Shown here in pieces: positions 1 through 64,000 of a stretch of 64,000 nt of DNA. The notes beneath the pieces were generated by a model. The model saw only the letters and a program-made list of their open reading frames with translations, was not told the origin of the DNA and searched no databases. Both the position numbers and the translations under genes were made by a program. Source of the stretch: Hemerocallis citrina (taxonomy: Eukaryota > Streptophyta > Magnoliopsida > Asparagales > Asphodelaceae); NCBI GenBank assembly GCA_017893485.1, contig CM030363.1, positions 84,063,230 to 84,127,229 on the forward strand. The letters run 5' to 3'. Numbering within the stretch: position 1 is the first letter of the stretch; each line of letters begins with the position of its first letter.

Positions 1-818
1 AGCTTTGGACAATCCTTTTTCCAATGCCCCCTTTCATGACAGAAAGCACATTCATCTTTGGCCGGTATTTTCCTGTCCTTCGAAACTCCTCTCGATTTGG
101 AACGAGATTTGTTTCCCTTTTTCCCAGATTTGGACTCAGATCTGGTCTCAGTCCTGCCCCTTACAATCAAAGCTTCAGAAGTTTCTCTATCAACCATTTT
201 ATCCCTTCTCCTAGTTTCATTATTCAACAAAGCATTTGCAACATCTTCATATTTCACAGTATCTTTTCCATATAATAAAGTAGTTGCTAAATGATCATAA
301 CTTTCAGGTAATGAATTCAACAGAATTAGGGCTTTATCCTCATCCTTAATTTGCTCATCTAAATTTAACAAATCAGCCAATAATTTATTAAATGATTCAA
401 CATGAGCATTCATAGACATACCTTCCGTATAGGTGAAGCGAAAAAGTCTCTTCTTCAAATACAGCCGATTCTCCAAACTTTTCCTCATGTATTTGTCTTC
501 GAGTTTCTTCCACAACACCGCAGCGATGGTATCCCTCATCAAATCGTACTTCTGAGCCTTCTCAATAAAGAGCCGAATAGTCCCACACGCAACTCGATTC
601 AACTTCTTCCAATCTGCTTCGGACATATCCTTAGGTTTTTCTTTTTCCAAAGCAACATCTTGTTCTTGTTGAACAAGAACATCCAACACCTCACATTGCC
701 ACATCCCGAAATTGTTTGTCCCATCAAATTTTTCAACTTCAAATTTTGCGTTGTGAATCGTTGTTCTTGACGAACTTGATCCCACAACATCCTTGGTTGC
801 ATCTGCATCACCCGCCAT
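1..818 (-). CDS. Ty1/copia Gag, 5' part, open to window edge
   Basis: Read on the minus strand from the ATG at 818-816, one frame stays open for about 272 codons to the window edge. The protein starts MAGDADATKDVV, has the copia gag N-terminal signature (KFDGTNNFGMWQ), the helical UBN2-type gag core (LYLKKRLFRFTY, then LLNSLPESYDHL), a Ser/Lys/Arg-rich linker and a CCHC zinc knuckle C-X2-C-X4-H-X4-C (CAFCHERGHWKKDC) at about 14-55. In this family Gag forms the particle and the knuckle binds element RNA. A primer site lies just upstream at 841-855, so the 5' end of the element is here and pol should lie left of the window. No stop or frameshift is seen in the visible part, unlike the decayed copia at 2118-7301. 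Whether pol is intact cannot be seen. Confidence 0.85.
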   Translation of the reverse strand, partial: MAGDADATKDVVGSSSSRTTIHNAKFEVEKFDGTNNFGMWQCEVLDVLVQQEQDVALEKEKPKDMSEADWKKLNRVACGTIRLFIEKAQKYDLMRDTIAAVLWKKLEDKYMRKSLENRLYLKKRLFRFTYTEGMSMNAHVESFNKLLADLLNLDEQIKDEDKALILLNSLPESYDHLATTLLYGKDTVKYEDVANALLNNETRRRDKMVDRETSEALIVRGRTETRSESKSGKKGNKSRSKSRGVSKDRKIPAKDECAFCHERGHWKKDCPK

Positions 819-840
819 CTCCCTCTAGGTCGAACCAACA

Positions 841-855
841 GCTCTGATACCACTT
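841..855 (-). promoter_or_regulatory. Primer binding site, initiator tRNA-Met type
   Basis: On the minus strand the sequence reads AAGTGGTATCAGAGC, the usual plant copia primer site complementary to initiator tRNA-Met. It sits 22 bases before the gag ATG at 818. The 5' LTR should end just to its right (near 856), where the plus strand begins TGTTGTGCGG. Confidence 0.8.
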
Positions 856-1685
856 GTTGTGCGGAATACAAATCAAACCAACAATCAAACCAACGCGGAA
901 ACAAAGAGAGAACCAGCGAATGTTATCATTTAAGAGGTTTTACTCTAAATCATTTCCGTTCTGTATGATCATGTTTTAACAAAGATGTCATTACCTTTTC
1001 AGACATTGAAAGTAATCGCTTTATGATGGAGGATCCTTTCTTATTAGAACAGCTAGTCACTTAAATTTGAGGAAATAGTCATCTCTGTTTTAAAATATGA
1101 TGCTACTATCTGCTCAGGGTTAGTCATCAGTATCACCCCAATATTGGCTCACATAAACTATTTAGTACTACTAGCAATTTATACTTATTCAATCTTAACT
1201 TATCTATAGATCAATCTATTTGACCTAATCTGGGGCCTCAAAGCTGTATCCACTACGCATTCAGGTGACGTGAATACAGAATCTGACTTCCAACAAGCTA
1301 GGACTTGAATATTTTTAATGTGTATTTTACTATTTTATTCATGTCATAGGTGCCGAGAGTCTTGATTCAACTTGAAAAAGAATTCGGATAGGACCATACA
1401 AGATTCATATCCATTGTAAATTTGTAGGGTCCTCTTTGGGATACAAATTCCACTATGAACTGCAGAATCCATTTGTGTATCCATATTCAATATATGTATT
1501 CCGACCCAGATTTTTAATTATGTAATTCAATGTTCTCCTTGGATCTATTTTCGTTGAAATTCATAACACAAAAAGATTGATGAAAATTGTAATTCACAAC
1601 ACCAGAAAGGATAGCCTATATAATCTTGTGATTCTGTGAGCTTAAAAAAGGAGGAAAGAAAGGGTGGATTTGGATTGGGTACAAG
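856..1685. other. No gene seen; probably includes a copia 5' LTR
   Basis: The left part should be the 5' LTR of the minus-strand copia, because it abuts the primer site. I could not find the other LTR end, so its extent is unknown. No credible coding frame, RNA gene or repeat was recognised in the rest. Confidence 0.4.
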
Positions 1686-2089
1686 CAGGGCCAGCCCTGA
1701 GATAGAGGTTGGAGAGGCGGCCGCCTCGGGCCCCAACTTTTGCACATTTTTAGGGGCTCCCAAATTTAATGGGAGTTCGCCTCGGGCCCCGTGAGCTCAG
1801 GGCCGGCCCTGGGTACGAGTAATCCGATTGAAGTACCAGATCCAATACTAGACGAACTTCAAAAGGGTATGTATGTTTCTTAACTTTTAAGCTTTTTATT
1901 CCTCTCTGTGCAAAATTAATTATAAGCACGCCATTCATGCAATTTGGCGGAGGACCTGCAAGAGCTTTGTTAGTGCAAGTGCTTACTGTCTGGAAAACGA
2001 AAAACATTATATTTGAAGAAATCCTAGAAGGCATGATCATCACATACAAAAGCAGGGACCTGTTGGATCTCCAATTAAGAGGCAGGTAA
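1636..2089 (+). pseudogene. Possible host exon remnants around the MITE
   Basis: If the MITE and one target copy are removed, a plus-strand frame reads GGFGLGTSNPIEVPDPILDE and then LQK, followed by a good splice donor (AAG|GTATGT near 1866). A second open stretch from the ATG at 1937 encodes about 50 residues (starting MQFGGGPARALLVQVL) and stops at 2087-2089. Composition and the donor suggest old host coding sequence. I do not recognise the protein, and chance is a real alternative. Confidence 0.2.
1686..1811. mobile_element. hAT-type MITE, 126 bp
   Basis: The ends form a 16-bp terminal inverted repeat with one mismatch: CAGGGCCAGCCCTGAG on the left and the reverse complement of CTCAGGGCCGGCCCTG on the right. 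Flanking 8-bp sequences ggtacaag (1678-1685) and ggtacgag (1812-1819) match at 7 of 8 positions, as expected for a hAT target duplication. The interior is GC-rich, with two copies of cgcctcgggcccc. It has no coding capacity and would need a hAT transposase in trans. Confidence 0.8.
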
Positions 2090-2117
2090 CGGAGACACAC
2101 TTTCCTTTTTTTGAGGA

Positions 2118-2692
2118 TGTCGGCAACCCTTGTCAACAATGGTGGGTTGGGGGCCCACCATATGGGCCCCACCACACCTACTTTGGTTGAAAATCAAAGA
2201 GTACCAACCATCCTTCTTGAAAAATGAGGCTGTGGTTGGTGATGACCCGGGTGACAATCCATTCCCTATAAATACGGATCAAGGGAATGGAAGAGAGGGC
2301 AGTGAGTTGTAGCTGAGCAGAGCAGAGCAATAAGAGCTCAGTGAGGATTAAGAAAAGAACGAGGGATTAAGAAAAGGGAGAGAGTATTACAAGAGTGTTC
2401 TCAAGATAGATAAAATTGTATCCCCTTAGAGATAATTTGTAAACTTGTATTTTTCTCAAATTTGTGAGAGAGTGTTTCTCCTATTATAAGAGAGAGTGGA
2501 AATTGTACTCCTCTTATATTTAGAGAGAATGTTGTAATCCCTATTTTCAGCAGTAAAATCCCACTACCTTGCTCGTGGTTTTTACCCCTTCTCCTTTGGG
2601 ATTTTCCACGTAAAATATTTGTGTCCACTTTATTTCCACTTTCTCAATTTCACTTTAGTAGTGGGGCAGCTTCTGCCCATAACTTTCCTAAT
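2118..2692 (+). repeat. Copia 5' LTR
   Basis: It starts TGTCGGCAACCC and contains a TATA box (CTATAAATAC, 2266-2275) followed by a transcript-leader-like GA-rich stretch. Near its start is an imperfect palindrome around 2150-2172 (GGGGCCCACC-ATATGGGCCCC). The same sequence recurs at 6753-7301. Confidence 0.9.
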
Positions 2693-2694
2693 AG

Positions 2695-2706
2695 TGGTAT
2701 CAGAGC
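2695..2706 (+). promoter_or_regulatory. Copia primer binding site (tRNA-iMet)
   Basis: TGGTATCAGAGC directly follows the 5' LTR, the standard site complementary to plant initiator tRNA-Met. Confidence 0.9.
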
Positions 2707-2710
2707 TTTG

Positions 2711-3490
2711 GTTGTCAGGAGTGGAGCAGAAATATCGACTACAATAAAGTTTGATATTGAGAAATTCAACGGGAGCAATTTCTCGTTGTGGAAAATGAAG
2801 ATCAAGGCAATCTTGAGGAAGGACAATTGCTTGGCAGCAATTGGAGATAGGCCTGCGGAGATCACCGACGACGGCAAGTGGAACGAGATGGACGGCAATG
2901 CAATTGCCGATCTGCACTTGGCACTAGCTGATGGTGTGCTATCCAGTGTGGCTGAAAAGAAGACAGCAAAGGAAATTTGGGATACTCTGACAAGGTTGTA
3001 TGAGGCCAAGTCACTTCACAACAAAATCTTCTTAAAGAGAAGATTGTATACTCTTCGAATGGCGGAAGCAACATCGGTGACCGACCACATCAACACCCTG
3101 AACACCCTATTTTCGCAACTTACATCAATGGGTTGCAAAATAGAGACAACTGAACGTACGGAGCTTCTACTTCAAAGTCTACCTGACTCGTATGATCAAC
3201 TCATCATCAACCTGACGAACAATATCCTGACGGACTATCTAGTCTTCGACGAAGTTACAGCTACTGTTTTGGAAGAAGAAACCAGGCACAGGAACAAGGA
3301 AGACAGATAGGAAAGTTCGTAGCAAGTGGAAGCTTTGATGGTGATGAGAGGAAGATCAACGGAACGTGGCCCCAGTGGGAGTCAGAATCATAGTAGATCA
3401 AAATCCAGAAGTAAGAAGACTTACAAGTGCCACAACTGTGGCAGGAAAGGGCACTTCAAGAAGGATTGTTGGTTCAAGAAGAAGAGTGGA
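2711..3490 (+). pseudogene. Copia gag, broken by two stops
   Basis: One frame carries the gag signature (FDIEKFNGSNFSLWKMKIKA), the UBN2 core (LHNKIFLKRRLYTLRM, LLLQSLPDSYDQL) and a CCHC knuckle (CHNCGRKGHFKKDC, about 3430-3471). TAG stops at 3308-3310 and 3320-3322 separate the core from the knuckle. The frame can be traced back into the LTR (ATG at 2621), but a start there would precede the primer site and is unlikely to be the original one. No good ATG is seen just after the primer site, so the true start may be lost. Confidence 0.85.
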
Positions 3491-6400
3491 GACCCCCTGA
3501 GTCATCAAATGCTCAAGAGAATGTGGCAAGTACCCGATATGATGGTGAAGTTCTATACAGCGAGGTAACAACGGTGGTTGGAGGCAGAAAGCAGTTCTCT
3601 GACGTCTGGTTACTGGACTCAGGAGCAACATGGCACATGACTTCTCGGAGAGAGTGGTTCCACACATACGAACCAATCTCGGGAGGCTCTGTACACATGG
3701 GAGATGATCATGCTTTGAAAATTGCTGGTATTGGTACTATCAAGCTCAAAATGTTTGATGGTACGGTTCGCACCAACCAGGAGGTACGGCATGTGAAGGG
3801 CTTGAAGAAGAATCTATTGTCTTTGGGACAAGTAGATAGCCTTGGATGAAAGACCCATGTCGAAAATGGGGTCATGAAGATTGTCAGAGGCACGCTTGTG
3901 GTCATGAAGGCAGAAAAGATCGCGGCAAATCTGTTCATGCTTAATAGAGAAACACTACAGGAAGCTGATGCATGTGTCGCATCGTCTAGCAAGGGAGAAG
4001 AGTCAGCAATGATGTGGCATCTCAAACTAGGCCACATGTCTGAACGAGGTTTGAAGATTCTCTCCGACCGGAAGCTACTTTCAGGGCTCAAATTGGTGAA
4101 TCTACCGTTTTGTGAGCATTGTGTTATAAGTAAGCAGCATAGATTGCAGTTCAGCAGATCAGAAGCCAGGAGTAAATGCATTCTAGACTTGATTCATTCT
4201 GATGTCTGGGAATCACCGGAAATGTTCCTAGGAGGAGCAAAGTACTTTGTGTCTTTCATTGATGATTACTCCAGGAAATTGTGGGTGTATCCAATCAAGA
4301 AGAAGTCAAATGTGTTTCCAGTGTTCAAAGACTTCAAAGCACAGGTGGAACTTGAATCTGGAAAGAAGATCAAATGTTTGAGGACAGATAATGGAAGGGA
4401 GTACACAGACGGCAAATTTCTTGCACTTTGTAAGCAAGAAGGTATCACAAGACAGTTCACAGTCCCATATACACCTCAACAAAATGGCGTGGCAGAGCGG
4501 ATGAATAGGACTCTTGCAGAAAGCATGAGAGCTATGTTGCGGACTGCAGGTCAGCCCTACTCTTTTTGGGCAGAAGCAGCCAAAACCACTAGTTATGTTA
4601 TAAATCGGTCGCCATCAACGGCAATTGAGCTAATGACACCGATGGAGATGTAGACTGGCAAGCTGGCGAATTACTCTACTTTACATTGGTTCGGATGTCC
4701 TGCGTACGTGATGTACAATGCCCAAGAAAGAACGAAGCTGGATCCAAAATCCAGGAGGTGCATGTTCTTGGGGTATGCTAATGGAGTGAAGGGGTATCGC
4801 CTGTGGGATCCCACTGCCCACAAGATTGTTTTCAGTAGGGATGCGATCTTTGTAGAAGATCAGCTACAAAAGAAAGATGGAAGTGATAGCACGTCAAAGG
4901 AGAATCTAGAGACTACTACAGTTCAGGTAGAAGATAAACCCGATGAAGATCTAGTTTCTTCTGAAGCAGTACCAGAGCACGATGAACAAGAACCAGTCCA
5001 GTCCGAGGCTTCAGAAGTTCGTCGGTCAACTCGTGAGAGAAGGCCGCCAGCTTGGCACTCGAAGTATGTTACGGAAAGCAATGTAGCATACTGTCTTCTA
5101 ACAAAAGATGGGGAGCCATCATCCTTCCAGGAGGCAATCACAGGCTCAGATGTATCCCTGTGGATGACAGCAATGCAAGAAGAAATTGAAGCTCTACACA
5201 AGAACAAGACATGGGATCTTGTTACGCTACCACAAGGAAGGAAGACCATCGGCAACAAATGGGTCTATAAGATCAAGCACGATGGAAATGACCAAGTGGA
5301 GCGGTATCGTGCAAGATTGGTGGTGAAAGGATATGCTCAGAAAGAAGGTATCAACTTCAATGAAATATTTTCACCTGTGGTTCGACTCACGACAGTCAGA
5401 GTAGTCTTGGCGATGTGTGCTACGCTTGACCTACATCTAGAGCAGTTAGATGTGAAGACTGCTTTTCTTCATGGAGATCTTGAAGAAGAAATCTATATGC
5501 TCTAACTAGAAGGTTTTGCTGAAACAGGCAAAGAGAACTTGGTTTGCAGGTTGAACAAATCTCTGTACGGTCTCAAACAGGCGCCAAGGTGTTGGTACAA
5601 GAGATTTGATTCCTTCATTATTAGCCTTAGATACAACAGACTTAGTTCAGACCATTGTACGTACTACAAAATGTTTGATGGAGATGATGACTTCATTATC
5701 CTCCTGTTGTATGTGGATGACATGTTGGTAGCAGGCCCCAACAAAGATCGAATCCAAGAAATGAAGGCACAGTTGGCTAGGAAGTTTGACATGAAGGACT
5801 TGGGACTGGCAAACAAGATTCTAGGGATGCAGATTCACCGAGACAGAAATAACAGGAAGATTTGGCTTTCCCAAAAGAATTACTTCAACAAGATCTTGTG
5901 GCGCTTCAACATGCAAGATTGTAAGCCAATCTCGACCCCACTTCCTGTTAATTTCAAGTTATCCTCCAAGATGTGTCCTAGCAATGAAGCAGAGAGGAAG
6001 GAGATGTCTCGAGTACCGTATGCATCAGCAGTGGGAAGTTTGATGTTCGCTATGATATGTACAAGACCAGACATTGCACAAGCAGTGGTAGCGGTTAGTC
6101 GATACATGGCGAATCCTGGTAGAGAGCATTGGAGCACAGTAAAGAGAATTCTGAGATTCATCAGAGGAACCTCAGATGCTGCACTATGTTATGGAGGATT
6201 AGAATTAACTGTCAGAGGCTATGTGGACTCAGATTTTGCAAGCGATCTCGACAAAAGCAAATCCACTACGGGCTATGTGTTTAAACTTGCAGGAGGAGCT
6301 GTAAGCTGGGTTTCGAAACTGCAGACTGTTGTGGCTCTATCTACAACAGAAGCAGAATATATGGCGGCTACAGCATCTTGCAAGGAAGCAGTCTGGATTC

Positions 6401-6675
6401 AAAGGTTGTTGGAGGAGCTCGGGCACAAACATGAGAAGATTGTTCTGTTTTGTGACAGTCAGAGTGCCTTGCACATCGCAAGGAATCCAGCCTTTCATTC
6501 ACGGACAAAGCACATAAGAGTCCAGTATCACTTCGTTCGAGAAGTAGTGGATGAAGGAAGAGTGGATATGCACAAAATTCACACTAACGAGAACCTAGCA
6601 GATGTTATGACCAAGCCAATCAACACTGGCAAGTTTGAATGGTGTAGATCCTCGTGTAGCCTAGCAGTAATATAA
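3490..6675 (+). pseudogene. Copia pol (PR-IN-RT-RNase H), three nonsense codons
   Basis: Pol is in a different frame from gag; the shift lies near 3490. Protease has the D-S-G site (LLDSGATWHM, about 3610-3640). Integrase has the HHCC zinc region (MWHLKLGHM ... FCEHC) and the D,D,E residues in LDLIHSDVW, LRTDNGREY and NGVAERMNR. RT has WVYKIKHDG, QLDVKTAFLHGDL and YVDDMLVAG. RNase H has GYVDSDFASD and LSTTEAEYMA. The whole of pol reads in one frame except for TGA at 3847-3849, TAG at 4651-4653 and TAA at 5503-5505. The first falls in the protease-integrase linker, the second after the integrase core, the third within RT. It ends at 6673-6675. Confidence 0.9.
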
Positions 6676-6740
6676 GCAGCATGAGAATGGCAAGGTAGAA
6701 AGGATTATGTGGAGACATAATTAATCCTTAATCAAATCTC

Positions 6741-6752
6741 CAAGTGGGAGAA
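6741..6752 (+). promoter_or_regulatory. Copia polypurine tract
   Basis: CAAGTGGGAGAA immediately precedes the 3' LTR and is the expected plus-strand primer. Confidence 0.8.
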
Positions 6753-7301
6753 TGTCGGCAACCCTTGTCAACAATGGTGGGTTGGGGGCCCACCATATGG
6801 GCCCCACCACACCTACTTTGGTTGAAAATCAAAGAGTACCAACCATCCTTCTTGAAAAATGTGGCTGTGGTTGGTGATGACCCGGGTGACAATCCATTCC
6901 CTATAAATATGGATCAAGGGAATGGAAAAGAGGGCAGTGAGTTGCAGCTGAGCAGAGCAGAGCAATAAGAGCTCAGTGAGGATTAAGAAAAGAAAGAGGG
7001 ATTAAGAAAAGAAAGAGAGTATTACAAGAGTGTTCTCAAGAGGAATAAAATTGTATCCACTTAGAGATAATTTGTATACTTATATTTTCCTCAAATTTGT
7101 GAGAGAGTGTTTCTCCTATTATAAGAGAGTGGAAATTGTATAATCCCTACTTTCAGCAGTAAAATCGCACTACCTTGCCTGTGGTTTTTACCCCCCTTCT
7201 CCTTTGGGGTTTTTCACGTAAAATATTTATGTCCACTTTATTTCCACTTTCTCAACTTCACTTTAGTTGTGGGGTAGCTTCTGCCCATAACTTTCCTAAC
7301 T
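6753..7301 (+). repeat. Copia 3' LTR
   Basis: Copy of 2118-2692 with a TATA box at 6901-6910 and an internal deletion of roughly 30 bp. It is followed by the target copy gagga (7302-7306). Confidence 0.9.
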
Positions 7302-7306
7302 GAGGA

Positions 7307-9028
7307 TAAATTAAATTGAAGGTTCTGATAACTCATTCATTGTTCATTTTCTTTTGAAACCACTATTTACTTGTGAGATGAGGTAGAAGACACTTATCAG
7401 ATGCATTGCATACATGTGAACATTTGGTCAATACAACATAGTGTCCTGAAATTGAAAGAAATTTTTTGTTTATCTGAGATTCTGAGATATTCAGGCCTCT
7501 TCTCCTCTTTTGTAATGTATATTGATTTAAACTGTCCATTTCACGGGTTTCAACCTTTTCGTGTCAAAAACAAAATTACTTATGGTATGTATGTATTTAC
7601 TTATCACTTTAGTTACCATCATATTGTATACCAAGAATTACCCTTTATATGTGTCAGTTGTTATATTGGTGTCCAAAATTGTTACACCAAAATTGGTACA
7701 TAAAGGAGTACTAGGATCACTTCAAGTTTTTGTATATCCAAAGGAATTTAAACGATACTACTAACCAAGTGCAAGTGATGATATTTTTGTAAACTGCCTT
7801 TTTCTTCTTCATTTGGGATGTGTTTCATTTATGACATGCAATTCCAGGTACATTTCTCATTGTCACAAAATGGAAACAGTTTAGCCTTGTTGATCAAAAA
7901 TGCGCCTCGTCTACCTTAAATTGTTATCATTATCTTTGTTTGACTCAGATTAGATCTATTTCCTTCTTGTTTAAGCGATGTCAGATGTTTTTGCGTCCCT
8001 TGTCCACTTATAAACTTATATGGGTGTCTAAGTGTGCAAGTTGCTAACCTAATTTGCCGTTAAACTATAATCTTCTTATTTATCATGTTGCAATGTGTGT
8101 GAAAAAGATAATAAAGTGCCCATAGTCTTAACTGTTCGAGTGTTGAACTAATTTTTTTCTTGAAGGATAAGTGTGAGACAAAGCAATCTTTTAAAAGTTA
8201 ATATTTCTCAAACAATTGATGAAGTCTAAATTTTAATTGATCAGCGAGCAATTGAGCGTGCATTCGATTAGAAACCTTTCAATGCAAAATGTTCTTTAAA
8301 TGAGTATGTATTTATTCTATCGGGAGTGACACATGTATCCTATAATTCCGTCTCAACTGTACAGGGGTGGTCTCCTCGCATAAATTGTATGGATTCAAAA
8401 CATTTTCCTTGCATGTGGCCTGTAGGGGTGTAGGCAACGGGACTGCAAACTATGTAGCAAATTGTTGTCTCAGAAAGAAAGGATATGTGATGGGTATCGA
8501 GTTTCCCTCTTGAATTGCGTCGACTTGTAGAGGCGGATGCTTATAGAGTTTTTTTTTGATAAAGGATGCTTATAGAGTTATTTACTTTAGAGAGTAGTGT
8601 TTTAATTTGTTTGTAGTTTGTAATGATTATCTATATATAAAAAAAAAACTGTAGGGTATTTTTTTTTTCTTTCTTTTCCTCCTTTTTTATTTTTTCAATA
8701 ATTGATTTCCTTTCAGAAGAAAAGGTTAATTTTTGTCGAAAATATCTTGAATAACTTTTTCCTTTTCTTTTAAGGGATTAGAAAATCGTCCATATTTTTA
8801 ATAGTTGAGTAGTTTTAAAAAATCCATCTCTATTTCAAGAGACTTGTCAATTCCCCTCCTAACTCTCCTTGTGAGCCCACCCTGCCAGTTGCCACACACA
8901 GCTCAGCAGTCTGTACCTCTATTTGCTGATGGCTCACCTTTGTGGAAGTCTCAAGGGAGACTGAGAGAGGAGAGAGATTGAGGGAGAAAGCGCGAGATAG
9001 ATAGAAATCAGGAAGGGGTGATGTAAAA
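7307..9028. other. AT-rich stretch without a recognised gene
   Basis: Only short frames without family resemblance are present. Homopolymer T/A runs occur at 8540-8700. On the minus strand, 9020-8930 is CT-rich like a 5' leader and is followed by a donor-like AAG|GTGAGC. This might be an old host leader, but nothing supports a named gene. Confidence 0.4.
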
Positions 9029-9033
9029 TTACC

Positions 9034-9608
9034 TGTTGCTGCTGATTTTAGTGTGGGAGCAAACAGATGAATTTGTAGATTTTTGGAGAAAATAATAAAG
9101 CAAATATGTTGACCTTCACCAATGTGTTGACTGATTTTTTGCCGCTGCCGTTGACCTGCAAAAAGTGCGAAACACCGGGATGAATCCCGGCGACGCACCC
9201 TCCGACACTCTTGTCAATAATCTGAATGATTATAAAAGAGCTTTAATTGAAAAAGTATTGATTACCTTCTTATGGTGGGGGGAGAGTGGTTTTTATAATC
9301 GCCTTAGGGATCCGTTTCGAGATAAGAACATATCTCTACTTCCCGGCATGGATGGATAGAAGTGGTTAAAACCACCTCTTAAGGATAATTATGAATCTGA
9401 ATTCTTGTTTATCCTTCTGAACTGGTTTGTAACGGGTTGGAACCCGTACTCAGTAAGACAGATCTGTTTATGGGTTATTGGGCTTTGAAGAAAGACCCAG
9501 TCCCCGTTTCAGACCTGTTTGTAGGTGAAATTACCATCTTACCCCTGAGCTTTAAGATCCGTATCCAATTTGAACGGTCCTGATTTAATCCCATTTTTAG
9601 CCATATCA
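9034..9608 (-). repeat. T1 3' LTR
   Basis: On the minus strand it starts TGATATGGC (9608-9600) and ends in AGCAACA (9034). It aligns throughout with 31594-32169 with many substitutions. A TATA-like TTATAAAAA (minus) lies near 9291-9299. Confidence 0.85.
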
Positions 9609-9623
9609 CGAGCCCCCCACTCC
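9609..9623 (-). promoter_or_regulatory. T1 polypurine tract
   Basis: On the minus strand GGAGTGGGGGGCTCG abuts the 3' LTR. The same tract precedes the T2 3' LTR at 45815-45829. Confidence 0.75.
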
Positions 9624-10553
9624 TGGAGATTGAGTTTTACAGTATTTGAGGAGTAGTTTTGTTGTTCTAATGGCGTACGGGATTTTATCAATGTTCTTAA
9701 GGGAGTTCGGATCTTGCTCGAGGTGTAACGGTGTTATTCTGGGCTTGTAAAATGCCTAAAAATATCCTCAGAATTTTTTGAACTTTTTGTGATTTTTCTA
9801 GAATTTTCAGAATTTTTCCTTATTTTTTTGAATTTTTTATTATTTTTTGAATTAAATAATTAATTATCAAAAATTTTAATTATTTATTCTAATTTAATTA
9901 TTATTATTTTCATAATTTTAAAATAATTTTCGGAATTAATAATTATTTGTAGAATTTTTAAATTAATTTTTTCGATTTTTAATTAATTTTCGGATTTTTA
10001 AAAATAATTAATTCAAATTAATTAATTAATTAATTAATTAAATATTACCTGGACACGTGGCACATTTCTGGACGTCGATCAGGTCGTGTCACGAATTTTG
10101 AGATGATCTGACGACTCGTGTAGCTCGGTAGCGTTTCTTCTCTAATTACGAGCTCGGTGCCCCGGTAGCTCGGCACGCGGCGCCAACCCATCAGAAGACG
10201 CCACGTGGCACTTTACTTTTTTTTTTTGGTTTTGTTTCTGTTCTCTTCTTTCCTGCTCGACTTCGTCTCCTTCTCTGTTTCTTTTTCGTCACCTTCTCAC
10301 CTCCCTCCCTCGTCTCCTCCGACTTAATCTCCGAGCAGAGCCAGGCGAGGAGACAGAGCTTCGGCGAAGCTTTGACGAGGAAGCTCGAGGTGGAGGAGAG
10401 CTGGCTTGGAGACGGCGAGGTGACAGAGCTTCGGCGAGGTGCTGCGGTTAGCTCGGCGAGGGGATTCGAAGCTTGCTGGCGAGAGCTTCGATGAGGTTCT
10501 GCCATCGAACTCGGCGAGGGGAGCACGCGAAGGAGAGGAGCTTCGACGGTTGG
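9624..10553 (-). other. T1 3' noncoding region with AT-rich block
   Basis: Nearly pure A/T sequence at 9760-10050, with repeated aatt and tttttgaa motifs and a (TTAA)n run near 10017-10042. Beyond it (10100-10550) is GC-rich sequence with repeated 'gagctcgg' and 'ggcgagg' motifs. T2 has a comparable AT-rich stretch before its 3' LTR. No coding sequence is seen. Confidence 0.6.
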
Positions 10554-11826
10554 TGTAACACCCTGGATTTTCAAATCCTATTTATATTTGGAATTGTTTG
10601 ATTTTTCTTTTTTTTTTACGTGTTGTGCACGTAAAAATTTATGCATGCACTTTTCTAAAATATTTCATGAATTAGTAATCCCCATTTACTTTCTTAAAAG
10701 CCTAATTTAATCCTAAACTTAATTTGTCTTTTGTAGCCCACATTAGTTAATTAATTAATTAAATTAGTAGAGCTCATAGTTCCTTGGCCCATTAGAGAGC
10801 CCATGTAATTTAATTAATCTTTATTTTAGTCTAACTTGCAGTGTAGACTCAAATAATAGACAATTAATTAAACTATCATGTACAACTTGTAAGTGGAGGG
10901 CACTATGGTAGCACGTGCATGCACAAGAGTGTTCAAAGCACACCCCTTGGAGTTGGCCGGATGGAATCAAGTGAGAGGGAGAGATGGGAGTAGTGGTGAA
11001 GTGGTTATCTCATTCATGGGTGGTTATGGCAACTTCCAAACTCATCCTAGCCTTTAATCCCTAACTATTTGATTTAATCCTAGCCCTTTATTTCCACTAA
11101 AATCTTGTATAAATACCCCCTTTTTCATAAGTCATTCTTGCACCTATTTTTCATTATAAAAGAGAGACATATACTAGAGAGTAAAACATTGAGAGACAAT
11201 AGTGAGAGAAAGATTAGGGTGAGATTGTGCGTGTTCCATTCAAGAGGAGGCCGGCTAGCACCCAAGGAGCATTGGTGGTTTCGGGTTCCAATCAAGCACC
11301 AAGGAGGATGAGGCAATTGCAATACATTTTAGGAGAAGAAGGTCACTTTCTTGCATTCTAGGAGCGTTCATTTTATTTTCTCCCAAATAGGTGGGTGTTT
11401 CTCATGACTTCTAATTTAGATGCCATGCTAGGAATGATTTGATAAGTGGTTATAAAGAAATCAAGAAATTTTAGTCTCATGCTTGATAGATTAGAGATGG
11501 AATAATAATTTAGAAAATGATTGTGAAGATGATTGTTAATTGATAGGTTTTGTGCTAATCAAATTAAACTAAATAGATGGAAATATTGTTCCTTGATAAT
11601 ACCATGATTTAGGTGAAAGTGAAATTTTAGAAATTGTGTAAGAATCTCCATATGGAGTAGTAAATTATGCTTGTTGTGATTGATGCTAAATAAATCCTAA
11701 AGCTGTATGTTAGTTATCGGAAAAATGAACCTTTTGCAATTTTAGACAAAGTTCTAGAAATGAACAATTTGTGTGTTAATAAAAACGAAAGAAGAAATGA
11801 TTCCAAATTTCGAATTTCGTTGCTGA

Positions 11827-12110
11827 ACAGTCTACCGAATAGGCATAGATAGTCGACTGTCCTGGATATCTAGTTCTTCGAGTTGTAATTCTCGCAGAAC
11901 AGTCGACCGTATATGTTTAATAGTCGACTGTCCCGTCCATTTTATTTTCGAGTTTTAAAGCACCGCAGAACAACCGACTGGTCTTGTTTAACAGTCGACT
12001 GTCCTGATCATTTTCATTTCGAGTTTTTAAATCTTTACAGAACAGCCGACTGGCCAAGTTTAACAGTCGACTGTCCAGACTATTTTGATTTCTCAGGGTT
12101 TAAATTGTCT
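11827..12110. repeat. 71-bp tandem repeat x4 with paired AGTCGACT palindromes
   Basis: Four units of 71-72 bp, each with two AGTCGACT-type cores. Core centres are at 11832/11854, 11904/11925, 11975/11996 and 12047/12068, spacing 22, 21, 21, 21. The second core (AGTCGACTGTCC) is perfect in all four units; the first is degenerate (AGTCTACC, AGTCGACC, AACCGACT, AGCCGACT). A frame across 11913-12125 is a by-product of the repeat. Confidence 0.85.
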
Positions 12111-13660
12111 CTTGATAAAAAATAAATGTACTGTTTAAAAGGGTTTGAAAAGTGTAATGCCCTGATTTTTCATTAATGAAAAATTATTTTATTTTGCACT
12201 TAGTGTGCATGTGCAATATTTTTGGTTGAATTAAATCTTATAATTATTTTTCATTGTGATGGGTATAAATATTTAAATTTGTGCTTTCAAATTATTTTAT
12301 ACAAAAGCCTTCTTTTAAATGGATGAAAAGCCCTTTCTTTTAAAAAGCCTTTTCTTTTAAAAAGCCCAAAATATAATTCATTTATTTTATTTTATAATAA
12401 TTATTTTGGCCCATAAATTAAAGCCCGTGGAATATTTTTATACAACTTGTCATGTAGAATACAATTTAAAGACTATTTTATTTTTATACAAAAATTTAAT
12501 GTACAACTTTTGGACCTAGTTGCATGCACGTGCATTGCACGTACACGTGCAAAATGCACTCTTCTCTAGGCCGGTTGTGGTTCTTTTGGAGGAAAATCAA
12601 ATTTTGTAATGGTGATCATGGTGTGGTGGTTACTAGGTTGTGGGTAGTTAATGTAACTCCTACTTTCATCCTAGCCCTCCATCTTACAACCAACCAATTG
12701 ATCCTAGCTCTCCATTCTCTTTGATTTTTAGTGTAAATACCCCCCCCGGCTAGTTATTCTTGTGTAAAATTATTCTCTTCCAAATCTATTGTCTAAATTA
12801 TATTTGTGTGAGTTAAAAGATTGAGTTGTGTGTGGGAGTTGTGCTTGCATTCAAGAAGGAGAGAAGGCCGGCTATCAAAGGGAAGGAGCTCTCGGTTTTT
12901 GGAGTGCTTGGAGGCTTGTGCGCGCGTGTACAAGGAGGAAAAGCATTTCGTTGCAAGAACTTTCGTCTAGGAGGCTGCTAGTAGTGTTTGTTCTCTCCAA
13001 ATTAAGGTGGGTAAAATTTTCTATATTCTAACTAGGGATGCATGCTAGATTAAATTGAATGAATGAGGCATGAGAAATATTAATAAGAGTACTCTTTTAA
13101 TTGGACATTGACCTATGAATTGATTGGAATGTGGGTGTGCAAATTGTATGTGATTTGAGTAGTAAAAATCTAAGTTGTATGGATTAATTATGACTATGTT
13201 TTGTTAAAGAAGGTCTCATTATCTACACCACAATTATATATACAAAGTTAGTAGATTGACAATACTACTTCATGTGAATAAATAGATCTTTTGTGTTAAT
13301 ATGGGCATGAAGAAATTAAAATATAAGTTTGTATGTTGGATAAATGATTAAGGACAGAGAATTAATATGAAATTGGTTGATAAAGAGATTAGAATGCTAA
13401 TTGCTAAGAAATGTCGAAAAGAGAAGAAAATGTGGTAGGGATAGTTCATATTTCGAATTAATGGTATGAAAATATGTTTTAATTGTTAAAAAAATTATTT
13501 TTTCATACTGATATGTAAATTAGACAAGAAATAATTAATCTGGAGTTGTACAGTAATTTTTATGAAAACAAAATGAAATGGGGACTAGTTGAACATCGAA
13601 ACGTTTTAATAACAGAGAAAATGGTTTTAAAAAGAATTTCGAATTACTACTCGACAACCT

Positions 13661-13733
13661 GAGCGCGTAGCTCAATTGGTCGGAGTGCGCGGCCTGTTTC
13701 TTAGAGGTCACGGGTTCGAATTCCCTCAGTTAC
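13661..13733 (+). other. tRNA-like sequence 1 in S2
   Basis: Box A-like TAGCTCAATTGG (13668-13679) and box B-like GGTTCGAATTCC (13713-13724) are 45 bp apart, as in a tRNA gene. The acceptor and T stems are imperfect and there is no clear anticodon arm, so this looks like a tRNA-derived or tRNA-mimicking module and not a working tRNA gene. Confidence 0.55.
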
Positions 13734-13817
13734 ATACTTTGCATTTTTTTTGAGAAAAAAAAGGATTAAAGTGTGCGGCCGAGAGTATTTATTACTCTCA
13801 GCGTCCTTTATACCGTC

Positions 13818-13893
13818 TAGCACCTTGGCCTAGTGGTCTGTGCCTTGGCCGCTGTTCCTGGGGTGCTGGGTTCGAATCTTGCCATCGGCAGGA
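13818..13893 (+). other. tRNA-like sequence 2 in S2
   Basis: Box A TGGCCTAGTGG (13826-13836) fits the pol III consensus well, and GGTTCGAATCTT (13869-13880) is a near box B, 43 bp downstream. It lies about 157 bp from the first tRNA-like module. Pairing is too poor to call a tRNA gene. Confidence 0.55.
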
Positions 13894-16663
13894 TTGAAAA
13901 TTTTATTTTTTTGAATGTTTCGGTGGCAAAAAAATTATGGAAAAAATATGACTATTCTCCTAAAAATATATGGGACTTTATAAAAATAATTTGGGAATTA
14001 TTTGCATGAAATACACTATGATTTGATACTAAAATGCATAAATAGAACTATGGTTCTATATGTATACTTTGTGAAAATTATACCTTGCAAAAAGAATTTG
14101 AAATGAAGGATTAGAAGATTAATATAGTCGAGAAAGAAATTTTATTTTGTGATGGTTATGAATTATTCTCATATGTGAATAGTGCGAAAAATATTAAATG
14201 TGAATATTCGTAGTGAAGTGAAATTTTGATGTGAAGTTGATAATCGATAAAGCATATGAATTTCATGTATAGTTATGGACTATTTGAACGAATTAGAAAT
14301 CATGATTTGAAAAGAAATATACTTTTGAGTATGATGACTCAATATGGAAATTTATGAATTGGAAATGCTCATTTTGGAAATTGTGAATTGAAAATCGAAA
14401 CAAAAGAGTAGCTAAGTCTCCCCCGTCATTTGGAAATAAATGAAATGATAATTTGAAATGAAAGACCAAGGTTGGTCATGTTTGAATGAATGAATAAGTC
14501 CGGTTTAGTGGAAAGGCTAACTCTAGAGATTTGATTTTTGTTCATGATTTTGATAAAAACTAAGGATTAGTACATAGTAGAGACGTGATGAAAGTAGGAG
14601 AAAAACACGAGTATGAGGGCCATCGGATTAGCGGTGTGAGAGTGATCCACAGGCTGCCTGCTTGATGCGTCAAGACATGGCGTGGGCACTACTCCAGAAT
14701 TATCGTCCCTGTGGCGATGCTTGTGGGATGTTCGAGTGGCTATAGGTGGTGCCATTGTTCCATGGCGGAGGCTGAATTGTCCATAGGTTTCCTGCTCGAT
14801 GCGTCGTGTCAGTGCGTGGGATTCCCCTCCAGGCTGCCTGGATATGGGCTCGTAGATCATAGGACATCTAAGATACCTACCGTAGTTACAGTAGTAGATT
14901 AAGTCATGGCGAGGGATTGAACCCTACAAAGATGAAGAACGATTAAGGGCTTGCCCTCGGACCTATGTAGTATGGGATGCATAGAATCCGAACAAGTGCG
15001 CATTAGTATCATGTAATATAAATAAATGCATTAAGGACTAAGTGCACAATCACAACACAAAATCAATAGGGTAGTCCCTTTAGTTTGAAATGTGACAAGT
15101 TTGTGTTTGCTAAATATGGAAAATTAAGTTATAATATTTCCGGCATAGAGAGGATGGCCGTGTATAATGATCGTCGATTGAATAAACTGACGTACCCACA
15201 GTCTTATATGCAGGTAAATGGCTTGATACAGATTAAACAGGAACAAATGCTTAAAGATTACTCAATGTTGTTGTACATTTGTTTCATTGTTGTAAATTTT
15301 ACTTCCGCTGTGCAATGTAAAGTGTAATATTGATGTAAACTCTGATGTAAAGTGAAAAGTTTAAATTTCCTTGTAAAATTGTACTAAAGGAAGCGAAAAG
15401 ATCTTGTAGAACATCTCGAATTCAGTGTATTTGGGATTCGGGGCGTTACAAAAAGAGGTTTGATAATGGAAAGAATGAAGATTGAATGTGACCAATTAGG
15501 GAAAAGTGAATTTATTTGTCTTATGCATGAAAATTGTACATGAAAGTGAGGTTAAATATCCTAATGAATTATGAAAGGTTTTATGAATATGAATACACAA
15601 ATGCTATGGACATGAAATGTGATTTTGAACTAGATGGTAGCTAAGTCCTATTACCGGCAAGTGAATAAATTATATTTTTTTAGATGAATAATTGAGATGA
15701 AAGACCAGGTTGGTCATATTGTTGATTGAGACCGGTATAGAGGAAAGAGCTAACTCTAGGGGTTGATTTTATTTATGATTCAAATAAACTAAGGATTTAG
15801 ACACATAGTGGTGATATGACGAAAGTGAGAGAAAAACACGAGTATGAAGGCCATCGGATTGGCGGTGTGAGAGTGATTCACAGACTGTCTGCTTGATGAG
15901 TCATGACATGGTGTGAGCACTACTCCGGAATTATCATCCCGGTGGCGACGCTTGTAGGGTGTTTGGTGACTACGGGTGGTGCCATCGTTACATGGCGGAG
16001 GTCGAATTGTCCATAGAATGCCTGCTTGATGCGTCATGTCAGTGCGTGGGATTCCCCTCCAGACTGCCTAGACTTGGGCTCGTAGATAATAGAACATCTA
16101 GGATACTTATCGTAGTTACCATAGTAGTTTAAGTCACGGTGAGGGATTGAACCCTATAAATGAAGTACGATTAAGGACGTGCCCTCAGACCTATGTAATA
16201 TGGGATGCATAGAATTCGAACAAGTGCGCATTAGTGTCATATAACATAACAACTGCATTAAGGACTAAGTGCATGCACAGCACAACACGACATCAATAGG
16301 ATAGTCCCTTTTAGTTTTGTTTGTGAACAAGTTTGTGGTTTGCTAAGTATTGAGAATCGTTATACTATTTCCGACATAGAGAAGATGGCCGTGTATAATA
16401 TTTCGTCAGTAAATGAACTGACGCGCCCACAGTTTTACAAACAGGGTAAAAGGTGCTTGACAAACTGAAGTATACATGCTGCTCAAAGATTGATTCAATT
16501 GTTGTTTCATGCAATTACTGTAAATTTGCTTCTGCTGCACGAATGTTAATGTATAATGTATCTCTGATGTAACATAATGTTTCAATTTCCTTAAAGAAGT
16601 GTAAAGATCCTGTGGAACTTCGAATTCAGTTGCATTTTTGGGAATTTAGGGTGTTACAGTTGG

Positions 16664-16960
16664 GTTGGTGGGCTCGATGAGGCTGAGCTCGGCGTCAATG
16701 GAGAAAGCTCCGAAGTGGGTTTCTGGAGCTTTGGTAATGGAGCTATCGAATCTCGGAGGAGCTTGACGAGGAGATAGGTCGAGCATGGAGTTCGGCGAGG
16801 TGAGAGGAGCTCGGTGCCAATAAGGAGAGCTCCGAAGTGGGTTTTTGGAGCTTTGGCGATGGAGCTCTCGAGTCTCGGAAGAGCTTGACGAGGAGATGGC
16901 TCGAGCGTGGAAGTCGGCGAGGTGAGAGGAGGAGAGTTCGACGTAACCCTCTTGAGGGCG
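16664..16960 (-). other. T1 internal fragment with 122-bp tandem duplication
   Basis: GC-rich T1 sequence between S1 and the Athila insertion. A block of about 122 bp occurs twice (ctccgaagtgggttt at about 16708 and 16830). Frames across it are short and repetitive and are not believed. Confidence 0.55.
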
Positions 16961-17142
16961 GTGGCTGATGAACACATTATTATTCACTTTTTAGAGCAAT
17001 AATCTTAATAGAATTAGACATTTAAAAGCTCTATATATGGTATTTAACTCTTATTTTCTCTTTTCCATAGGAAACAGCTTATAACAGCAAAACGAAGCAG
17101 ATTTAGGACTTCAAGGATAATACACAGCAAACTGCAGAGGAT

Positions 17143-17304
17143 CAGTCGACTGGTTCCCCAACACAGGCGACTGGACAGGAGAAGCTGATTTTCCACAATT
17201 CTCGACACAGTCGACTCACTCCCAAGAGCAGTCGACTGGCCTGATCACAGATGAAATCTACATAAGTCTCGACTCAGTCGACTGGTTCGAAGATAAGTCG
17301 ACTG
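17143..17304. repeat. Three AGTCGACT pairs in Athila 5' LTR
   Basis: Core centres are at 17147/17168, 17212/17233 and 17279/17299. Within-pair spacing is 21, 21, 20; pair-to-pair spacing is 65 and 67. The same array is at 25526-25687 in the 3' LTR. Confidence 0.9.
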
Positions 17305-17713
17305 GTCTGCGGCGGAGTAAACAGATAAGATATTCGAAGATACACCTGAATCTGATTTCAAATCTATTTGAATCAAGATTTTATGCAGCGAATCAAATCT
17401 AAAGACAGGGTATTTTCCAAGTGGACGTGGTGAATAGATAAGGAAAGAAAGGAGAAAAGAGAAAGATATTAATCATCAAATCAAATAAAGAAGGATCTTC
17501 CTGAAAAAAAAGTGAAAACCCTAATTCTCAGCCGTGTTCTATAAATATCAGAATACCATCTCCAGAACACCTCTCCGCTCTCCACTCCACGACTTCATCC
17601 AATAATCAGATATATCTCGGGGAAGCGACTCAATCACCAAGTTCCTGAAAAACATCGAGAGCATCACTCCATCAACATCGAAAAAGGAGAGAGAAGATCC
17701 AGCAACCAGAAGG

Positions 17714-18013
17714 CAGTCGACTGTGTGACAGCCAGTCGACCATATTGCCGGAATCCATTAGTTTATTCCTTCTTCTCTCTTTATTCTTTTTATGTTGATC
17801 ATGTATTCAAACTTGTTAAGCAATAAAGTTATTATTATGTGGAACTAATTTCATAGTTGGGTAGATCGAAACCGTAGTTATGTAGTGCTATATTCTTCTG
17901 AGATCTTCTGATTACTTATTGATTGAATCTGGTTGAATTGACATAGATTGATGATCATCAAACTTGATCTCGAAGTCTGAGAGCAGTCGACTGAGGTGAG
18001 AGCCAGTCGACTG
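17714..18013. repeat. Two further AGTCGACT pairs in Athila 5' LTR
   Basis: Core centres are at 17718/17737 (spacing 19) and 17988/18008 (spacing 20), both downstream of the TATA box. The counterparts in the 3' LTR are at 26097-26396. Confidence 0.9.
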
Positions 18014-18677
18014 ACATACAGCACGTGAGAATATCAAGTTTATGTTATCATTTATCTAAATCTGTTATATGAAGCATATTGAGACGACCGAATCTCGTGC
18101 TCATAATTTGTAACAAAAGAATCTTTAGGGGTTCTTGGTTCAATCAACTTAGAGGATCTAGATCTGATACCAATTTCTAGAACTTTAAGTGTTTGTTCGT
18201 TTCCACTGTTCTGATGTTTTCTCTAAGTATAACTTAGTAGATACCCTGCTAGATACTTACGGAAAGAAACGAATTAGAGTAGATACCATGCCTAATTCTT
18301 GGCTTAGGGAAACATTACTTTAAGGAGTAGATACCATGCCCTTGAAGTGAACAAACATGAGTAATTAGAAGTAAGTTCAGAAGGTAGCTTAGCATTATTA
18401 ACTATTGGTGGAGATCAACAACCCAACTATTCAAGAGATATTTGTGATTCAACACCTCTCATCTTAGTTTTAATCTTTTAGTTCTTTTAGATCTTTACAA
18501 CAACCCTTATTCATTCTTATTATTAGTTTTATTGATTAGTAAGTTGAAGTCTACAATCTCTGTGGGATCGACCCTTGCTATTACTACGATTCGATTCCTG
18601 CACTTGCGAGGTTTTTTTATAATTTGTGTCTAGTTTATCTATTAATTAGGTAGCTAGATTTCCAACAAACAAGTTTT

Positions 18678-18696
18678 TGGCGCCGCTGCCGGGGAT
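18678..18696 (+). promoter_or_regulatory. Athila primer binding site (tRNA-Asp type)
   Basis: TGGCGCCGCTGCCGGGGAT lies six bases after the 5' LTR and is complementary to the 3' end of plant tRNA-Asp with one difference. Confidence 0.88.
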
Positions 18697-18797
18697 TGTT
18701 TAGTATTTTAACTTACAAGTCAGTAGATTTTTTTTTTTTATTAGTTTTTCTTTTCTTTTATTAATAATTTTTCTTTTAGGTTACAGGACTTTGGTGA

Positions 18798-21700
18798 ATG
18801 CGCGGTAGACGATCACTTCGTCCAGAGCTACTACCTATTGACGCAGAAACAGAACGAACTTTGCACAGACTAGGTAAGCTGTTTTTAGCCAACCAGTCGA
18901 CTGCTATACTGACCCAGTCGACTGCACAGAGACAAATCTCACAGGAAAGAATGGCTGAAGAAATACACAATCGAGTACCAATGCAGGACAAATTCACTCC
19001 TAAGAATATTGAGCAACCTTCCTGCATTGCTTTTCAACCTAATGCTACAGGGAACATGCACCTATCTCCTCATTTACTTAGTATGGTTCCCCACTTTAGT
19101 GGCAAACCAGATGAAGAGCCTCATCTTCACCTGCAAGACTTTTTCGATCTTTGCAGGACACAAAGCGTCCAAGGGCTTACTGCTGAACAAATCAGGTTAA
19201 TCTTGTTTCCTTTTTCTTTAAAACTTAATGCTAAGTTGTGGTATAATTCTTTGGAACCAGGATCAATTAATTCATGGGAGCAATTGGCAACGAAATTTTT
19301 GAAAGAGTTCTTTCCAGCCCAGAAAACCAAACAGCTAAAAAGGGAGATTCAACTCTTCCAACAAAAAGATGGAGATCTATTCTTCGAAGCATGGAAGGAT
19401 TTCAAGAGCAAGCTTCTCAAGTGTCCTACTCACAATCTGCCTAAGGATGATCAGGTACAAGCTTTTTATGAAGGTTTAAATGACACTAACAAGGCAATTG
19501 TTGATGCAGCTTGCAATGGAATTTTGATGAGGAAAAGTGGAGAAGAAGCCATTGAACTTTTTGAAGAACTCAGTGAGAACTCCCAACAATTCTCAACAAG
19601 AAGGGGACCTACGAAAAAACAGGGAGTTTACGAGATCTCTAATAATAATAACATTCAATTAGAAATGGCAAACATGAATAAAAAAATTGATATGCTTGTT
19701 AATGCAATGTCGACAATGGGTGGAGTTAAAAATCAAACAAATGAAATGTGTGCAATTTGTTCACATTTAGATCACACAACTGATACATGTCCCATGTCTA
19801 CTTTTACAGATCAGGAGCATGCAAACTATGTGGGTCGAGGAGTATTTCCACCAAAGAACAATCCATACTCGAACACATATAACCCAGGATGGAGGAATCA
19901 TCCAAACTTCTCATGGAGCAATAATCAAAATAATCAAGGGAATCAATTCACACAAGGACATACAAGGAACCCTCAGATGGGAAGTGGGTTTGAAAGACCA
20001 GCTCCAGAACAGAAGAAGTTGGATTTTGAAACCACTGTTCTTCAATTGCTCCAACAACAACATCAAACAAGCAACCAACAAGGACAAGCAATTCAGAAGT
20101 TAGAAACCCAAATTGGTCAGATTGCAAAAGAGCTGAGCGAAAGAAAGACAGGTGAACTCCCTTCACAAACCATACCAAATCCGGGAGGCCAAGAACAACT
20201 CCAAGCAGTGACTACTTTAAGAAATGGTAAGATAATTGACAACAAGGTTGGAAAACACACAGACAAACCAGTCGACTGTTTTTACAAACCAGTCGACTGC
20301 ACAGGCAATTCAGAAACACAACTACCAAAGGCTGTGGATTCCAATAAGGTAAGTAAAAAAATAGGGACAGTTCCACCACCATTCCCTCAAAGGTTAGTCA
20401 ATAAAAAGAAAGAACAACATTTATTTGACGTCTTTGAAACTCTCAAAAAGGTAGAAATTAATATCCCCCTACTTGACGCTATTAAACAAATTCCTTCTTA
20501 TGCCAAATTTTTGAAAGGCTGTTGTACTCACAAAAGAACATTTCAGGTTAAGGAGGATGTGGCTTTGACAGAAGAAGTGAGCGCTGTATTATTAAGAAAA
20601 CTACCACCTAAACTGAAAGATCCAGGTAGTTTCACCATTCCTTGCAGGGTTGGTGAGCACTTCTTTGAAAAAGCACTGTTAGACTTGGGGGCAAGCATCA
20701 ACCTTCTTCCTTACTCGGTTTACGAGAAGCTTGGATTGGGGGAACTCAAGCCAACATCCATCACTTTGCAATTGGCTGATCGCAGCATAAAAAGACCTAG
20801 AGGTATTTTAGAAGATGTCCTAGTTCAGGTGAATGATTTTATTTTGCCTGCTGATTTTGTGGTGTTAGATATGGAGGAATCTTCAATGTCATCATCTCTA
20901 CCGATCATATTAGGTAGGCCCTTTATGAGTACAGCTGATATAAAAATTTGTGTTAAAAAGGGTATTATAAGTATGAAGATAAACGGAGAAAAAGTGGAAT
21001 TTAAAATGTTTGATACACTGAAATTACCACAAGATGATCATGAATGCTATAATATTGATGTGGTGCAGGAGATTGTTGATCAAACATTTCAGGTACATAG
21101 CGTTGAACCACTACAAGCCACAATCACTCAATCTCTAACTTTATCTCATGTTGAACAGGAATACGATGACTGGGAGATAGCAGAGACAGTACATCACCTT
21201 GAAACTCCACAGTCATGTTCAGGTAAGCCTGCACCTTTATTTGAAAACTTTGTGTCTGATAATCTTTGTTTTTCTACAGATCAGGCGCCTGGTGCACAGA
21301 GCAAGTCGACTGGTATTCTAACCAGTCAACCGAATCAAGACACCCAGACCAAGTCGACTGCTGTCATGGACCAGTCGACTGTACAGAAGCTTCCAGATAT
21401 AGAACTCAAGCAGTTGCCCGACCATTTGAAGCATGCATTTTTGGGCGAGAACCAGACACTGCCGGTGATAATTGCTGCTAACTTAAGTGCACAGGAAGAA
21501 TATAAGTTGCTGAAGGTATTGCGAGAACACAAAAATGCAATAGGATGGACCATTGCAGACATCAAGGGAATAAGTCCATCCAAATGCATGCATAGAATAC
21601 TCCTGGAGAACGATGCAAAACCTAGCAGAGAGGCACAGAGAAGGCTCAACCCCAACATGAAGGAAGTGGTAAGAGCAGAAATTTTGAAGCTACTAGATGT

Positions 21701-24359
21701 TGGCATCATCTATCCTATCTCAGATAGCAAATGGGTAAGTCCTATACATGTAGTTCCTAAGAAAAGTGGAGTTACAGTGGTAACAAATGAAGAGAATGAA
21801 CTTATCCCAACAAGAGTAACCACAGGTTGGAGGGTATGCATTGATTATAGGAAACTGAACAATGAAACCAGGAAAGATCACTTCTCTCTTCCTTTTATTG
21901 ATCAAATGTTAGAAAGATTAGCAGGATATAGTCATTATTGTTTTCTAGATGGTTATAGTGGCTATAATCAAATTGCTATTGCTCCAGAAGATCAAGAAAA
22001 GACCACTTTTACATGCCCTTTTGGTACTTTTGCTTACAGGAGGATGCCCTTTGGATTGTGCAATGCTCCAGCTACATTTCAAAGATGCATGATGAGCATA
22101 TTTTCAGACATGGTGGAGAGGTTCATCGAGGTATTTATGGATGATTTTAGTGTTTTTGGATCTTGTTTTGATGAATGCCTTAACCATTTGCAGCTTGTGC
22201 TTAAAAGATGTGAAGAATGCAATTTAGTGCTGAATTGGGAAAAGTGCCATTTCATGGTACAACAAGGTATTGTTTTGGGGCATGTTGTTTCAAAAAGAGG
22301 AATAGAGGTAGACAAGGCAAAAATTGACATCATATCAAAACTACCCCCTCCCACTACAGTTAAGGGTGTTAGGAGTTTTCTAGGACACGCAGGGTTTTAT
22401 AGACGATTTATAAAAGACTTTTCAAAAATCTCCAAACCCCTTTGTGACTTGTTAGCCAAGGATGTTGAGTTTATATGGACTAAGGAATGTACAAATGCTT
22501 TTAATACATTGAAAACTCTTCTCATTTCTGCACCTATTGTCATGGCACCAGATTGGAGCCATCCTTTTGAGCTCATGTGTGATGCAAGTGATTATGCCTT
22601 AGGGGCTGTTTTAGGCCAAAGAATCAATAAGAAACCCCATGTTATTTACTATGCATCTCGAACTCTAAACGATGCACAGCTAAATTATTCCACTACAGAA
22701 AAAGAAATGTTGGCTGTTATATTTGCTGTAGAGAAGTTTAGATCATATTTAATTGGTTCTAAAGTTATTGTTTTCACTGACCATGCTGCTTTGAGATATT
22801 TGTTGGCTAAAAAGGAAGCTAAGCCCAGGTTAATCAGATGGGTGCTGTTGCTTCAAGAATTCGATCTTGAGATTAGAGACAAGAAAGGATGCGACAATGT
22901 TGTGGCAGATCACATGTCCAGATTACTGCACGAGGACGAAAGAAATGTGCCCCCGCTGAATGAAAATTTTCCAGATGAACAACTATTTGAAATAAATGTC
23001 CAAACTCTCGGGGCAGTCGACTGGTCCTTCAACCAGTCGACTGAACTCTCTGAACAGTTCCCCTGGTTTGCTGATATTGTAAATTTTCTAACTGCTCATG
23101 TTTTTCCTCCAGGTATGACACATCAGGAAAGGAAAAGATTGGTGGATCTGAGCAAACACTATTATTGGGATGATCCTTATTTATTCAAATTTTGCTCTGA
23201 TCAAATTATAAGAAGATGTGTGGCAGACGAGGAACAAAGGAGTATTCTACAACATTGCCACCAATATGCATGTGGAGGACATTTTAGGCCAAAGAGAACA
23301 GCACTTAAGGTATTGCAATCTGGTTTTTATTGGCCTAAAGTATTCAAAGATGCTTTTTCTTTTTGCAGGACTTGCGACAAATGCCAAAGGACAGGCAACA
23401 TCTCTTCTAGAAACCAAATGCCACTACACAACATACAAGTAATCGAGCTTTTCGATGTTTGGGGAATCGACTTCATGGGTCCATTTCCTAACTCATTTGG
23501 TTATTTATATATACTTGTTGGTGTGGATTATGTGTCTAAATGGGTCGAGGCTGTCCCCTCACGAACTAATGATCACAAAGTTGTTGTCAAGTTTTTGCAG
23601 GAGAACATTTTCACTAGGTTTGGTACACCACGAGCAATAATAAGTGATGGAGGGAGCCACTTCAATAACTACCCATTTGCTTCTTTGATGAAGAAATATG
23701 GGATTACACATAGAGTGGGAACTCCATATCATCCTCAAACCAGTGGGCAGGTGGAGATTAGCAACAGAGAGATTAAGAGCATCTTGGAAAAGACAGTCAA
23801 CACAAGGAGGAAGGATTGGTCGCTACGCTTGAACGATGCATTATGGGCTTACAGAACCGCTTTCAAGACACCCATTGGCATGTCACCATACTGTTTGGTC
23901 TTTGGAAAAGCATGTCATCTGCCGGTAGAGTTGGAACACAAGGCGTATTGGGCCATTAAAAAGTTCAATTTTGATATGAAACAGGCAGGTGACAAAAGGA
24001 GATTGCAACTAAATGAGCTTGAAGAATTGAGGCACGATGCATATGAAAATGCCAAGCTATACAAGGAAAGGACTAAGTTATACCATGATAAACAATTAGC
24101 AAGGAAGGAGTTTTATGAAGGACAAAAGGTATTGATCTACAACTCAAGATTAAGACTCTTTCCAGGCAAGCTCAAGTCAAGATGGTATGGACCATATATT
24201 GTCACAAAAGTCTTTCCACATGGTGCATTGGAAGTTCACAGCGAAGAACGAAATCAAACATTCAAGGTGAACGGACACAGAGCGAAGCCATACATAGAGA
24301 TGAGTCTAGAACCGCAAGAGGAAGATGTGAATCTTCAAACCATTCAATACGTTGCATGA
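18798..24359 (+). CDS. Athila Gag-Pol polyprotein, intact, 1853 aa
   Basis: Single frame from the first ATG after the primer site. Gag core lies about residues 90-260 ([15 protein letters not shown]), with a zinc knuckle [14 protein letters not shown] near 317-330. Protease has the Athila-type D-L-G-A-S site near 630 ([14 protein letters not shown]). RT spans about 1010-1180, with FMDDFSVFG near 1115. RNase H starts near 1260 ([14 protein letters not shown]). Integrase has the HHCC zinc region ([10 protein letters not shown] ... CDKCQ, near 1486-1530) and the catalytic D,D,E in WGIDFMG (about 1556), ISDGGSHF (about 1617) and [10 protein letters not shown] (about 1652), then a C-terminal tail. 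All catalytic residues are present, with no stop. AGTCGACT pairs are embedded near residues 33, 491, 835, 852 and 1406, all between domains. Readthrough or frameshift is not needed. Confidence 0.95.
18893..18924. repeat. AGTCGACT pair in Athila gag N-terminus
   Basis: Core centres 18898 and 18919, spacing 21, both read as Q-S-T in the N-terminal tail before the Gag core. Confidence 0.88.
20268..20300. repeat. AGTCGACT pair between gag and protease
   Basis: Core centres 20273 and 20294, spacing 21, both read as P-V-D-C. The frame differs from the pair near 18898. It lies between the zinc knuckle and protease. Confidence 0.88.
21302..21381. repeat. Two AGTCGACT pairs between protease and RT
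   Basis: Core centres 21307/21327 (second copy mutated to AGTCAACC, spacing 20) and 21355/21376 (spacing 21). They are read as K-S-T, T-S-Q-P, K-S-T and Q-S-T in the linker before RT. Confidence 0.88.
23013..23043. repeat. AGTCGACT pair between RNase H and integrase
   Basis: Core centres 23018 and 23038, spacing 20, so the two copies are read in different frames (A-V-D-W and N-Q-S-T). Confidence 0.88.
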
Positions 24360-25348
24360 ACTCATCATGTCTAGCTGAAGACATAAAACACAGCGCTTAT
24401 TGGGAGGCAACCCAATTTTTCAGGGGAGTATTTACACTTTCCCTTTATTTTCTTTTAGTTATTCATTTTTATTTTTCAGTCTCTCCTTACTAGATGGTAA
24501 CACATGCCTATATCTTATGTTTTGTGCGAACATTGAGGACAATGTTCCATCTAAGTGTGGGGGTATTAGTTAGTTATATTTGGAATCTTTTGAATTTTTT
24601 TTAGGATAAACAATTTCTTATAAAGTAAGAGTAAGGATACTTATTTACTTTAGGATTGTTGAGTTTCATAATTCCCTACAAAATTGTGCGAGTCATGCGA
24701 TTATACATAATAAACAAATGTGATGCTTTTTCTGATAATTATTCCCTTCAGATCTAGTCCTAAATCGAGTTTAAGTAAATAGAGTGATACAATATATGTA
24801 TATATATTTGAATAAAGTCAGTCTACTCCAATGTTTTGAGGGCTTAGTAACTAGGGGTATTCATCACCAATGTTTACCTTTACGTCAAACGGCAACTTGA
24901 AATATGAGTATGCAAAGCACTTTAATGTTTGTGACTTGTTGAGTAACCGGGTGGATACATCACAAATATTTCGCATTCGCGTCAAAAGACAAGTGACAAC
25001 TTTAAAGAAGAGACTATATATAAAAAAAAAAAAAAAAAAAACTCTAGTTTGCTACTGGATTTGTAGTAGAGAAAAGGGATAATCACAGACTGAGTGGATG
25101 CATACTATAACTACATTAATCGCATGACAAATATGATTAAGTTTGGGGATTATGACTGAACAATTGCACTAGAGAAAGTGGGTATGTTCAATTTTACTTT
25201 ATCTGAAATTGTTTGTAGTTTTATATTTTTCATTTTGATGTCCACATAATAAGAAATCTTGATGGTTGAGTTTATTCTGATTATTACTCCCTTGTTCATA
25301 AATTCACTTTTTGCTTGAGGACAAGCAAAAGCTAAGTGTGGGGGTATT
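24360..25348 (+). other. Athila 3' noncoding region with duplicated polypurine tract
   Basis: No env-like frame. CTAAGTGTGGGGGTATT occurs twice: directly before the 3' LTR (25332-25348, the expected polypurine tract) and again at 24552-24568, each after a 'gaggacaa' motif. An A-run lies at 25021-25040. Confidence 0.75.
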
Positions 25349-27054
25349 TGATGAACACATTATTATTCACTTTTTAGAGCAATAATCTTAATAGAATTAG
25401 ACATTTAAAAGCTCTATATATGGTATTTAACTCTTATTTTCTCTTTTCCATAGGAAACAGCTTATAACAGCAAAACGAAGCAGATTTAGGACTTCAAGGA
25501 TAATACACAGCAAACTGCAGAGGATCAGTCGACTGGTTCCCCAACACAGGCGACTGGACAGGAGAAGCTGATTTTCCACAATTCTCGACACAGTCGACTC
25601 ACTCCCAAGAGCAGTCGACTGGCCTGATCACAGATGAAATCTACATAAGTCTCGACTCAGTCGACTGGTTCGAAGATAAGTCGACTGGTCTGCGGCGGAG
25701 TAAACAGATAAGATATTCGAAGATACACCTGAATCTGATTTCAAATCTATTTGAATCAAGATTTTATGCAGCGAATCAAATCTAAAGACAGGGTATTTTC
25801 CAAGTGGACGTGGTGAATAGATAAGGAAAGAAAGGAGAAAAGAGAAAGATATTAATCATCAAATCAAATAAAGAAGGATCTTCCTGAAAAAAAAGTGAAA
25901 ACCTTAATTCTCAGCCGTGTTCTATAAATATCAGAATACCATCTCCAGAACACCTCTCCGCTCTCCACTCCACGACTTCATCCAATAATCAGATATATCT
26001 CGGGGAAGCGACTCAATCACCAAGTTCCTGAAAAACATCGAGAGCATCACTCCATCAACATCGAAAAAGGAGAGAGAAGATCTAGCAACCAGAAGGCAGT
26101 CGACTGTGTGACAGCCAGTCGACCATATTGCCGGAATCCATTAGTTTATTCCTTCTTCTCTCTTTATTCTTTTTATGTTGATCATGTATTCAAACTTGTT
26201 AAGCAATAAAGTTATTATTATGTGGAACTAATTTCATAGTTGGGTAGATCGAAACCGTAGTTATGTAGTGCTATATTCTTCTGAGATCTTCTGATTACTT
26301 ATTGATTGAATCTGGTTGAATTGACATAGATTGATGATCATCAAACTTGATCTCGAAGTCTGAGAGCAGTCGACTGAGGTGAGAGCCAGTCGACTGACAT
26401 ACAGCACGTGAGAATATCAAGTTTATGTTATCATTTATCTAAATCTGTTATATGAAGCATATTGAGACGACCGAATCTCGTGCTCATAATTTGTAACAAA
26501 AGAATCTTTAGGGGTTCTTGGTTCAATCAACTTAGAGGATCTAGATCTGATACCAATTTCTAGAACTTTAAGTGTTTGTTCGTTTCCACTGTTCTGATGT
26601 TTTCTCTAAGTATAACTTAGTAGATACCCTGCTAGATACTTACGGAAAGAAACGAATTAGAGTAGATACCATGCCTAATTCTTGGCTTAGGGAAACATTA
26701 CTTTAAGGAGTAGATACCATGCCCTTGAAGTGAACAAACATGAGTAATTAGAAGTAAGTTCAGAAGGTAGCTTAGCATTATTAACTATTGGTGGAGATCA
26801 ACAACCCAACTATTCAAGAGATATTTGTGATTCAACACCTCTCATCTTAGTTTTAATCTTTTAGTTCTTTTAGATCTTTACAACAACCCTTATTCATTCT
26901 TATTATTAGTTTTATTGATTAGTAAGTTGAAGTCTACAATCTCTGTGGGATCGACCCTTGCTATTACTACGATTCGATTCGTGCACTTGCGAGGTTTTTT
27001 TATAATTTGTGTCTAGTTTATCTATTAATTAGGTAGCTAGATTTCCAACAAACA
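25349..27054 (+). repeat. Athila 3' LTR
   Basis: 1706 bp, the same length as the left LTR and differing at three positions that I saw. It carries the same five palindrome pairs at an offset of 8383 bp. Confidence 0.95.
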
Positions 27055-27059
27055 GTGGC

Positions 27060-27869
27060 GGAGCTCGAGAGCTCGAGCTCGGCATCGACGAGGAGGTTGT
27101 TGGTAGGCGAGGAGAGTGGCTCGGCGACGGGGAGAGTTGGGTTCTTCTCTTTTGGTTTTGTTTTTTTTTGGCGGGAACTGAAAGAAGGAGGAGAAGTGAA
27201 GTAGGGTAACGGGTTTTGATCCATAACAGGTCCGACCTGTTAACCCGTTAACTCTTAAGTCCTTTTTTTTTCTCTTTATCTGCTTGCTTGTTCGGAGAAT
27301 CCGAGCACGGATTTTGAGGTACACTTTTTGCCATTTTGCAATTCGGTAGATCAGTAGCTCGGATTTCAGATCCAGACTACGTGGCTCCATCTGGACTATT
27401 GATCACGATCATGGCGCGTATCATGATGCAGGAAGGCGTGGATCACGAGAAAACGTGATTTTGTCGTTTTGTGGACACGTGGCGAAATCTGAGCCATCCA
27501 TTAGCCATTGGCCCGAACATCTGGACGATCCGACGGTCCAAGGAGCTTGGGAGTGTTTTTTCCCACTATGGAGGTCGGTGCCCCGGTAGCTCGGCGTAGA
27601 TGTGTTACGATCCACTTTTCCAATGCTACGGTGGTCCGATCGGGGTGTGCGACCCCTCGTTTCGAAGCTAATTCGGAGGTTTACAAGTTCTCTTCAGAAA
27701 TGGGTTGAAGAATCACCCTTCTTCATGGTCAAAATAGTCCTACAATATCTTTGTCTTAAGGAGTGTTTTGGTCTTCAGAATTTCCGAAGAGGAGCTCCAC
27801 TCCTAGGGGCGAAGAAGATGGGCTAGGAAGATCCTCGTAAGAGCCATGGGAAGATCCATTCTTGGAGGT
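27060..27869 (-). other. T1 noncoding sequence right of the Athila insertion
   Basis: Continuation of the GC-rich T1 interior (gagctcgg and ggcgagg motifs). It includes stretches around 27400-27600 (gacacgtggcg, gacgatccgacggtcc) like those in the noncoding tail of T2. No gene is seen. Confidence 0.5.
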
Positions 27870-29100
27870 GAGTGCAAGGAGCAACTCTACGGGAGAGTTT
27901 TGAGCTCCGAACTCGCTTAGAAGAGGCCCACACGGGAGACGAGTGGGACGAAGGGCTTGGCTCTAGGAGAGGGCCATTTGGGAGACAAGTTTAAGGAGCA
28001 ACTCTAGGAGAGAGTTGTGCTTCGAACTCGTTGAGAAGAGGTCCGCTTTGGAGGCGAGCGGAGCGAAGAGCTTGGCTCTAGGAGAGAGCCATTTGGGAGA
28101 CGAGTTTGAGGAGCTACTATAGGGAAGAGTTTTGAGCTATGAACTCGCTTAGAAGAGGCCCACTCGGGAGGCCAGTGGGACGAAGGGCTTGGATCTAGAA
28201 GAGAGCCATTTGGGAGACAAGTTTGAGGAGAAACTCAAGGAGAGAGTTGTGCTCCGAACTCGTTGAGAAGAGGTCCGCTTTGGAGGCGAGCGGAGCGAAG
28301 AGCTTGGCTCTAGAAGAGAGCCGTCTTAGGAGACGAGTTTGAGGAGCAACTCTTGGGGTGAGTTTTGAGCTCCGAACTCACTTAGAAGAGGCCCACTCAG
28401 GAGGCGAGTGGGACAAAGGGCTTGGCTCTAGGAGAGAGCCATTTGGGAGACAAGTTTGAGGAGCAACTCTAGGAGAGAGTTGTGCTCCAAACTCGTCGAG
28501 AAGAGGTCCACTTTGGAGGCGAGCGGAGCGAAGGGCTTGGCTCTAGGAGAGAGCGATTTGAGAGACAATTTTGAGGAGCAACTCTAGGAGAGAGTTGTGC
28601 TCTAAACTCGTCGAGAAGATGTCTACTTTGGAGGTGAGCGGAGCGAAGAGTTTGGCTCTAGGAGAGAGCCATATGGGAGACAAGTTTGAGGAGCAACTCT
28701 AGGAGAGAGTTGTGCTCCGAACTCATCGAGAAGAGATCTGCTTTGGAGGCAAGCGGAGCGAAGGGCTTGGCTCTAGGAGAGAGCCATATGGGAGATAAGT
28801 TTGAGGAGCAACTCTGGGAGAGAGTTGTGCTCCGAACTCGTCGAGAAGAGGTCCGCTTTGGAGGCGAGCGGAGCGAAGAGCTTGGCTCTAGGAAGCGAAG
28901 CGAAGAGCTTGGCTCTAGGATAGCGCCATTTGGGAGACGAGTTTGAGGAGCAACTCTAAGGGAGAGTTTTGAGCTCCGAACTCGCTTAGAAGAGGCCCAC
29001 TCGGGAGGAGAGTGAGACGAAGAGCTTGGCTCTAAGAGAGAGTCATTTGGGAGACAAGTCTGAGGAGCAACTTAGAGGAGAGTTGAGCTCCGAACTTATT
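27870..29100. repeat. T1 tandem array, about 115-bp units, two alternating types
   Basis: About ten units of 115-118 bp, marked by gcttggctcta at about 27955, 28070, 28187, 28302, 28420, 28535, 28650, 28765, 28880 and 29024. Type A units contain cccactcgggagg and type B units gtccgctttggagg. The order is A-B-A-B-A-B-B-B-B-A, with a short 28-bp partial duplication at about 28880-28908. Confidence 0.8.
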
Positions 29101-29540
29101 GTTTATGTGAGAGAGTCAACAGTTGTGGGAGTAGTTCCGAATGGTGAAGCACTTCTTACTCGCTTATGAGCAAGTAGTCGAAGCAGAGTCGAGCCAAGTG
29201 TTGGACTCCGAACTCATCGTTTAAAGAGATTCAACAGTTGTGGGAGCAGTTCCGAATGGCGAACCACTTCTTACTCGCTTATAAGCAAGTAGTTGAAGAG
29301 GAATCGAGCCAAGTTTTGGACTCCGAACTTGTTGTTAGAGGGGGTTAACGAGTTGTAGGAGCAATTCCGAATGGTGAGCTGTCCCGCCCTTGCTTGTTTG
29401 CAAGCGGCTAAAGCAACGTTGGACCAAGTGTTGGACTCCAAACTCATTTTTTTAGCTTAGTAAGTTGTGGGAGCAGCCATGTAGGAGAAGCTGGACTCTG
29501 AACTCACCATTTAACGAGTCGTAGATGTGACTCGGAGAGA
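29101..29540. repeat. Second T1 tandem array, about 118-bp units x3
   Basis: Three diverged units share caacagttgtgggag, agttccgaatgg and tcttactcgctta, starting near 29101, 29218 and 29336. They share the 'gactccgaactc' motif with the neighbouring array, so they probably diverged from it. Confidence 0.65.
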
Positions 29541-29804
29541 TAGAGATGAAGCAAGAGCAATAATTTTCAATGAAAAATTGCTAAGTTTTATTGAGATAAA
29601 CTAAGTGGCCGCTTCAATAGGGAGAGCCATTATTACATGCTTCTTGACCGTGTTACAAGCATCGACCTTATTAAAAACCTAGATCCTACTTCTACGATAA
29701 GGTGAAGGCCTCCTAGGAGGAGCTGAGTTCTCCCTCCATTGAACCTCCTTTGATGAGGTGGAAGACGGCCCCAGGTTCTGAGTCTTGAAGCTCGGCGGGC
29801 CTCT

Positions 29805-31523
29805 CTATTCGTTTGTAGGCTCCTCAGGGGGAAGCTCGGCCCCATCTTTTTGGACGAACTTGATCAGGTATCCCCGCTGTATGAGTTCTACGATCTCCTC
29901 CTTGAGAGCCCGACAATCATCCGTGTCGTGGTCGTGGTCCCTGTGAAAGCGGCACCATTTATCCTTATTTCTCTTCTTGCCAGAGGTATTCATTCTAGGG
30001 AGAGCGCGGAGTAGCCCTTCCTTGTCCACCTCCATAATAACTTCTGATATATTAGCAATGAGTGGGTGAACTTCTCAAAACGAGGAGTCGGGCGGCGCTG
30101 GCCATTGCCGTCCTTCTGGGATTTTTGGGACCTCTCTTTGCTCGTATTCTTTCGTTTGTTCCCGGAAGATGATTCCTCAAGAGTAAGTGGGTTGAGAGCC
30201 TCTTCCACTCGAATGTACTTCTCACTCCTAAGTAGGAGTTCTGAGAAGTTTCGAGGAGGCTTCTTGGCAAGGGACGCCCTGAGGTCGGCATTAGTGACGT
30301 TGCACTCGAATGCGGCAGAGGTTACTGATTGGTTGAGGGAGGGAATGGACCGGGCTTCGGCGGTGAAGCGTTGAACGTAATCCCTTAGGCGTTCACCCTT
30401 TCTTTGGTTGAGGGTCACTAGAGATAAACTTGTTTTCTCGGCCCGGTGGCTACTTACGAAATGAGTAAGGAAGTTCCCTTCGAACTAATCGAATGAGGAG
30501 ATGGAGGCCGGGGCGAGTCGAGAGTACCATTCTCTCGCAGGCCCCTTCAGCGTGGCAGGGAAGATCTTGCAAAGGAGGGCGTCTGAAGCATGGTGGATCA
30601 TCTGAGAGTTTTGAAACTCTCTATGTGATCCGCGGGGTCCGACTCCCCGGTATACGATTCGAAGTGAGGCGACTTGAAGTTTTCTGGGACGGGGGCCTCC
30701 ATGATGGTGCGGGAGAATGGAGGTCTGCTCTTCCGGAGGTTTATCGCCCGTTGCTCTTCTTCCCTGTCACTCCGGCCGAGGCGCTTCTCCATCTCGTGGA
30801 GACAACGGTAGACCGAGTCTTCTCTTCGATCATATCTTGCCGAGCCTCGAGACTCATCTTCGTACGAGGGTGGACTGGGGCTGCGGCGATGGTAGCTTAG
30901 AGATAGACGAGGACTGGGAGTGTGAAGGCGGCTTGGGGTAGGTTTAGGACTAGGTGCCCAATTCTCGTGGTTGGGAGTAGCGTTGAGGGCCCGCAAACGG
31001 CCTCTTGAAAATCTTGGAGCTTCGCCCTTGTGACTAGTGCCTCTCTAGCTTGGCGGTCCCTATGTGTGGCTCGGCTTACTGGAGAATGAGTTCTCCGCTG
31101 ATGACGCTGAGGGGACTCTCTTTGCCTCATCGGGGAAGGGGATCTTCTGGTCCTCGGTCGGCGGGGGTTCCGGACTCTTGAGGCTCCTGGGCGCTCAGGT
31201 TGGTAGACTCCCCCAAGGGCTCGCCATCCATTCAGGCGAGTTCGGAGGTCGACCCCCTTCTGGCGGTTGGCAATCACTTGACGAAGACCCCGCTCTGGAG
31301 GGCTTTGAGAAGCCATAGATTCAATTGAAGGATTGGGAACTGCGACATGGTCATGCGAAGGATGTTGCTTCGGACGACTCCGACGGCAGCCCCCCTGGGC
31401 AGCCCCCCGAGATCCTGGAGGGGCCTGTTGAGGAGGAGCACCTTGAGTTGGAGGAGGGGGAGAAGGAAGAGAAGTGGTTCTTCGGTTGGATACCGCTGCC
31501 TTCCCCTTATCTTTTGGATGCAT
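29805..31523 (-). pseudogene. T1 gag, multiply frameshifted
   Basis: The minus-strand start MHPKDKGKAAV is followed by a Pro-rich and Arg/Ser-rich N-terminus (31523-30990). A shifted frame has FSRTIMEAPVPENF (30996-30598). Another has the Gag core RLRDYVQRFTAEARSI (30418-29990), and a last one the knuckle-like KWCRFHRDHDHDTDDC (near 29960). These parts match the T2 Gag in order. At least three frameshifts and several stops break it. It ends without protease, RT or integrase, so T1 encodes at most Gag. Confidence 0.8.
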
Positions 31524-31576
31524 GACTTGAAACTAGTTTCGCTGATGAAGTTAGGTCGGGTTGCTTTTTTGTTTTC

Positions 31577-31593
31577 CACAGACGGCGCCAATC
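31577..31593 (-). promoter_or_regulatory. T1 primer binding site
   Basis: On the minus strand ATTGGCGCCGTCTGTGG, the same site as in T2 at 34759-34775, next to the 5' LTR. Confidence 0.8.
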
Positions 31594-32169
31594 TATTGCT
31601 GCTGATTTTGGCGTGGCAACAAACAGATGAATTTGTGGATTCTTGGAGAAAACAATAAAGCAAACATGTTGACCTTCACCAATGTGTTGACTGGTTTCTT
31701 GCCGCTGTCGTTGACCTGCAAAAAGTGCGAAACACCAGGATGGATCCCGGCGACGCACCCTCCGACGCTCTTGTCAGTAATCTGAATGATTATAAAAGAG
31801 CTTTAATTGGAAAAGTATTGATTACCTTCTTATGGTGGGGGGGAGAGGGATTTTTATAGTCGCCTTAGGGATCAGTTTCGAGATAAGAACATATCTCTAC
31901 TTCCCGGTGTGGATGGATAGAAGTGGTTAAAATCACCTCTTAGGGATAATTATGAATCTGAATTCTTGTTTATCCTTCTGAACTGGTTTGTAACGGGTTG
32001 GGACTCATACCCAGTAAGACAGATCCGTTTATAGGTTATTGGGCTTTAAAAAAAGACCCAGTCACCGTTTCAGACCCGTTTATAGGTGAAATTACCGTTT
32101 TACCCCTGAACTTTAAGATCCATGTCCGATTTGAACGGTCCCGATTTAATCTCATTTTTAGCCATATCA
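31594..32169 (-). repeat. T1 5' LTR
   Basis: Starts TGATATGGC on the minus strand (32169) and ends AGCAATA (31594). It aligns with 9034-9608. Target copy ttacc follows at 32170-32174. Confidence 0.85.
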
Positions 32170-32174
32170 TTACC

Positions 32175-33065
32175 TTAATGCTATTTTCTGACATCACAAA
32201 TCCTATTATCTTTAACAAGAGATGTTGCAAATCCTGGTCCAGAGTGAGTGTATGGCAGCTATACTTCTTGGTTATCCGTAGTTTCCTGTTTGCAGTCAAA
32301 AAATTGCTTTCTCCGAAGAAAATACAACCGGCATGAACAAATCGCCAACCAAACTTTAGTACCTAAATAACTATTTTTATTGTTAAATAATGATAGCAGA
32401 AAACATAATAACCTGAGCATATATTTACTCATATTCATAATGAATCATGGCAACCATCAATCGAGCTGCACTTTGACCTTTTAAAGCATAAAAATGGAAC
32501 ACTACCAAAGTTGAGAGGAAGATGCGCACATATATGTCACTACTGATTTCACGAGATAAATAGTGGTTTCAGTTTAAGAAAACAATTTATAGATTTAAAC
32601 ATGTAGGAATTTGTATGCAACTTAAAATATACCGAGAGGGGAAATTATACACTATCATCGGTTTTACGGGTGCTGATGAACTCAATACCTGACTTATAAT
32701 GGTAGCAATGCAACAAGCCACATAGACGACAGTGAGGTTACAGAAATTGGATCAACTACCCCACGCTTCACTCAGTTAATAAAAAATTTATGTCTTCATT
32801 AATATTAAGATTCTTTGAAACTTAGGTAACAAAGTACATAACGTGTTTTCAATAGTACTAAACAACAGTTAGGATTTACATAATTATTTCAACAGTTGTA
32901 ATAGATAACACAAGGGATCTGATTGATTAACAGCAAAGAGTTACTACAAGTTTTCACCAAACATCGCGCATTGACTAATCCCATTAATCAGTCAGTAGCA
33001 TTCATGCACTTGTTCACAGACTGCGTCTAGAAGTGAATACAGAAAAGTCATTAACCTTAGCAAGG
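32175..33065. other. AT-rich flank without recognised features
   Basis: Lies between T1 and the LINE tail. Before the T1 insertion it would have joined 7307-9028. No coding, RNA or repeat feature is supported. Confidence 0.4.
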
Positions 33066-33102
33066 TTTTTTTTTTATTAATTTTTTTTATAAGAAAAAGG
33101 TG

Positions 33103-33606
33103 GAGTCTGGCCACCCTATTTCATTAATAAGTGATTAATAAAACAAACGCAGAGTACTGAGCCTACTACAAAATCCTACAAACAAATCAAAAATTACATA
33201 AACTCCACCTGAACATGGAGGGTGGGACAAAATGAACATAGTGCAACCGCAAAGAAATACATTATATCCCCCCAACAAACCGTGGGGTGGTGGGTATCAA
33301 TAATCATAAGCGGTCGTGCTGGCTATCAATCAATCGTCGGCCCGATCTCGATCTCGATCTCCTTGTCATCAAACTCCTCTACCTGAAAAACACTCGAAAT
33401 CCTTTCCCTGGGACGTGCTGCTGCCAAATTAGCCCAAAAAAAGATAAAATGCATAATGTGAGTCAAATTGCCAAAAATACTATTGCAAGTTCTACGAAAG
33501 TAAAGATTATTTCTGTCTAGCCATAGAACCCAGGTCATTGCGGCGATAGCGATATACCATGCTTCTCTCATTGAACCCATCTCCGACGCGAACATTGGGC
33601 CTACCC
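33103..33606 (-). pseudogene. LINE ORF2 C-terminal end and 3' UTR
   Basis: The minus frame 33595-33326 reads MFASEMGSMREAW ... VLWLDRNNLYF, the usual tail after the LINE zinc-knuckle region. It continues directly from the sequence ending at 48576 once S3 is removed. Below 33326 is a 3' UTR and the poly(A)-like tail. Confidence 0.75.
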
Positions 33607-34166
33607 TGTAGAACCCCGTATTTTCAAATATTATTTTAATTATTTGAAAAATGAATTTAAATCATTTTTGAGAATTTAATAAATATTTTCTAAGAAATTT
33701 ATCTTTTATACACGTGCAAAACACGTGCAAATGACTTTTGAAAAGTTTAAAAAATTTAGTTTTCCTTATAAAAAATCATTATTTATTATTTGAAAATTTT
33801 TAAATATTTTTCTAGATTTTTTTGAAATTAATTATGCCTATTTGCAATTTTTGAGAAAAGAAGGACTTATTTGCAAAATTGACATTTTGAGGGTTAGAGT
33901 GCAAAGTGTATTTGCTGGACTTTCCGATCAGTATTTGTTGAGATTTGGAAATATATTTTTCTATTAGATCCTAATTTAAATGATATTTGATTGAATCTTC
34001 AAGACTAAACCTATGGATATAAAGTTGTATTCTTAAAAGGATTATTTTGCAAAAGAAGGAATAAAACCCTAATATTCTATCCGGCATATATAAGAGACGT
34101 TTCTTTCAGCCGTCATTGTTTAGAATACCCAGAAATTGAGATTTGTTTGAGGAGCAAGAAGAGGAT

Positions 34167-34757
34167 TGATATGGCCAAAATTGGGGTTAAATCGAGACCG
34201 TCCAGATCGATCACGAATCCTGAAGCACGGGGGTAAAAAGGTAATTTCACATACAGATGAATCCAAAACGGGTATTGGGCCTCCTTCTCGCAGAACCAAC
34301 CACCCGTGAATAGATCCACTTCATTTGGGTACGGGTCCCGACCCGATACAAGCCCAATCCACCAAGAAGAGAATCAGGCCACTGATTTGGTCAAATCAAC
34401 AAACCTGATCAGCTCTCACCAGGGAATCAAGGCCTAACTTCCCAAAACAGAATAGGAGGATTTTTCTCCTATTTGTTAGGCAGGAAATTGGGCCCCAAAT
34501 CATTCCAAAGGCGACTATAAATACAACCCCTCTACCACCGAGACCAGGTTAATCACTTTTTCACCACTTAAGCTCTTTCTTAATCTTTTCCTGATTACTG
34601 ACAAGAGCGTCGGAGGGTGCGTCGCCGGAATCAACCCCGGTGTTTCGCACTTCCTTGCAGGTTGTGCCAGGAGCAAGAAGACCGAGTCAATCGTTCAGGT
34701 GTTTCCCGGACTCACAAATTCTATCTGTTTACCCCCACACCGAAATCAGCGGTAACA
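34167..34757 (+). repeat. T2 5' LTR
   Basis: 591 bp, TGATATGGCC to GCGGTAACA, TATA box TATAAATA at 34516-34523. Confidence 0.95.
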
Positions 34758-34760
34758 GAT

Positions 34761-34778
34761 TGGCGCCGTCTGTGGGAA
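34761..34778 (+). promoter_or_regulatory. T2 primer binding site
   Basis: TGGCGCCGTCTGTGGGAA three bases after the LTR. Its first ten bases fit the 3' end of plant tRNA-Asp; the rest departs from it. This form is common in Tat elements. Confidence 0.8.
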
Positions 34779-34826
34779 ACCACCACACGAACGACCTCAG
34801 CTTCTCCTTCATCGCCTCCCATCGCC

Positions 34827-37800
34827 ATGCCTCCGAAGAAGAACAGATCCAAAGGATCCAACCGGGTGGCCAACCCCGCCGACCCTACGGAGGATACCCC
34901 CGTCAACCAAATTCCCCAATCTGGGCTTCCTCCGCCGACCCAACCGGTCCAGCCTCCTCATCCTCAGCAGCAACCCAACAATGGTCCCGCCGGTCTCAAC
35001 GGCCAGAAGCTGAAGCAGCCCATCCAGGACCACGTCTCGGTCCATAACGGGTCCTCGGACTCGATGGCCTCCCATAACCCCGACCGGAACCGCCAGAAGG
35101 AGAATGACCTCCGCACGCACCTTGACGAGAGGCGGGCCCGAGCGGAGGCCTCCCGACAGCGTCAGGGCGAGCGGTCACCTCGTCGCCGAGACAGACAGAG
35201 ATCTCCGTACCGGAGAGGCCGAGCGGCATCTCCCGAACACCGAAGGAGGAGGCCGCGTTCCCCCGAGGATCGGCATCGTACGAGGGACCGTGAGGTACCT
35301 ATCAGTCGTGCCGAGTTCCTCCAGTTTCAGGAGACTGTACTGCAGGCCCTGAACGCCCGTGCCAACAACCAAAACCCCCCGAGGGTCCCAACACCCCCTC
35401 GGATTCCCAGTCCTCGCCGCCGGTCACGAAGTCCTCTCCAGGCTCCCAGTCGTCAGTAACATTACAGTCCCCGCCGATCCGAGGGATACCGGCGTCGAAG
35501 TCCACGCTCTCCCTCTTATGATGAAGAGTCCGAAGGGTCATACGGTTACCGGCGAGGGGATGATGCCTTTGACCGCCGCCTCCATGAGGTGGAGAGGCGC
35601 ATCGTCCGCATGGACCGAGAAGAGGAGTCCAGAGCAGGGACCGTTCGCCCAAACCGACCGCCCTTCTCTCGGACAATCATGGAAGCTCGCATACCGAGGG
35701 GTTTCAAACCTCCACAGTTTGAAACGTACTCAGGCGAGTCCGACCCAGTAGATCACGTCGAGAGTTTTAAGACTCTGATGCTGATCCACCAAGTCTCCGA
35801 CGCCATACTCTACAGGACCTTCCCGGTCACCCTTCGGGGTTCGGCTCGGGAATGGTATTCCAGGCTTGCCCCCGCCTCCATCTTTTCATTTGAGCAGTTT
35901 GAGACGCTGTTCATAACTCACTTTGTGAGCAGCCGACGGGCCGAGAAGACGAGTCTCTCCCTTCTGAACCTCCGACAGGAAAGGGGAGAGAAGCTGCGTG
36001 ACTATGTGAAGAGGTTCACTGCAGAAGTCAGGTCGATCGCCTCATTAGACCAATCCGTGGCAACAGTGGCGTTCCAGTCGAACGTCCTCAACTCCAACCT
36101 CCGCTCGTCCCTAGCAAAGAAGCCGCCTACCAACTTCGCCGACCTCCTACTGAGGTGCGAGAAATACATCCGAGCCGAGGAGGCCGAGTCCCTCCCGAAC
36201 TTCGGAGGACCCTCCTCCGGCTCGAAGAGGAAGGCAACGGAGGAAGAGGGGGCCAAGAAGACTATGAAGGACGGAGGCGGCCAGCGTCGTCCTCCCCCCA
36301 GGTTCGAGAAATTCACGCCCCTCACAACTAATGTCTCCACTATCCTCATGGAGGTAGAGAAGGAGGGGGTCCTCCCTCCAGCCCCGAGGATGCACAAACC
36401 GGCGAAGAGGAGGGACAAAGACAAGTGGTGTCGGTATCACCGGGACCACGGGCACGAGACGAATGACTGTCGGGCTTTGAGAGATGAGATCGAAGCCCTC
36501 ATCCGAAGGGGGCAGTTGGCGAAGTTCGTGAAGGCTAACGATCGGACAGATCGGAACTTTCCTCCCCCTCGGGGGGCTAACAAGCGGCGCGAAGTAACAC
36601 CTGAGTTCGAAGAAGAAAGGGTTCTGCACATGATCCACGGGGGCCCCATGGGCGGCCCCTCTAATACGACCCGGAAAGCCTTCGTTCGGGAGGTGAACTC
36701 GGTCCACAGTGCTCCTCCTCCCAAAGGCTTCGGTGTGCCCGTGTCCTTCTCCGACGCTGATCTCGAAGGAGTCCGAACCCCTCACTGTGATGCCCTCGTC
36801 ATCGACCTCCGCATGGCCAACTTCAAGGTGCAGAGGATTTTGGTTGACAACGGGAGTTCGGTCAACATTCTATTCCTCTCGGCCTTCCAGGGCCTCCAGC
36901 TGTCCCGAGACCGTCTCAAACCGGCCGGATACACTCTACACGGGTTCACGGGGGTCCCGGTAACCATCGAAGGGGTAATAACCCTCGACGTTACGGCGGG
37001 GAGCACCCCTACTACCCGGACCGAGCCCATGGACTTCATGGTCGTTGACGTCCCGGCAGCATACAATGTCATCCTCGGTCGCCCCGGCCTGGCCGCCCTT
37101 GAGGCCGTCCCATCAGCATACCATTTGAAGATGAAGTTCCCTACTCGGTCGGGAGTAGGGGAAGCCAGGGGGAGCCAGGAAACAGCTCGGAAGTGCTACA
37201 TGACTTCCACCGGGGGACCAGTGCTCTCGCTCGAGACCCTCGAGATCCCCGAGCCGAAGGCTCGCCCAACGTCCGAACCAGCGGACGAGTTAGAAGAAGT
37301 ACTCTTCTCTGACGAGGATCCGAGCCGAAAATTCCTCGTCAGCAAGTCCTTACTGACCGTGCTATTCTCCGACCTTGTGAGATGCATCCGGGGTAACCGC
37401 GACCTATTTGCTTGGTCGGCCGCGGATATGCCCGGTATCTCCGAAGACTTGCTCGTCCACCGCCTAAGTGTCGAGCCGGGGTGCAGACCGGTTCAGCAGA
37501 AGAGGCGAAAGTTCGCTCCCGAGCGACAGCAGGCAATCAAGGAGGAAGTGAATAAGCTGTTGAAGGCCAAGTTCATCCAGGAGGTGAATTATCCCGAGTG
37601 GTTGTCGAATGTTGTGATGGTCAAGAAGTCCAACGGCTCGTGGAGGATATGCATCGACTTCACCGACCTCAACAAAGCGTGTCCGAAGGATCCCTTCCCC
37701 CTCCCGAACATCGACACCCTAATCGACGCCACCTCGGGCCATGAGCTCCTCAGCTTCATGGATGCCTTCTCGGGCTACAACCAAATCCGGATGTTCCCTC

Positions 37801-39983
37801 CGGACATCCCGAAGACCTCCTTCGTCACCGACCAAGGCCTCTACTGCTACCGAGTAATGCCGTTCGGTTTGAAGAACGCGGGAGCCACCTACCAGCGCCT
37901 CGTCAACAAGGTCTTTCAGCATCAGATCGGCCGAAATATGGAGGTGTACGTCGATGACATGCTCGTCAAGAGCATCCACGGCACCGACCATGTAGCCGAC
38001 CTCCAAGAGGCGTTCGGCGTGTTGAGGAAGTACAACATGCGGCTGAACCCGAACAAGTGTGCGTTCGGAGTCTCCTCTGGCAAGTTCCTCGGCTTCATGG
38101 TGAGCCAGCGAGGGATTGAAGCTAACCCCGAAAAGATCAAAGCCATATTAGACATGGCCCCGCCTCGGAACGTCAGAGAAGTACAGAAGCTCACCGGTCG
38201 GCTCGCAGCCATCGGTCGGTTCCTCTCCAAGTCAGGAGAAAAGTGCCTTCCCTTCTTCAAGGCACTCCGAGGCGCTAAGGGATTTGAATGGGGCGAGGCA
38301 CAGCAAGCGTCGTTCGACCAGCTGAAAGCCTATCTGGTGAACCCCCCTCTGCTCAGTAAGCCGGTCCCAGGCGAGCCTCTCTTTCTCTACTTGGCAGCCT
38401 CCGAGCAGTCCCTGAGCGCTGTCCTGGTCAGAGAAGAGGACCGGACCCAGAGGCCAATTTACTACGTGAGCAAGGTACTTCGGGATGCCGAGCTCCGTTA
38501 TCCGGGGATAGAAAAGATAGCCTACGCCCTCGTCATGGCAGCAAGAAAGCTTCGGCCCTACTTCCAATCTCATTCAGTCATCGTCCTCACCGACCAACCG
38601 CTCAAGCAAGTCCTCCATAAACCCGAAACCTCGGGCCGGCTGATGAAGTGGTCGATAGAGCTGAGTCAGCACGACATCTCCTATCAACCTCGGACGGCAA
38701 TTAAGGCGCAGGCCCTCGCCGACTTCATTGTAGAATCCACCATCCCCGAGGTCGGCCACGTCCCGAGCGGACCCCCCATTTGGACAGTCTTTGTGGACGG
38801 ATCCTCCTGCAATGAGGGAAGCGGCGCCGGCATCATCCTGAACGGCCCTGATGGCTTCGTCCTACAGTACGCGATCCGCATGAGCTTCAAGGCCTCGAAC
38901 AACGAGGCGGAGTACGAGGCACTCATAGCCGGTCTCGGACTCGCGCGAAGCGCTGGGGCGCATCGTCTCCGGATTCACAGTGATTCCCAGCTGGTCGTGA
39001 ACCAGGTCTTGGGCGAATATGAAGCCCGGGACGAGCGGATGGCGAAGTACCTCGCCAAGGTCCGGGATCTCATGGGTCGGTTCGAAGAAGCCATCATCCA
39101 GCGGGTCCCTCGGGAGGAAAACGCACAGGCCGATGCACTTTCCAAGCTGGCCTCGTCATCTTTACAAGGACTCGAGCAGACCGTACTAATTGAAGTCCTC
39201 GCTAAGCCGAGCATCGAAGACGAGGCACTAGGCTCGGCGGAGTCATTGCCAGTCATGCTGCAAGACAACTGGATGAAGCCACTGGTAGAATTTCTAAGGG
39301 ATGGAGTTCTGCCCTCAGATCCCAAAGAAGCTCGCCGAGTTAGAACCCGAGCCGAGCGCTATGTCTTGATCGAGGGCATCCTATACAAGCGCTCCTTCTC
39401 CCAAATTGACGGCCGACCATATCTACGATGCCTCTCTCCGGAACAGGCCGAATATGCCCTACAGGAGCTTCATGAAGGGATCGGCGGGGCACACTCGGGA
39501 TTTAGGTCCCTGGCCCGAAAAGCTCTGAATTATGGGTACTTCTGGCCGACACTTCTCCAAGACGCCGAGCGACACGTTCGGCAGTGCGGCTCCTGCCAGA
39601 GACACTCCAGCATCCGACGCCTCCCTCAAGCCAACCTCACCTCCCTATCGAGCCCTATCCCCTTCGCGATGTGGGGAATGGACTTGGTAGGGCCTTTCCC
39701 TCCAGCTCCGGGTCAGCTCAAGTTTTTAGTCGTCGCGATCGACTACTTCTCGAAGTGGGTCGAGGCCGAGCCCCTCGCCACGATAACCGAGAACAAAGTG
39801 GTGCAGTTCTTCTGGAAGAACATTATATGCAGATTCGGCGTCCCGCGCGTCCTCGTGACAGATAATGGGACCCAGTTCACTGGCTCAGCGTTCCGAACCC
39901 TGTGCGACGACCCCCCTTCACTGCTAGTCCTAACAGCTGCGCCGACCGATGCCCCGCTCGACGAGACAGCCGCGCTGCTCTGA
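34827..39983 (+). pseudogene. T2 Gag-Pol with one stop in gag and truncated integrase
   Basis: From ATG 34827 the frame runs MPPKKNRSKG through a Pro- and Arg/Ser-rich N-terminus, meets TAA at 35457-35459, then stays open in the same frame to 39983. The 1464-residue part from 35589 has the Gag core (WYSRLAPASIFSFEQ, about residue 86), knuckle-like CRYHRDHGHETNDC (about 279), protease LVDNGSSVNILF (about 418), RT YVDDMLVKS (about 787), RNase H (YLAASEQSL, about 934), archaeal-type RNase H (VFVDGSSCNEGSGAG, about 1068), the integrase HHCC region (about 1294-1335), WGMDLVGPF (about 1362) and VTDNGTQFTG (about 1423). At about 39905 the integrase stops before its catalytic E and runs into antisense-gene sequence. 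RT and RNase H look intact. Confidence 0.9.
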
Positions 39984-40768
39984 GCGTCAGTCGGACTCCG
40001 CCTGGTCGGTAGCGGGCGCGTCGCGAGTTCATAAAACGTGATCCCCCTCTCACTTTCCTCGCGAGTGCACGACGTGCTACGAACATTAGCCCTCTCCGGC
40101 GCAGGTTTAAGCGACGCGATCTCCTCCTCCAGTTCGATAATCCGATCCCTCAGGACGACGTCCTTCGCCAATTTCTTTGATCGAGGGGCCTTCAACGACC
40201 CGGAGGCATTGGGACTATCAGTTGCAAGCCGCCGATAGTGGGTGACCTCGATCCCCCTATCTACTGTGATCCTCCTGAGCATGTCGACTTCGGCCAATAG
40301 TCTCTTACGCTCAGCCAAAGCCCCCTCCAGCTCGGAGGCCATCTTCTCCCTTTCCGCAGAGCGCTCTCTCTCCGATAGCTCCAAGTGTTGTACCTCGCCC
40401 AAAAGGTCGTCGTTCTTCTGCTCGGCGGCTTTAAGCTCCCCGCGAAGCCGCTCAACTTCCCCTTCGGAACCAGGACCCAAGGAGCGCTTCCGGAGTTGAT
40501 GCAGCTCGCGACAGTTCCTCCTCAGGACTGCCCTGACCTCCTCCGCCTGGCCGAGCAGGAGAAACCGCCTCTGCCGGCTGTCCGAGAGTTCACGCTTCAA
40601 GTTGGCCAATTCCTTCCGAAGGAAGACCAGCTCCGTGACCAGACCAAACACCACCTGAAAAGCGGAAATAAATCCGAGGCCCAACAGTTGGAGAAATTTA
40701 CGCCCAAAACGCCCAAAATGCACACTAAGTCCGAGGCTCAACACTTGGACAAATTTTTGGCCAAACAA
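39743..40768 (-). CDS. T2 antisense gene 2: coiled-coil protein, fused to antisense integrase
   Basis: The minus-strand frame has heptad-rich sequence (LRKELANLKRELSDSRQR, KMASELEGALAERKRLLAEV, RDRIIELEEEIASL), so it is mainly coiled coil. An acceptor-like TTTTCAG|GTGG ends at 40655, suggesting the exon starts at 40654; the ATG at 40768 may not be used. The last 50 or so residues (below about 39905) are antisense to the integrase fragment and are probably an accidental fusion made by the deletion that truncated pol. Function unknown. It may be a downstream exon of antisense gene 1. Confidence 0.6.
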   Translation of the reverse strand: MFGQKFVQVLSLGLSVHFGRFGRKFLQLLGLGFISAFQVVFGLVTELVFLRKELANLKRELSDSRQRRFLLLGQAEEVRAVLRRNCRELHQLRKRSLGPGSEGEVERLRGELKAAEQKNDDLLGEVQHLELSERERSAEREKMASELEGALAERKRLLAEVDMLRRITVDRGIEVTHYRRLATDSPNASGSLKAPRSKKLAKDVVLRDRIIELEEEIASLKPAPERANVRSTSCTREESERGITFYELATRPLPTRRSPTDAQSSAAVSSSGASVGAAVRTSSEGGSSHRVRNAEPVNWVPLSVTRTRGTPNLHIMFFQKNCTTLFSVIVARGSASTHFEK

Positions 40769-40867
40769 AATACTTTTTCATTCAAAACAAGGGCGGTGGC
40801 CAGTCCGCGATAAGGCTTACAAAAAGAAAACAAAACCAAAAAGACTGAAAGTAGGAAGACAACCGAG

Positions 40868-43274
40868 TCAGGGGTCGACCTTTTTGCCGCTCGGATTCGT
40901 CGACCCCTCGGCCTTGCCGTCGCCGTCACCCTCGTCCCCGCCTTCGCTCCAGCTCTCCTCCTCGGAGAGTTCCTCCTCCTCGCCCTCGGCTTCGGTCTCA
41001 CCATCGCCTTCGGCGGGTTCTGTCTCACCATCGGGTCCGAGCAAACCCTCGGTGATCCCTTCTTCCCCCTCCACGGGCTCGTAAAAGTCATAGGAGGACG
41101 AGTCGAAGCCGGGGTTCTTCGCGGCTACATGGGTCAGGGCACGGCCGTAGGCGTCCAGCATATTCTGGATCATGTGCTGCGCGGCCTCCTCTTGCACGGC
41201 CTTCTTCACCTCCTTCACCTTCCTCAGGTGGTTGGCCTTGATCCTCTCGGCTCTCTTCCGAGCAGCCTCCCCTTCCGACCGAGCCTTGGCCAGCTCATCC
41301 TTCAGCCCGGTGACCTCCTTCTCGGCTCCCGACCGAGCGCTGGCCAGCTCCTCCTTCAGCTCGGCCACCTCCTTCTCAAACTTGGCCGCCGTATCCTTCG
41401 ACGATTGGATAGCGTCGGCCAGCTTCTTCTCCAGGTCCTCCGCTTCGGCGACTCTCTTCGTCGAAAGAAGCAGCTCGGACTCAAGCCGCTTCGCCACCCG
41501 AACGCGCTCCGTCCTCTCCTTCTCCTTCTCCTGATCCTTCTTCGCCATCTCCTCGACCAGCCAACTGAAGTGGCAGAGGGTCTGGAAGGAAACAACGCGT
41601 TAAAATCCGAGCCCAAGAACTTAGAAAGAAAATCTCCATGAAAAATATGAATGAAGAAGGGTTCGACACACTCACCGACATAGTGCTCCGGGCCATCTGC
41701 ATCACGTTGTCCCCTGCCATCCCGGCCCTCAGGGTCGCCCGGTCCTTCGGGGTCGGCAGGTGCCTCACTGCCTCCATGCAGATGTTCCCGTCGCCCAAAA
41801 AGCCGTCGACGTTCATCACCTGCCAATCCGGGACGAAGATCTGTTTATGACGCTCGGTCAAGATCTTCTCCGCGCCGGGGGTGAGTGGCGGAACCTGGAG
41901 GGACAGCGCATCGGCCACTCCGAACTCATTGCTCGACGGACCAGGAGCGTCCGCCTCCGGGGTAGGAGCAGGAGCGCCCGTTGCCGAAGGATCGAGGTCC
42001 ACGACCCCACCCTGCTCGGGGACCGCGGCCTTTGCCGAAGGGACAATGACCTCAACCTCTCCCTCCTTCAGGACCGCAACCTTCGGTTGATCGGCTGCCT
42101 TCACTACCGAGGCCTTCTTCGAAGCTCGGCTGTCCTGAGGCGCTGCCGACGGCCTCTTCTTCTTCTCCTGCTCGGACCTGCCCTTCGCCACCAGGGCCTT
42201 GTAATCGAGCTTCATGGTCTCTGCAAGAATCGAACGAAAAAACTTAGAAAAATTGAATGCAAACTTTACGGAGAGAAGTATAAATACCAGAAGCGTACGA
42301 GGGTCGATCGGACTGAGACCCCCACGGAACAGATGCTCTTCGGTGATATCCTTCCAGCTAAGCGTCGGCAGAGCAAGGATCTTCTTCTGGACCTCGGTCT
42401 CTGCCGCGTTCAGCGGAACGTCCTTCTTTGTGCGCTTGGGTAGTCCGTCCGCCCAAACTGTCGGTATCACCCATGGCGTCAGTTTCCGAACGAGGAAGTA
42501 TTTGTCCTTCCAGTGTTTGATCGAGTCTGGATTCTCGATCAGTTTCACGCTCGGCCGGGGCGAAAGATAAAACCTCTTCTCGTCTTTCCTCGGCTGGACG
42601 GGTCGGAAGAGACTCCGAAAGAGGTACATGGTCGGCTTGGCGCCGATCTCTTGGCATCGGAGGAGGAACGCCACAACTTGCCTCCATGTGTTCGGCATCA
42701 GTTGAGCGGGACTTAGACCATACCAAACCAGGACCTCAACCACGAACGGGTGGAGGGGAAAGCGAAGACCGGCAATGAGGGAGTCGACCGGAAAGACGCA
42801 CATGTCCGGAGAGGACCCAGTGTTGGCTCGGAACCCCGGCCCAGGGAGGAGCAACGTGTACTCGAGAGAGATCTGGAAGCCCTCTCGGATCAGACGAAGG
42901 TCCCCTTCGGTAAGAGTCGAGATCTTGCGATCGACCTCGGATAGCTCCCTAGGCTCGTTCTCCTCCACCAGTTTAGCCGTACCTTGGGTGACCTTCTCCA
43001 AGATATCCTCAGCATAATCCCGGACTCCTCCCACGCTCGACACGGCGATGGGCTGCCGACCGAACTCCCCCGCTCTCTTCGGCGTCTCCACTATAGTAAT
43101 TACGGCTTTGCCCTTTCGGGACTCCGCCGTGACTTCTTGGGGCACCTCAGCCACTCCGCCCTCCGCGTCTGGACGAACAACGACCTGCTCGCTCAGCTCC
43201 ACTACTCCTTTCTCTTTCTCCCCTCGGCCAACGGCTTGCTCCGAGGCGGGGGTCTCAACCGAAATCTTAACCAT
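40868..43274 (-). CDS. T2 antisense gene 1: Transposase_28-type protein, two exons
   Basis: Exon 1 runs from ATG 43274 to 41676 (533 codons) and exon 2 from 41581 to the stop at 40868. They are joined by a 94-bp intron with donor TCG|GTGAGT and acceptor TTCCAG|ACC; splicing keeps frame and gives about 770 residues. Residues about 145-215 (LLPGPGFRANTGSS, VLVWYGLSPAQLMPNTWRQV) match the 'putative gypsy type transposon' domain (PF04195) found in extra ORFs of Tat elements. The C-terminal half is coiled coil (ELKEELASARSGAEKEV) with an acidic tail (EGEEEELSEEESW). Known: Tat elements can carry antisense extra ORFs between pol and the 3' LTR, of unknown role. Transcription would oppose pol. Confidence 0.8.
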
Positions 43275-43283
43275 ATTTTCCTA

Positions 43284-45829
43284 AAGAGAGAAGGGAAGGA
43301 GACTGACCTTGAATTGACAGCTACGGTCGGAAACTTCGCCGGAACTAGGAACGCTACCGCGACAGCTAGCGACACCACCAGGGAGCTAAAGACTTCGAAG
43401 CAAAGTAAATACGAAAGAGAGAGAGTAAAAGTGAAAAGTGAAGACTTGGTCAAAGGGGGGGGTAAAGATTTATAGTGAAAATGAGGCGCCTCTTGGACTT
43501 CCAGAGCGACTTTTGGGCTACTCTCGAAGCATCTCGAAGGCCCACCACAAAGTCAACCAGCTCGGCGAGATGGGACGAGAATCCGAGCTGCGAGCAAAAC
43601 CGAACGTGGCTGCAATAGAGTCCGCTCGGAATCCGTGCAAGTGCCTTCCCGAACTGGTAAATGGGGAAAACTCCTTTCCCCCTCAAATTCCGCGCCTGAT
43701 CTTCATCAGACGGTCCAGATCTCGCCAAGAGCACTAAACGACAAGATAGTGTCTTCTTGGAGAACGCGCCCCATCTCGAGATGCGTGTCAGCATCCGGCG
43801 GCTCAGATAGCGCCACGTCGCTCGGACGATCGGACGCCTCGCCTATGCATGAAAGAACCTGGAAAATTTTTGATTATGTTTTAAGGCGCCGCCCTCGGCA
43901 GGCGCCCCCCGGGTCCCGTGCCTCGGTTGGTATAACCCCGACAACAGGCCCCGGTCAGAAGCAGATCAGAAGCAGATCGGCACTCCCCCACCTCTAACTC
44001 CCCCGGGCTGACCTCCGTCAAAAGCCATCAGCCCGAGAAGGAAGACAAAGATGGGAGGGAACCCACCAACACTCAGAGGTCGGAAGAGACGCACCATCCC
44101 GAGCTAGTTGGTTGCAACTGGAAGGCTCGGCTTGTCGAAAGACTCTAACAGCGGCGCCTTCACAGTTGCAACAAACGGACTCAGATGGCCCGGAGATCGA
44201 CATCAGACAGGGGTCGTCACTCTCCCACCAAGATCTCTGCCTACTTCAACACTCACTTCGGAGCAACCGAAGAAGGCAGAAGATCTTGGTGAGAGAACGG
44301 CGACCCGTCCTTCGAAAGAGGTCCGCACCCCGGGTCCGGACCATGGCCGTCGACGCCACTGTCTTGTTGCCCCCACCCCTCACACCCCTTCGGAGCAGGG
44401 AGGGATGGGGAAACAACAAGACAGCGGGGCGACCGCCCGTCCTTCCGGGAAGGCCCATCCCTCGGATCCGGACTACGGTCGTCACCACTCTTGCCTTATT
44501 CTCCTCCGCTCCCGACACCCACTTAGGGACCGTCCGGAACGGGAGAAGAATAAGGTAAGAGAGCGACCACCCGTCCTTCGGAGATAACTCATCCCCCGAG
44601 TGCGGACTACGGTCGTCACCACTACTGCCTCGTTCCCCCTCGCTCCTGACATCCACTTTGGGGCCGTCAGGAACAAAGGGAAAACCAGGCAGAAGAGCAA
44701 CCACCACTCCGAACTTCAAGAGAGAAGCTACCCAAGGCAGATGCCTCCGAGGTCTGGAACCCAATTTGGTTGTGACGAAAATGACAAAAGGGATGGGGTA
44801 CTTATAGCCTGCCCCCTATAACCAGCCATTACTACCCTCGGAAATTGAAGCGCCGCGTTTTAATTGAGGGAATTATTGATCCCCGGAAGTCGGAACGCCA
44901 CGCATTAATCAAAGGAGTTATTCTTAATGGCCTGGGGAAGAGGAATGCAGCACAAACCCCGAGCGCCATTAATACCCTCGGAAGCGAGATCGCCTCCGAA
45001 CAGATAGCGCCGCGAGATCGCCTTCGGTCGGCTGCCGAGCAGAGGCCTTCCCGAACTGGTAAATGGAGAAAAAAAGGCACCGAGCTACCTCAGCCGTCGG
45101 ATCTCTCAGAAATTCGCGCTCCCAATGGCGAACGGCTCAGATTACGCCACGTGCGCTAGAAGACAAGATAGCGTTTTCTTGGGAACCGTTCCCGTCTCGA
45201 GATGCGTGCCCACATCCAACGGCCCAGATTACGCCACGTCACTCAAGCCCTCGGTCGGCTGCCGAACCCCCATCCCTTCGGTCGGCTGCCGCGCAGAGGT
45301 CTTCCCGAACTGGTAAACGGAGAAAAACGCTGCCGAGCAGCAGCGACCGTCAGATCTTTCCGAAATTCGCGCCCTTCCGCAATCAAGGGCCCAGATTGAG
45401 CCACGTCATAAATCGGTATTTAAATCATTTTTTATCTATTTAATTTGTTTTATTTGCTTAAAAATTGCGAGAAAATTGTTAAAAATTCGGGAAAATTAGC
45501 CAAAAATTCTGGAGAGTAATTGAGATTTAGGGGGCACATTTTCGAACCCTTGAACGAACAATTATCGCCCAGAATGTACGGCTAAGGCCCCCGTATGATT
45601 AACAAACGCGTCGCAAAGTTAAACAAATAGTCCGAAAAAAATAGATAAAAACTCTTGAAACCCGATGTCACCAGAGAACCGCCAGCGGCGTCAAAAGTTG
45701 CCTCACTACCCCCCTTTCCAGATTCAAAATCCCACGTCTGGACTCCGATACAACTCCATCAGCCACTAAAAACAGCTAAACTACTCCTCAAAGTCTGATC
45801 ACACTCAGTCTTTAGGAGTGGGGGGCTCG
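43284..45829 (+). other. T2 GC-rich 3' noncoding region with repeats
   Basis: No believable gene. A 132-134-bp unit is repeated three to four times between about 44230 and 44720 (cccgtccttc at about 44303, 44437 and 44570). The phrase gaactggtaaa recurs near 43655, 45053 and 45308. 45405-45530 is AT-rich as in T1. The 5' part (43284-43450) would hold the promoter and leader of antisense gene 1. A polypurine tract, GGAGTGGGGGGCTCG, is at 45815-45829. Confidence 0.6.
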
Positions 45830-46420
45830 TGATATGGCCAAAATTGGGGTTAAATCGAGACCGTCCAGATCGATCACGAATCCTGAAGCACGGGGGTAAA
45901 AAGGTAATTTCACATACAGATGAATCCAAAACGGGTATTGGGCCTCCTTCTCGCAGAACCAACCACCCGTGAATAGATCCACTTCATTTGGGTACGGGTC
46001 CCGACCCGATACAAGCCCAATCCACCAAGAAGAGAATCAGGCCACTGATTTGGTCAAATCAACAAACCTGATCAGCTCTCACCAGGGAATCAAGGCCTAA
46101 CTTCCCAAAACAGAATAGGAGGATTTTTCTCCTATTTGTTAGGCAGGAAATTGGGCCCCAAATCATTCCAAAGGCGACTATAAATACAACCCCTCTACCA
46201 CCGAGACCAGGTTAATCACTTTTTCACCACTTAAGCTCTTTCTTAATCTTTTCCTGATTACTGACAAGAGCGTCGGAGGGTGCGTCGCCGGAATCAACCC
46301 CGGTGTTTCGCACTTCCTTGCAGGTTGTGCCAGGAGCAAGAAGACCGAGTCAATCGTTCAGGTGTTTCCCGGACTCACAAATTCTATCTGTTTACCCCCA
46401 CACCGAAATCAGCGGTAACA
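45830..46420 (+). repeat. T2 3' LTR
   Basis: 591 bp; no difference from 34167-34757 was seen. Target copy aggat follows at 46421-46425. Confidence 0.95.
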
Positions 46421-47024
46421 AGGATTCTTGGATCTAGCAAAAGGAGGAAGCTTTTTGTGGATTTTTCTTCGAATCAAAGGTGAGTGGTTTTGTTTTGCTT
46501 TGCTTTGTTTTGTTTGTCTTGATTGATGAATGACGTAAGATCTTGTTATGCTTGTTTGTGTTCATTATGTCATTATTTTGTTAGTCTCATTGTATGTATG
46601 ATATGGATCTATTAGTTGATATGGAGGATGAGAACTCTTATTGATATTGGGATCATGTATGAGAAATATTAAGATTTGTCGAGGAAATGTGGAATTATGA
46701 GATCGTATTGTTGGGAGACATATTAAGAATTTATTGTGTTATGATCAGATAATAAACATCTGGATCTCATGATTGTAGTTCAGATTTTATGATAGTGTTG
46801 TGAAAGAAGTTTGATGAGAAAAACCCTAATAGAAAGATTAAGAGTTTGGATCATGAGGATAGGAGATTTGAGTATTTGATTGATTGAATAATGTATCCAT
46901 GATAGAGATATTTGAGAGTTGTTCATTTGCCTGGATACAAATTAATTTTTGGGATCGTTGGATCTTTGGAAAGACTCCAGTTTAGTTTTGTGTTCAGACC
47001 TATCTTTTGGGAATCTGTAGCCGA

Positions 47025-47340
47025 CAGCCGACTGTCTTGCGAAGCAGTCGACTGGTACGAGCCTACTGTGTATTTTTGAGTCTTGAGATTTGTTCGGGAC
47101 AGTCGACCTAGACTGAGGTCAGTTGACTGATCCTCTGTTTGTGATTTTGTTCAGTCCTTTCGGGACAGTCGACCTAGACTGAGGTCAATCGACTGGTCCT
47201 CTGTTTGTGATTTTGTTCAGTTCTTTCGGGACGGTCGACTGATGACTTGTCAAGTCGACTGTTCATGCCTTAGATTATTTTTTAAAATGTTGGGTTATGT
47301 CCTCTGGACAGTCGACTGGTCCTTTATGCAGTCGATTGGT
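47025..47340. repeat. S3 array of five AGTCGACT pairs at exactly 20 bp
   Basis: Core centres are at 47029/47049, 47104/47124, 47170/47190, 47236/47256 and 47313/47333. Every pair is spaced 20; successive pairs are 75, 66, 66 and 77 bp apart. Some cores are degenerate (AGCCGACT, AGTTGACT, AATCGACT, GGTCGACT, AGTCGATT), yet spacing is kept. Confidence 0.88.
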
Positions 47341-47699
47341 CCTGAAGGATCTTTGTATTTGATTATGAGATATTTTGTTTAGTGTTTGATTTTAAGATGT
47401 TCAGTTGAGAACATGATTTTGAGTTATTCAGTTGAGCCACTTGTTTAGTGGGAATTTGTTCAGATGTTTGTTTTTGAGTCTCTAGAGGTATGTGACCCTA
47501 GTATACCGGTGTTGAGATATTTGTTCAGTTATTTGTTGAGGCCCATCGAGGCAAACTTTCAGTTATTCAGATTTTTTAGTCCGGTAGGGTACACTACTCT
47601 AGGAGATTTGTTCAGTAACCCAAATTGATAAGGACAGGCATTAGTAGTAGTCATGACGAATGAGAACATGAGTTATGCACCTCAGTATGACTTTTGATG

Positions 47700-47990
47700 T
47701 AGGATTTTAATCTCCTAAATTATCCAAGTAATTAACTTGTGATGTGTGATTTATCTCCGGAATTATCCAGGTGGTTAACCTGAGATGTGAGGTATTTCTC
47801 CTGAATTATCCAAGTAATTATCTTGAGATGTGGGATTGAACTACGGAATGATCGGAGTCGAGGCGATGCTTTTGGGGTATTATTGTGATGATGAGTCTAT
47901 GTTTAGATGTGGGATGATCTCCTGAATTATCCAGGGAAAATACCTGTGATGTGGGATCAATCTCCGGAATGATCAAGCATGGGCAAATTA
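47700..47990. repeat. S3 short imperfect repeats
   Basis: Four to five copies of a 50-60-bp motif with 'gatgtgggat...tctcc(t/g)gaattatcca', inside the 3' half of the solo LTR. They are diverged. Confidence 0.6.
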
Positions 47991-48575
47991 TCATAGTTTA
48001 TCTTCATCTCTTAGTAGTCATCGTTGTCAGCATGTAGTCATGATGTTTTCTTGAATCACTTTTATGCATTTGGATTTCCTGTTTTTACACACTTGGCTTT
48101 TGGATTTGATATCACCCTATATTCTTTTAGTTGTTACTTCATACTTTAGTGTTTGATTTTTATTTGTTGGATATTATGTTTGAAGCTCATTTATGTTATT
48201 TGTTTGATTTGTTACCTCTCACACCAGTTATGGCTGACCCCGTAGTTTTGGGGTTAGGGTTTCAACTCTAGCCTCACTTGTTGCAGGTTATTGCTTAGTT
48301 GGAGGTTGGATGCTTGAGTGGGCAATTTGAGATTATTGGATTATTTAGTGTTGGTGTAAAATTGTTAAGATATATTTGAATCATTATTGAGTTGTAAATA
48401 AAAGATCAATTTGTGTTGAGATGTTTAGACTTCCGCTGTAATTGTAAAATTTGTTGTAATAAGAGAAAGAAAAATTTTAGTGGGTTTGTTGGTGTTTATT
48501 GTTGTATTGAAGTGGATTGCTGGGATTTCGCCACTTATTTTCTAAGCTCTCATATTAGAAATTCGGGGCGCTACA

Positions 48576-51500
48576 TACCCACAGGTCCTCGTATGTATTA
48601 GGGTATTGATTTTTCCCTAGGGCGCTGAGTACCTCTACGAGTACTGCTTTGCTCCTTGGACATTGTAGAAAAAGATGGTCTCTAGTCTCCAGTGCAGCGT
48701 GGCAAAACCCGCATTGAGAGTCCACACTCGGTTGGCGCTCAACGAGGTTTTCTCTTGTCAGAATCGCATCATTTAGTATCAACCATCAGAAAGCTTTGAT
48801 ATTTAGTGGTGCTTTCGTTCTCCAGATGACGGCTGACCATTTTGGGGTAAAACCCCTAAAATGGATGCAATTATACATGGGGCAAATCGTGAACTTGCCA
48901 TTCTTCTCCAATCCCCAAGTTTTCTCATCGGGACCCTGAGATCACCCAATTCCAGCGCTGGTGATGAAGGCCTGAAGTTCCGTTAACCTAAGCTGAGAGC
49001 CTAGGTCAAGCGGTTGTTTGGATTCCAGGTGCCCCTTTTCCAGGCTGCGGCCACCGTGCCATGTGGTTGTGCCGCCTACTCATATAGCTCGGGGAATAGG
49101 GATCTGAGTGTGTGATCAGCACACCACTTATCCCACTAAAACCTGGTGAGTCTGCCGTTATCGATGGCTGACTTTACACAACTGTTGAATGGTTCATATG
49201 CTCTAGTGATGCCTTTCCAGAACTAGAAAACTCGCGGACCTATCCTGAAGCCCAGATTTCGTGACCCATTCCCATGCATGTATCCCTGGGAAAATTGTTG
49301 CCACCCTTCTCCGTTAGGGTGGAACACTTTCCACCACCATTTACCCAGTAGCGCCAGGTTCATATCTTGAAGATCAATTATACCTAGGCCTCCATGAATG
49401 TTTTTCATTCACACCTTCTCCCATCTAATGAGGTGTTATCCTCCTCGGTCCGGGTCTGCCCCTGTCCATAAGAAACGTTTTTGGGTCCGGTCAATTCTCT
49501 GGATTACCCATCGTGGCATTTCAAAGAAGGAGAAATAATAGGTAGGAAGGTTGGAGAGGACTGCATTAATAAGTGTGATTCTCCCTCCCAGAGATAGGGC
49601 TTTGCCTTTCCAGCCTGCTAGCCGTTTCTCAACCCGGTCAATAATGGGTAGCCAATCTGCCTTTTTTAGTTTTCCGGGTCTTAACGACAATCCAAGGTAC
49701 TGAATGGGGAAACTCTCGGTGGGGCAATTGAGGATTGTGGCATGTTCAAGGGCCTCCTATGGAGTCAGGGCAACGGGAATCAGAGCACTTTTGTGGAAAT
49801 TAACCCTGAGGCCAAACCACGCCTCAAAACAATACAGGATAACTTTGAAAACGGTAGTCTACCCTAGGTTGCCATTGCCAAATAGAAGAGTATCATCTAC
49901 ATATTGGACTATAGAGCATCCATGGCGATTGACTCCCTTGGCCACTGGGATGATCCAACCTGCTCTACTGCATCTAGCCATCATGGATCTTAGAGCATCT
50001 GCCACAATGGTAAAGAAGAGGGGGGAGAGCAGATCTCCCCGTCTGAGCCCCCGTTTGTAGGAGAATGGGTGGCCTGATACCCCATTTACCAAAATAGCCG
50101 CTCTGCTAGTGGTAAGACAAGTGTGGATCCATCTGATCCATCTGCACCCGAAACCTCTACCAGCCAGTGCTTCCAACAAACAGTCCCGTTCAACCGAGTC
50201 ATAGGCTTTCTCGAAATCTAGCTTGAGGAGGTAGCACTTAGAGTTCGAAGTGTGGCATTGATGGATAGTCTTTTCAGCCATACTATCCTGGATACATCGA
50301 CCTTTGTTGAATCCCGTCTGGTCCTGACTAATGAGGCCATCCATTACCTTTCCCAGTCTGTTAGCGAGTGTAATGATCTTAACAGAGCAGTTAAGGAGGC
50401 TTATGGGGCGAAAATCTCCAACTCGTCGAGAATATTCTTTCTTAGGAATCAGTACCACCTCCGCATAGTTGAATCTTCCTAATTTGAGTTTATGCTCATA
50501 GAAGTCTGCAAACACCTTCATTAAGTCACCTTTGATTTTCTCCCAGAAAATCTGATAGAATAAAATCGAGAAGCCATCTGGGCCTGGAGCTTTATCTTTT
50601 CCAAGTTGTTGAACTGCTCTCCATACCTCCTTCTCAGTGAAGGGTGCTTCAAGGGATTGCAGACCAAGATCGGAGGTGCCTGCTTGATCTTGCCAGAAGT
50701 CATGTTGGAGAGGGACTCTCAAGTCTACTTTGTGCCCAAAGAGGCGCTTGAAGTGGGACTGGAAAGCCAGCTTAATAGCTACGTCGCCTTGTATCATTCC
50801 GGAATTCGAGTGGATCGAGTGAATGAGGTTGGATCTACACTGGGCACTGGCGACTTGGTGAAAGAATGGTGTTCGTGTATCCCTTTTTGAGCCACGAAAT
50901 TCTGGATCGTTATTGCCATTTGATTTCCTCAATCTTATAAAGTTGGTCAATTTTCTTTCTGAATTAGAGCAGTCGATTCCGCTCTTCCTGTAGCAGATCC
51001 CTAGTTTCTTCAGTCTTCTCCAGTTCCTCGATTCCTTCGAGAAAAGATTCCTTTGCTCTCCAAATCAGTGCAAATCTGGTCCTGTTCCACTTCCTGAGCT
51101 TGCCCCTGAGTCTGCTAATTTTTTCGCACCATATAGCGGACGCCTCACCCCCCTTGGTCGGGCATAACCAATTCTCATTGACCATATGATGGAAGCCTTG
51201 GATTTCTAACCATGCCTTCTCGAATCTAAACTTTGAATACCTTCTTGGTTGCTCTTCCCCGGCAGATAAGAAAATAGGTACATGGTCCGATGTTGGTTTA
51301 GGGAGTGATTTGGCTGAAGCCAGCGAAAATCTAGTCCTCCAGTCAGTGGAGACCAGAATCCTATTTAGTTTAGCTAGTATGGGTGACGCTTGCATATTGG
51401 ACTAGGTAAACAGCCTATCAGAGATGGGAATGTCGACCAAATCCAGGTCCGTGATCACCTCATAAAAGTTTTCCTATCCGACTCACTGGCTCCTCTACCT

Positions 51501-51947
51501 CTGTGCTCTGAGGCGAATCGAGTGATGTTAAATCACCCCCACCACCCAAGGGTGTGGCCATTGGGTCTGGACAGCTCTCAATTCTGTCCAGAAAGCTAAT
51601 CTGGAAACAGACGTATGCGGACCATAGACTACTGTAACTGCTTGAGTCTACATGTCGGCTTTGCACTGTAGCAAGACCGACAGTGAAAATTGCCCGAACA
51701 GTTCGTCTAGACATGAACAAATGTCTGGGTTAAAACCTAGGGCGATATCCCCAGAGGCCCCTACAGAAGGGGACATTCTCCATTCTGAGATTCGGTTACC
51801 CCCCAACCTACTGAGTCTAGACACATAAGATAGTTTGGTCTCTTACAGACCCACAATGTTAGCCTTTGATTTGGCTATGACTTCCTTGACCATTTCCTGC
51901 TTTCCCTGCCTACCGAGGCCCCTCACGTTCCAAAATAGGGTCTCCAT
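48576..51947 (-). pseudogene. LINE ORF2 (endonuclease, RT, zinc region), broken
   Basis: The start METLFWNVRGLGRQGK (ATG 51947-51945) is the usual plant LINE endonuclease start. TAA at 51843-51845 replaces the Q of 'LQETKL'. The endonuclease end (SDHVPIFLSAG) lies near 51290. RT (50950-49859) has KAPGPDGFSILFYQIFW, DFRPISLLNC, KLDFEKAYDSVERDCLLEAL and QYVDDTLLFG. Thumb-like sequence follows (RLAGWKGKALSLGGRITLIN, 49690-49436), then GGLGIIDLQDMNLALLGKWW (49408-49223) and the zinc region CGFCHAALETRDHLFLQC (48782-48600). Much of RT and thumb stays in one frame with point stops; the endonuclease-RT junction and the zinc region are shifted. Confidence 0.85.
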
Positions 51948-52201
51948 TAACTACAGTTAGGTAAGGGAACATGACTCGAACTGGATTTCAAGTTTGAGAT
52001 AATGTTAACCGTATTGGTCTCCCAACCTCTTATTTTGTTAAGGAAGAGAGCGTTCCTATCAGTATCGTTAACCGCAAGACCACATGTTTTGGCTAAAGTA
52101 AATATTTCATTATCAGTCATGGAGTTAAAAATAGATGGACAGAAGGAGCATGTACCTCCGTCGCTTGTCTTGGCTGATTTTGCAGCTACTGCAATCTCCA
52201 A
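51948..52201 (-). pseudogene. Possible LINE ORF1 C-terminus
   Basis: The minus frame from ATG 52201 encodes 84 residues (MEIAVAAKSAKTSDGG ... LAKTCGLAVNDTDRNALFL) and stops right at the ORF2 start. Position and the 'LA..CG' style sequence suit the end of a plant LINE ORF1, but no zinc knuckle is left. The LINE seems truncated just upstream. Confidence 0.35.
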
Positions 52202-52239
52202 ATAGTTGTCTAAGGACTGATACTCTAAAAACTCTAAAT

Positions 52240-53585
52240 CTAAAGTCTTTCCGGACTAGAGAAGCTAGTCATAGAATCGACGAACCTTGAAATGCGCCCT
52301 TTATCTTTTCAGGCCTAAAGCCTGATATCCGAAGTCTAGCCAGGCTCCTAAGCCTTGACAGCGCAACATAAACCATTCCACATCCAAATGCCCTAGAAAA
52401 ATTGGTATACAAACTTCCCAAAGTCATCCTTGACACTTGTGTATGCTCAAAGCCCATGCTAGAATTAGCGGAATCTGCCTTATAGTTGCATTTTACATCT
52501 CCCCCCTTCATCAAATCCCACCTCTCCGGCTTCACCACCAACTCAATCCCCATGTCAAACCGAGCTATCAGCATACGTACCTTCGTAACCTTTCGACACT
52601 GTACCGATGGCACCATTAACAAGACCATCATCAACTTTAGCATCCTTAATTAAACATCACCCTTGCCCCTTTGCATATCTCCACCTCCTCTTGCACTATC
52701 CCCTGATTCAATCGAGCTGCTTCCTACGGATTTTTCCCCCTGTCAATCGCCCTGTAGTGAGTGTACAATTTCCTCCTGTAAACTTGCCAACCTCACATTG
52801 TTCACTTTCTTCACATCCTCATTTCTCAGAAACAGATGTGGCATAAAATTATCACTCACATCATCCGAACCACAACGACACTGAAACGGAAAGGGGAACT
52901 GATCCTCATCAATCCCTCCCCGCCGAATTGGCTGTAGAAGGTTAACTAGAGCCCAACTGGCAAAAAACCCTCGTCATCTCAGCCTGCAAATCAAAAAGAT
53001 GCATTCCAACAATCAGCTTCAAAAGCAAACTCTTTCCCAAGATTTGGTGCTTTAATCGGCTGCAGTTGAAAGAAATCCCCGCTGAAGATGAGTTGAATCC
53101 CACCCAGGGGGAGGATTTGCGCCTCAATTTGATCGAGACTGTCGAAGAACACGCCGTCGATCATGCTGATCTCGTCGATGATGAGGACTGAAGCTGCTTG
53201 TTTTTGGGTGTGGAGCAATATATAATGTGAGTTATTTTGGGAAAGAGGAAACTCAATTCTCAGCCTCCGACCGGACTCTACTGTGAGTAGGGCTGCAAAC
53301 AAATCGAGCTATTCGCAAGCTATTCGGCTCGAGCTTGATCAAAGCTCGGAAAAAGCTCGGCTCGAACCGAGCTCGAGCTCAAAACTGAGCTCGTTTCGTA
53401 AACCAGCCGAGCTCGAGCTTGGGTTTTTTTTAGGCTAAGCTCGCGAGCTATTCAGCTCGAATACGGTCAAAGCTCAGCTCGAACCAAGCTCAAGCTAAAA
53501 ACTGAGCTCGTTTCGTAAACGAGCCGAGCTCGAGCCTGAAGGTATTCAGCTCGGCTCGGCTCGATTGTAGCCCTAACTGCGAGGC
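52240..53585 (-). pseudogene. PIF1-family DNA helicase fragment
   Basis: The minus strand shows, in order, SLAVESGRRLRIEFPL, Walker B-like VLIIDEISMIDGVFFDSLDQ, GGIQLIFSGDFFQLQPI, FAFEADCWNASF, AEMTRVF, then IPLILAWALSIHKCQG and VYVALSRLRSLARLRISGF. These are motifs II, III, V and VI of PIF1 helicases. The Walker A part is missing because T3 lies at 53586. Frames change between blocks and a MITE sits at 53288-53575, so it is dead. The wording is closer to cellular PIF1 than to Helitron helicases, and no Rep domain is seen. A host PIF1-like gene is the likely source. Confidence 0.75.
53288..53575. mobile_element. hAT-like MITE with TAGGGCTGCAAAC ends
   Basis: Starts TAGGGCTGCAAAC and ends ATTGTAGCCCTA; flanks actgtgag (53280-53287) and actgcgag (53576-53583) match 7 of 8. 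The interior is a run of 'gagctcgagc/ggctcg' words in both orientations, giving strong self-complementarity. It has no coding sequence. Confidence 0.82.
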
Positions 53586-53935
53586 TGCTGTGGTGGATCT
53601 GGCAGACGTCGGACACCTGCAAAAAAGTCTGAGATACCGGAAAAATTCTCGGCGACATCATCCGTCGCTCAAGTCAATAATCAGAGTATTAAGTGGAGCT
53701 TAAATGGTGAAAATTGCGATTACCTGGTTACTGTGGAGATAAGGCTGTATTTATAGGCATAAGAACCTGATTATGGGAGGTTTCCGGGTCCTCCGATTAA
53801 TGGGTGTGACCCGGTCCACACTAGGCTAGACCTGAGTAATGGGCCCATAGTCGGCCCAGAAGGAGAAGTGAGATGACTTTGTGATTCATGCCAGAATCAA
53901 GCAGTGCAGACCGTCTGCTATTTTTACCCCCATCA
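53586..53935 (-). repeat. T3 (Tat-like, minus) 3' LTR
   Basis: On the minus strand it starts TGATGGGGGTAAAA (53935), has a TATA box CTATAAATACAG near 53745, and ends near TCCACCACAGCA (53586). The 'ttgacttgagcgacgg' and 'gatgtcgcc' stretch matches the place of the conserved T1/T2 LTR block. The left boundary is approximate; the other LTR is outside the window. Confidence 0.6.
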
Positions 53936-54211
53936 TAAGTCCCCCACCTTTAAAGGTGACATTTTGGTCTCCTCCGATGAGTAGTCGACCTATCGAGGGT
54001 GTCAATTAGACGATGGCGATCTACGCGCTTCTGGATGGTAGGTACCCTTATGCAGCATGAATTGATGGGATGGAGTATACCCTACCCAGGGTCTTCGCAG
54101 GGTCAGCCTCGGACACCTTATCGAGGGTGTGATGGAAAGGAGGTCCTGCGATATGAGGGTCGACTTCAGGTATTATGTCGAGGGCTCAGTGAGTTGGTCA
54201 TGTGCATCACA
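53936..54211 (-). other. T3 polypurine tract and 3' internal sequence
   Basis: A minus-strand polypurine tract AAAGGTGGGGGACTTA (53936-53951) abuts the LTR. The rest is noncoding T3 interior, cut by the CACTA insertion at 54211/54212. Confidence 0.6.
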
Positions 54212-54229
54212 CACTACAACACAGAACCT

Positions 54230-54405
54230 ATTCGCCGGCATTTTTTTAGACCTTCACCGGCATTTTTTTACGCCGGTAAAACATTCACCGGCGTTTATAA
54301 AAATGCCGGTGCAAATGCCGCCAAATCGAGCGTCGCGGAAAGATAGGCGCATTCACCGGCGTTTTAACTGGACGCTAGTATATCTTTAAAATACACCGGC
54401 GGCCA
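54230..54405. repeat. CACTA left subterminal repeats (outer part)
   Basis: Multiple copies of ttcaccggcgttt and its reverse complement, often as facing pairs that could form hairpins. Known role: binding sites for the element's own DNA-binding protein. The block continues at 55773-56150 after the solo LTR. Confidence 0.8.
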
Positions 54406-54411
54406 GACAAT

Positions 54412-55769
54412 TGTTAGGGTTATATACTGAAAGCATCACTTTTGTGTTAACTTTATTTCCTTATTTTTTTGAATGAGAATCATATGGGCATATGTTTGCA
54501 TATTGTGTTTATTATAATATTAATGCAAGTGTCTGATATTCTATAAGGTTGATAATATGGTGTGAGGTGACACACAGAAGATCATATTATCAGTTCCCTA
54601 TGGAATATATAAATAGTTCACAACCTATACGGACTTGGACAATCCATTGGAAAGGTTGTAGTGTAATCTGGTATTAGTCTGTCTTGACTATAGGTTTACA
54701 CTAGTACACTTTGTGTGTATTGAACAGGACCACTTGAGGTTGTTCTCTTTGTACTGACTACAAAAGAGAACAAACACCTCTGTTATTATGGATGCTTATG
54801 CTCTTAATCCAGATATAATAACAGACATGTATATGCAGTGTGCATTACTTTGACTCATAAAAGAGTGAGATTCATTATGGATCAACAACCTCTATGAATT
54901 GGGTAATAGCATTGTATGTATGATGGGCTGTTGATTGTAAAAGGAATCCATGTCCCGATACGTCGGGTTGATGATGTCCCCTTAAGGAGCTCATAAGGAT
55001 TGTCATGTAAACCCTGCAGGTGGATTACATCCGACATGACAAATAAAGTTGAGTGGTACTACTTAAGGATAAAAGATGTTGATCAATATAGTTGTCAGTA
55101 ACTTAATTTGATCGACGAACATTCGATATCTTAACATGGAGAGTTGAACGAGCATATAATAAAAGGAGCCCATAAATATAATTTGGGATTAGGAAGGTAG
55201 TGCAACAATAGCTCCTTAGTGGACCGAGCTATTGTTAATGGGCCTGGGTTGTGTGTTCGGGCTGAACACGAGATACCCAGATTCGTTAGGAGACCTAACC
55301 CTAATTTCTCCTCATGGTCCCTGCCGTAGCCTTATATATATCCTCTATTTCTCTGGCCGTCAGAGACAATCTGAAATATAAGATTTTTTCTCAAAACTCG
55401 TGATTCACGTAAGGAGAGAAAGAGAGATCTGCCAAGGAGAAGAAAGGTTGGGAGATCGTCGCCCACATGACGTCCAACCCGAGGAAGGAATACGTGCAGA
55501 AGATCTTGGGGTCGCTGTCGTCTTCTTCTCACCGCAGGTATAATTTGTGAACCCTAGATTCCGCTATATAGGGTTAGATCACATTTTTAATCTGTTAAAT
55601 TTTTAACGATCGATACGCACACCAATCCGTAGTCCTGGGAATCATCTCAGTTCCATCAAGAACCCTAGATTCCGCTATATAGGGTTAGATCACATTTTTA
55701 ATCTGTTAAATTTTTAACGATCGATACGCACACCAATCCGTAGTCCTGGGAATCATCTCAGTTCCATCA
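54412..55769 (+). mobile_element. Solo LTR inserted in CACTA subterminal repeats
   Basis: 1358 bp from TGTTAGGGTTATA to AGTTCCATCA. Flanks acaat (54407-54411) and acaaa (55770-55774) fit a 5-bp duplication with one change. A TATA-like TATATATCC is near 55332. No coding. It is probably copia by style, but that is uncertain. Its 3' end carries a 111-bp tandem duplication. Confidence 0.7.
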
Positions 55770-55770
55770 A
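55549..55770. repeat. 111-bp tandem duplication in the solo LTR
   Basis: Two nearly identical 111-bp copies starting at 55549 and 55660, each opening with aaccctagattccgc and a facing atagggtt, which makes a short hairpin. The copies seem to differ only at the last base, so the duplication is recent. Confidence 0.85.
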
Positions 55771-55772
55771 CA

Positions 55773-56150
55773 AACGCCGGTATATGGCAATTTCTGGGTG
55801 CCGTTCTTTCCCCCAATATACATTCACAGGCGGTCACATACCGCCGGTATATATCTTTTCACCGGCGATTGTACAAATGCCGGGGAATGTGTAATATTTA
55901 CCGGCGGCCATAGAGCGCTGGTGTATGCTTGTTTCTAAGTGCCCTTCTTTCCCTACTTACAAACACCACGTGTCATAAAACGCCGCCATATAGATAGATA
56001 TTCACCGGCGTTTTATAAAACGCCGGTGTATATTAGGAGTGCTGCAACTTACGGGTACACCCACCTGTGTGGAAACGCCTCTCTAACGAAATTTTCAACT
56101 AAACAATTAGATACACCGGAGTTCTATATATGAAACGCCGGTGTATGCTC
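55773..56150. repeat. CACTA left subterminal repeats (inner part)
   Basis: Further acgccggt/accggcgt copies spaced 20-60 bp apart, continuing the block broken by the solo LTR. Confidence 0.8.
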
Positions 56151-57039
56151 GTTGGTTTTTCCTGCTCCAATTTTTCATTCGATTTCAATTCACAATTTAA
56201 TTTAAAAAACCTGTAAACTAATTCACAACTGAATCAACCAATTTCAAGCATATATTAATGCGCAAATCACAACCAAACACAAGAATTAATTAAGATAATA
56301 AAGTTTCACACATAGTCCATTAATCGTCCAAATTCACTGCTTAATTAACATCATAATTAAAAAATACAGTAATTAACATCCCAAATATCTCAACAACTAC
56401 TTAAAGCAACAATACAGAACATAACAACAACAAGAACAACATAACAACAACAACTAGAGGCCGCCGACCACAGATCCATACCCCTCGAGTAGCTTCAGTG
56501 CTGATCATCAGAATTTTCTTGATCTGGGTGACCGCTCTATGAAAAAAAACAATAATTTAGTTCAACAGTAAACCAAATATAAGAAAAATAAGTAAAATAA
56601 GAAGGGGCTCATATCAAGTGTAGTTTTAAGGAACTGTCATCGTGGAAGGAAACCAAATATAGAAGCCAGAAATGGAAACAGAGAATGGTAGAGAATGAGG
56701 ATACACCAGGCTAACATAGCGGCATTTACCTCATCTCTCTCATCCAATGGTAGAGAATGAGGATACACCAGGCTAACATAGCGGCATTTTCCACATCTCT
56801 CTCTCATCCCTGCTTTCTCTTCAGCAAACGCACATAAAGAGATATCAGCAACAACAGCAAGAGCGACAAGAACAACAATAATAATAAATTATTATAAACG
56901 AGATGTCTCTATATGGGTTTCCAGATCTCCACTCGAGCCCTCTCTTTCTAATCACAGTCCAATTAAGAACATAGACGACAACCACTAAACAATCCAATCA
57001 CAGCCCAATCAAAATTTGCCATCCTGGATCTTAAATCTT
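56151..57039. other. CACTA left interior, no gene; 62-bp duplication
   Basis: AT-rich sequence. A unit with gaatgaggatacaccaggct occurs twice (near 56692 and 56755). No coding frame is credible; an exon of the minus-strand transposase gene could end here but I cannot show it. Confidence 0.5.
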
Positions 57040-58330
57040 CAGATGCATGAATTCAGCTTCTTTAATAGTAAAAGAAAATGAAAATGACAATCAAAATCAT
57101 GCTAAGATGACAATCAGATGCATGAATTCAGTTTCTTTGACAGTAAAAGAAAATGAAAATTTCCAGTATCTAAGCATATATGTTTCTCCATTAATTCATC
57201 ATCCCAACTAAATCATGATGTTTGTGGCTCCAAAAGAAACCTGCACAAGATTTGTTCAGCCCAATTCTTGTACAGATTTGGAGGATTTTCGTATACAGCC
57301 AGTATCCTCTAGTTGACAGTTAACCCATTTTGGTAAAAAAAAACATGCTAAGAAGGCAATCAGATGCATGAACTCAGATTCTTTAACAGTAAAAGAAAAT
57401 GAAAATTTTCAGTATCTAAGCATATATGTTTCTCCATTAATTCTTCATCCCAACTAAATCATGATGTTTGTGGCTCCAAAATAAACCTGCACAAGGTTTG
57501 TTCAGCCCAATTCTTGTACAGATTTGGAGGATTTTGGTATACAGCCAGCATCCTCTAGTTGACAGTGAAACCATTTTGGTAAAAAAATCATGCTAAGATG
57601 ACAATCAGATGCATGAATTTAGCATCTTTGACAGTAAAGGAAAATGAAAATTTCCAGTATATAAGCATATATGTTTTTCTATTAATTCTTCATCCCAACT
57701 AAATCATGATGTTTGTGGATACAAAAGAAACCAGCACAAGGTTTGTTCTCACCCAATTCTTGTACAGATTTGGAGGATTTTGGTATACATACAGCATCCT
57801 TAGTTGACAGTGAACCCATTTTTGTTAAAAAATCATGCTAAGATGGAAATCAGATGCATGAATTCAGCTACTTTAATAGTTAAAGAAAATGAAAATTTCC
57901 AGTATATAAGCATATATGTTTCTCTATTAATTCTTCATCCCAACTAAACCATTGATGTTTGTGCCTCCAAAAGAAACCTGCACAAGGTTTGTTCCACCCT
58001 ATTCTTGTACAGATTTGGAGGATTTTGGTATACATACAGCATCCTCTAGTTGACAGTTAACACATTTTGGTAAAAAAATCATGCTAAGAAGGCAATCAGA
58101 TGCATGAATTCAGCTTCTTTCACAGTAAACGAAAATGAAAATTTCCAGTATATAAGCATATATGTTTCTCTATTAATTCTTCATCCCAACTAAATCATGA
58201 TGTTTGTGGCTACAAAAGAAACCTGCACAAGGTTTGTTCTCACCCAATTCTTGTACAGATTTGGAGGATTTTGGTATACAGCCAGCATCCTCTAGTTGAC
58301 AGTGAACCCAATTTGGAGGATTTGGAGGAT
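57040..58330. repeat. CACTA left tandem array, 245-246-bp units x5
   Basis: Marker catgatgtttg or ccattgatgtttg at 57214, 57460, 57705, 57950 and 58196, spacing 245-246 bp. Units share catgctaagatg, gatgcatgaattcag, cttgtacagatttggagg and ctagttgacagt. They have the same orientation and unit as the array at 60900-62580. Confidence 0.9.
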
Positions 58331-60377
58331 TTGGATCAGGAACATTAAGTTCCAGTAGAACTTTGGAAAATAATTCCAACTCCGATTTTGACATTTAATA
58401 GATTGCAGGAGGTAGGAGTACTTTCCCGTTCGGTAATTCCTCTGGGTGCAACTCATGTCGGATGCCCATTGACTTCAAATCAAGTCGGCTCTTGAGATTG
58501 TCCTTTGTCTTCCAGTCATCTCCCATAACTGTTCCTATACAATTTTCACCAATATTTTTTCCGATATGCATCTCATCTAAATTATGTCGCAATAAGTTGA
58601 ATTCCCAATACGGCAACTTAAAGAAAATACTTTTCTTCTTCCATGCACCTAAACTTGTCATGTTCTGATCCTCATCTTCGCCACATAGATCGGTCTCCTC
58701 ACCTTGCTCCGGCCTTGCCCTTTTCTTGCCCTTTTTGCTGACTTGTGGTTCTTTTCCATATTTGAACTGATGACCATCTACTCGCCTCAAAATATCTGAC
58801 CCAGAAGAAGCTCCAGGAGCATGTTCCCACTCGTCAGTACCATCAAATGTCGCTGTCTCTGCCCGAAATATATGTGTGTCAGGCAACCATCTCCTATGAC
58901 CCATATAGCAAAACTTTCTACCATTGTACAACCACCTTGAACTAGTTTGGTCAGCACAATAAGGACATGCATAACGTCCTTTAGTGCTATATCCAGATAA
59001 ATTTGCATATGCTGGAAAATCATTGATTGTCCAAGACAACGCAACCCGAAGAGAAAATGTTTCTTTAGCCACAGCATCATAGGTTGGAACACCCACCCAC
59101 AATTTCTGAAGTTCATCTATTAACGGCTGTAGGTACACATCTATATCATTTCCAGGACCTTTCGGTCCAGGAACTATCATGGACAAAATAAATGAGGACT
59201 GCTTCATGCATTTCCAATGTGACAAATTGTATGGTATTAACACAACAGGCCATATGCTGTATGTACTACTCATTTACCTAAAAGGGTTGAAACCATCACT
59301 AGCTAGTCCAAGTCTCACATTTCGAGGATCTTCCGCAAAATCGGGATATCTTTCATCAAATTTTTTCCAAGATTGAGAATCAGCAGGATGTCTAAGAATC
59401 CCATCATTAGTGCGACCTTCAGCATGTCATTTCATATCAGAAGAAGTTTTCGTAGACATAAACAATCTTTGTAGCCTAGGAATCAGAGGAAAGTAACGCA
59501 GTATTTTGGCAGGCTTCTTTCTCCTACTTCGCTTAGTAGATCCACTGGCTTGATCGTCTTGATTTGGTGTTTCTGTCCATTTCGAAGAACCATATACTTC
59601 GCAATTCTCCAGACTTTCCTTACCTCCCGTGAAAAGCATACAGTCATTTGGACATGCTGCTATCTACTCATACCCTAGATCGAAAGAATTTAGGATTTTT
59701 TTGATTTTATAGGCTGAGTTTGGAATACAGATTTCTGAAAATGCTTCATTCAACAGTTCAAGTGGCATACTGAAGGACTTAGCAGACCACCCGTTTAAAC
59801 ATTTAATCTGAATTAGTCTGACAATGAATGAGAATTTAGAGAATTTGGTGCAATCGCGGTACAGCGGAGTACTAGTATCTTCAAGCAACTTAGCGAAGGA
59901 TTCTTGCTGTTTATTATTTTCAGGGGAGGGGTCAAGCATTTTCTCGTCCACTCCACCACCAATCTGGTTTGTTTCTGTTGACTCATTATAAACTTGGGTT
60001 GTTGGATTATTGGTGTGGAAAGAAACATTATGAATCCCCAAGGCGTCTTGCAACAAAGCATGCATCTCATCGGGAACACTTAAGTCTTCGTTCACTAAGG
60101 GATCATCTACATTTTCTAATACAACCGGACGAACAAGAGCTGACGTATGATCCTCTCCATGACAAAACCATCGTGTGTACCCTTGAAGAAAATCGGTGAC
60201 AACCAAATGTGTATGTACTACATCACATGTCCTCAAATTACAATTTGTACACCGAAGGCATGGACAAAGGATTAGGTTGGGATCATGGGAATGTCGTTTG
60301 GCAAAGATAATAAAATCTTTAATACCATCACGGTACTCCTTGGATAATCGTGGTTTACTAATCCAACTTCTATCCAT
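58173..60377 (-). pseudogene. CACTA Tnp2-type transposase, one frame with four stops
   Basis: From ATG 60377 (MDRSWISKPRLSKEY) the minus frame has the N-terminal transposase-associated domain with CPCLRCTN. The DDE-type Transposase_21 core follows, with SYSIWPV-like 'TYSIWPVVLIPYNL', GPKGPGNDIDVYLQPLIDEL, YSTKGRYACPYC and 'NGRKFCYMGHRRWL', then EFNLLRHNLDEMHIGKNI. The same frame is kept throughout but for stops TAG 59664-59666, TGA 59427-59429, TAA 59274-59276 and TAA 58395-58397. After the last stop it continues (MSKSELELFSKVLLELNVP) into the first 245-bp unit, so the normal C-terminus is missing. An acceptor-like TTTCAG ending at 60397 suggests an upstream intron. Confidence 0.9.
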
Positions 60378-60599
60378 TATAACAATAGCACACAATCTGA
60401 AATTAAAATTTGACATATTAAATAGTATTGACAGTAAAGGGCATTTTGTATATTTAATTTCACCTTTTTTAAAACCAACCCTAGATGCAAATAAATAAAC
60501 GATATAACAATTAACTGTAAAATAAAGAAATCGTGGTTCCAAAAATGTATAAAAAAACAATTAAATCTTAATACAATCTACTCTATTCACATAACCCTA

Positions 60600-60899
60600 A
60601 ACTACCTTTGTGGAAATTATCACAACCACCTTAGTGGCATTTTATCGCACACCTTGTGTTCGAGTCTAATATCGATTCGACTATAGTCTCCCCTGTATTT
60701 GGCTTTCCGTTCAAGGAGATGATGATGGTAAAGGGTATTTGCTGAGGAAGAGGAATCGGATGAATAACGAGGGCGTCGTGCTGTAAATACAGTAACAAGA
60801 AGATCTGATGACTCATGAACTATTATGTTCATGGCTACTAATAATCAGTTACTCATCCCAAAATAATAATAATAATAATAATAATAACAATAAACCTGC
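60600..60899. other. CACTA spacer with (AAT)n microsatellite
   Basis: No gene. An ATA/AAT trinucleotide run lies near 60862-60888. It falls inside the proposed 5' intron of the transposase. Confidence 0.5.
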
Positions 60900-62580
60900 A
60901 CAAAAGAAACTAATATGGCTACTAATATGTTGCTCAATTAATTCTTCATCCCAACTAAATCATTGATGTTTGTAGCTCCAAAAGAAACCTGCACAATGTT
61001 TGTTCAGCCCAATTCTTGTACAGATTTAGAGGATTTTGGTATACAGCTAGCATCCTTAGATGACAATCAGATGCATGAATTCAGCATCTTTGACAGTAAA
61101 GGAAAATGAAAATTTCCAGTATATAAGCATATATGTTTCTCTATTAATTCTTCATCCCAACTAAATCATGATGTTTGTGGATACAAAAGAAACCTGCACA
61201 AGGTTTGTTCTCACCCAATTCTTGTACAGATTTGGAGGATTTTGGTATACATACAGCATCCTTAGTTGACAGTGAACCCATTTTGGTTAAAAAATCATGC
61301 TAAGATGGCAATCAGATGCATGAATTCAGCTACTTTAATAGTTAAAAAAAATGAAAATTTCCAGTATATAAGCATATATGTTTCTCTATTAATTCTTCAT
61401 CCCAACTAAACCATTGATGTTTGTGCCTCCAAAAGAAACCTGCACAAGGTTTGTTCCACCCTATTCTTGTACAGATTTGGAGGATTTTGGTATACATACA
61501 GCATCCTCTAGTTGACAATGAACACATTTTGGTAAAAAAATCATGCTAAGAAGGCAATCAGATGCATGAATTCAGCTTCTTTCACAGTAAACGAAAATGA
61601 AAATTTCTAGTATATAAGCATATATGTTTCTCTATTAATTCTTCATCCCAACTAAATCATGATGTTTGTGGCTACAAAAGAAACCTGCACAAGGTTTGTT
61701 CTCACCCAATTCTTGTACAGATTTGGAGGATTTTGGTATACAGCCAGCATCCTCTAGTTGACAGTTAACCCATTTTGGTAAAAAAAACATGCTAAGAATG
61801 CAATCAGATGCATGAACTCAGATTCTTTAACAGTAAAAGAAAATGAAAATTTCCAGTATCTAAGCATATATGTTTCTCTATTAATTCTTCATCCTAACTA
61901 AATCATGATGTTTGTGCCTCTAAAAGAAACCTGCACAAGATTTGTTCAGCCCAATTCTTGTACAGATTTGGAGGATTTTGGTATACAGCCAGCATCCTTA
62001 GTTGACAGTTAACCCATTTTGGTAAAAAAAACATGCTAAGAAGGCAATCAGATGCATGAACTCAGATTCTTTAACAGTAAAAGAAAATGAAAATTTCAGT
62101 ATCTAAGCATATATGTTTCTCTATTAATTCTTCATCCCAACTAAACCATTGATGTTTGTGGCTCCAAAAGAAACCTGCACAAGGTTTGTTCAGCCCAATT
62201 CTTGTACAGATTTGGAGGATTTTGGTATACAAATAGCATCCATCTTTGACAGTCAACATATTTTGGGAAAAAAATCATGCTAAGATGACAATCAGATGCA
62301 TGAATTCAATTTCTTTAACAGTAAAAGGAAATGAAAATTTCCAGTACCTAAGCATATATGTTTCTCTATTAATTCTTCATCCCAACTAAATCATGATGTT
62401 TGTGGCTCCAAAATAAACCTGCACAAGGTTTGTTCTGCCAAATTCTTGTACAAATTTGGAGGATTTTGGTATACATACAGCATACTTAGTTGACAGTGAA
62501 CCCATTTTGGTAAAAAAATCATGCTAAGATGCCAATCAGATGCATGAATTCAGCATCTTTGACTGTGAAAAGGAGAGAAA
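60900..62580. repeat. CACTA right tandem array, 245-bp units x7
   Basis: Marker positions are 60961, 61167 (shortened unit of about 206 bp), 61412, 61658, 61904, 62147 and 62392. Same unit and orientation as 57040-58330. It sits between a donor-like CG|GTAAT at 62594 and the acceptor at 60397, so it may be intronic. Confidence 0.9.
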
Positions 62581-62594
62581 TCAAGAGTAATTAC

Positions 62595-62830
62595 CGAAGA
62601 GAGAAAGGGGGCCGACCAGCGGGGCGACGAGCGGTGGCGTAGGAGATAGAGAGAGAGCGGGGCGACGAGCGGTGGTTTTCGATCGCAAATTCACCGCGAA
62701 ATAGAGAGAGGGAGGAGGGAAATCGAATTGGGCTGTCGAAGATGACGAAGGGTCGGAGGCGAAGCGCGTGAAATAGAGAGAGGGAGGAGGGAAAACGAAG
62801 CGGCGAAAATTAGGTTTGGGAATTAGCGAG
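62595..62830 (-). other. Possible 5' leader exon of CACTA transposase
   Basis: CT-rich on the minus strand (repeated ctctctctat), with duplicated 'gagagggaggagggaaa' words on the plus strand. It ends in a donor-like TTCG|GTAATT at 62594. It would be the untranslated first exon. Confidence 0.4.
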
Positions 62831-62859
62831 CAAAATGTTAGGGTTCGCGGGAATTTATC

Positions 62860-63130
62860 TCAGTTAATTCACCGGCGTTTGAAGTTACGAACGCCGGTGA
62901 ATGTATCTATATATTCCCCAGTGTTTGTTATTAAAACGCCGGTGAATAATACCATTCACCGGCGTTTACAAATAAAACGCCGGTGAATATCATGATTCCC
63001 CGGCATTTTATAGAGGCCGCCGGTGTACAAACATCCAATCTGACTCCCCATTCCTGGTCACTCCCTACCCCGGCGCGAATGGTAAAATGCCGTGGAATAT
63101 ACGCCGGTAAATCGCACATGTTTTGTAGTG
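62860..63130. repeat. CACTA right subterminal repeats and terminus
   Basis: At least six facing copies of attcaccggcgttt/aaacgccggtgaat up to the terminal ttttgtagtg (63121-63130). Confidence 0.85.
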
Positions 63131-63133
63131 ACA

Positions 63134-64000
63134 TGTGGGTTGGCCTCAGCTGCCATGCCGAGGGCATGGTGGAATTGAGGCCTTGAGGAAGCTCCTTATC
63201 ATGGTTAGACCAGGACGTGACGCCCAGAGCGAGGAAAAATTGAAGCCTTTGAAAGCTCCTCATGGGAGTCGGCCTCGGATGTCACGCCGAAGGCACGGAG
63301 AAATTAAAGCCTTATGAAGCTCCTCATGAGAGTTGGCATCGGATGCTAATTCGAGGATGCGGCGAAATTGAAGCCTTATGAATCTGCTCATGGGAGTCGG
63401 CCTCGGATGCCATGCCGAAGGCGCGGTGAAATTGAAGCCTTCTGATGCTCCTCATGGGAGTCGGCCTAAGATGCTAGGCCGAGGGCACAACAAAATTGAA
63501 GCCTTAGGAAGCTCCTCATAGGAGTCAGGCTCAGATGCTATGTCGAGGGCACGGAAAAGTTGAAGCCTTTGAAACCTCCTAATGGGAGTCGGCATCGGAT
63601 GCCACACCGAGGGTGCGGCTAAATAGAAGCATTAGGAATCTCCTCATGGGAGTCAGCTTCGGATGTCACGCCGAGGGCGCAGCAAAATTATAGCCTTGTA
63701 AAGCTCCTCATGGGAGTCTTCCTTGGATGTCACTCTGAGAGCACGGCAAAATTGAAGCCTTATGAAGCTCCTAATGGAAGTCAACCTCGGATGTCATGCC
63801 GAGGGCACGACAAATTTTAAAGCCTTGTGAAGCTCCTCATGGGAGTCAACCTCAGATGCGACGCCAAAGGCATGGCAAAATTGAAGCCTTTGAAATCTTC
63901 TCATGGGAGTCAGCTTCGAATGCCACGCCGAAGCCACAACAAAATTGAAGCCTTGTGAAGCTCCTCATGGGAGTCGGCCTCGGATGCCACGCCAGGGTGC
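63134..64000. repeat. T3 tandem array, 64-bp units, at least 13, runs off window
   Basis: Marker catgggagtc recurs every 63-65 bp (63261, 63324, 63389, 63453, 63517, 63581, 63645, 63709, 63773, 63838, 63902, 63966). Units read gcctcggatgccacgccgag, then a gcacggcaaaattgaagcct segment, then gaagctcctcatgggagtc. It lies in T3 near its 3' LTR, like the arrays of T1. Confidence 0.9.

What the first reader, a model, noticed from the sequence alone, without database searches (positions are those of the whole stretch)
11827..47340. Paired AGTCGACT palindromes with two-turn spacing in three different retrotransposons
About 24 pairs of AGTCGACT-type cores occur in Athila (5 per LTR, 5 in the coding region), in solo LTR S1 (4) and in solo LTR S3 (5). 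Centre-to-centre spacing is 19-22 bp in all, and exactly 20 bp in all five S3 pairs. Pairs recur at 65-77 bp in all three LTR types (65/67 in Athila, 71-72 in S1, 66-77 in S3). An 8-bp palindrome should occur about once in 65 kb by chance. Spacing is kept even where a core has mutated. I know of no described element with this design. Possibilities include a cooperative DNA-binding site on one helix face, an RNA kissing-loop or dimerisation/packaging site (GUCGAC is self-complementary), or a site copied between families.
Basis: partly seen in the sequence, partly recalled or inferred. Interest (0 to 1): 0.92.

Follow-up and report, generated by a model that had tools for sequence, protein, structure and literature searches.

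The report
Paired palindrome sites shared by retrotransposons
Several unrelated families of jumping genes in one large plant genome carry the same paired eight-letter DNA word, two turns of the helix apart and strongly conserved, which looks like a shared docking site for a protein that has yet to be identified.

Summary
In the 3.78-Gb genome holding this window, exact AGTCGACT pairs number 106,585 at 20 bp, 70,258 at 21 and 27,293 at 22, but 6,334 at 19 and 1,567 at 23; the reversed-motif control gives 0-3. Nearly every core is paired (12 of 13 in a random 200-kb sample). Carriers include two Ty3 lineages, probably a Tat-like one, and two Copia elements. Between diverged copies the cores stay 91-100% identical while bases within 25 bp fall to 55-87%, in LTRs of two families; in coding linkers the cores are also kept, in different reading frames. 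The arms of a pair do not co-vary and a non-palindromic variant is itself conserved, so an RNA hairpin is unlikely. I read the pair as a cooperative, same-helix-face binding site for a trans-acting protein that helps elements be transcribed or escape silencing. The protein is unknown. Closest known kinds: palindromic repeated-motif boxes of Sirevirus LTRs and VANC target arrays. Fixed pairing, spread over superfamilies and coding placement make it a new variant. S1's four pairs are one duplicated unit.

The parts
11829..12072 (.). S1 array: four pairs at 11829, 11901, 11972, 12044 (spacings 22, 21, 21, 21) riding on a 71-72 bp tandem repeat
16966..18671 (+). 5' LTR of the Athila-type (Ty3) element
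   Evidence: 99.8% identical to 25349-27054 over 1706 bp
17144..17303 (.). Three-pair array in 5' LTR: 17144-17172, 17209-17237, 17276-17303; second core of the first pair is the conserved variant AGGCGACT
17715..17741 (.). Pair, 19 bp spacing, 5' LTR
17985..18012 (.). Pair, 20 bp spacing, 5' LTR
18798..24356 (+). Uninterrupted gag-PR-RT-RNaseH-IN ORF that contains the coding-region pairs
18895..18923 (.). Pair (21 bp) in the gag N-terminal linker, read as QST/QST; relative L029 keeps both cores although its second core is read in another frame
20270..20298 (.). Pair (21 bp) in the gag-protease linker, read as PVD/PVD
21283..21331 (.). Degenerate cluster AGGCGCCT / AGTCGACT / AGTCAACC in the protease-RT linker
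21352..21380 (.). Pair (21 bp) in the protease-RT linker; homologous linker in L029 and L030 has four cores at 21 bp
23015..23042 (.). Pair (20 bp) in the RNaseH-integrase linker, its two cores in different reading frames (VD / QST)
25349..27054 (+). 3' LTR with the same five pairs (25527-25555, 25592-25620, 25659-25686, 26098-26124, 26368-26395)
47026..47337 (.). S3 array: pairs at 47026, 47101, 47167, 47233, 47310, all 20 bp; LTR-like sequence related to the L034 Ty3 family (73%)

Best explanation
Each pair is a DNA-level binding site for a sequence-specific protein supplied in trans. A dimer sits on each palindrome (extended core about MAGTCGACTK), and two such dimers, 20-22 bp (two helical turns) apart, lie on one face of the helix and bind cooperatively. 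An optional extra half-site (CMGA, 4-7 bp outside the core) is often present on one side. Arrays of 2-5 pairs in the LTR, often upstream of a TATA-like box, plus a few pairs tucked into the linkers of the polyprotein, recruit the protein along the element. They either switch on LTR transcription (favoured) or keep the element from being silenced. Ty3 and Copia families in this host converge on, and sometimes exchange, the same site because they use the same protein. Shown: the pairs, spacing, distribution and conservation of the cores. Inferred: protein binding, cooperativity and benefit to transcription.
For: Genome counts 106,585 / 70,258 / 27,293 at 20 / 21 / 22 bp against 6,334 at 19 and 1,567 at 23, controls 0-3. 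12 of 13 exact cores in random sequence are paired. LTR footprint with core columns defined by a third sequence: cores 96-100% against 55-87% within 25 bp in 27 of 30 Athila-LTR comparisons (26 of these at p<=0.02, one at 0.06), and 91-97% against 57-68% in 3 of 3 comparisons of a second Ty3 family. Coding linker of L029/L030: cores 32/32, spacers 23/39, rest 435/518. Of 9 exact cores in the window ORF, 6 are read as xST and 3 as xVD; in L029 one core survives a -1/+1 frame change. Arms vary independently: complementarity is no higher within pairs than between them; CxGA occurs right in 19, left in 22 and on both sides in 3 of 65. G at position 2 changed in 1 of 36 one-mismatch partners. An array lies upstream of a TATAWA word in 4 of 6 elements of known sense. 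Two different Copia elements have cores just upstream of RT. 0 of 86 homologous Copia linkers in other records show the paired peptide signature.
Against: No protein, binding, expression or methylation data. In 2 of 6 elements (L034, L035) no TATAWA word lies downstream of the array; two of the 4 that have one are of the same lineage, and no chance control was run for TATAWA. Coding-region pairs are not what a simple U3 enhancer needs. Distances between neighbouring pairs (44-51 and 56-59 bp are commonest; L001-L008 left out) are not whole helical turns. CxGA is on both sides in only 3 of 65 pairs, fewer than independence would give. Nearly identical LTR copies (L030a against L030b, 3 of 30 comparisons) show no core excess, and the 30 comparisons share sequences. 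In one search the cores were defined in the sequences compared, which favours them; avoid this. Detailed tests lean on 16 loci fetched because they hold a pair (L001-L008, L029-L036) and the window; only L009-L028 are random.
Confidence: 0.62

Rival explanations
1. Anti-silencing operator: the protein removes or blocks DNA methylation over the whole element, as VANC does for VANDAL transposons, so sites must be spread through LTR and body.
For: Sites run through the whole window element (LTR, gag N-terminus, 20.3, 21.3, 23.0 kb, LTR). 21-bp tandem expansion in the protease-RT linker of L029/L030 resembles the tandem growth of VANC targets (PMC5735166, passages). VANC6 motifs also occur in a TE unrelated to VANDAL (same passages).
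Against: No methylation data. Only gag/pol domains were recognised in the carriers' ORFs that were scanned (10 of the 40 listed; the window's Athila-type ORF), so a TE-encoded factor was not found, though most ORFs were not scanned. VANC sites are described in non-coding regions, these also in coding DNA.
Confidence: 0.22
2. RNA-level structure: the two palindromic cores form a hairpin or a kissing loop used for RNA dimerisation, packaging or siRNA production.
For: Cores are self-complementary, so an exact pair can fold. In maize Sireviruses palindrome-rich LTR regions are sRNA mapping hotspots (PMC5311732, passages).
Against: No covariation of arms, 0 of 6 double mutants compensated, a core that is not self-complementary conserved in all five aligned Athila LTRs, and a narrow spacing of two DNA turns where a loop would tolerate more.
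Confidence: 0.06
3. Spread by copying: a pre-existing array was exchanged between element families and amplified, with no current function.
For: Copia L032 and Ty3 L035 share two pair units in the same order (35/37, 37/42). S1 is a tandem repeat. L026, L031, L034, S3 and L035 arrays match each other at 67-79% over 100 bp and more. Spacer and right flank of a pair are slightly more alike than shuffled ones (0.306 against 0.281, p 0.055).
Against: Cores stay while spacers diverge, which neutral copies would not do. 71 distinct spacers fall into 52 dissimilar groups.
Confidence: 0.07
4. Protein-level constraint: xST or VD repeats in linkers are selected for the peptide and the DNA word follows.
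For: All 4 cores of the L032 linker and 6 of 9 exact cores in the window ORF are read as xST. 4 of 120 gag homologs have [QKE]ST at a 7-residue period, in a Q-rich stretch.
Against: The same DNA word is conserved in non-coding LTRs; 3 of 9 cores in the window ORF are read as xVD, and one in L029 as SRL.
Confidence: 0.02

Closest known systems
Repeated palindromic motif (RM) boxes of Sirevirus (Ty1/copia) LTRs, PMC2829016
   Same: Palindromic short boxes, 8-32 copies per element, clustered in the LTR upstream of a TATA region; in env-bearing elements more copies inside the element; the Vitis box is CGGTCGACCG, which shares the GTCGAC centre (section 9 and passages read)
   Different: RM has a CGG-CCG signature (one exception) and is reported only in Sireviruses. 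Here the word is AGTCGACT, comes in 20-22 bp pairs, occurs in Ty3 lineages and in Copia elements at once, and sits in gag-pol coding linkers
VANC target motifs of VANDAL transposons in Arabidopsis, PMC5735166
   Same: Short motif accumulated in arrays within TEs, shared with an unrelated TE (passages)
   Different: Non-coding regions of VANDAL elements; motif YAGTATTAY or AGTTGTCC; TE-encoded VANC known. Here no such protein was seen in the ORFs scanned
LTR promoter boxes of single families (Tnt1 BII boxes, PMC3316501 passages; ONSEN heat-response element and EVADE W-boxes, review PMC12786077 passages)
   Same: Sites for DNA-binding factors in the LTR that drive transcription
   Different: Known per family. 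Here one paired site is found in families of two superfamilies and also inside genes

Membership tests
Sirevirus RM boxes | Carrier is a Sirevirus (Ty1/copia) | tested here: not met
   Window and L034 carriers have Ty3 order, RT before integrase parts; Copia carrier L032 has hits named 'copia LTR rider' and TNT 1-94. Lineage of Copia L036 not determined
Sirevirus RM boxes | CGG-CCG palindromic core | tested here: not met
   Core is AGTCGACT flanked by G or T, no CGG-CCG
Sirevirus RM boxes | Clustered palindromes in the LTR upstream of TATA | tested here: inconclusive
   4 of 6 elements of known sense, no chance control
VANC-type anti-silencing targets | Motif arrays in TE grown by tandem duplication | tested here: inconclusive
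   S1 and the L029/L030 linker are tandem; Tandem Repeats Finder lists no array at 17144-17303
VANC-type anti-silencing targets | TE-encoded VANC-like protein that binds the motif and causes loss of methylation | not testable with these tools
   No binding or methylation data; the carriers' ORFs scanned, a part of those listed, showed only gag/pol domains
LTR promoter boxes (Tnt1, ONSEN kind) | Sites bound by a host factor and needed for LTR transcription | not testable with these tools
   Position in the LTR shown; binding and activity not testable
RNA hairpin / kissing loop | Compensatory change between arms | tested here: not met
   permutation p 0.92; 0 of 6 compensated

The most novel reading that the evidence does not exclude
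In this plant lineage one trans-acting DNA-binding protein, encoded by the host or by a transposon, serves as a common operator-binding activator or anti-silencer for retrotransposons of both the Ty3 and Copia superfamilies. They converged on, and traded, a two-turn paired palindrome: a transposon regulon with more than 200,000 exact operator pairs in one genome.
Probability: 0.4. Interest if true: 0.9.

Novelty: new variant of a known kind. Interest (0 to 1): 0.76.

Why it matters
The cis-regulatory words of plant retrotransposons that I found described are family by family. A single, geometrically precise operator conserved in unrelated Ty3 and Copia families, in coding as well as LTR DNA, would mean that many transposons of a large genome depend on one protein. 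Finding and removing that protein would test directly whether transposon bursts and genome size depend on shared trans factors, and would give a sequence-specific handle on transposon expression or methylation.

Tried and rejected
Chance or composition: rejected. RNA hairpin: rejected as main reading. Pure tandem duplication: true for S1 and likely in part for the L026/L031/L034 arrays; no tandem array was listed at the Athila LTR array. Protein-level constraint: rejected. A mobile 28-bp unit of fixed sequence: rejected, spacers are dissimilar. A TE-encoded binding protein: Pfam scan of 7 of 41 window ORFs and 10 of 40 ORFs listed (none from L031) gave gag/pol domains and, in the window, a CACTA transposase; the rest was not scanned. 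Organism name: not established. Genome-wide count of single cores, of gaps 0-30, of 18-bp pairs, and a TGTCGACA pair control: not obtained, the server stayed busy. Literature: the plain motif search counted 711 papers, 20 listed, none on plant retrotransposons by title; searches list part of what they found and show no title on paired AGTCGACT sites; (retrotransposon, GTCGAC, Athila) found 0. Most subscription papers are not in that library. Bousios et al. 2016 (Genome Research) was seen only as a reference in PMC5311732; of PMC10398659 only the abstract and outline.

Full report
What was checked. The 24 pairs are real. The window lies at G000:C6:84063230-84127229 of an unnamed 3.78-Gb genome in 701 contigs; that it is a plant follows from its retrotransposons and their homologs. 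Exact AGTCGACT pairs in the whole genome number 6,334 at 19 bp, 106,585 at 20, 70,258 at 21, 27,293 at 22 and 1,567 at 23, 212,037 in all. The control that the tool runs, the motif read backwards, gave 2, 0, 3, 1 and 0. Base composition predicts about 0.65 per spacing. The 18-bp count did not complete. Among 52 spacer groups from loci in hand, searched from 18 to 24 bp, none was 18, 23 or 24.

Cores come in pairs. In 20 random 10-kb stretches there are 13 exact cores, all in 2 of 20 stretches, against a mean of 2.2 for the 96 eight-base palindromes of the same composition. 12 of the 13 have a partner with <=2 mismatches at 19-22 bp, against 1 of 13 at 13-16 bp. The figures are 32 of 32 in the window and 150 of 153 in L029-L036, which were chosen because they hold pairs. 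Partner cores with one mismatch change at positions 1, 3 and 4 of the half-site but at G2 in only 1 of 36.

Who carries them. The window element is Ty3-type, RT before integrase, with an Asp-type primer-site match. L029, L030 and L033 are relatives. L034 is a second Ty3 lineage with an RVP_2 protease and a CCHC gag. S3 and L026 match its LTR at 73-74% and each other at 67%; S3 has 40 scored matches of >=90%, its own included, some 7.6 kb apart on one strand. L035 showed only a gag in the one ORF scanned. L014 has a Tat-like ORF and, further down, an S1-like array (75% over 105 bp); that both belong to one element was not shown, and the label Tat is mine, from recall. L032 and L036 are Copia elements. 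A second Ty3 element of the window (34167-46420) has no pair, so this is a property of some families only.

Conservation of the cores. Core columns were defined in a third sequence and two others were compared. For five Athila-type LTRs the cores are 96-100% identical and the bases within 25 bp 55-87% in 27 of 30 comparisons; the other 3 are one nearly identical couple without any excess. For S3, L034 and L026 the figures are 91-97% and 57-68% in 3 of 3. In the protease-RT coding linker of L029 and L030, cores are 32/32, spacers 23/39 and the rest 435/518; the window against either has cores 30/32 and spacers 23/39 or 16/39. There the cores were defined in the sequences compared. In the gag N-terminal linker L029 has lost one base between the cores and gained one after them; both cores are intact though the second is read in another frame. 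The comparisons share sequences and are not independent.

DNA, not RNA or protein. Over 65 pairs (157 before similar ones were dropped) the flanks of one pair are no more complementary to each other than flanks of different pairs (p 0.92), and 0 of 6 pairs with two mutated cores are compensated. An outer CxGA half-site is present right in 19, left in 22 and on both sides in 3 of 65. AGGCGACT, which is not self-complementary, is present in all five aligned Athila LTRs. The same word is read as xST, xVD or SRL in coding DNA. Spacer and right flank are only marginally alike (0.306 against 0.281, p 0.055).

Position and history. A TATAWA word lies 63, 125, 174 and 244 bp downstream of the last core of the upstream cluster in L032, L036, L030a and the window LTR; L034 and L035 have none downstream; L031, of unknown sense, was left out of this count. 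Two different Copia elements have cores just upstream of RT: L032 between its SH3-like and RT domains, L036 in the short ORF before its RT ORF. Among homologs of the L032 protein, 0 of 86 with both flanks present show the paired [QKE]ST signature, and 6 of 120 have a single one, L032 having four. For the window's gag, 4 of 120 homologs have [QKE]ST at period 7, in a Q-rich stretch; their DNA was not seen. L032 (Copia) and L035 (Ty3) share two pair units in the same order, 35/37 and 37/42, which suggests exchange between superfamilies. S1 is a 71-72 bp tandem repeat.

Mechanism. Two turns between palindromes, conserved cores, variable spacers and independent arms fit two protein dimers on one face of the helix (inference). 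Because the cores are kept within element lineages, the site most likely helps the element (inference). A transcription-activator site is favoured because of LTR position; an anti-silencing site is the main rival because pairs also run through the body.

Known relatives. Sirevirus repeated-motif boxes (PMC2829016, section 9 read and passages) are the nearest kind; VANC targets (PMC5735166, passages) the nearest mechanism for the rival. Neither, in the parts read, has the fixed two-turn pairing or the spread over both superfamilies. I saw no title on paired AGTCGACT sites in the listings, which show only part of what was found; one search found none.

Noticed in passing
window 27825-29454: Tandem array with a 115-117 bp unit, about 0.8 kb downstream of the Athila-type 3' LTR.
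   Followed up: no
window 57093-62580: CACTA-type transposase ORFs (Transposase_21, Transpos_assoc) lie between two blocks of roughly 245-bp tandem repeats that are up to 98% alike.
   Followed up: no
window 34167-46420: A second Ty3 element with identical 591-bp terminal matches and a 1507-codon ORF carries no AGTCGACT pair, an internal negative control.
   Followed up: partly
window 14445-16592: A direct repeat of about 0.93 kb, 81% identical, copies 1.2 kb apart, between S1 and the Athila-type element.
   Followed up: no
L030 1-10000: Several Athila-type LTR stretches in a row (183-1819, 3106-4722, 4723-6317, 9477-10000), the middle two directly abutting at 95.6% identity.
   Followed up: no
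L029 3089-4756 against window 16966-18671: The LTR is a mosaic: 94% identical over window-LTR positions 699-1703 but 82% over 1-588, where the pair array lies; the array half may have been swapped.
   Followed up: no
L036 (reverse strand, positions 1121-1199 of the reverse complement): The Copia LTR has a second pair cluster shortly before the primer site, besides the one upstream of TATA.
   Followed up: no
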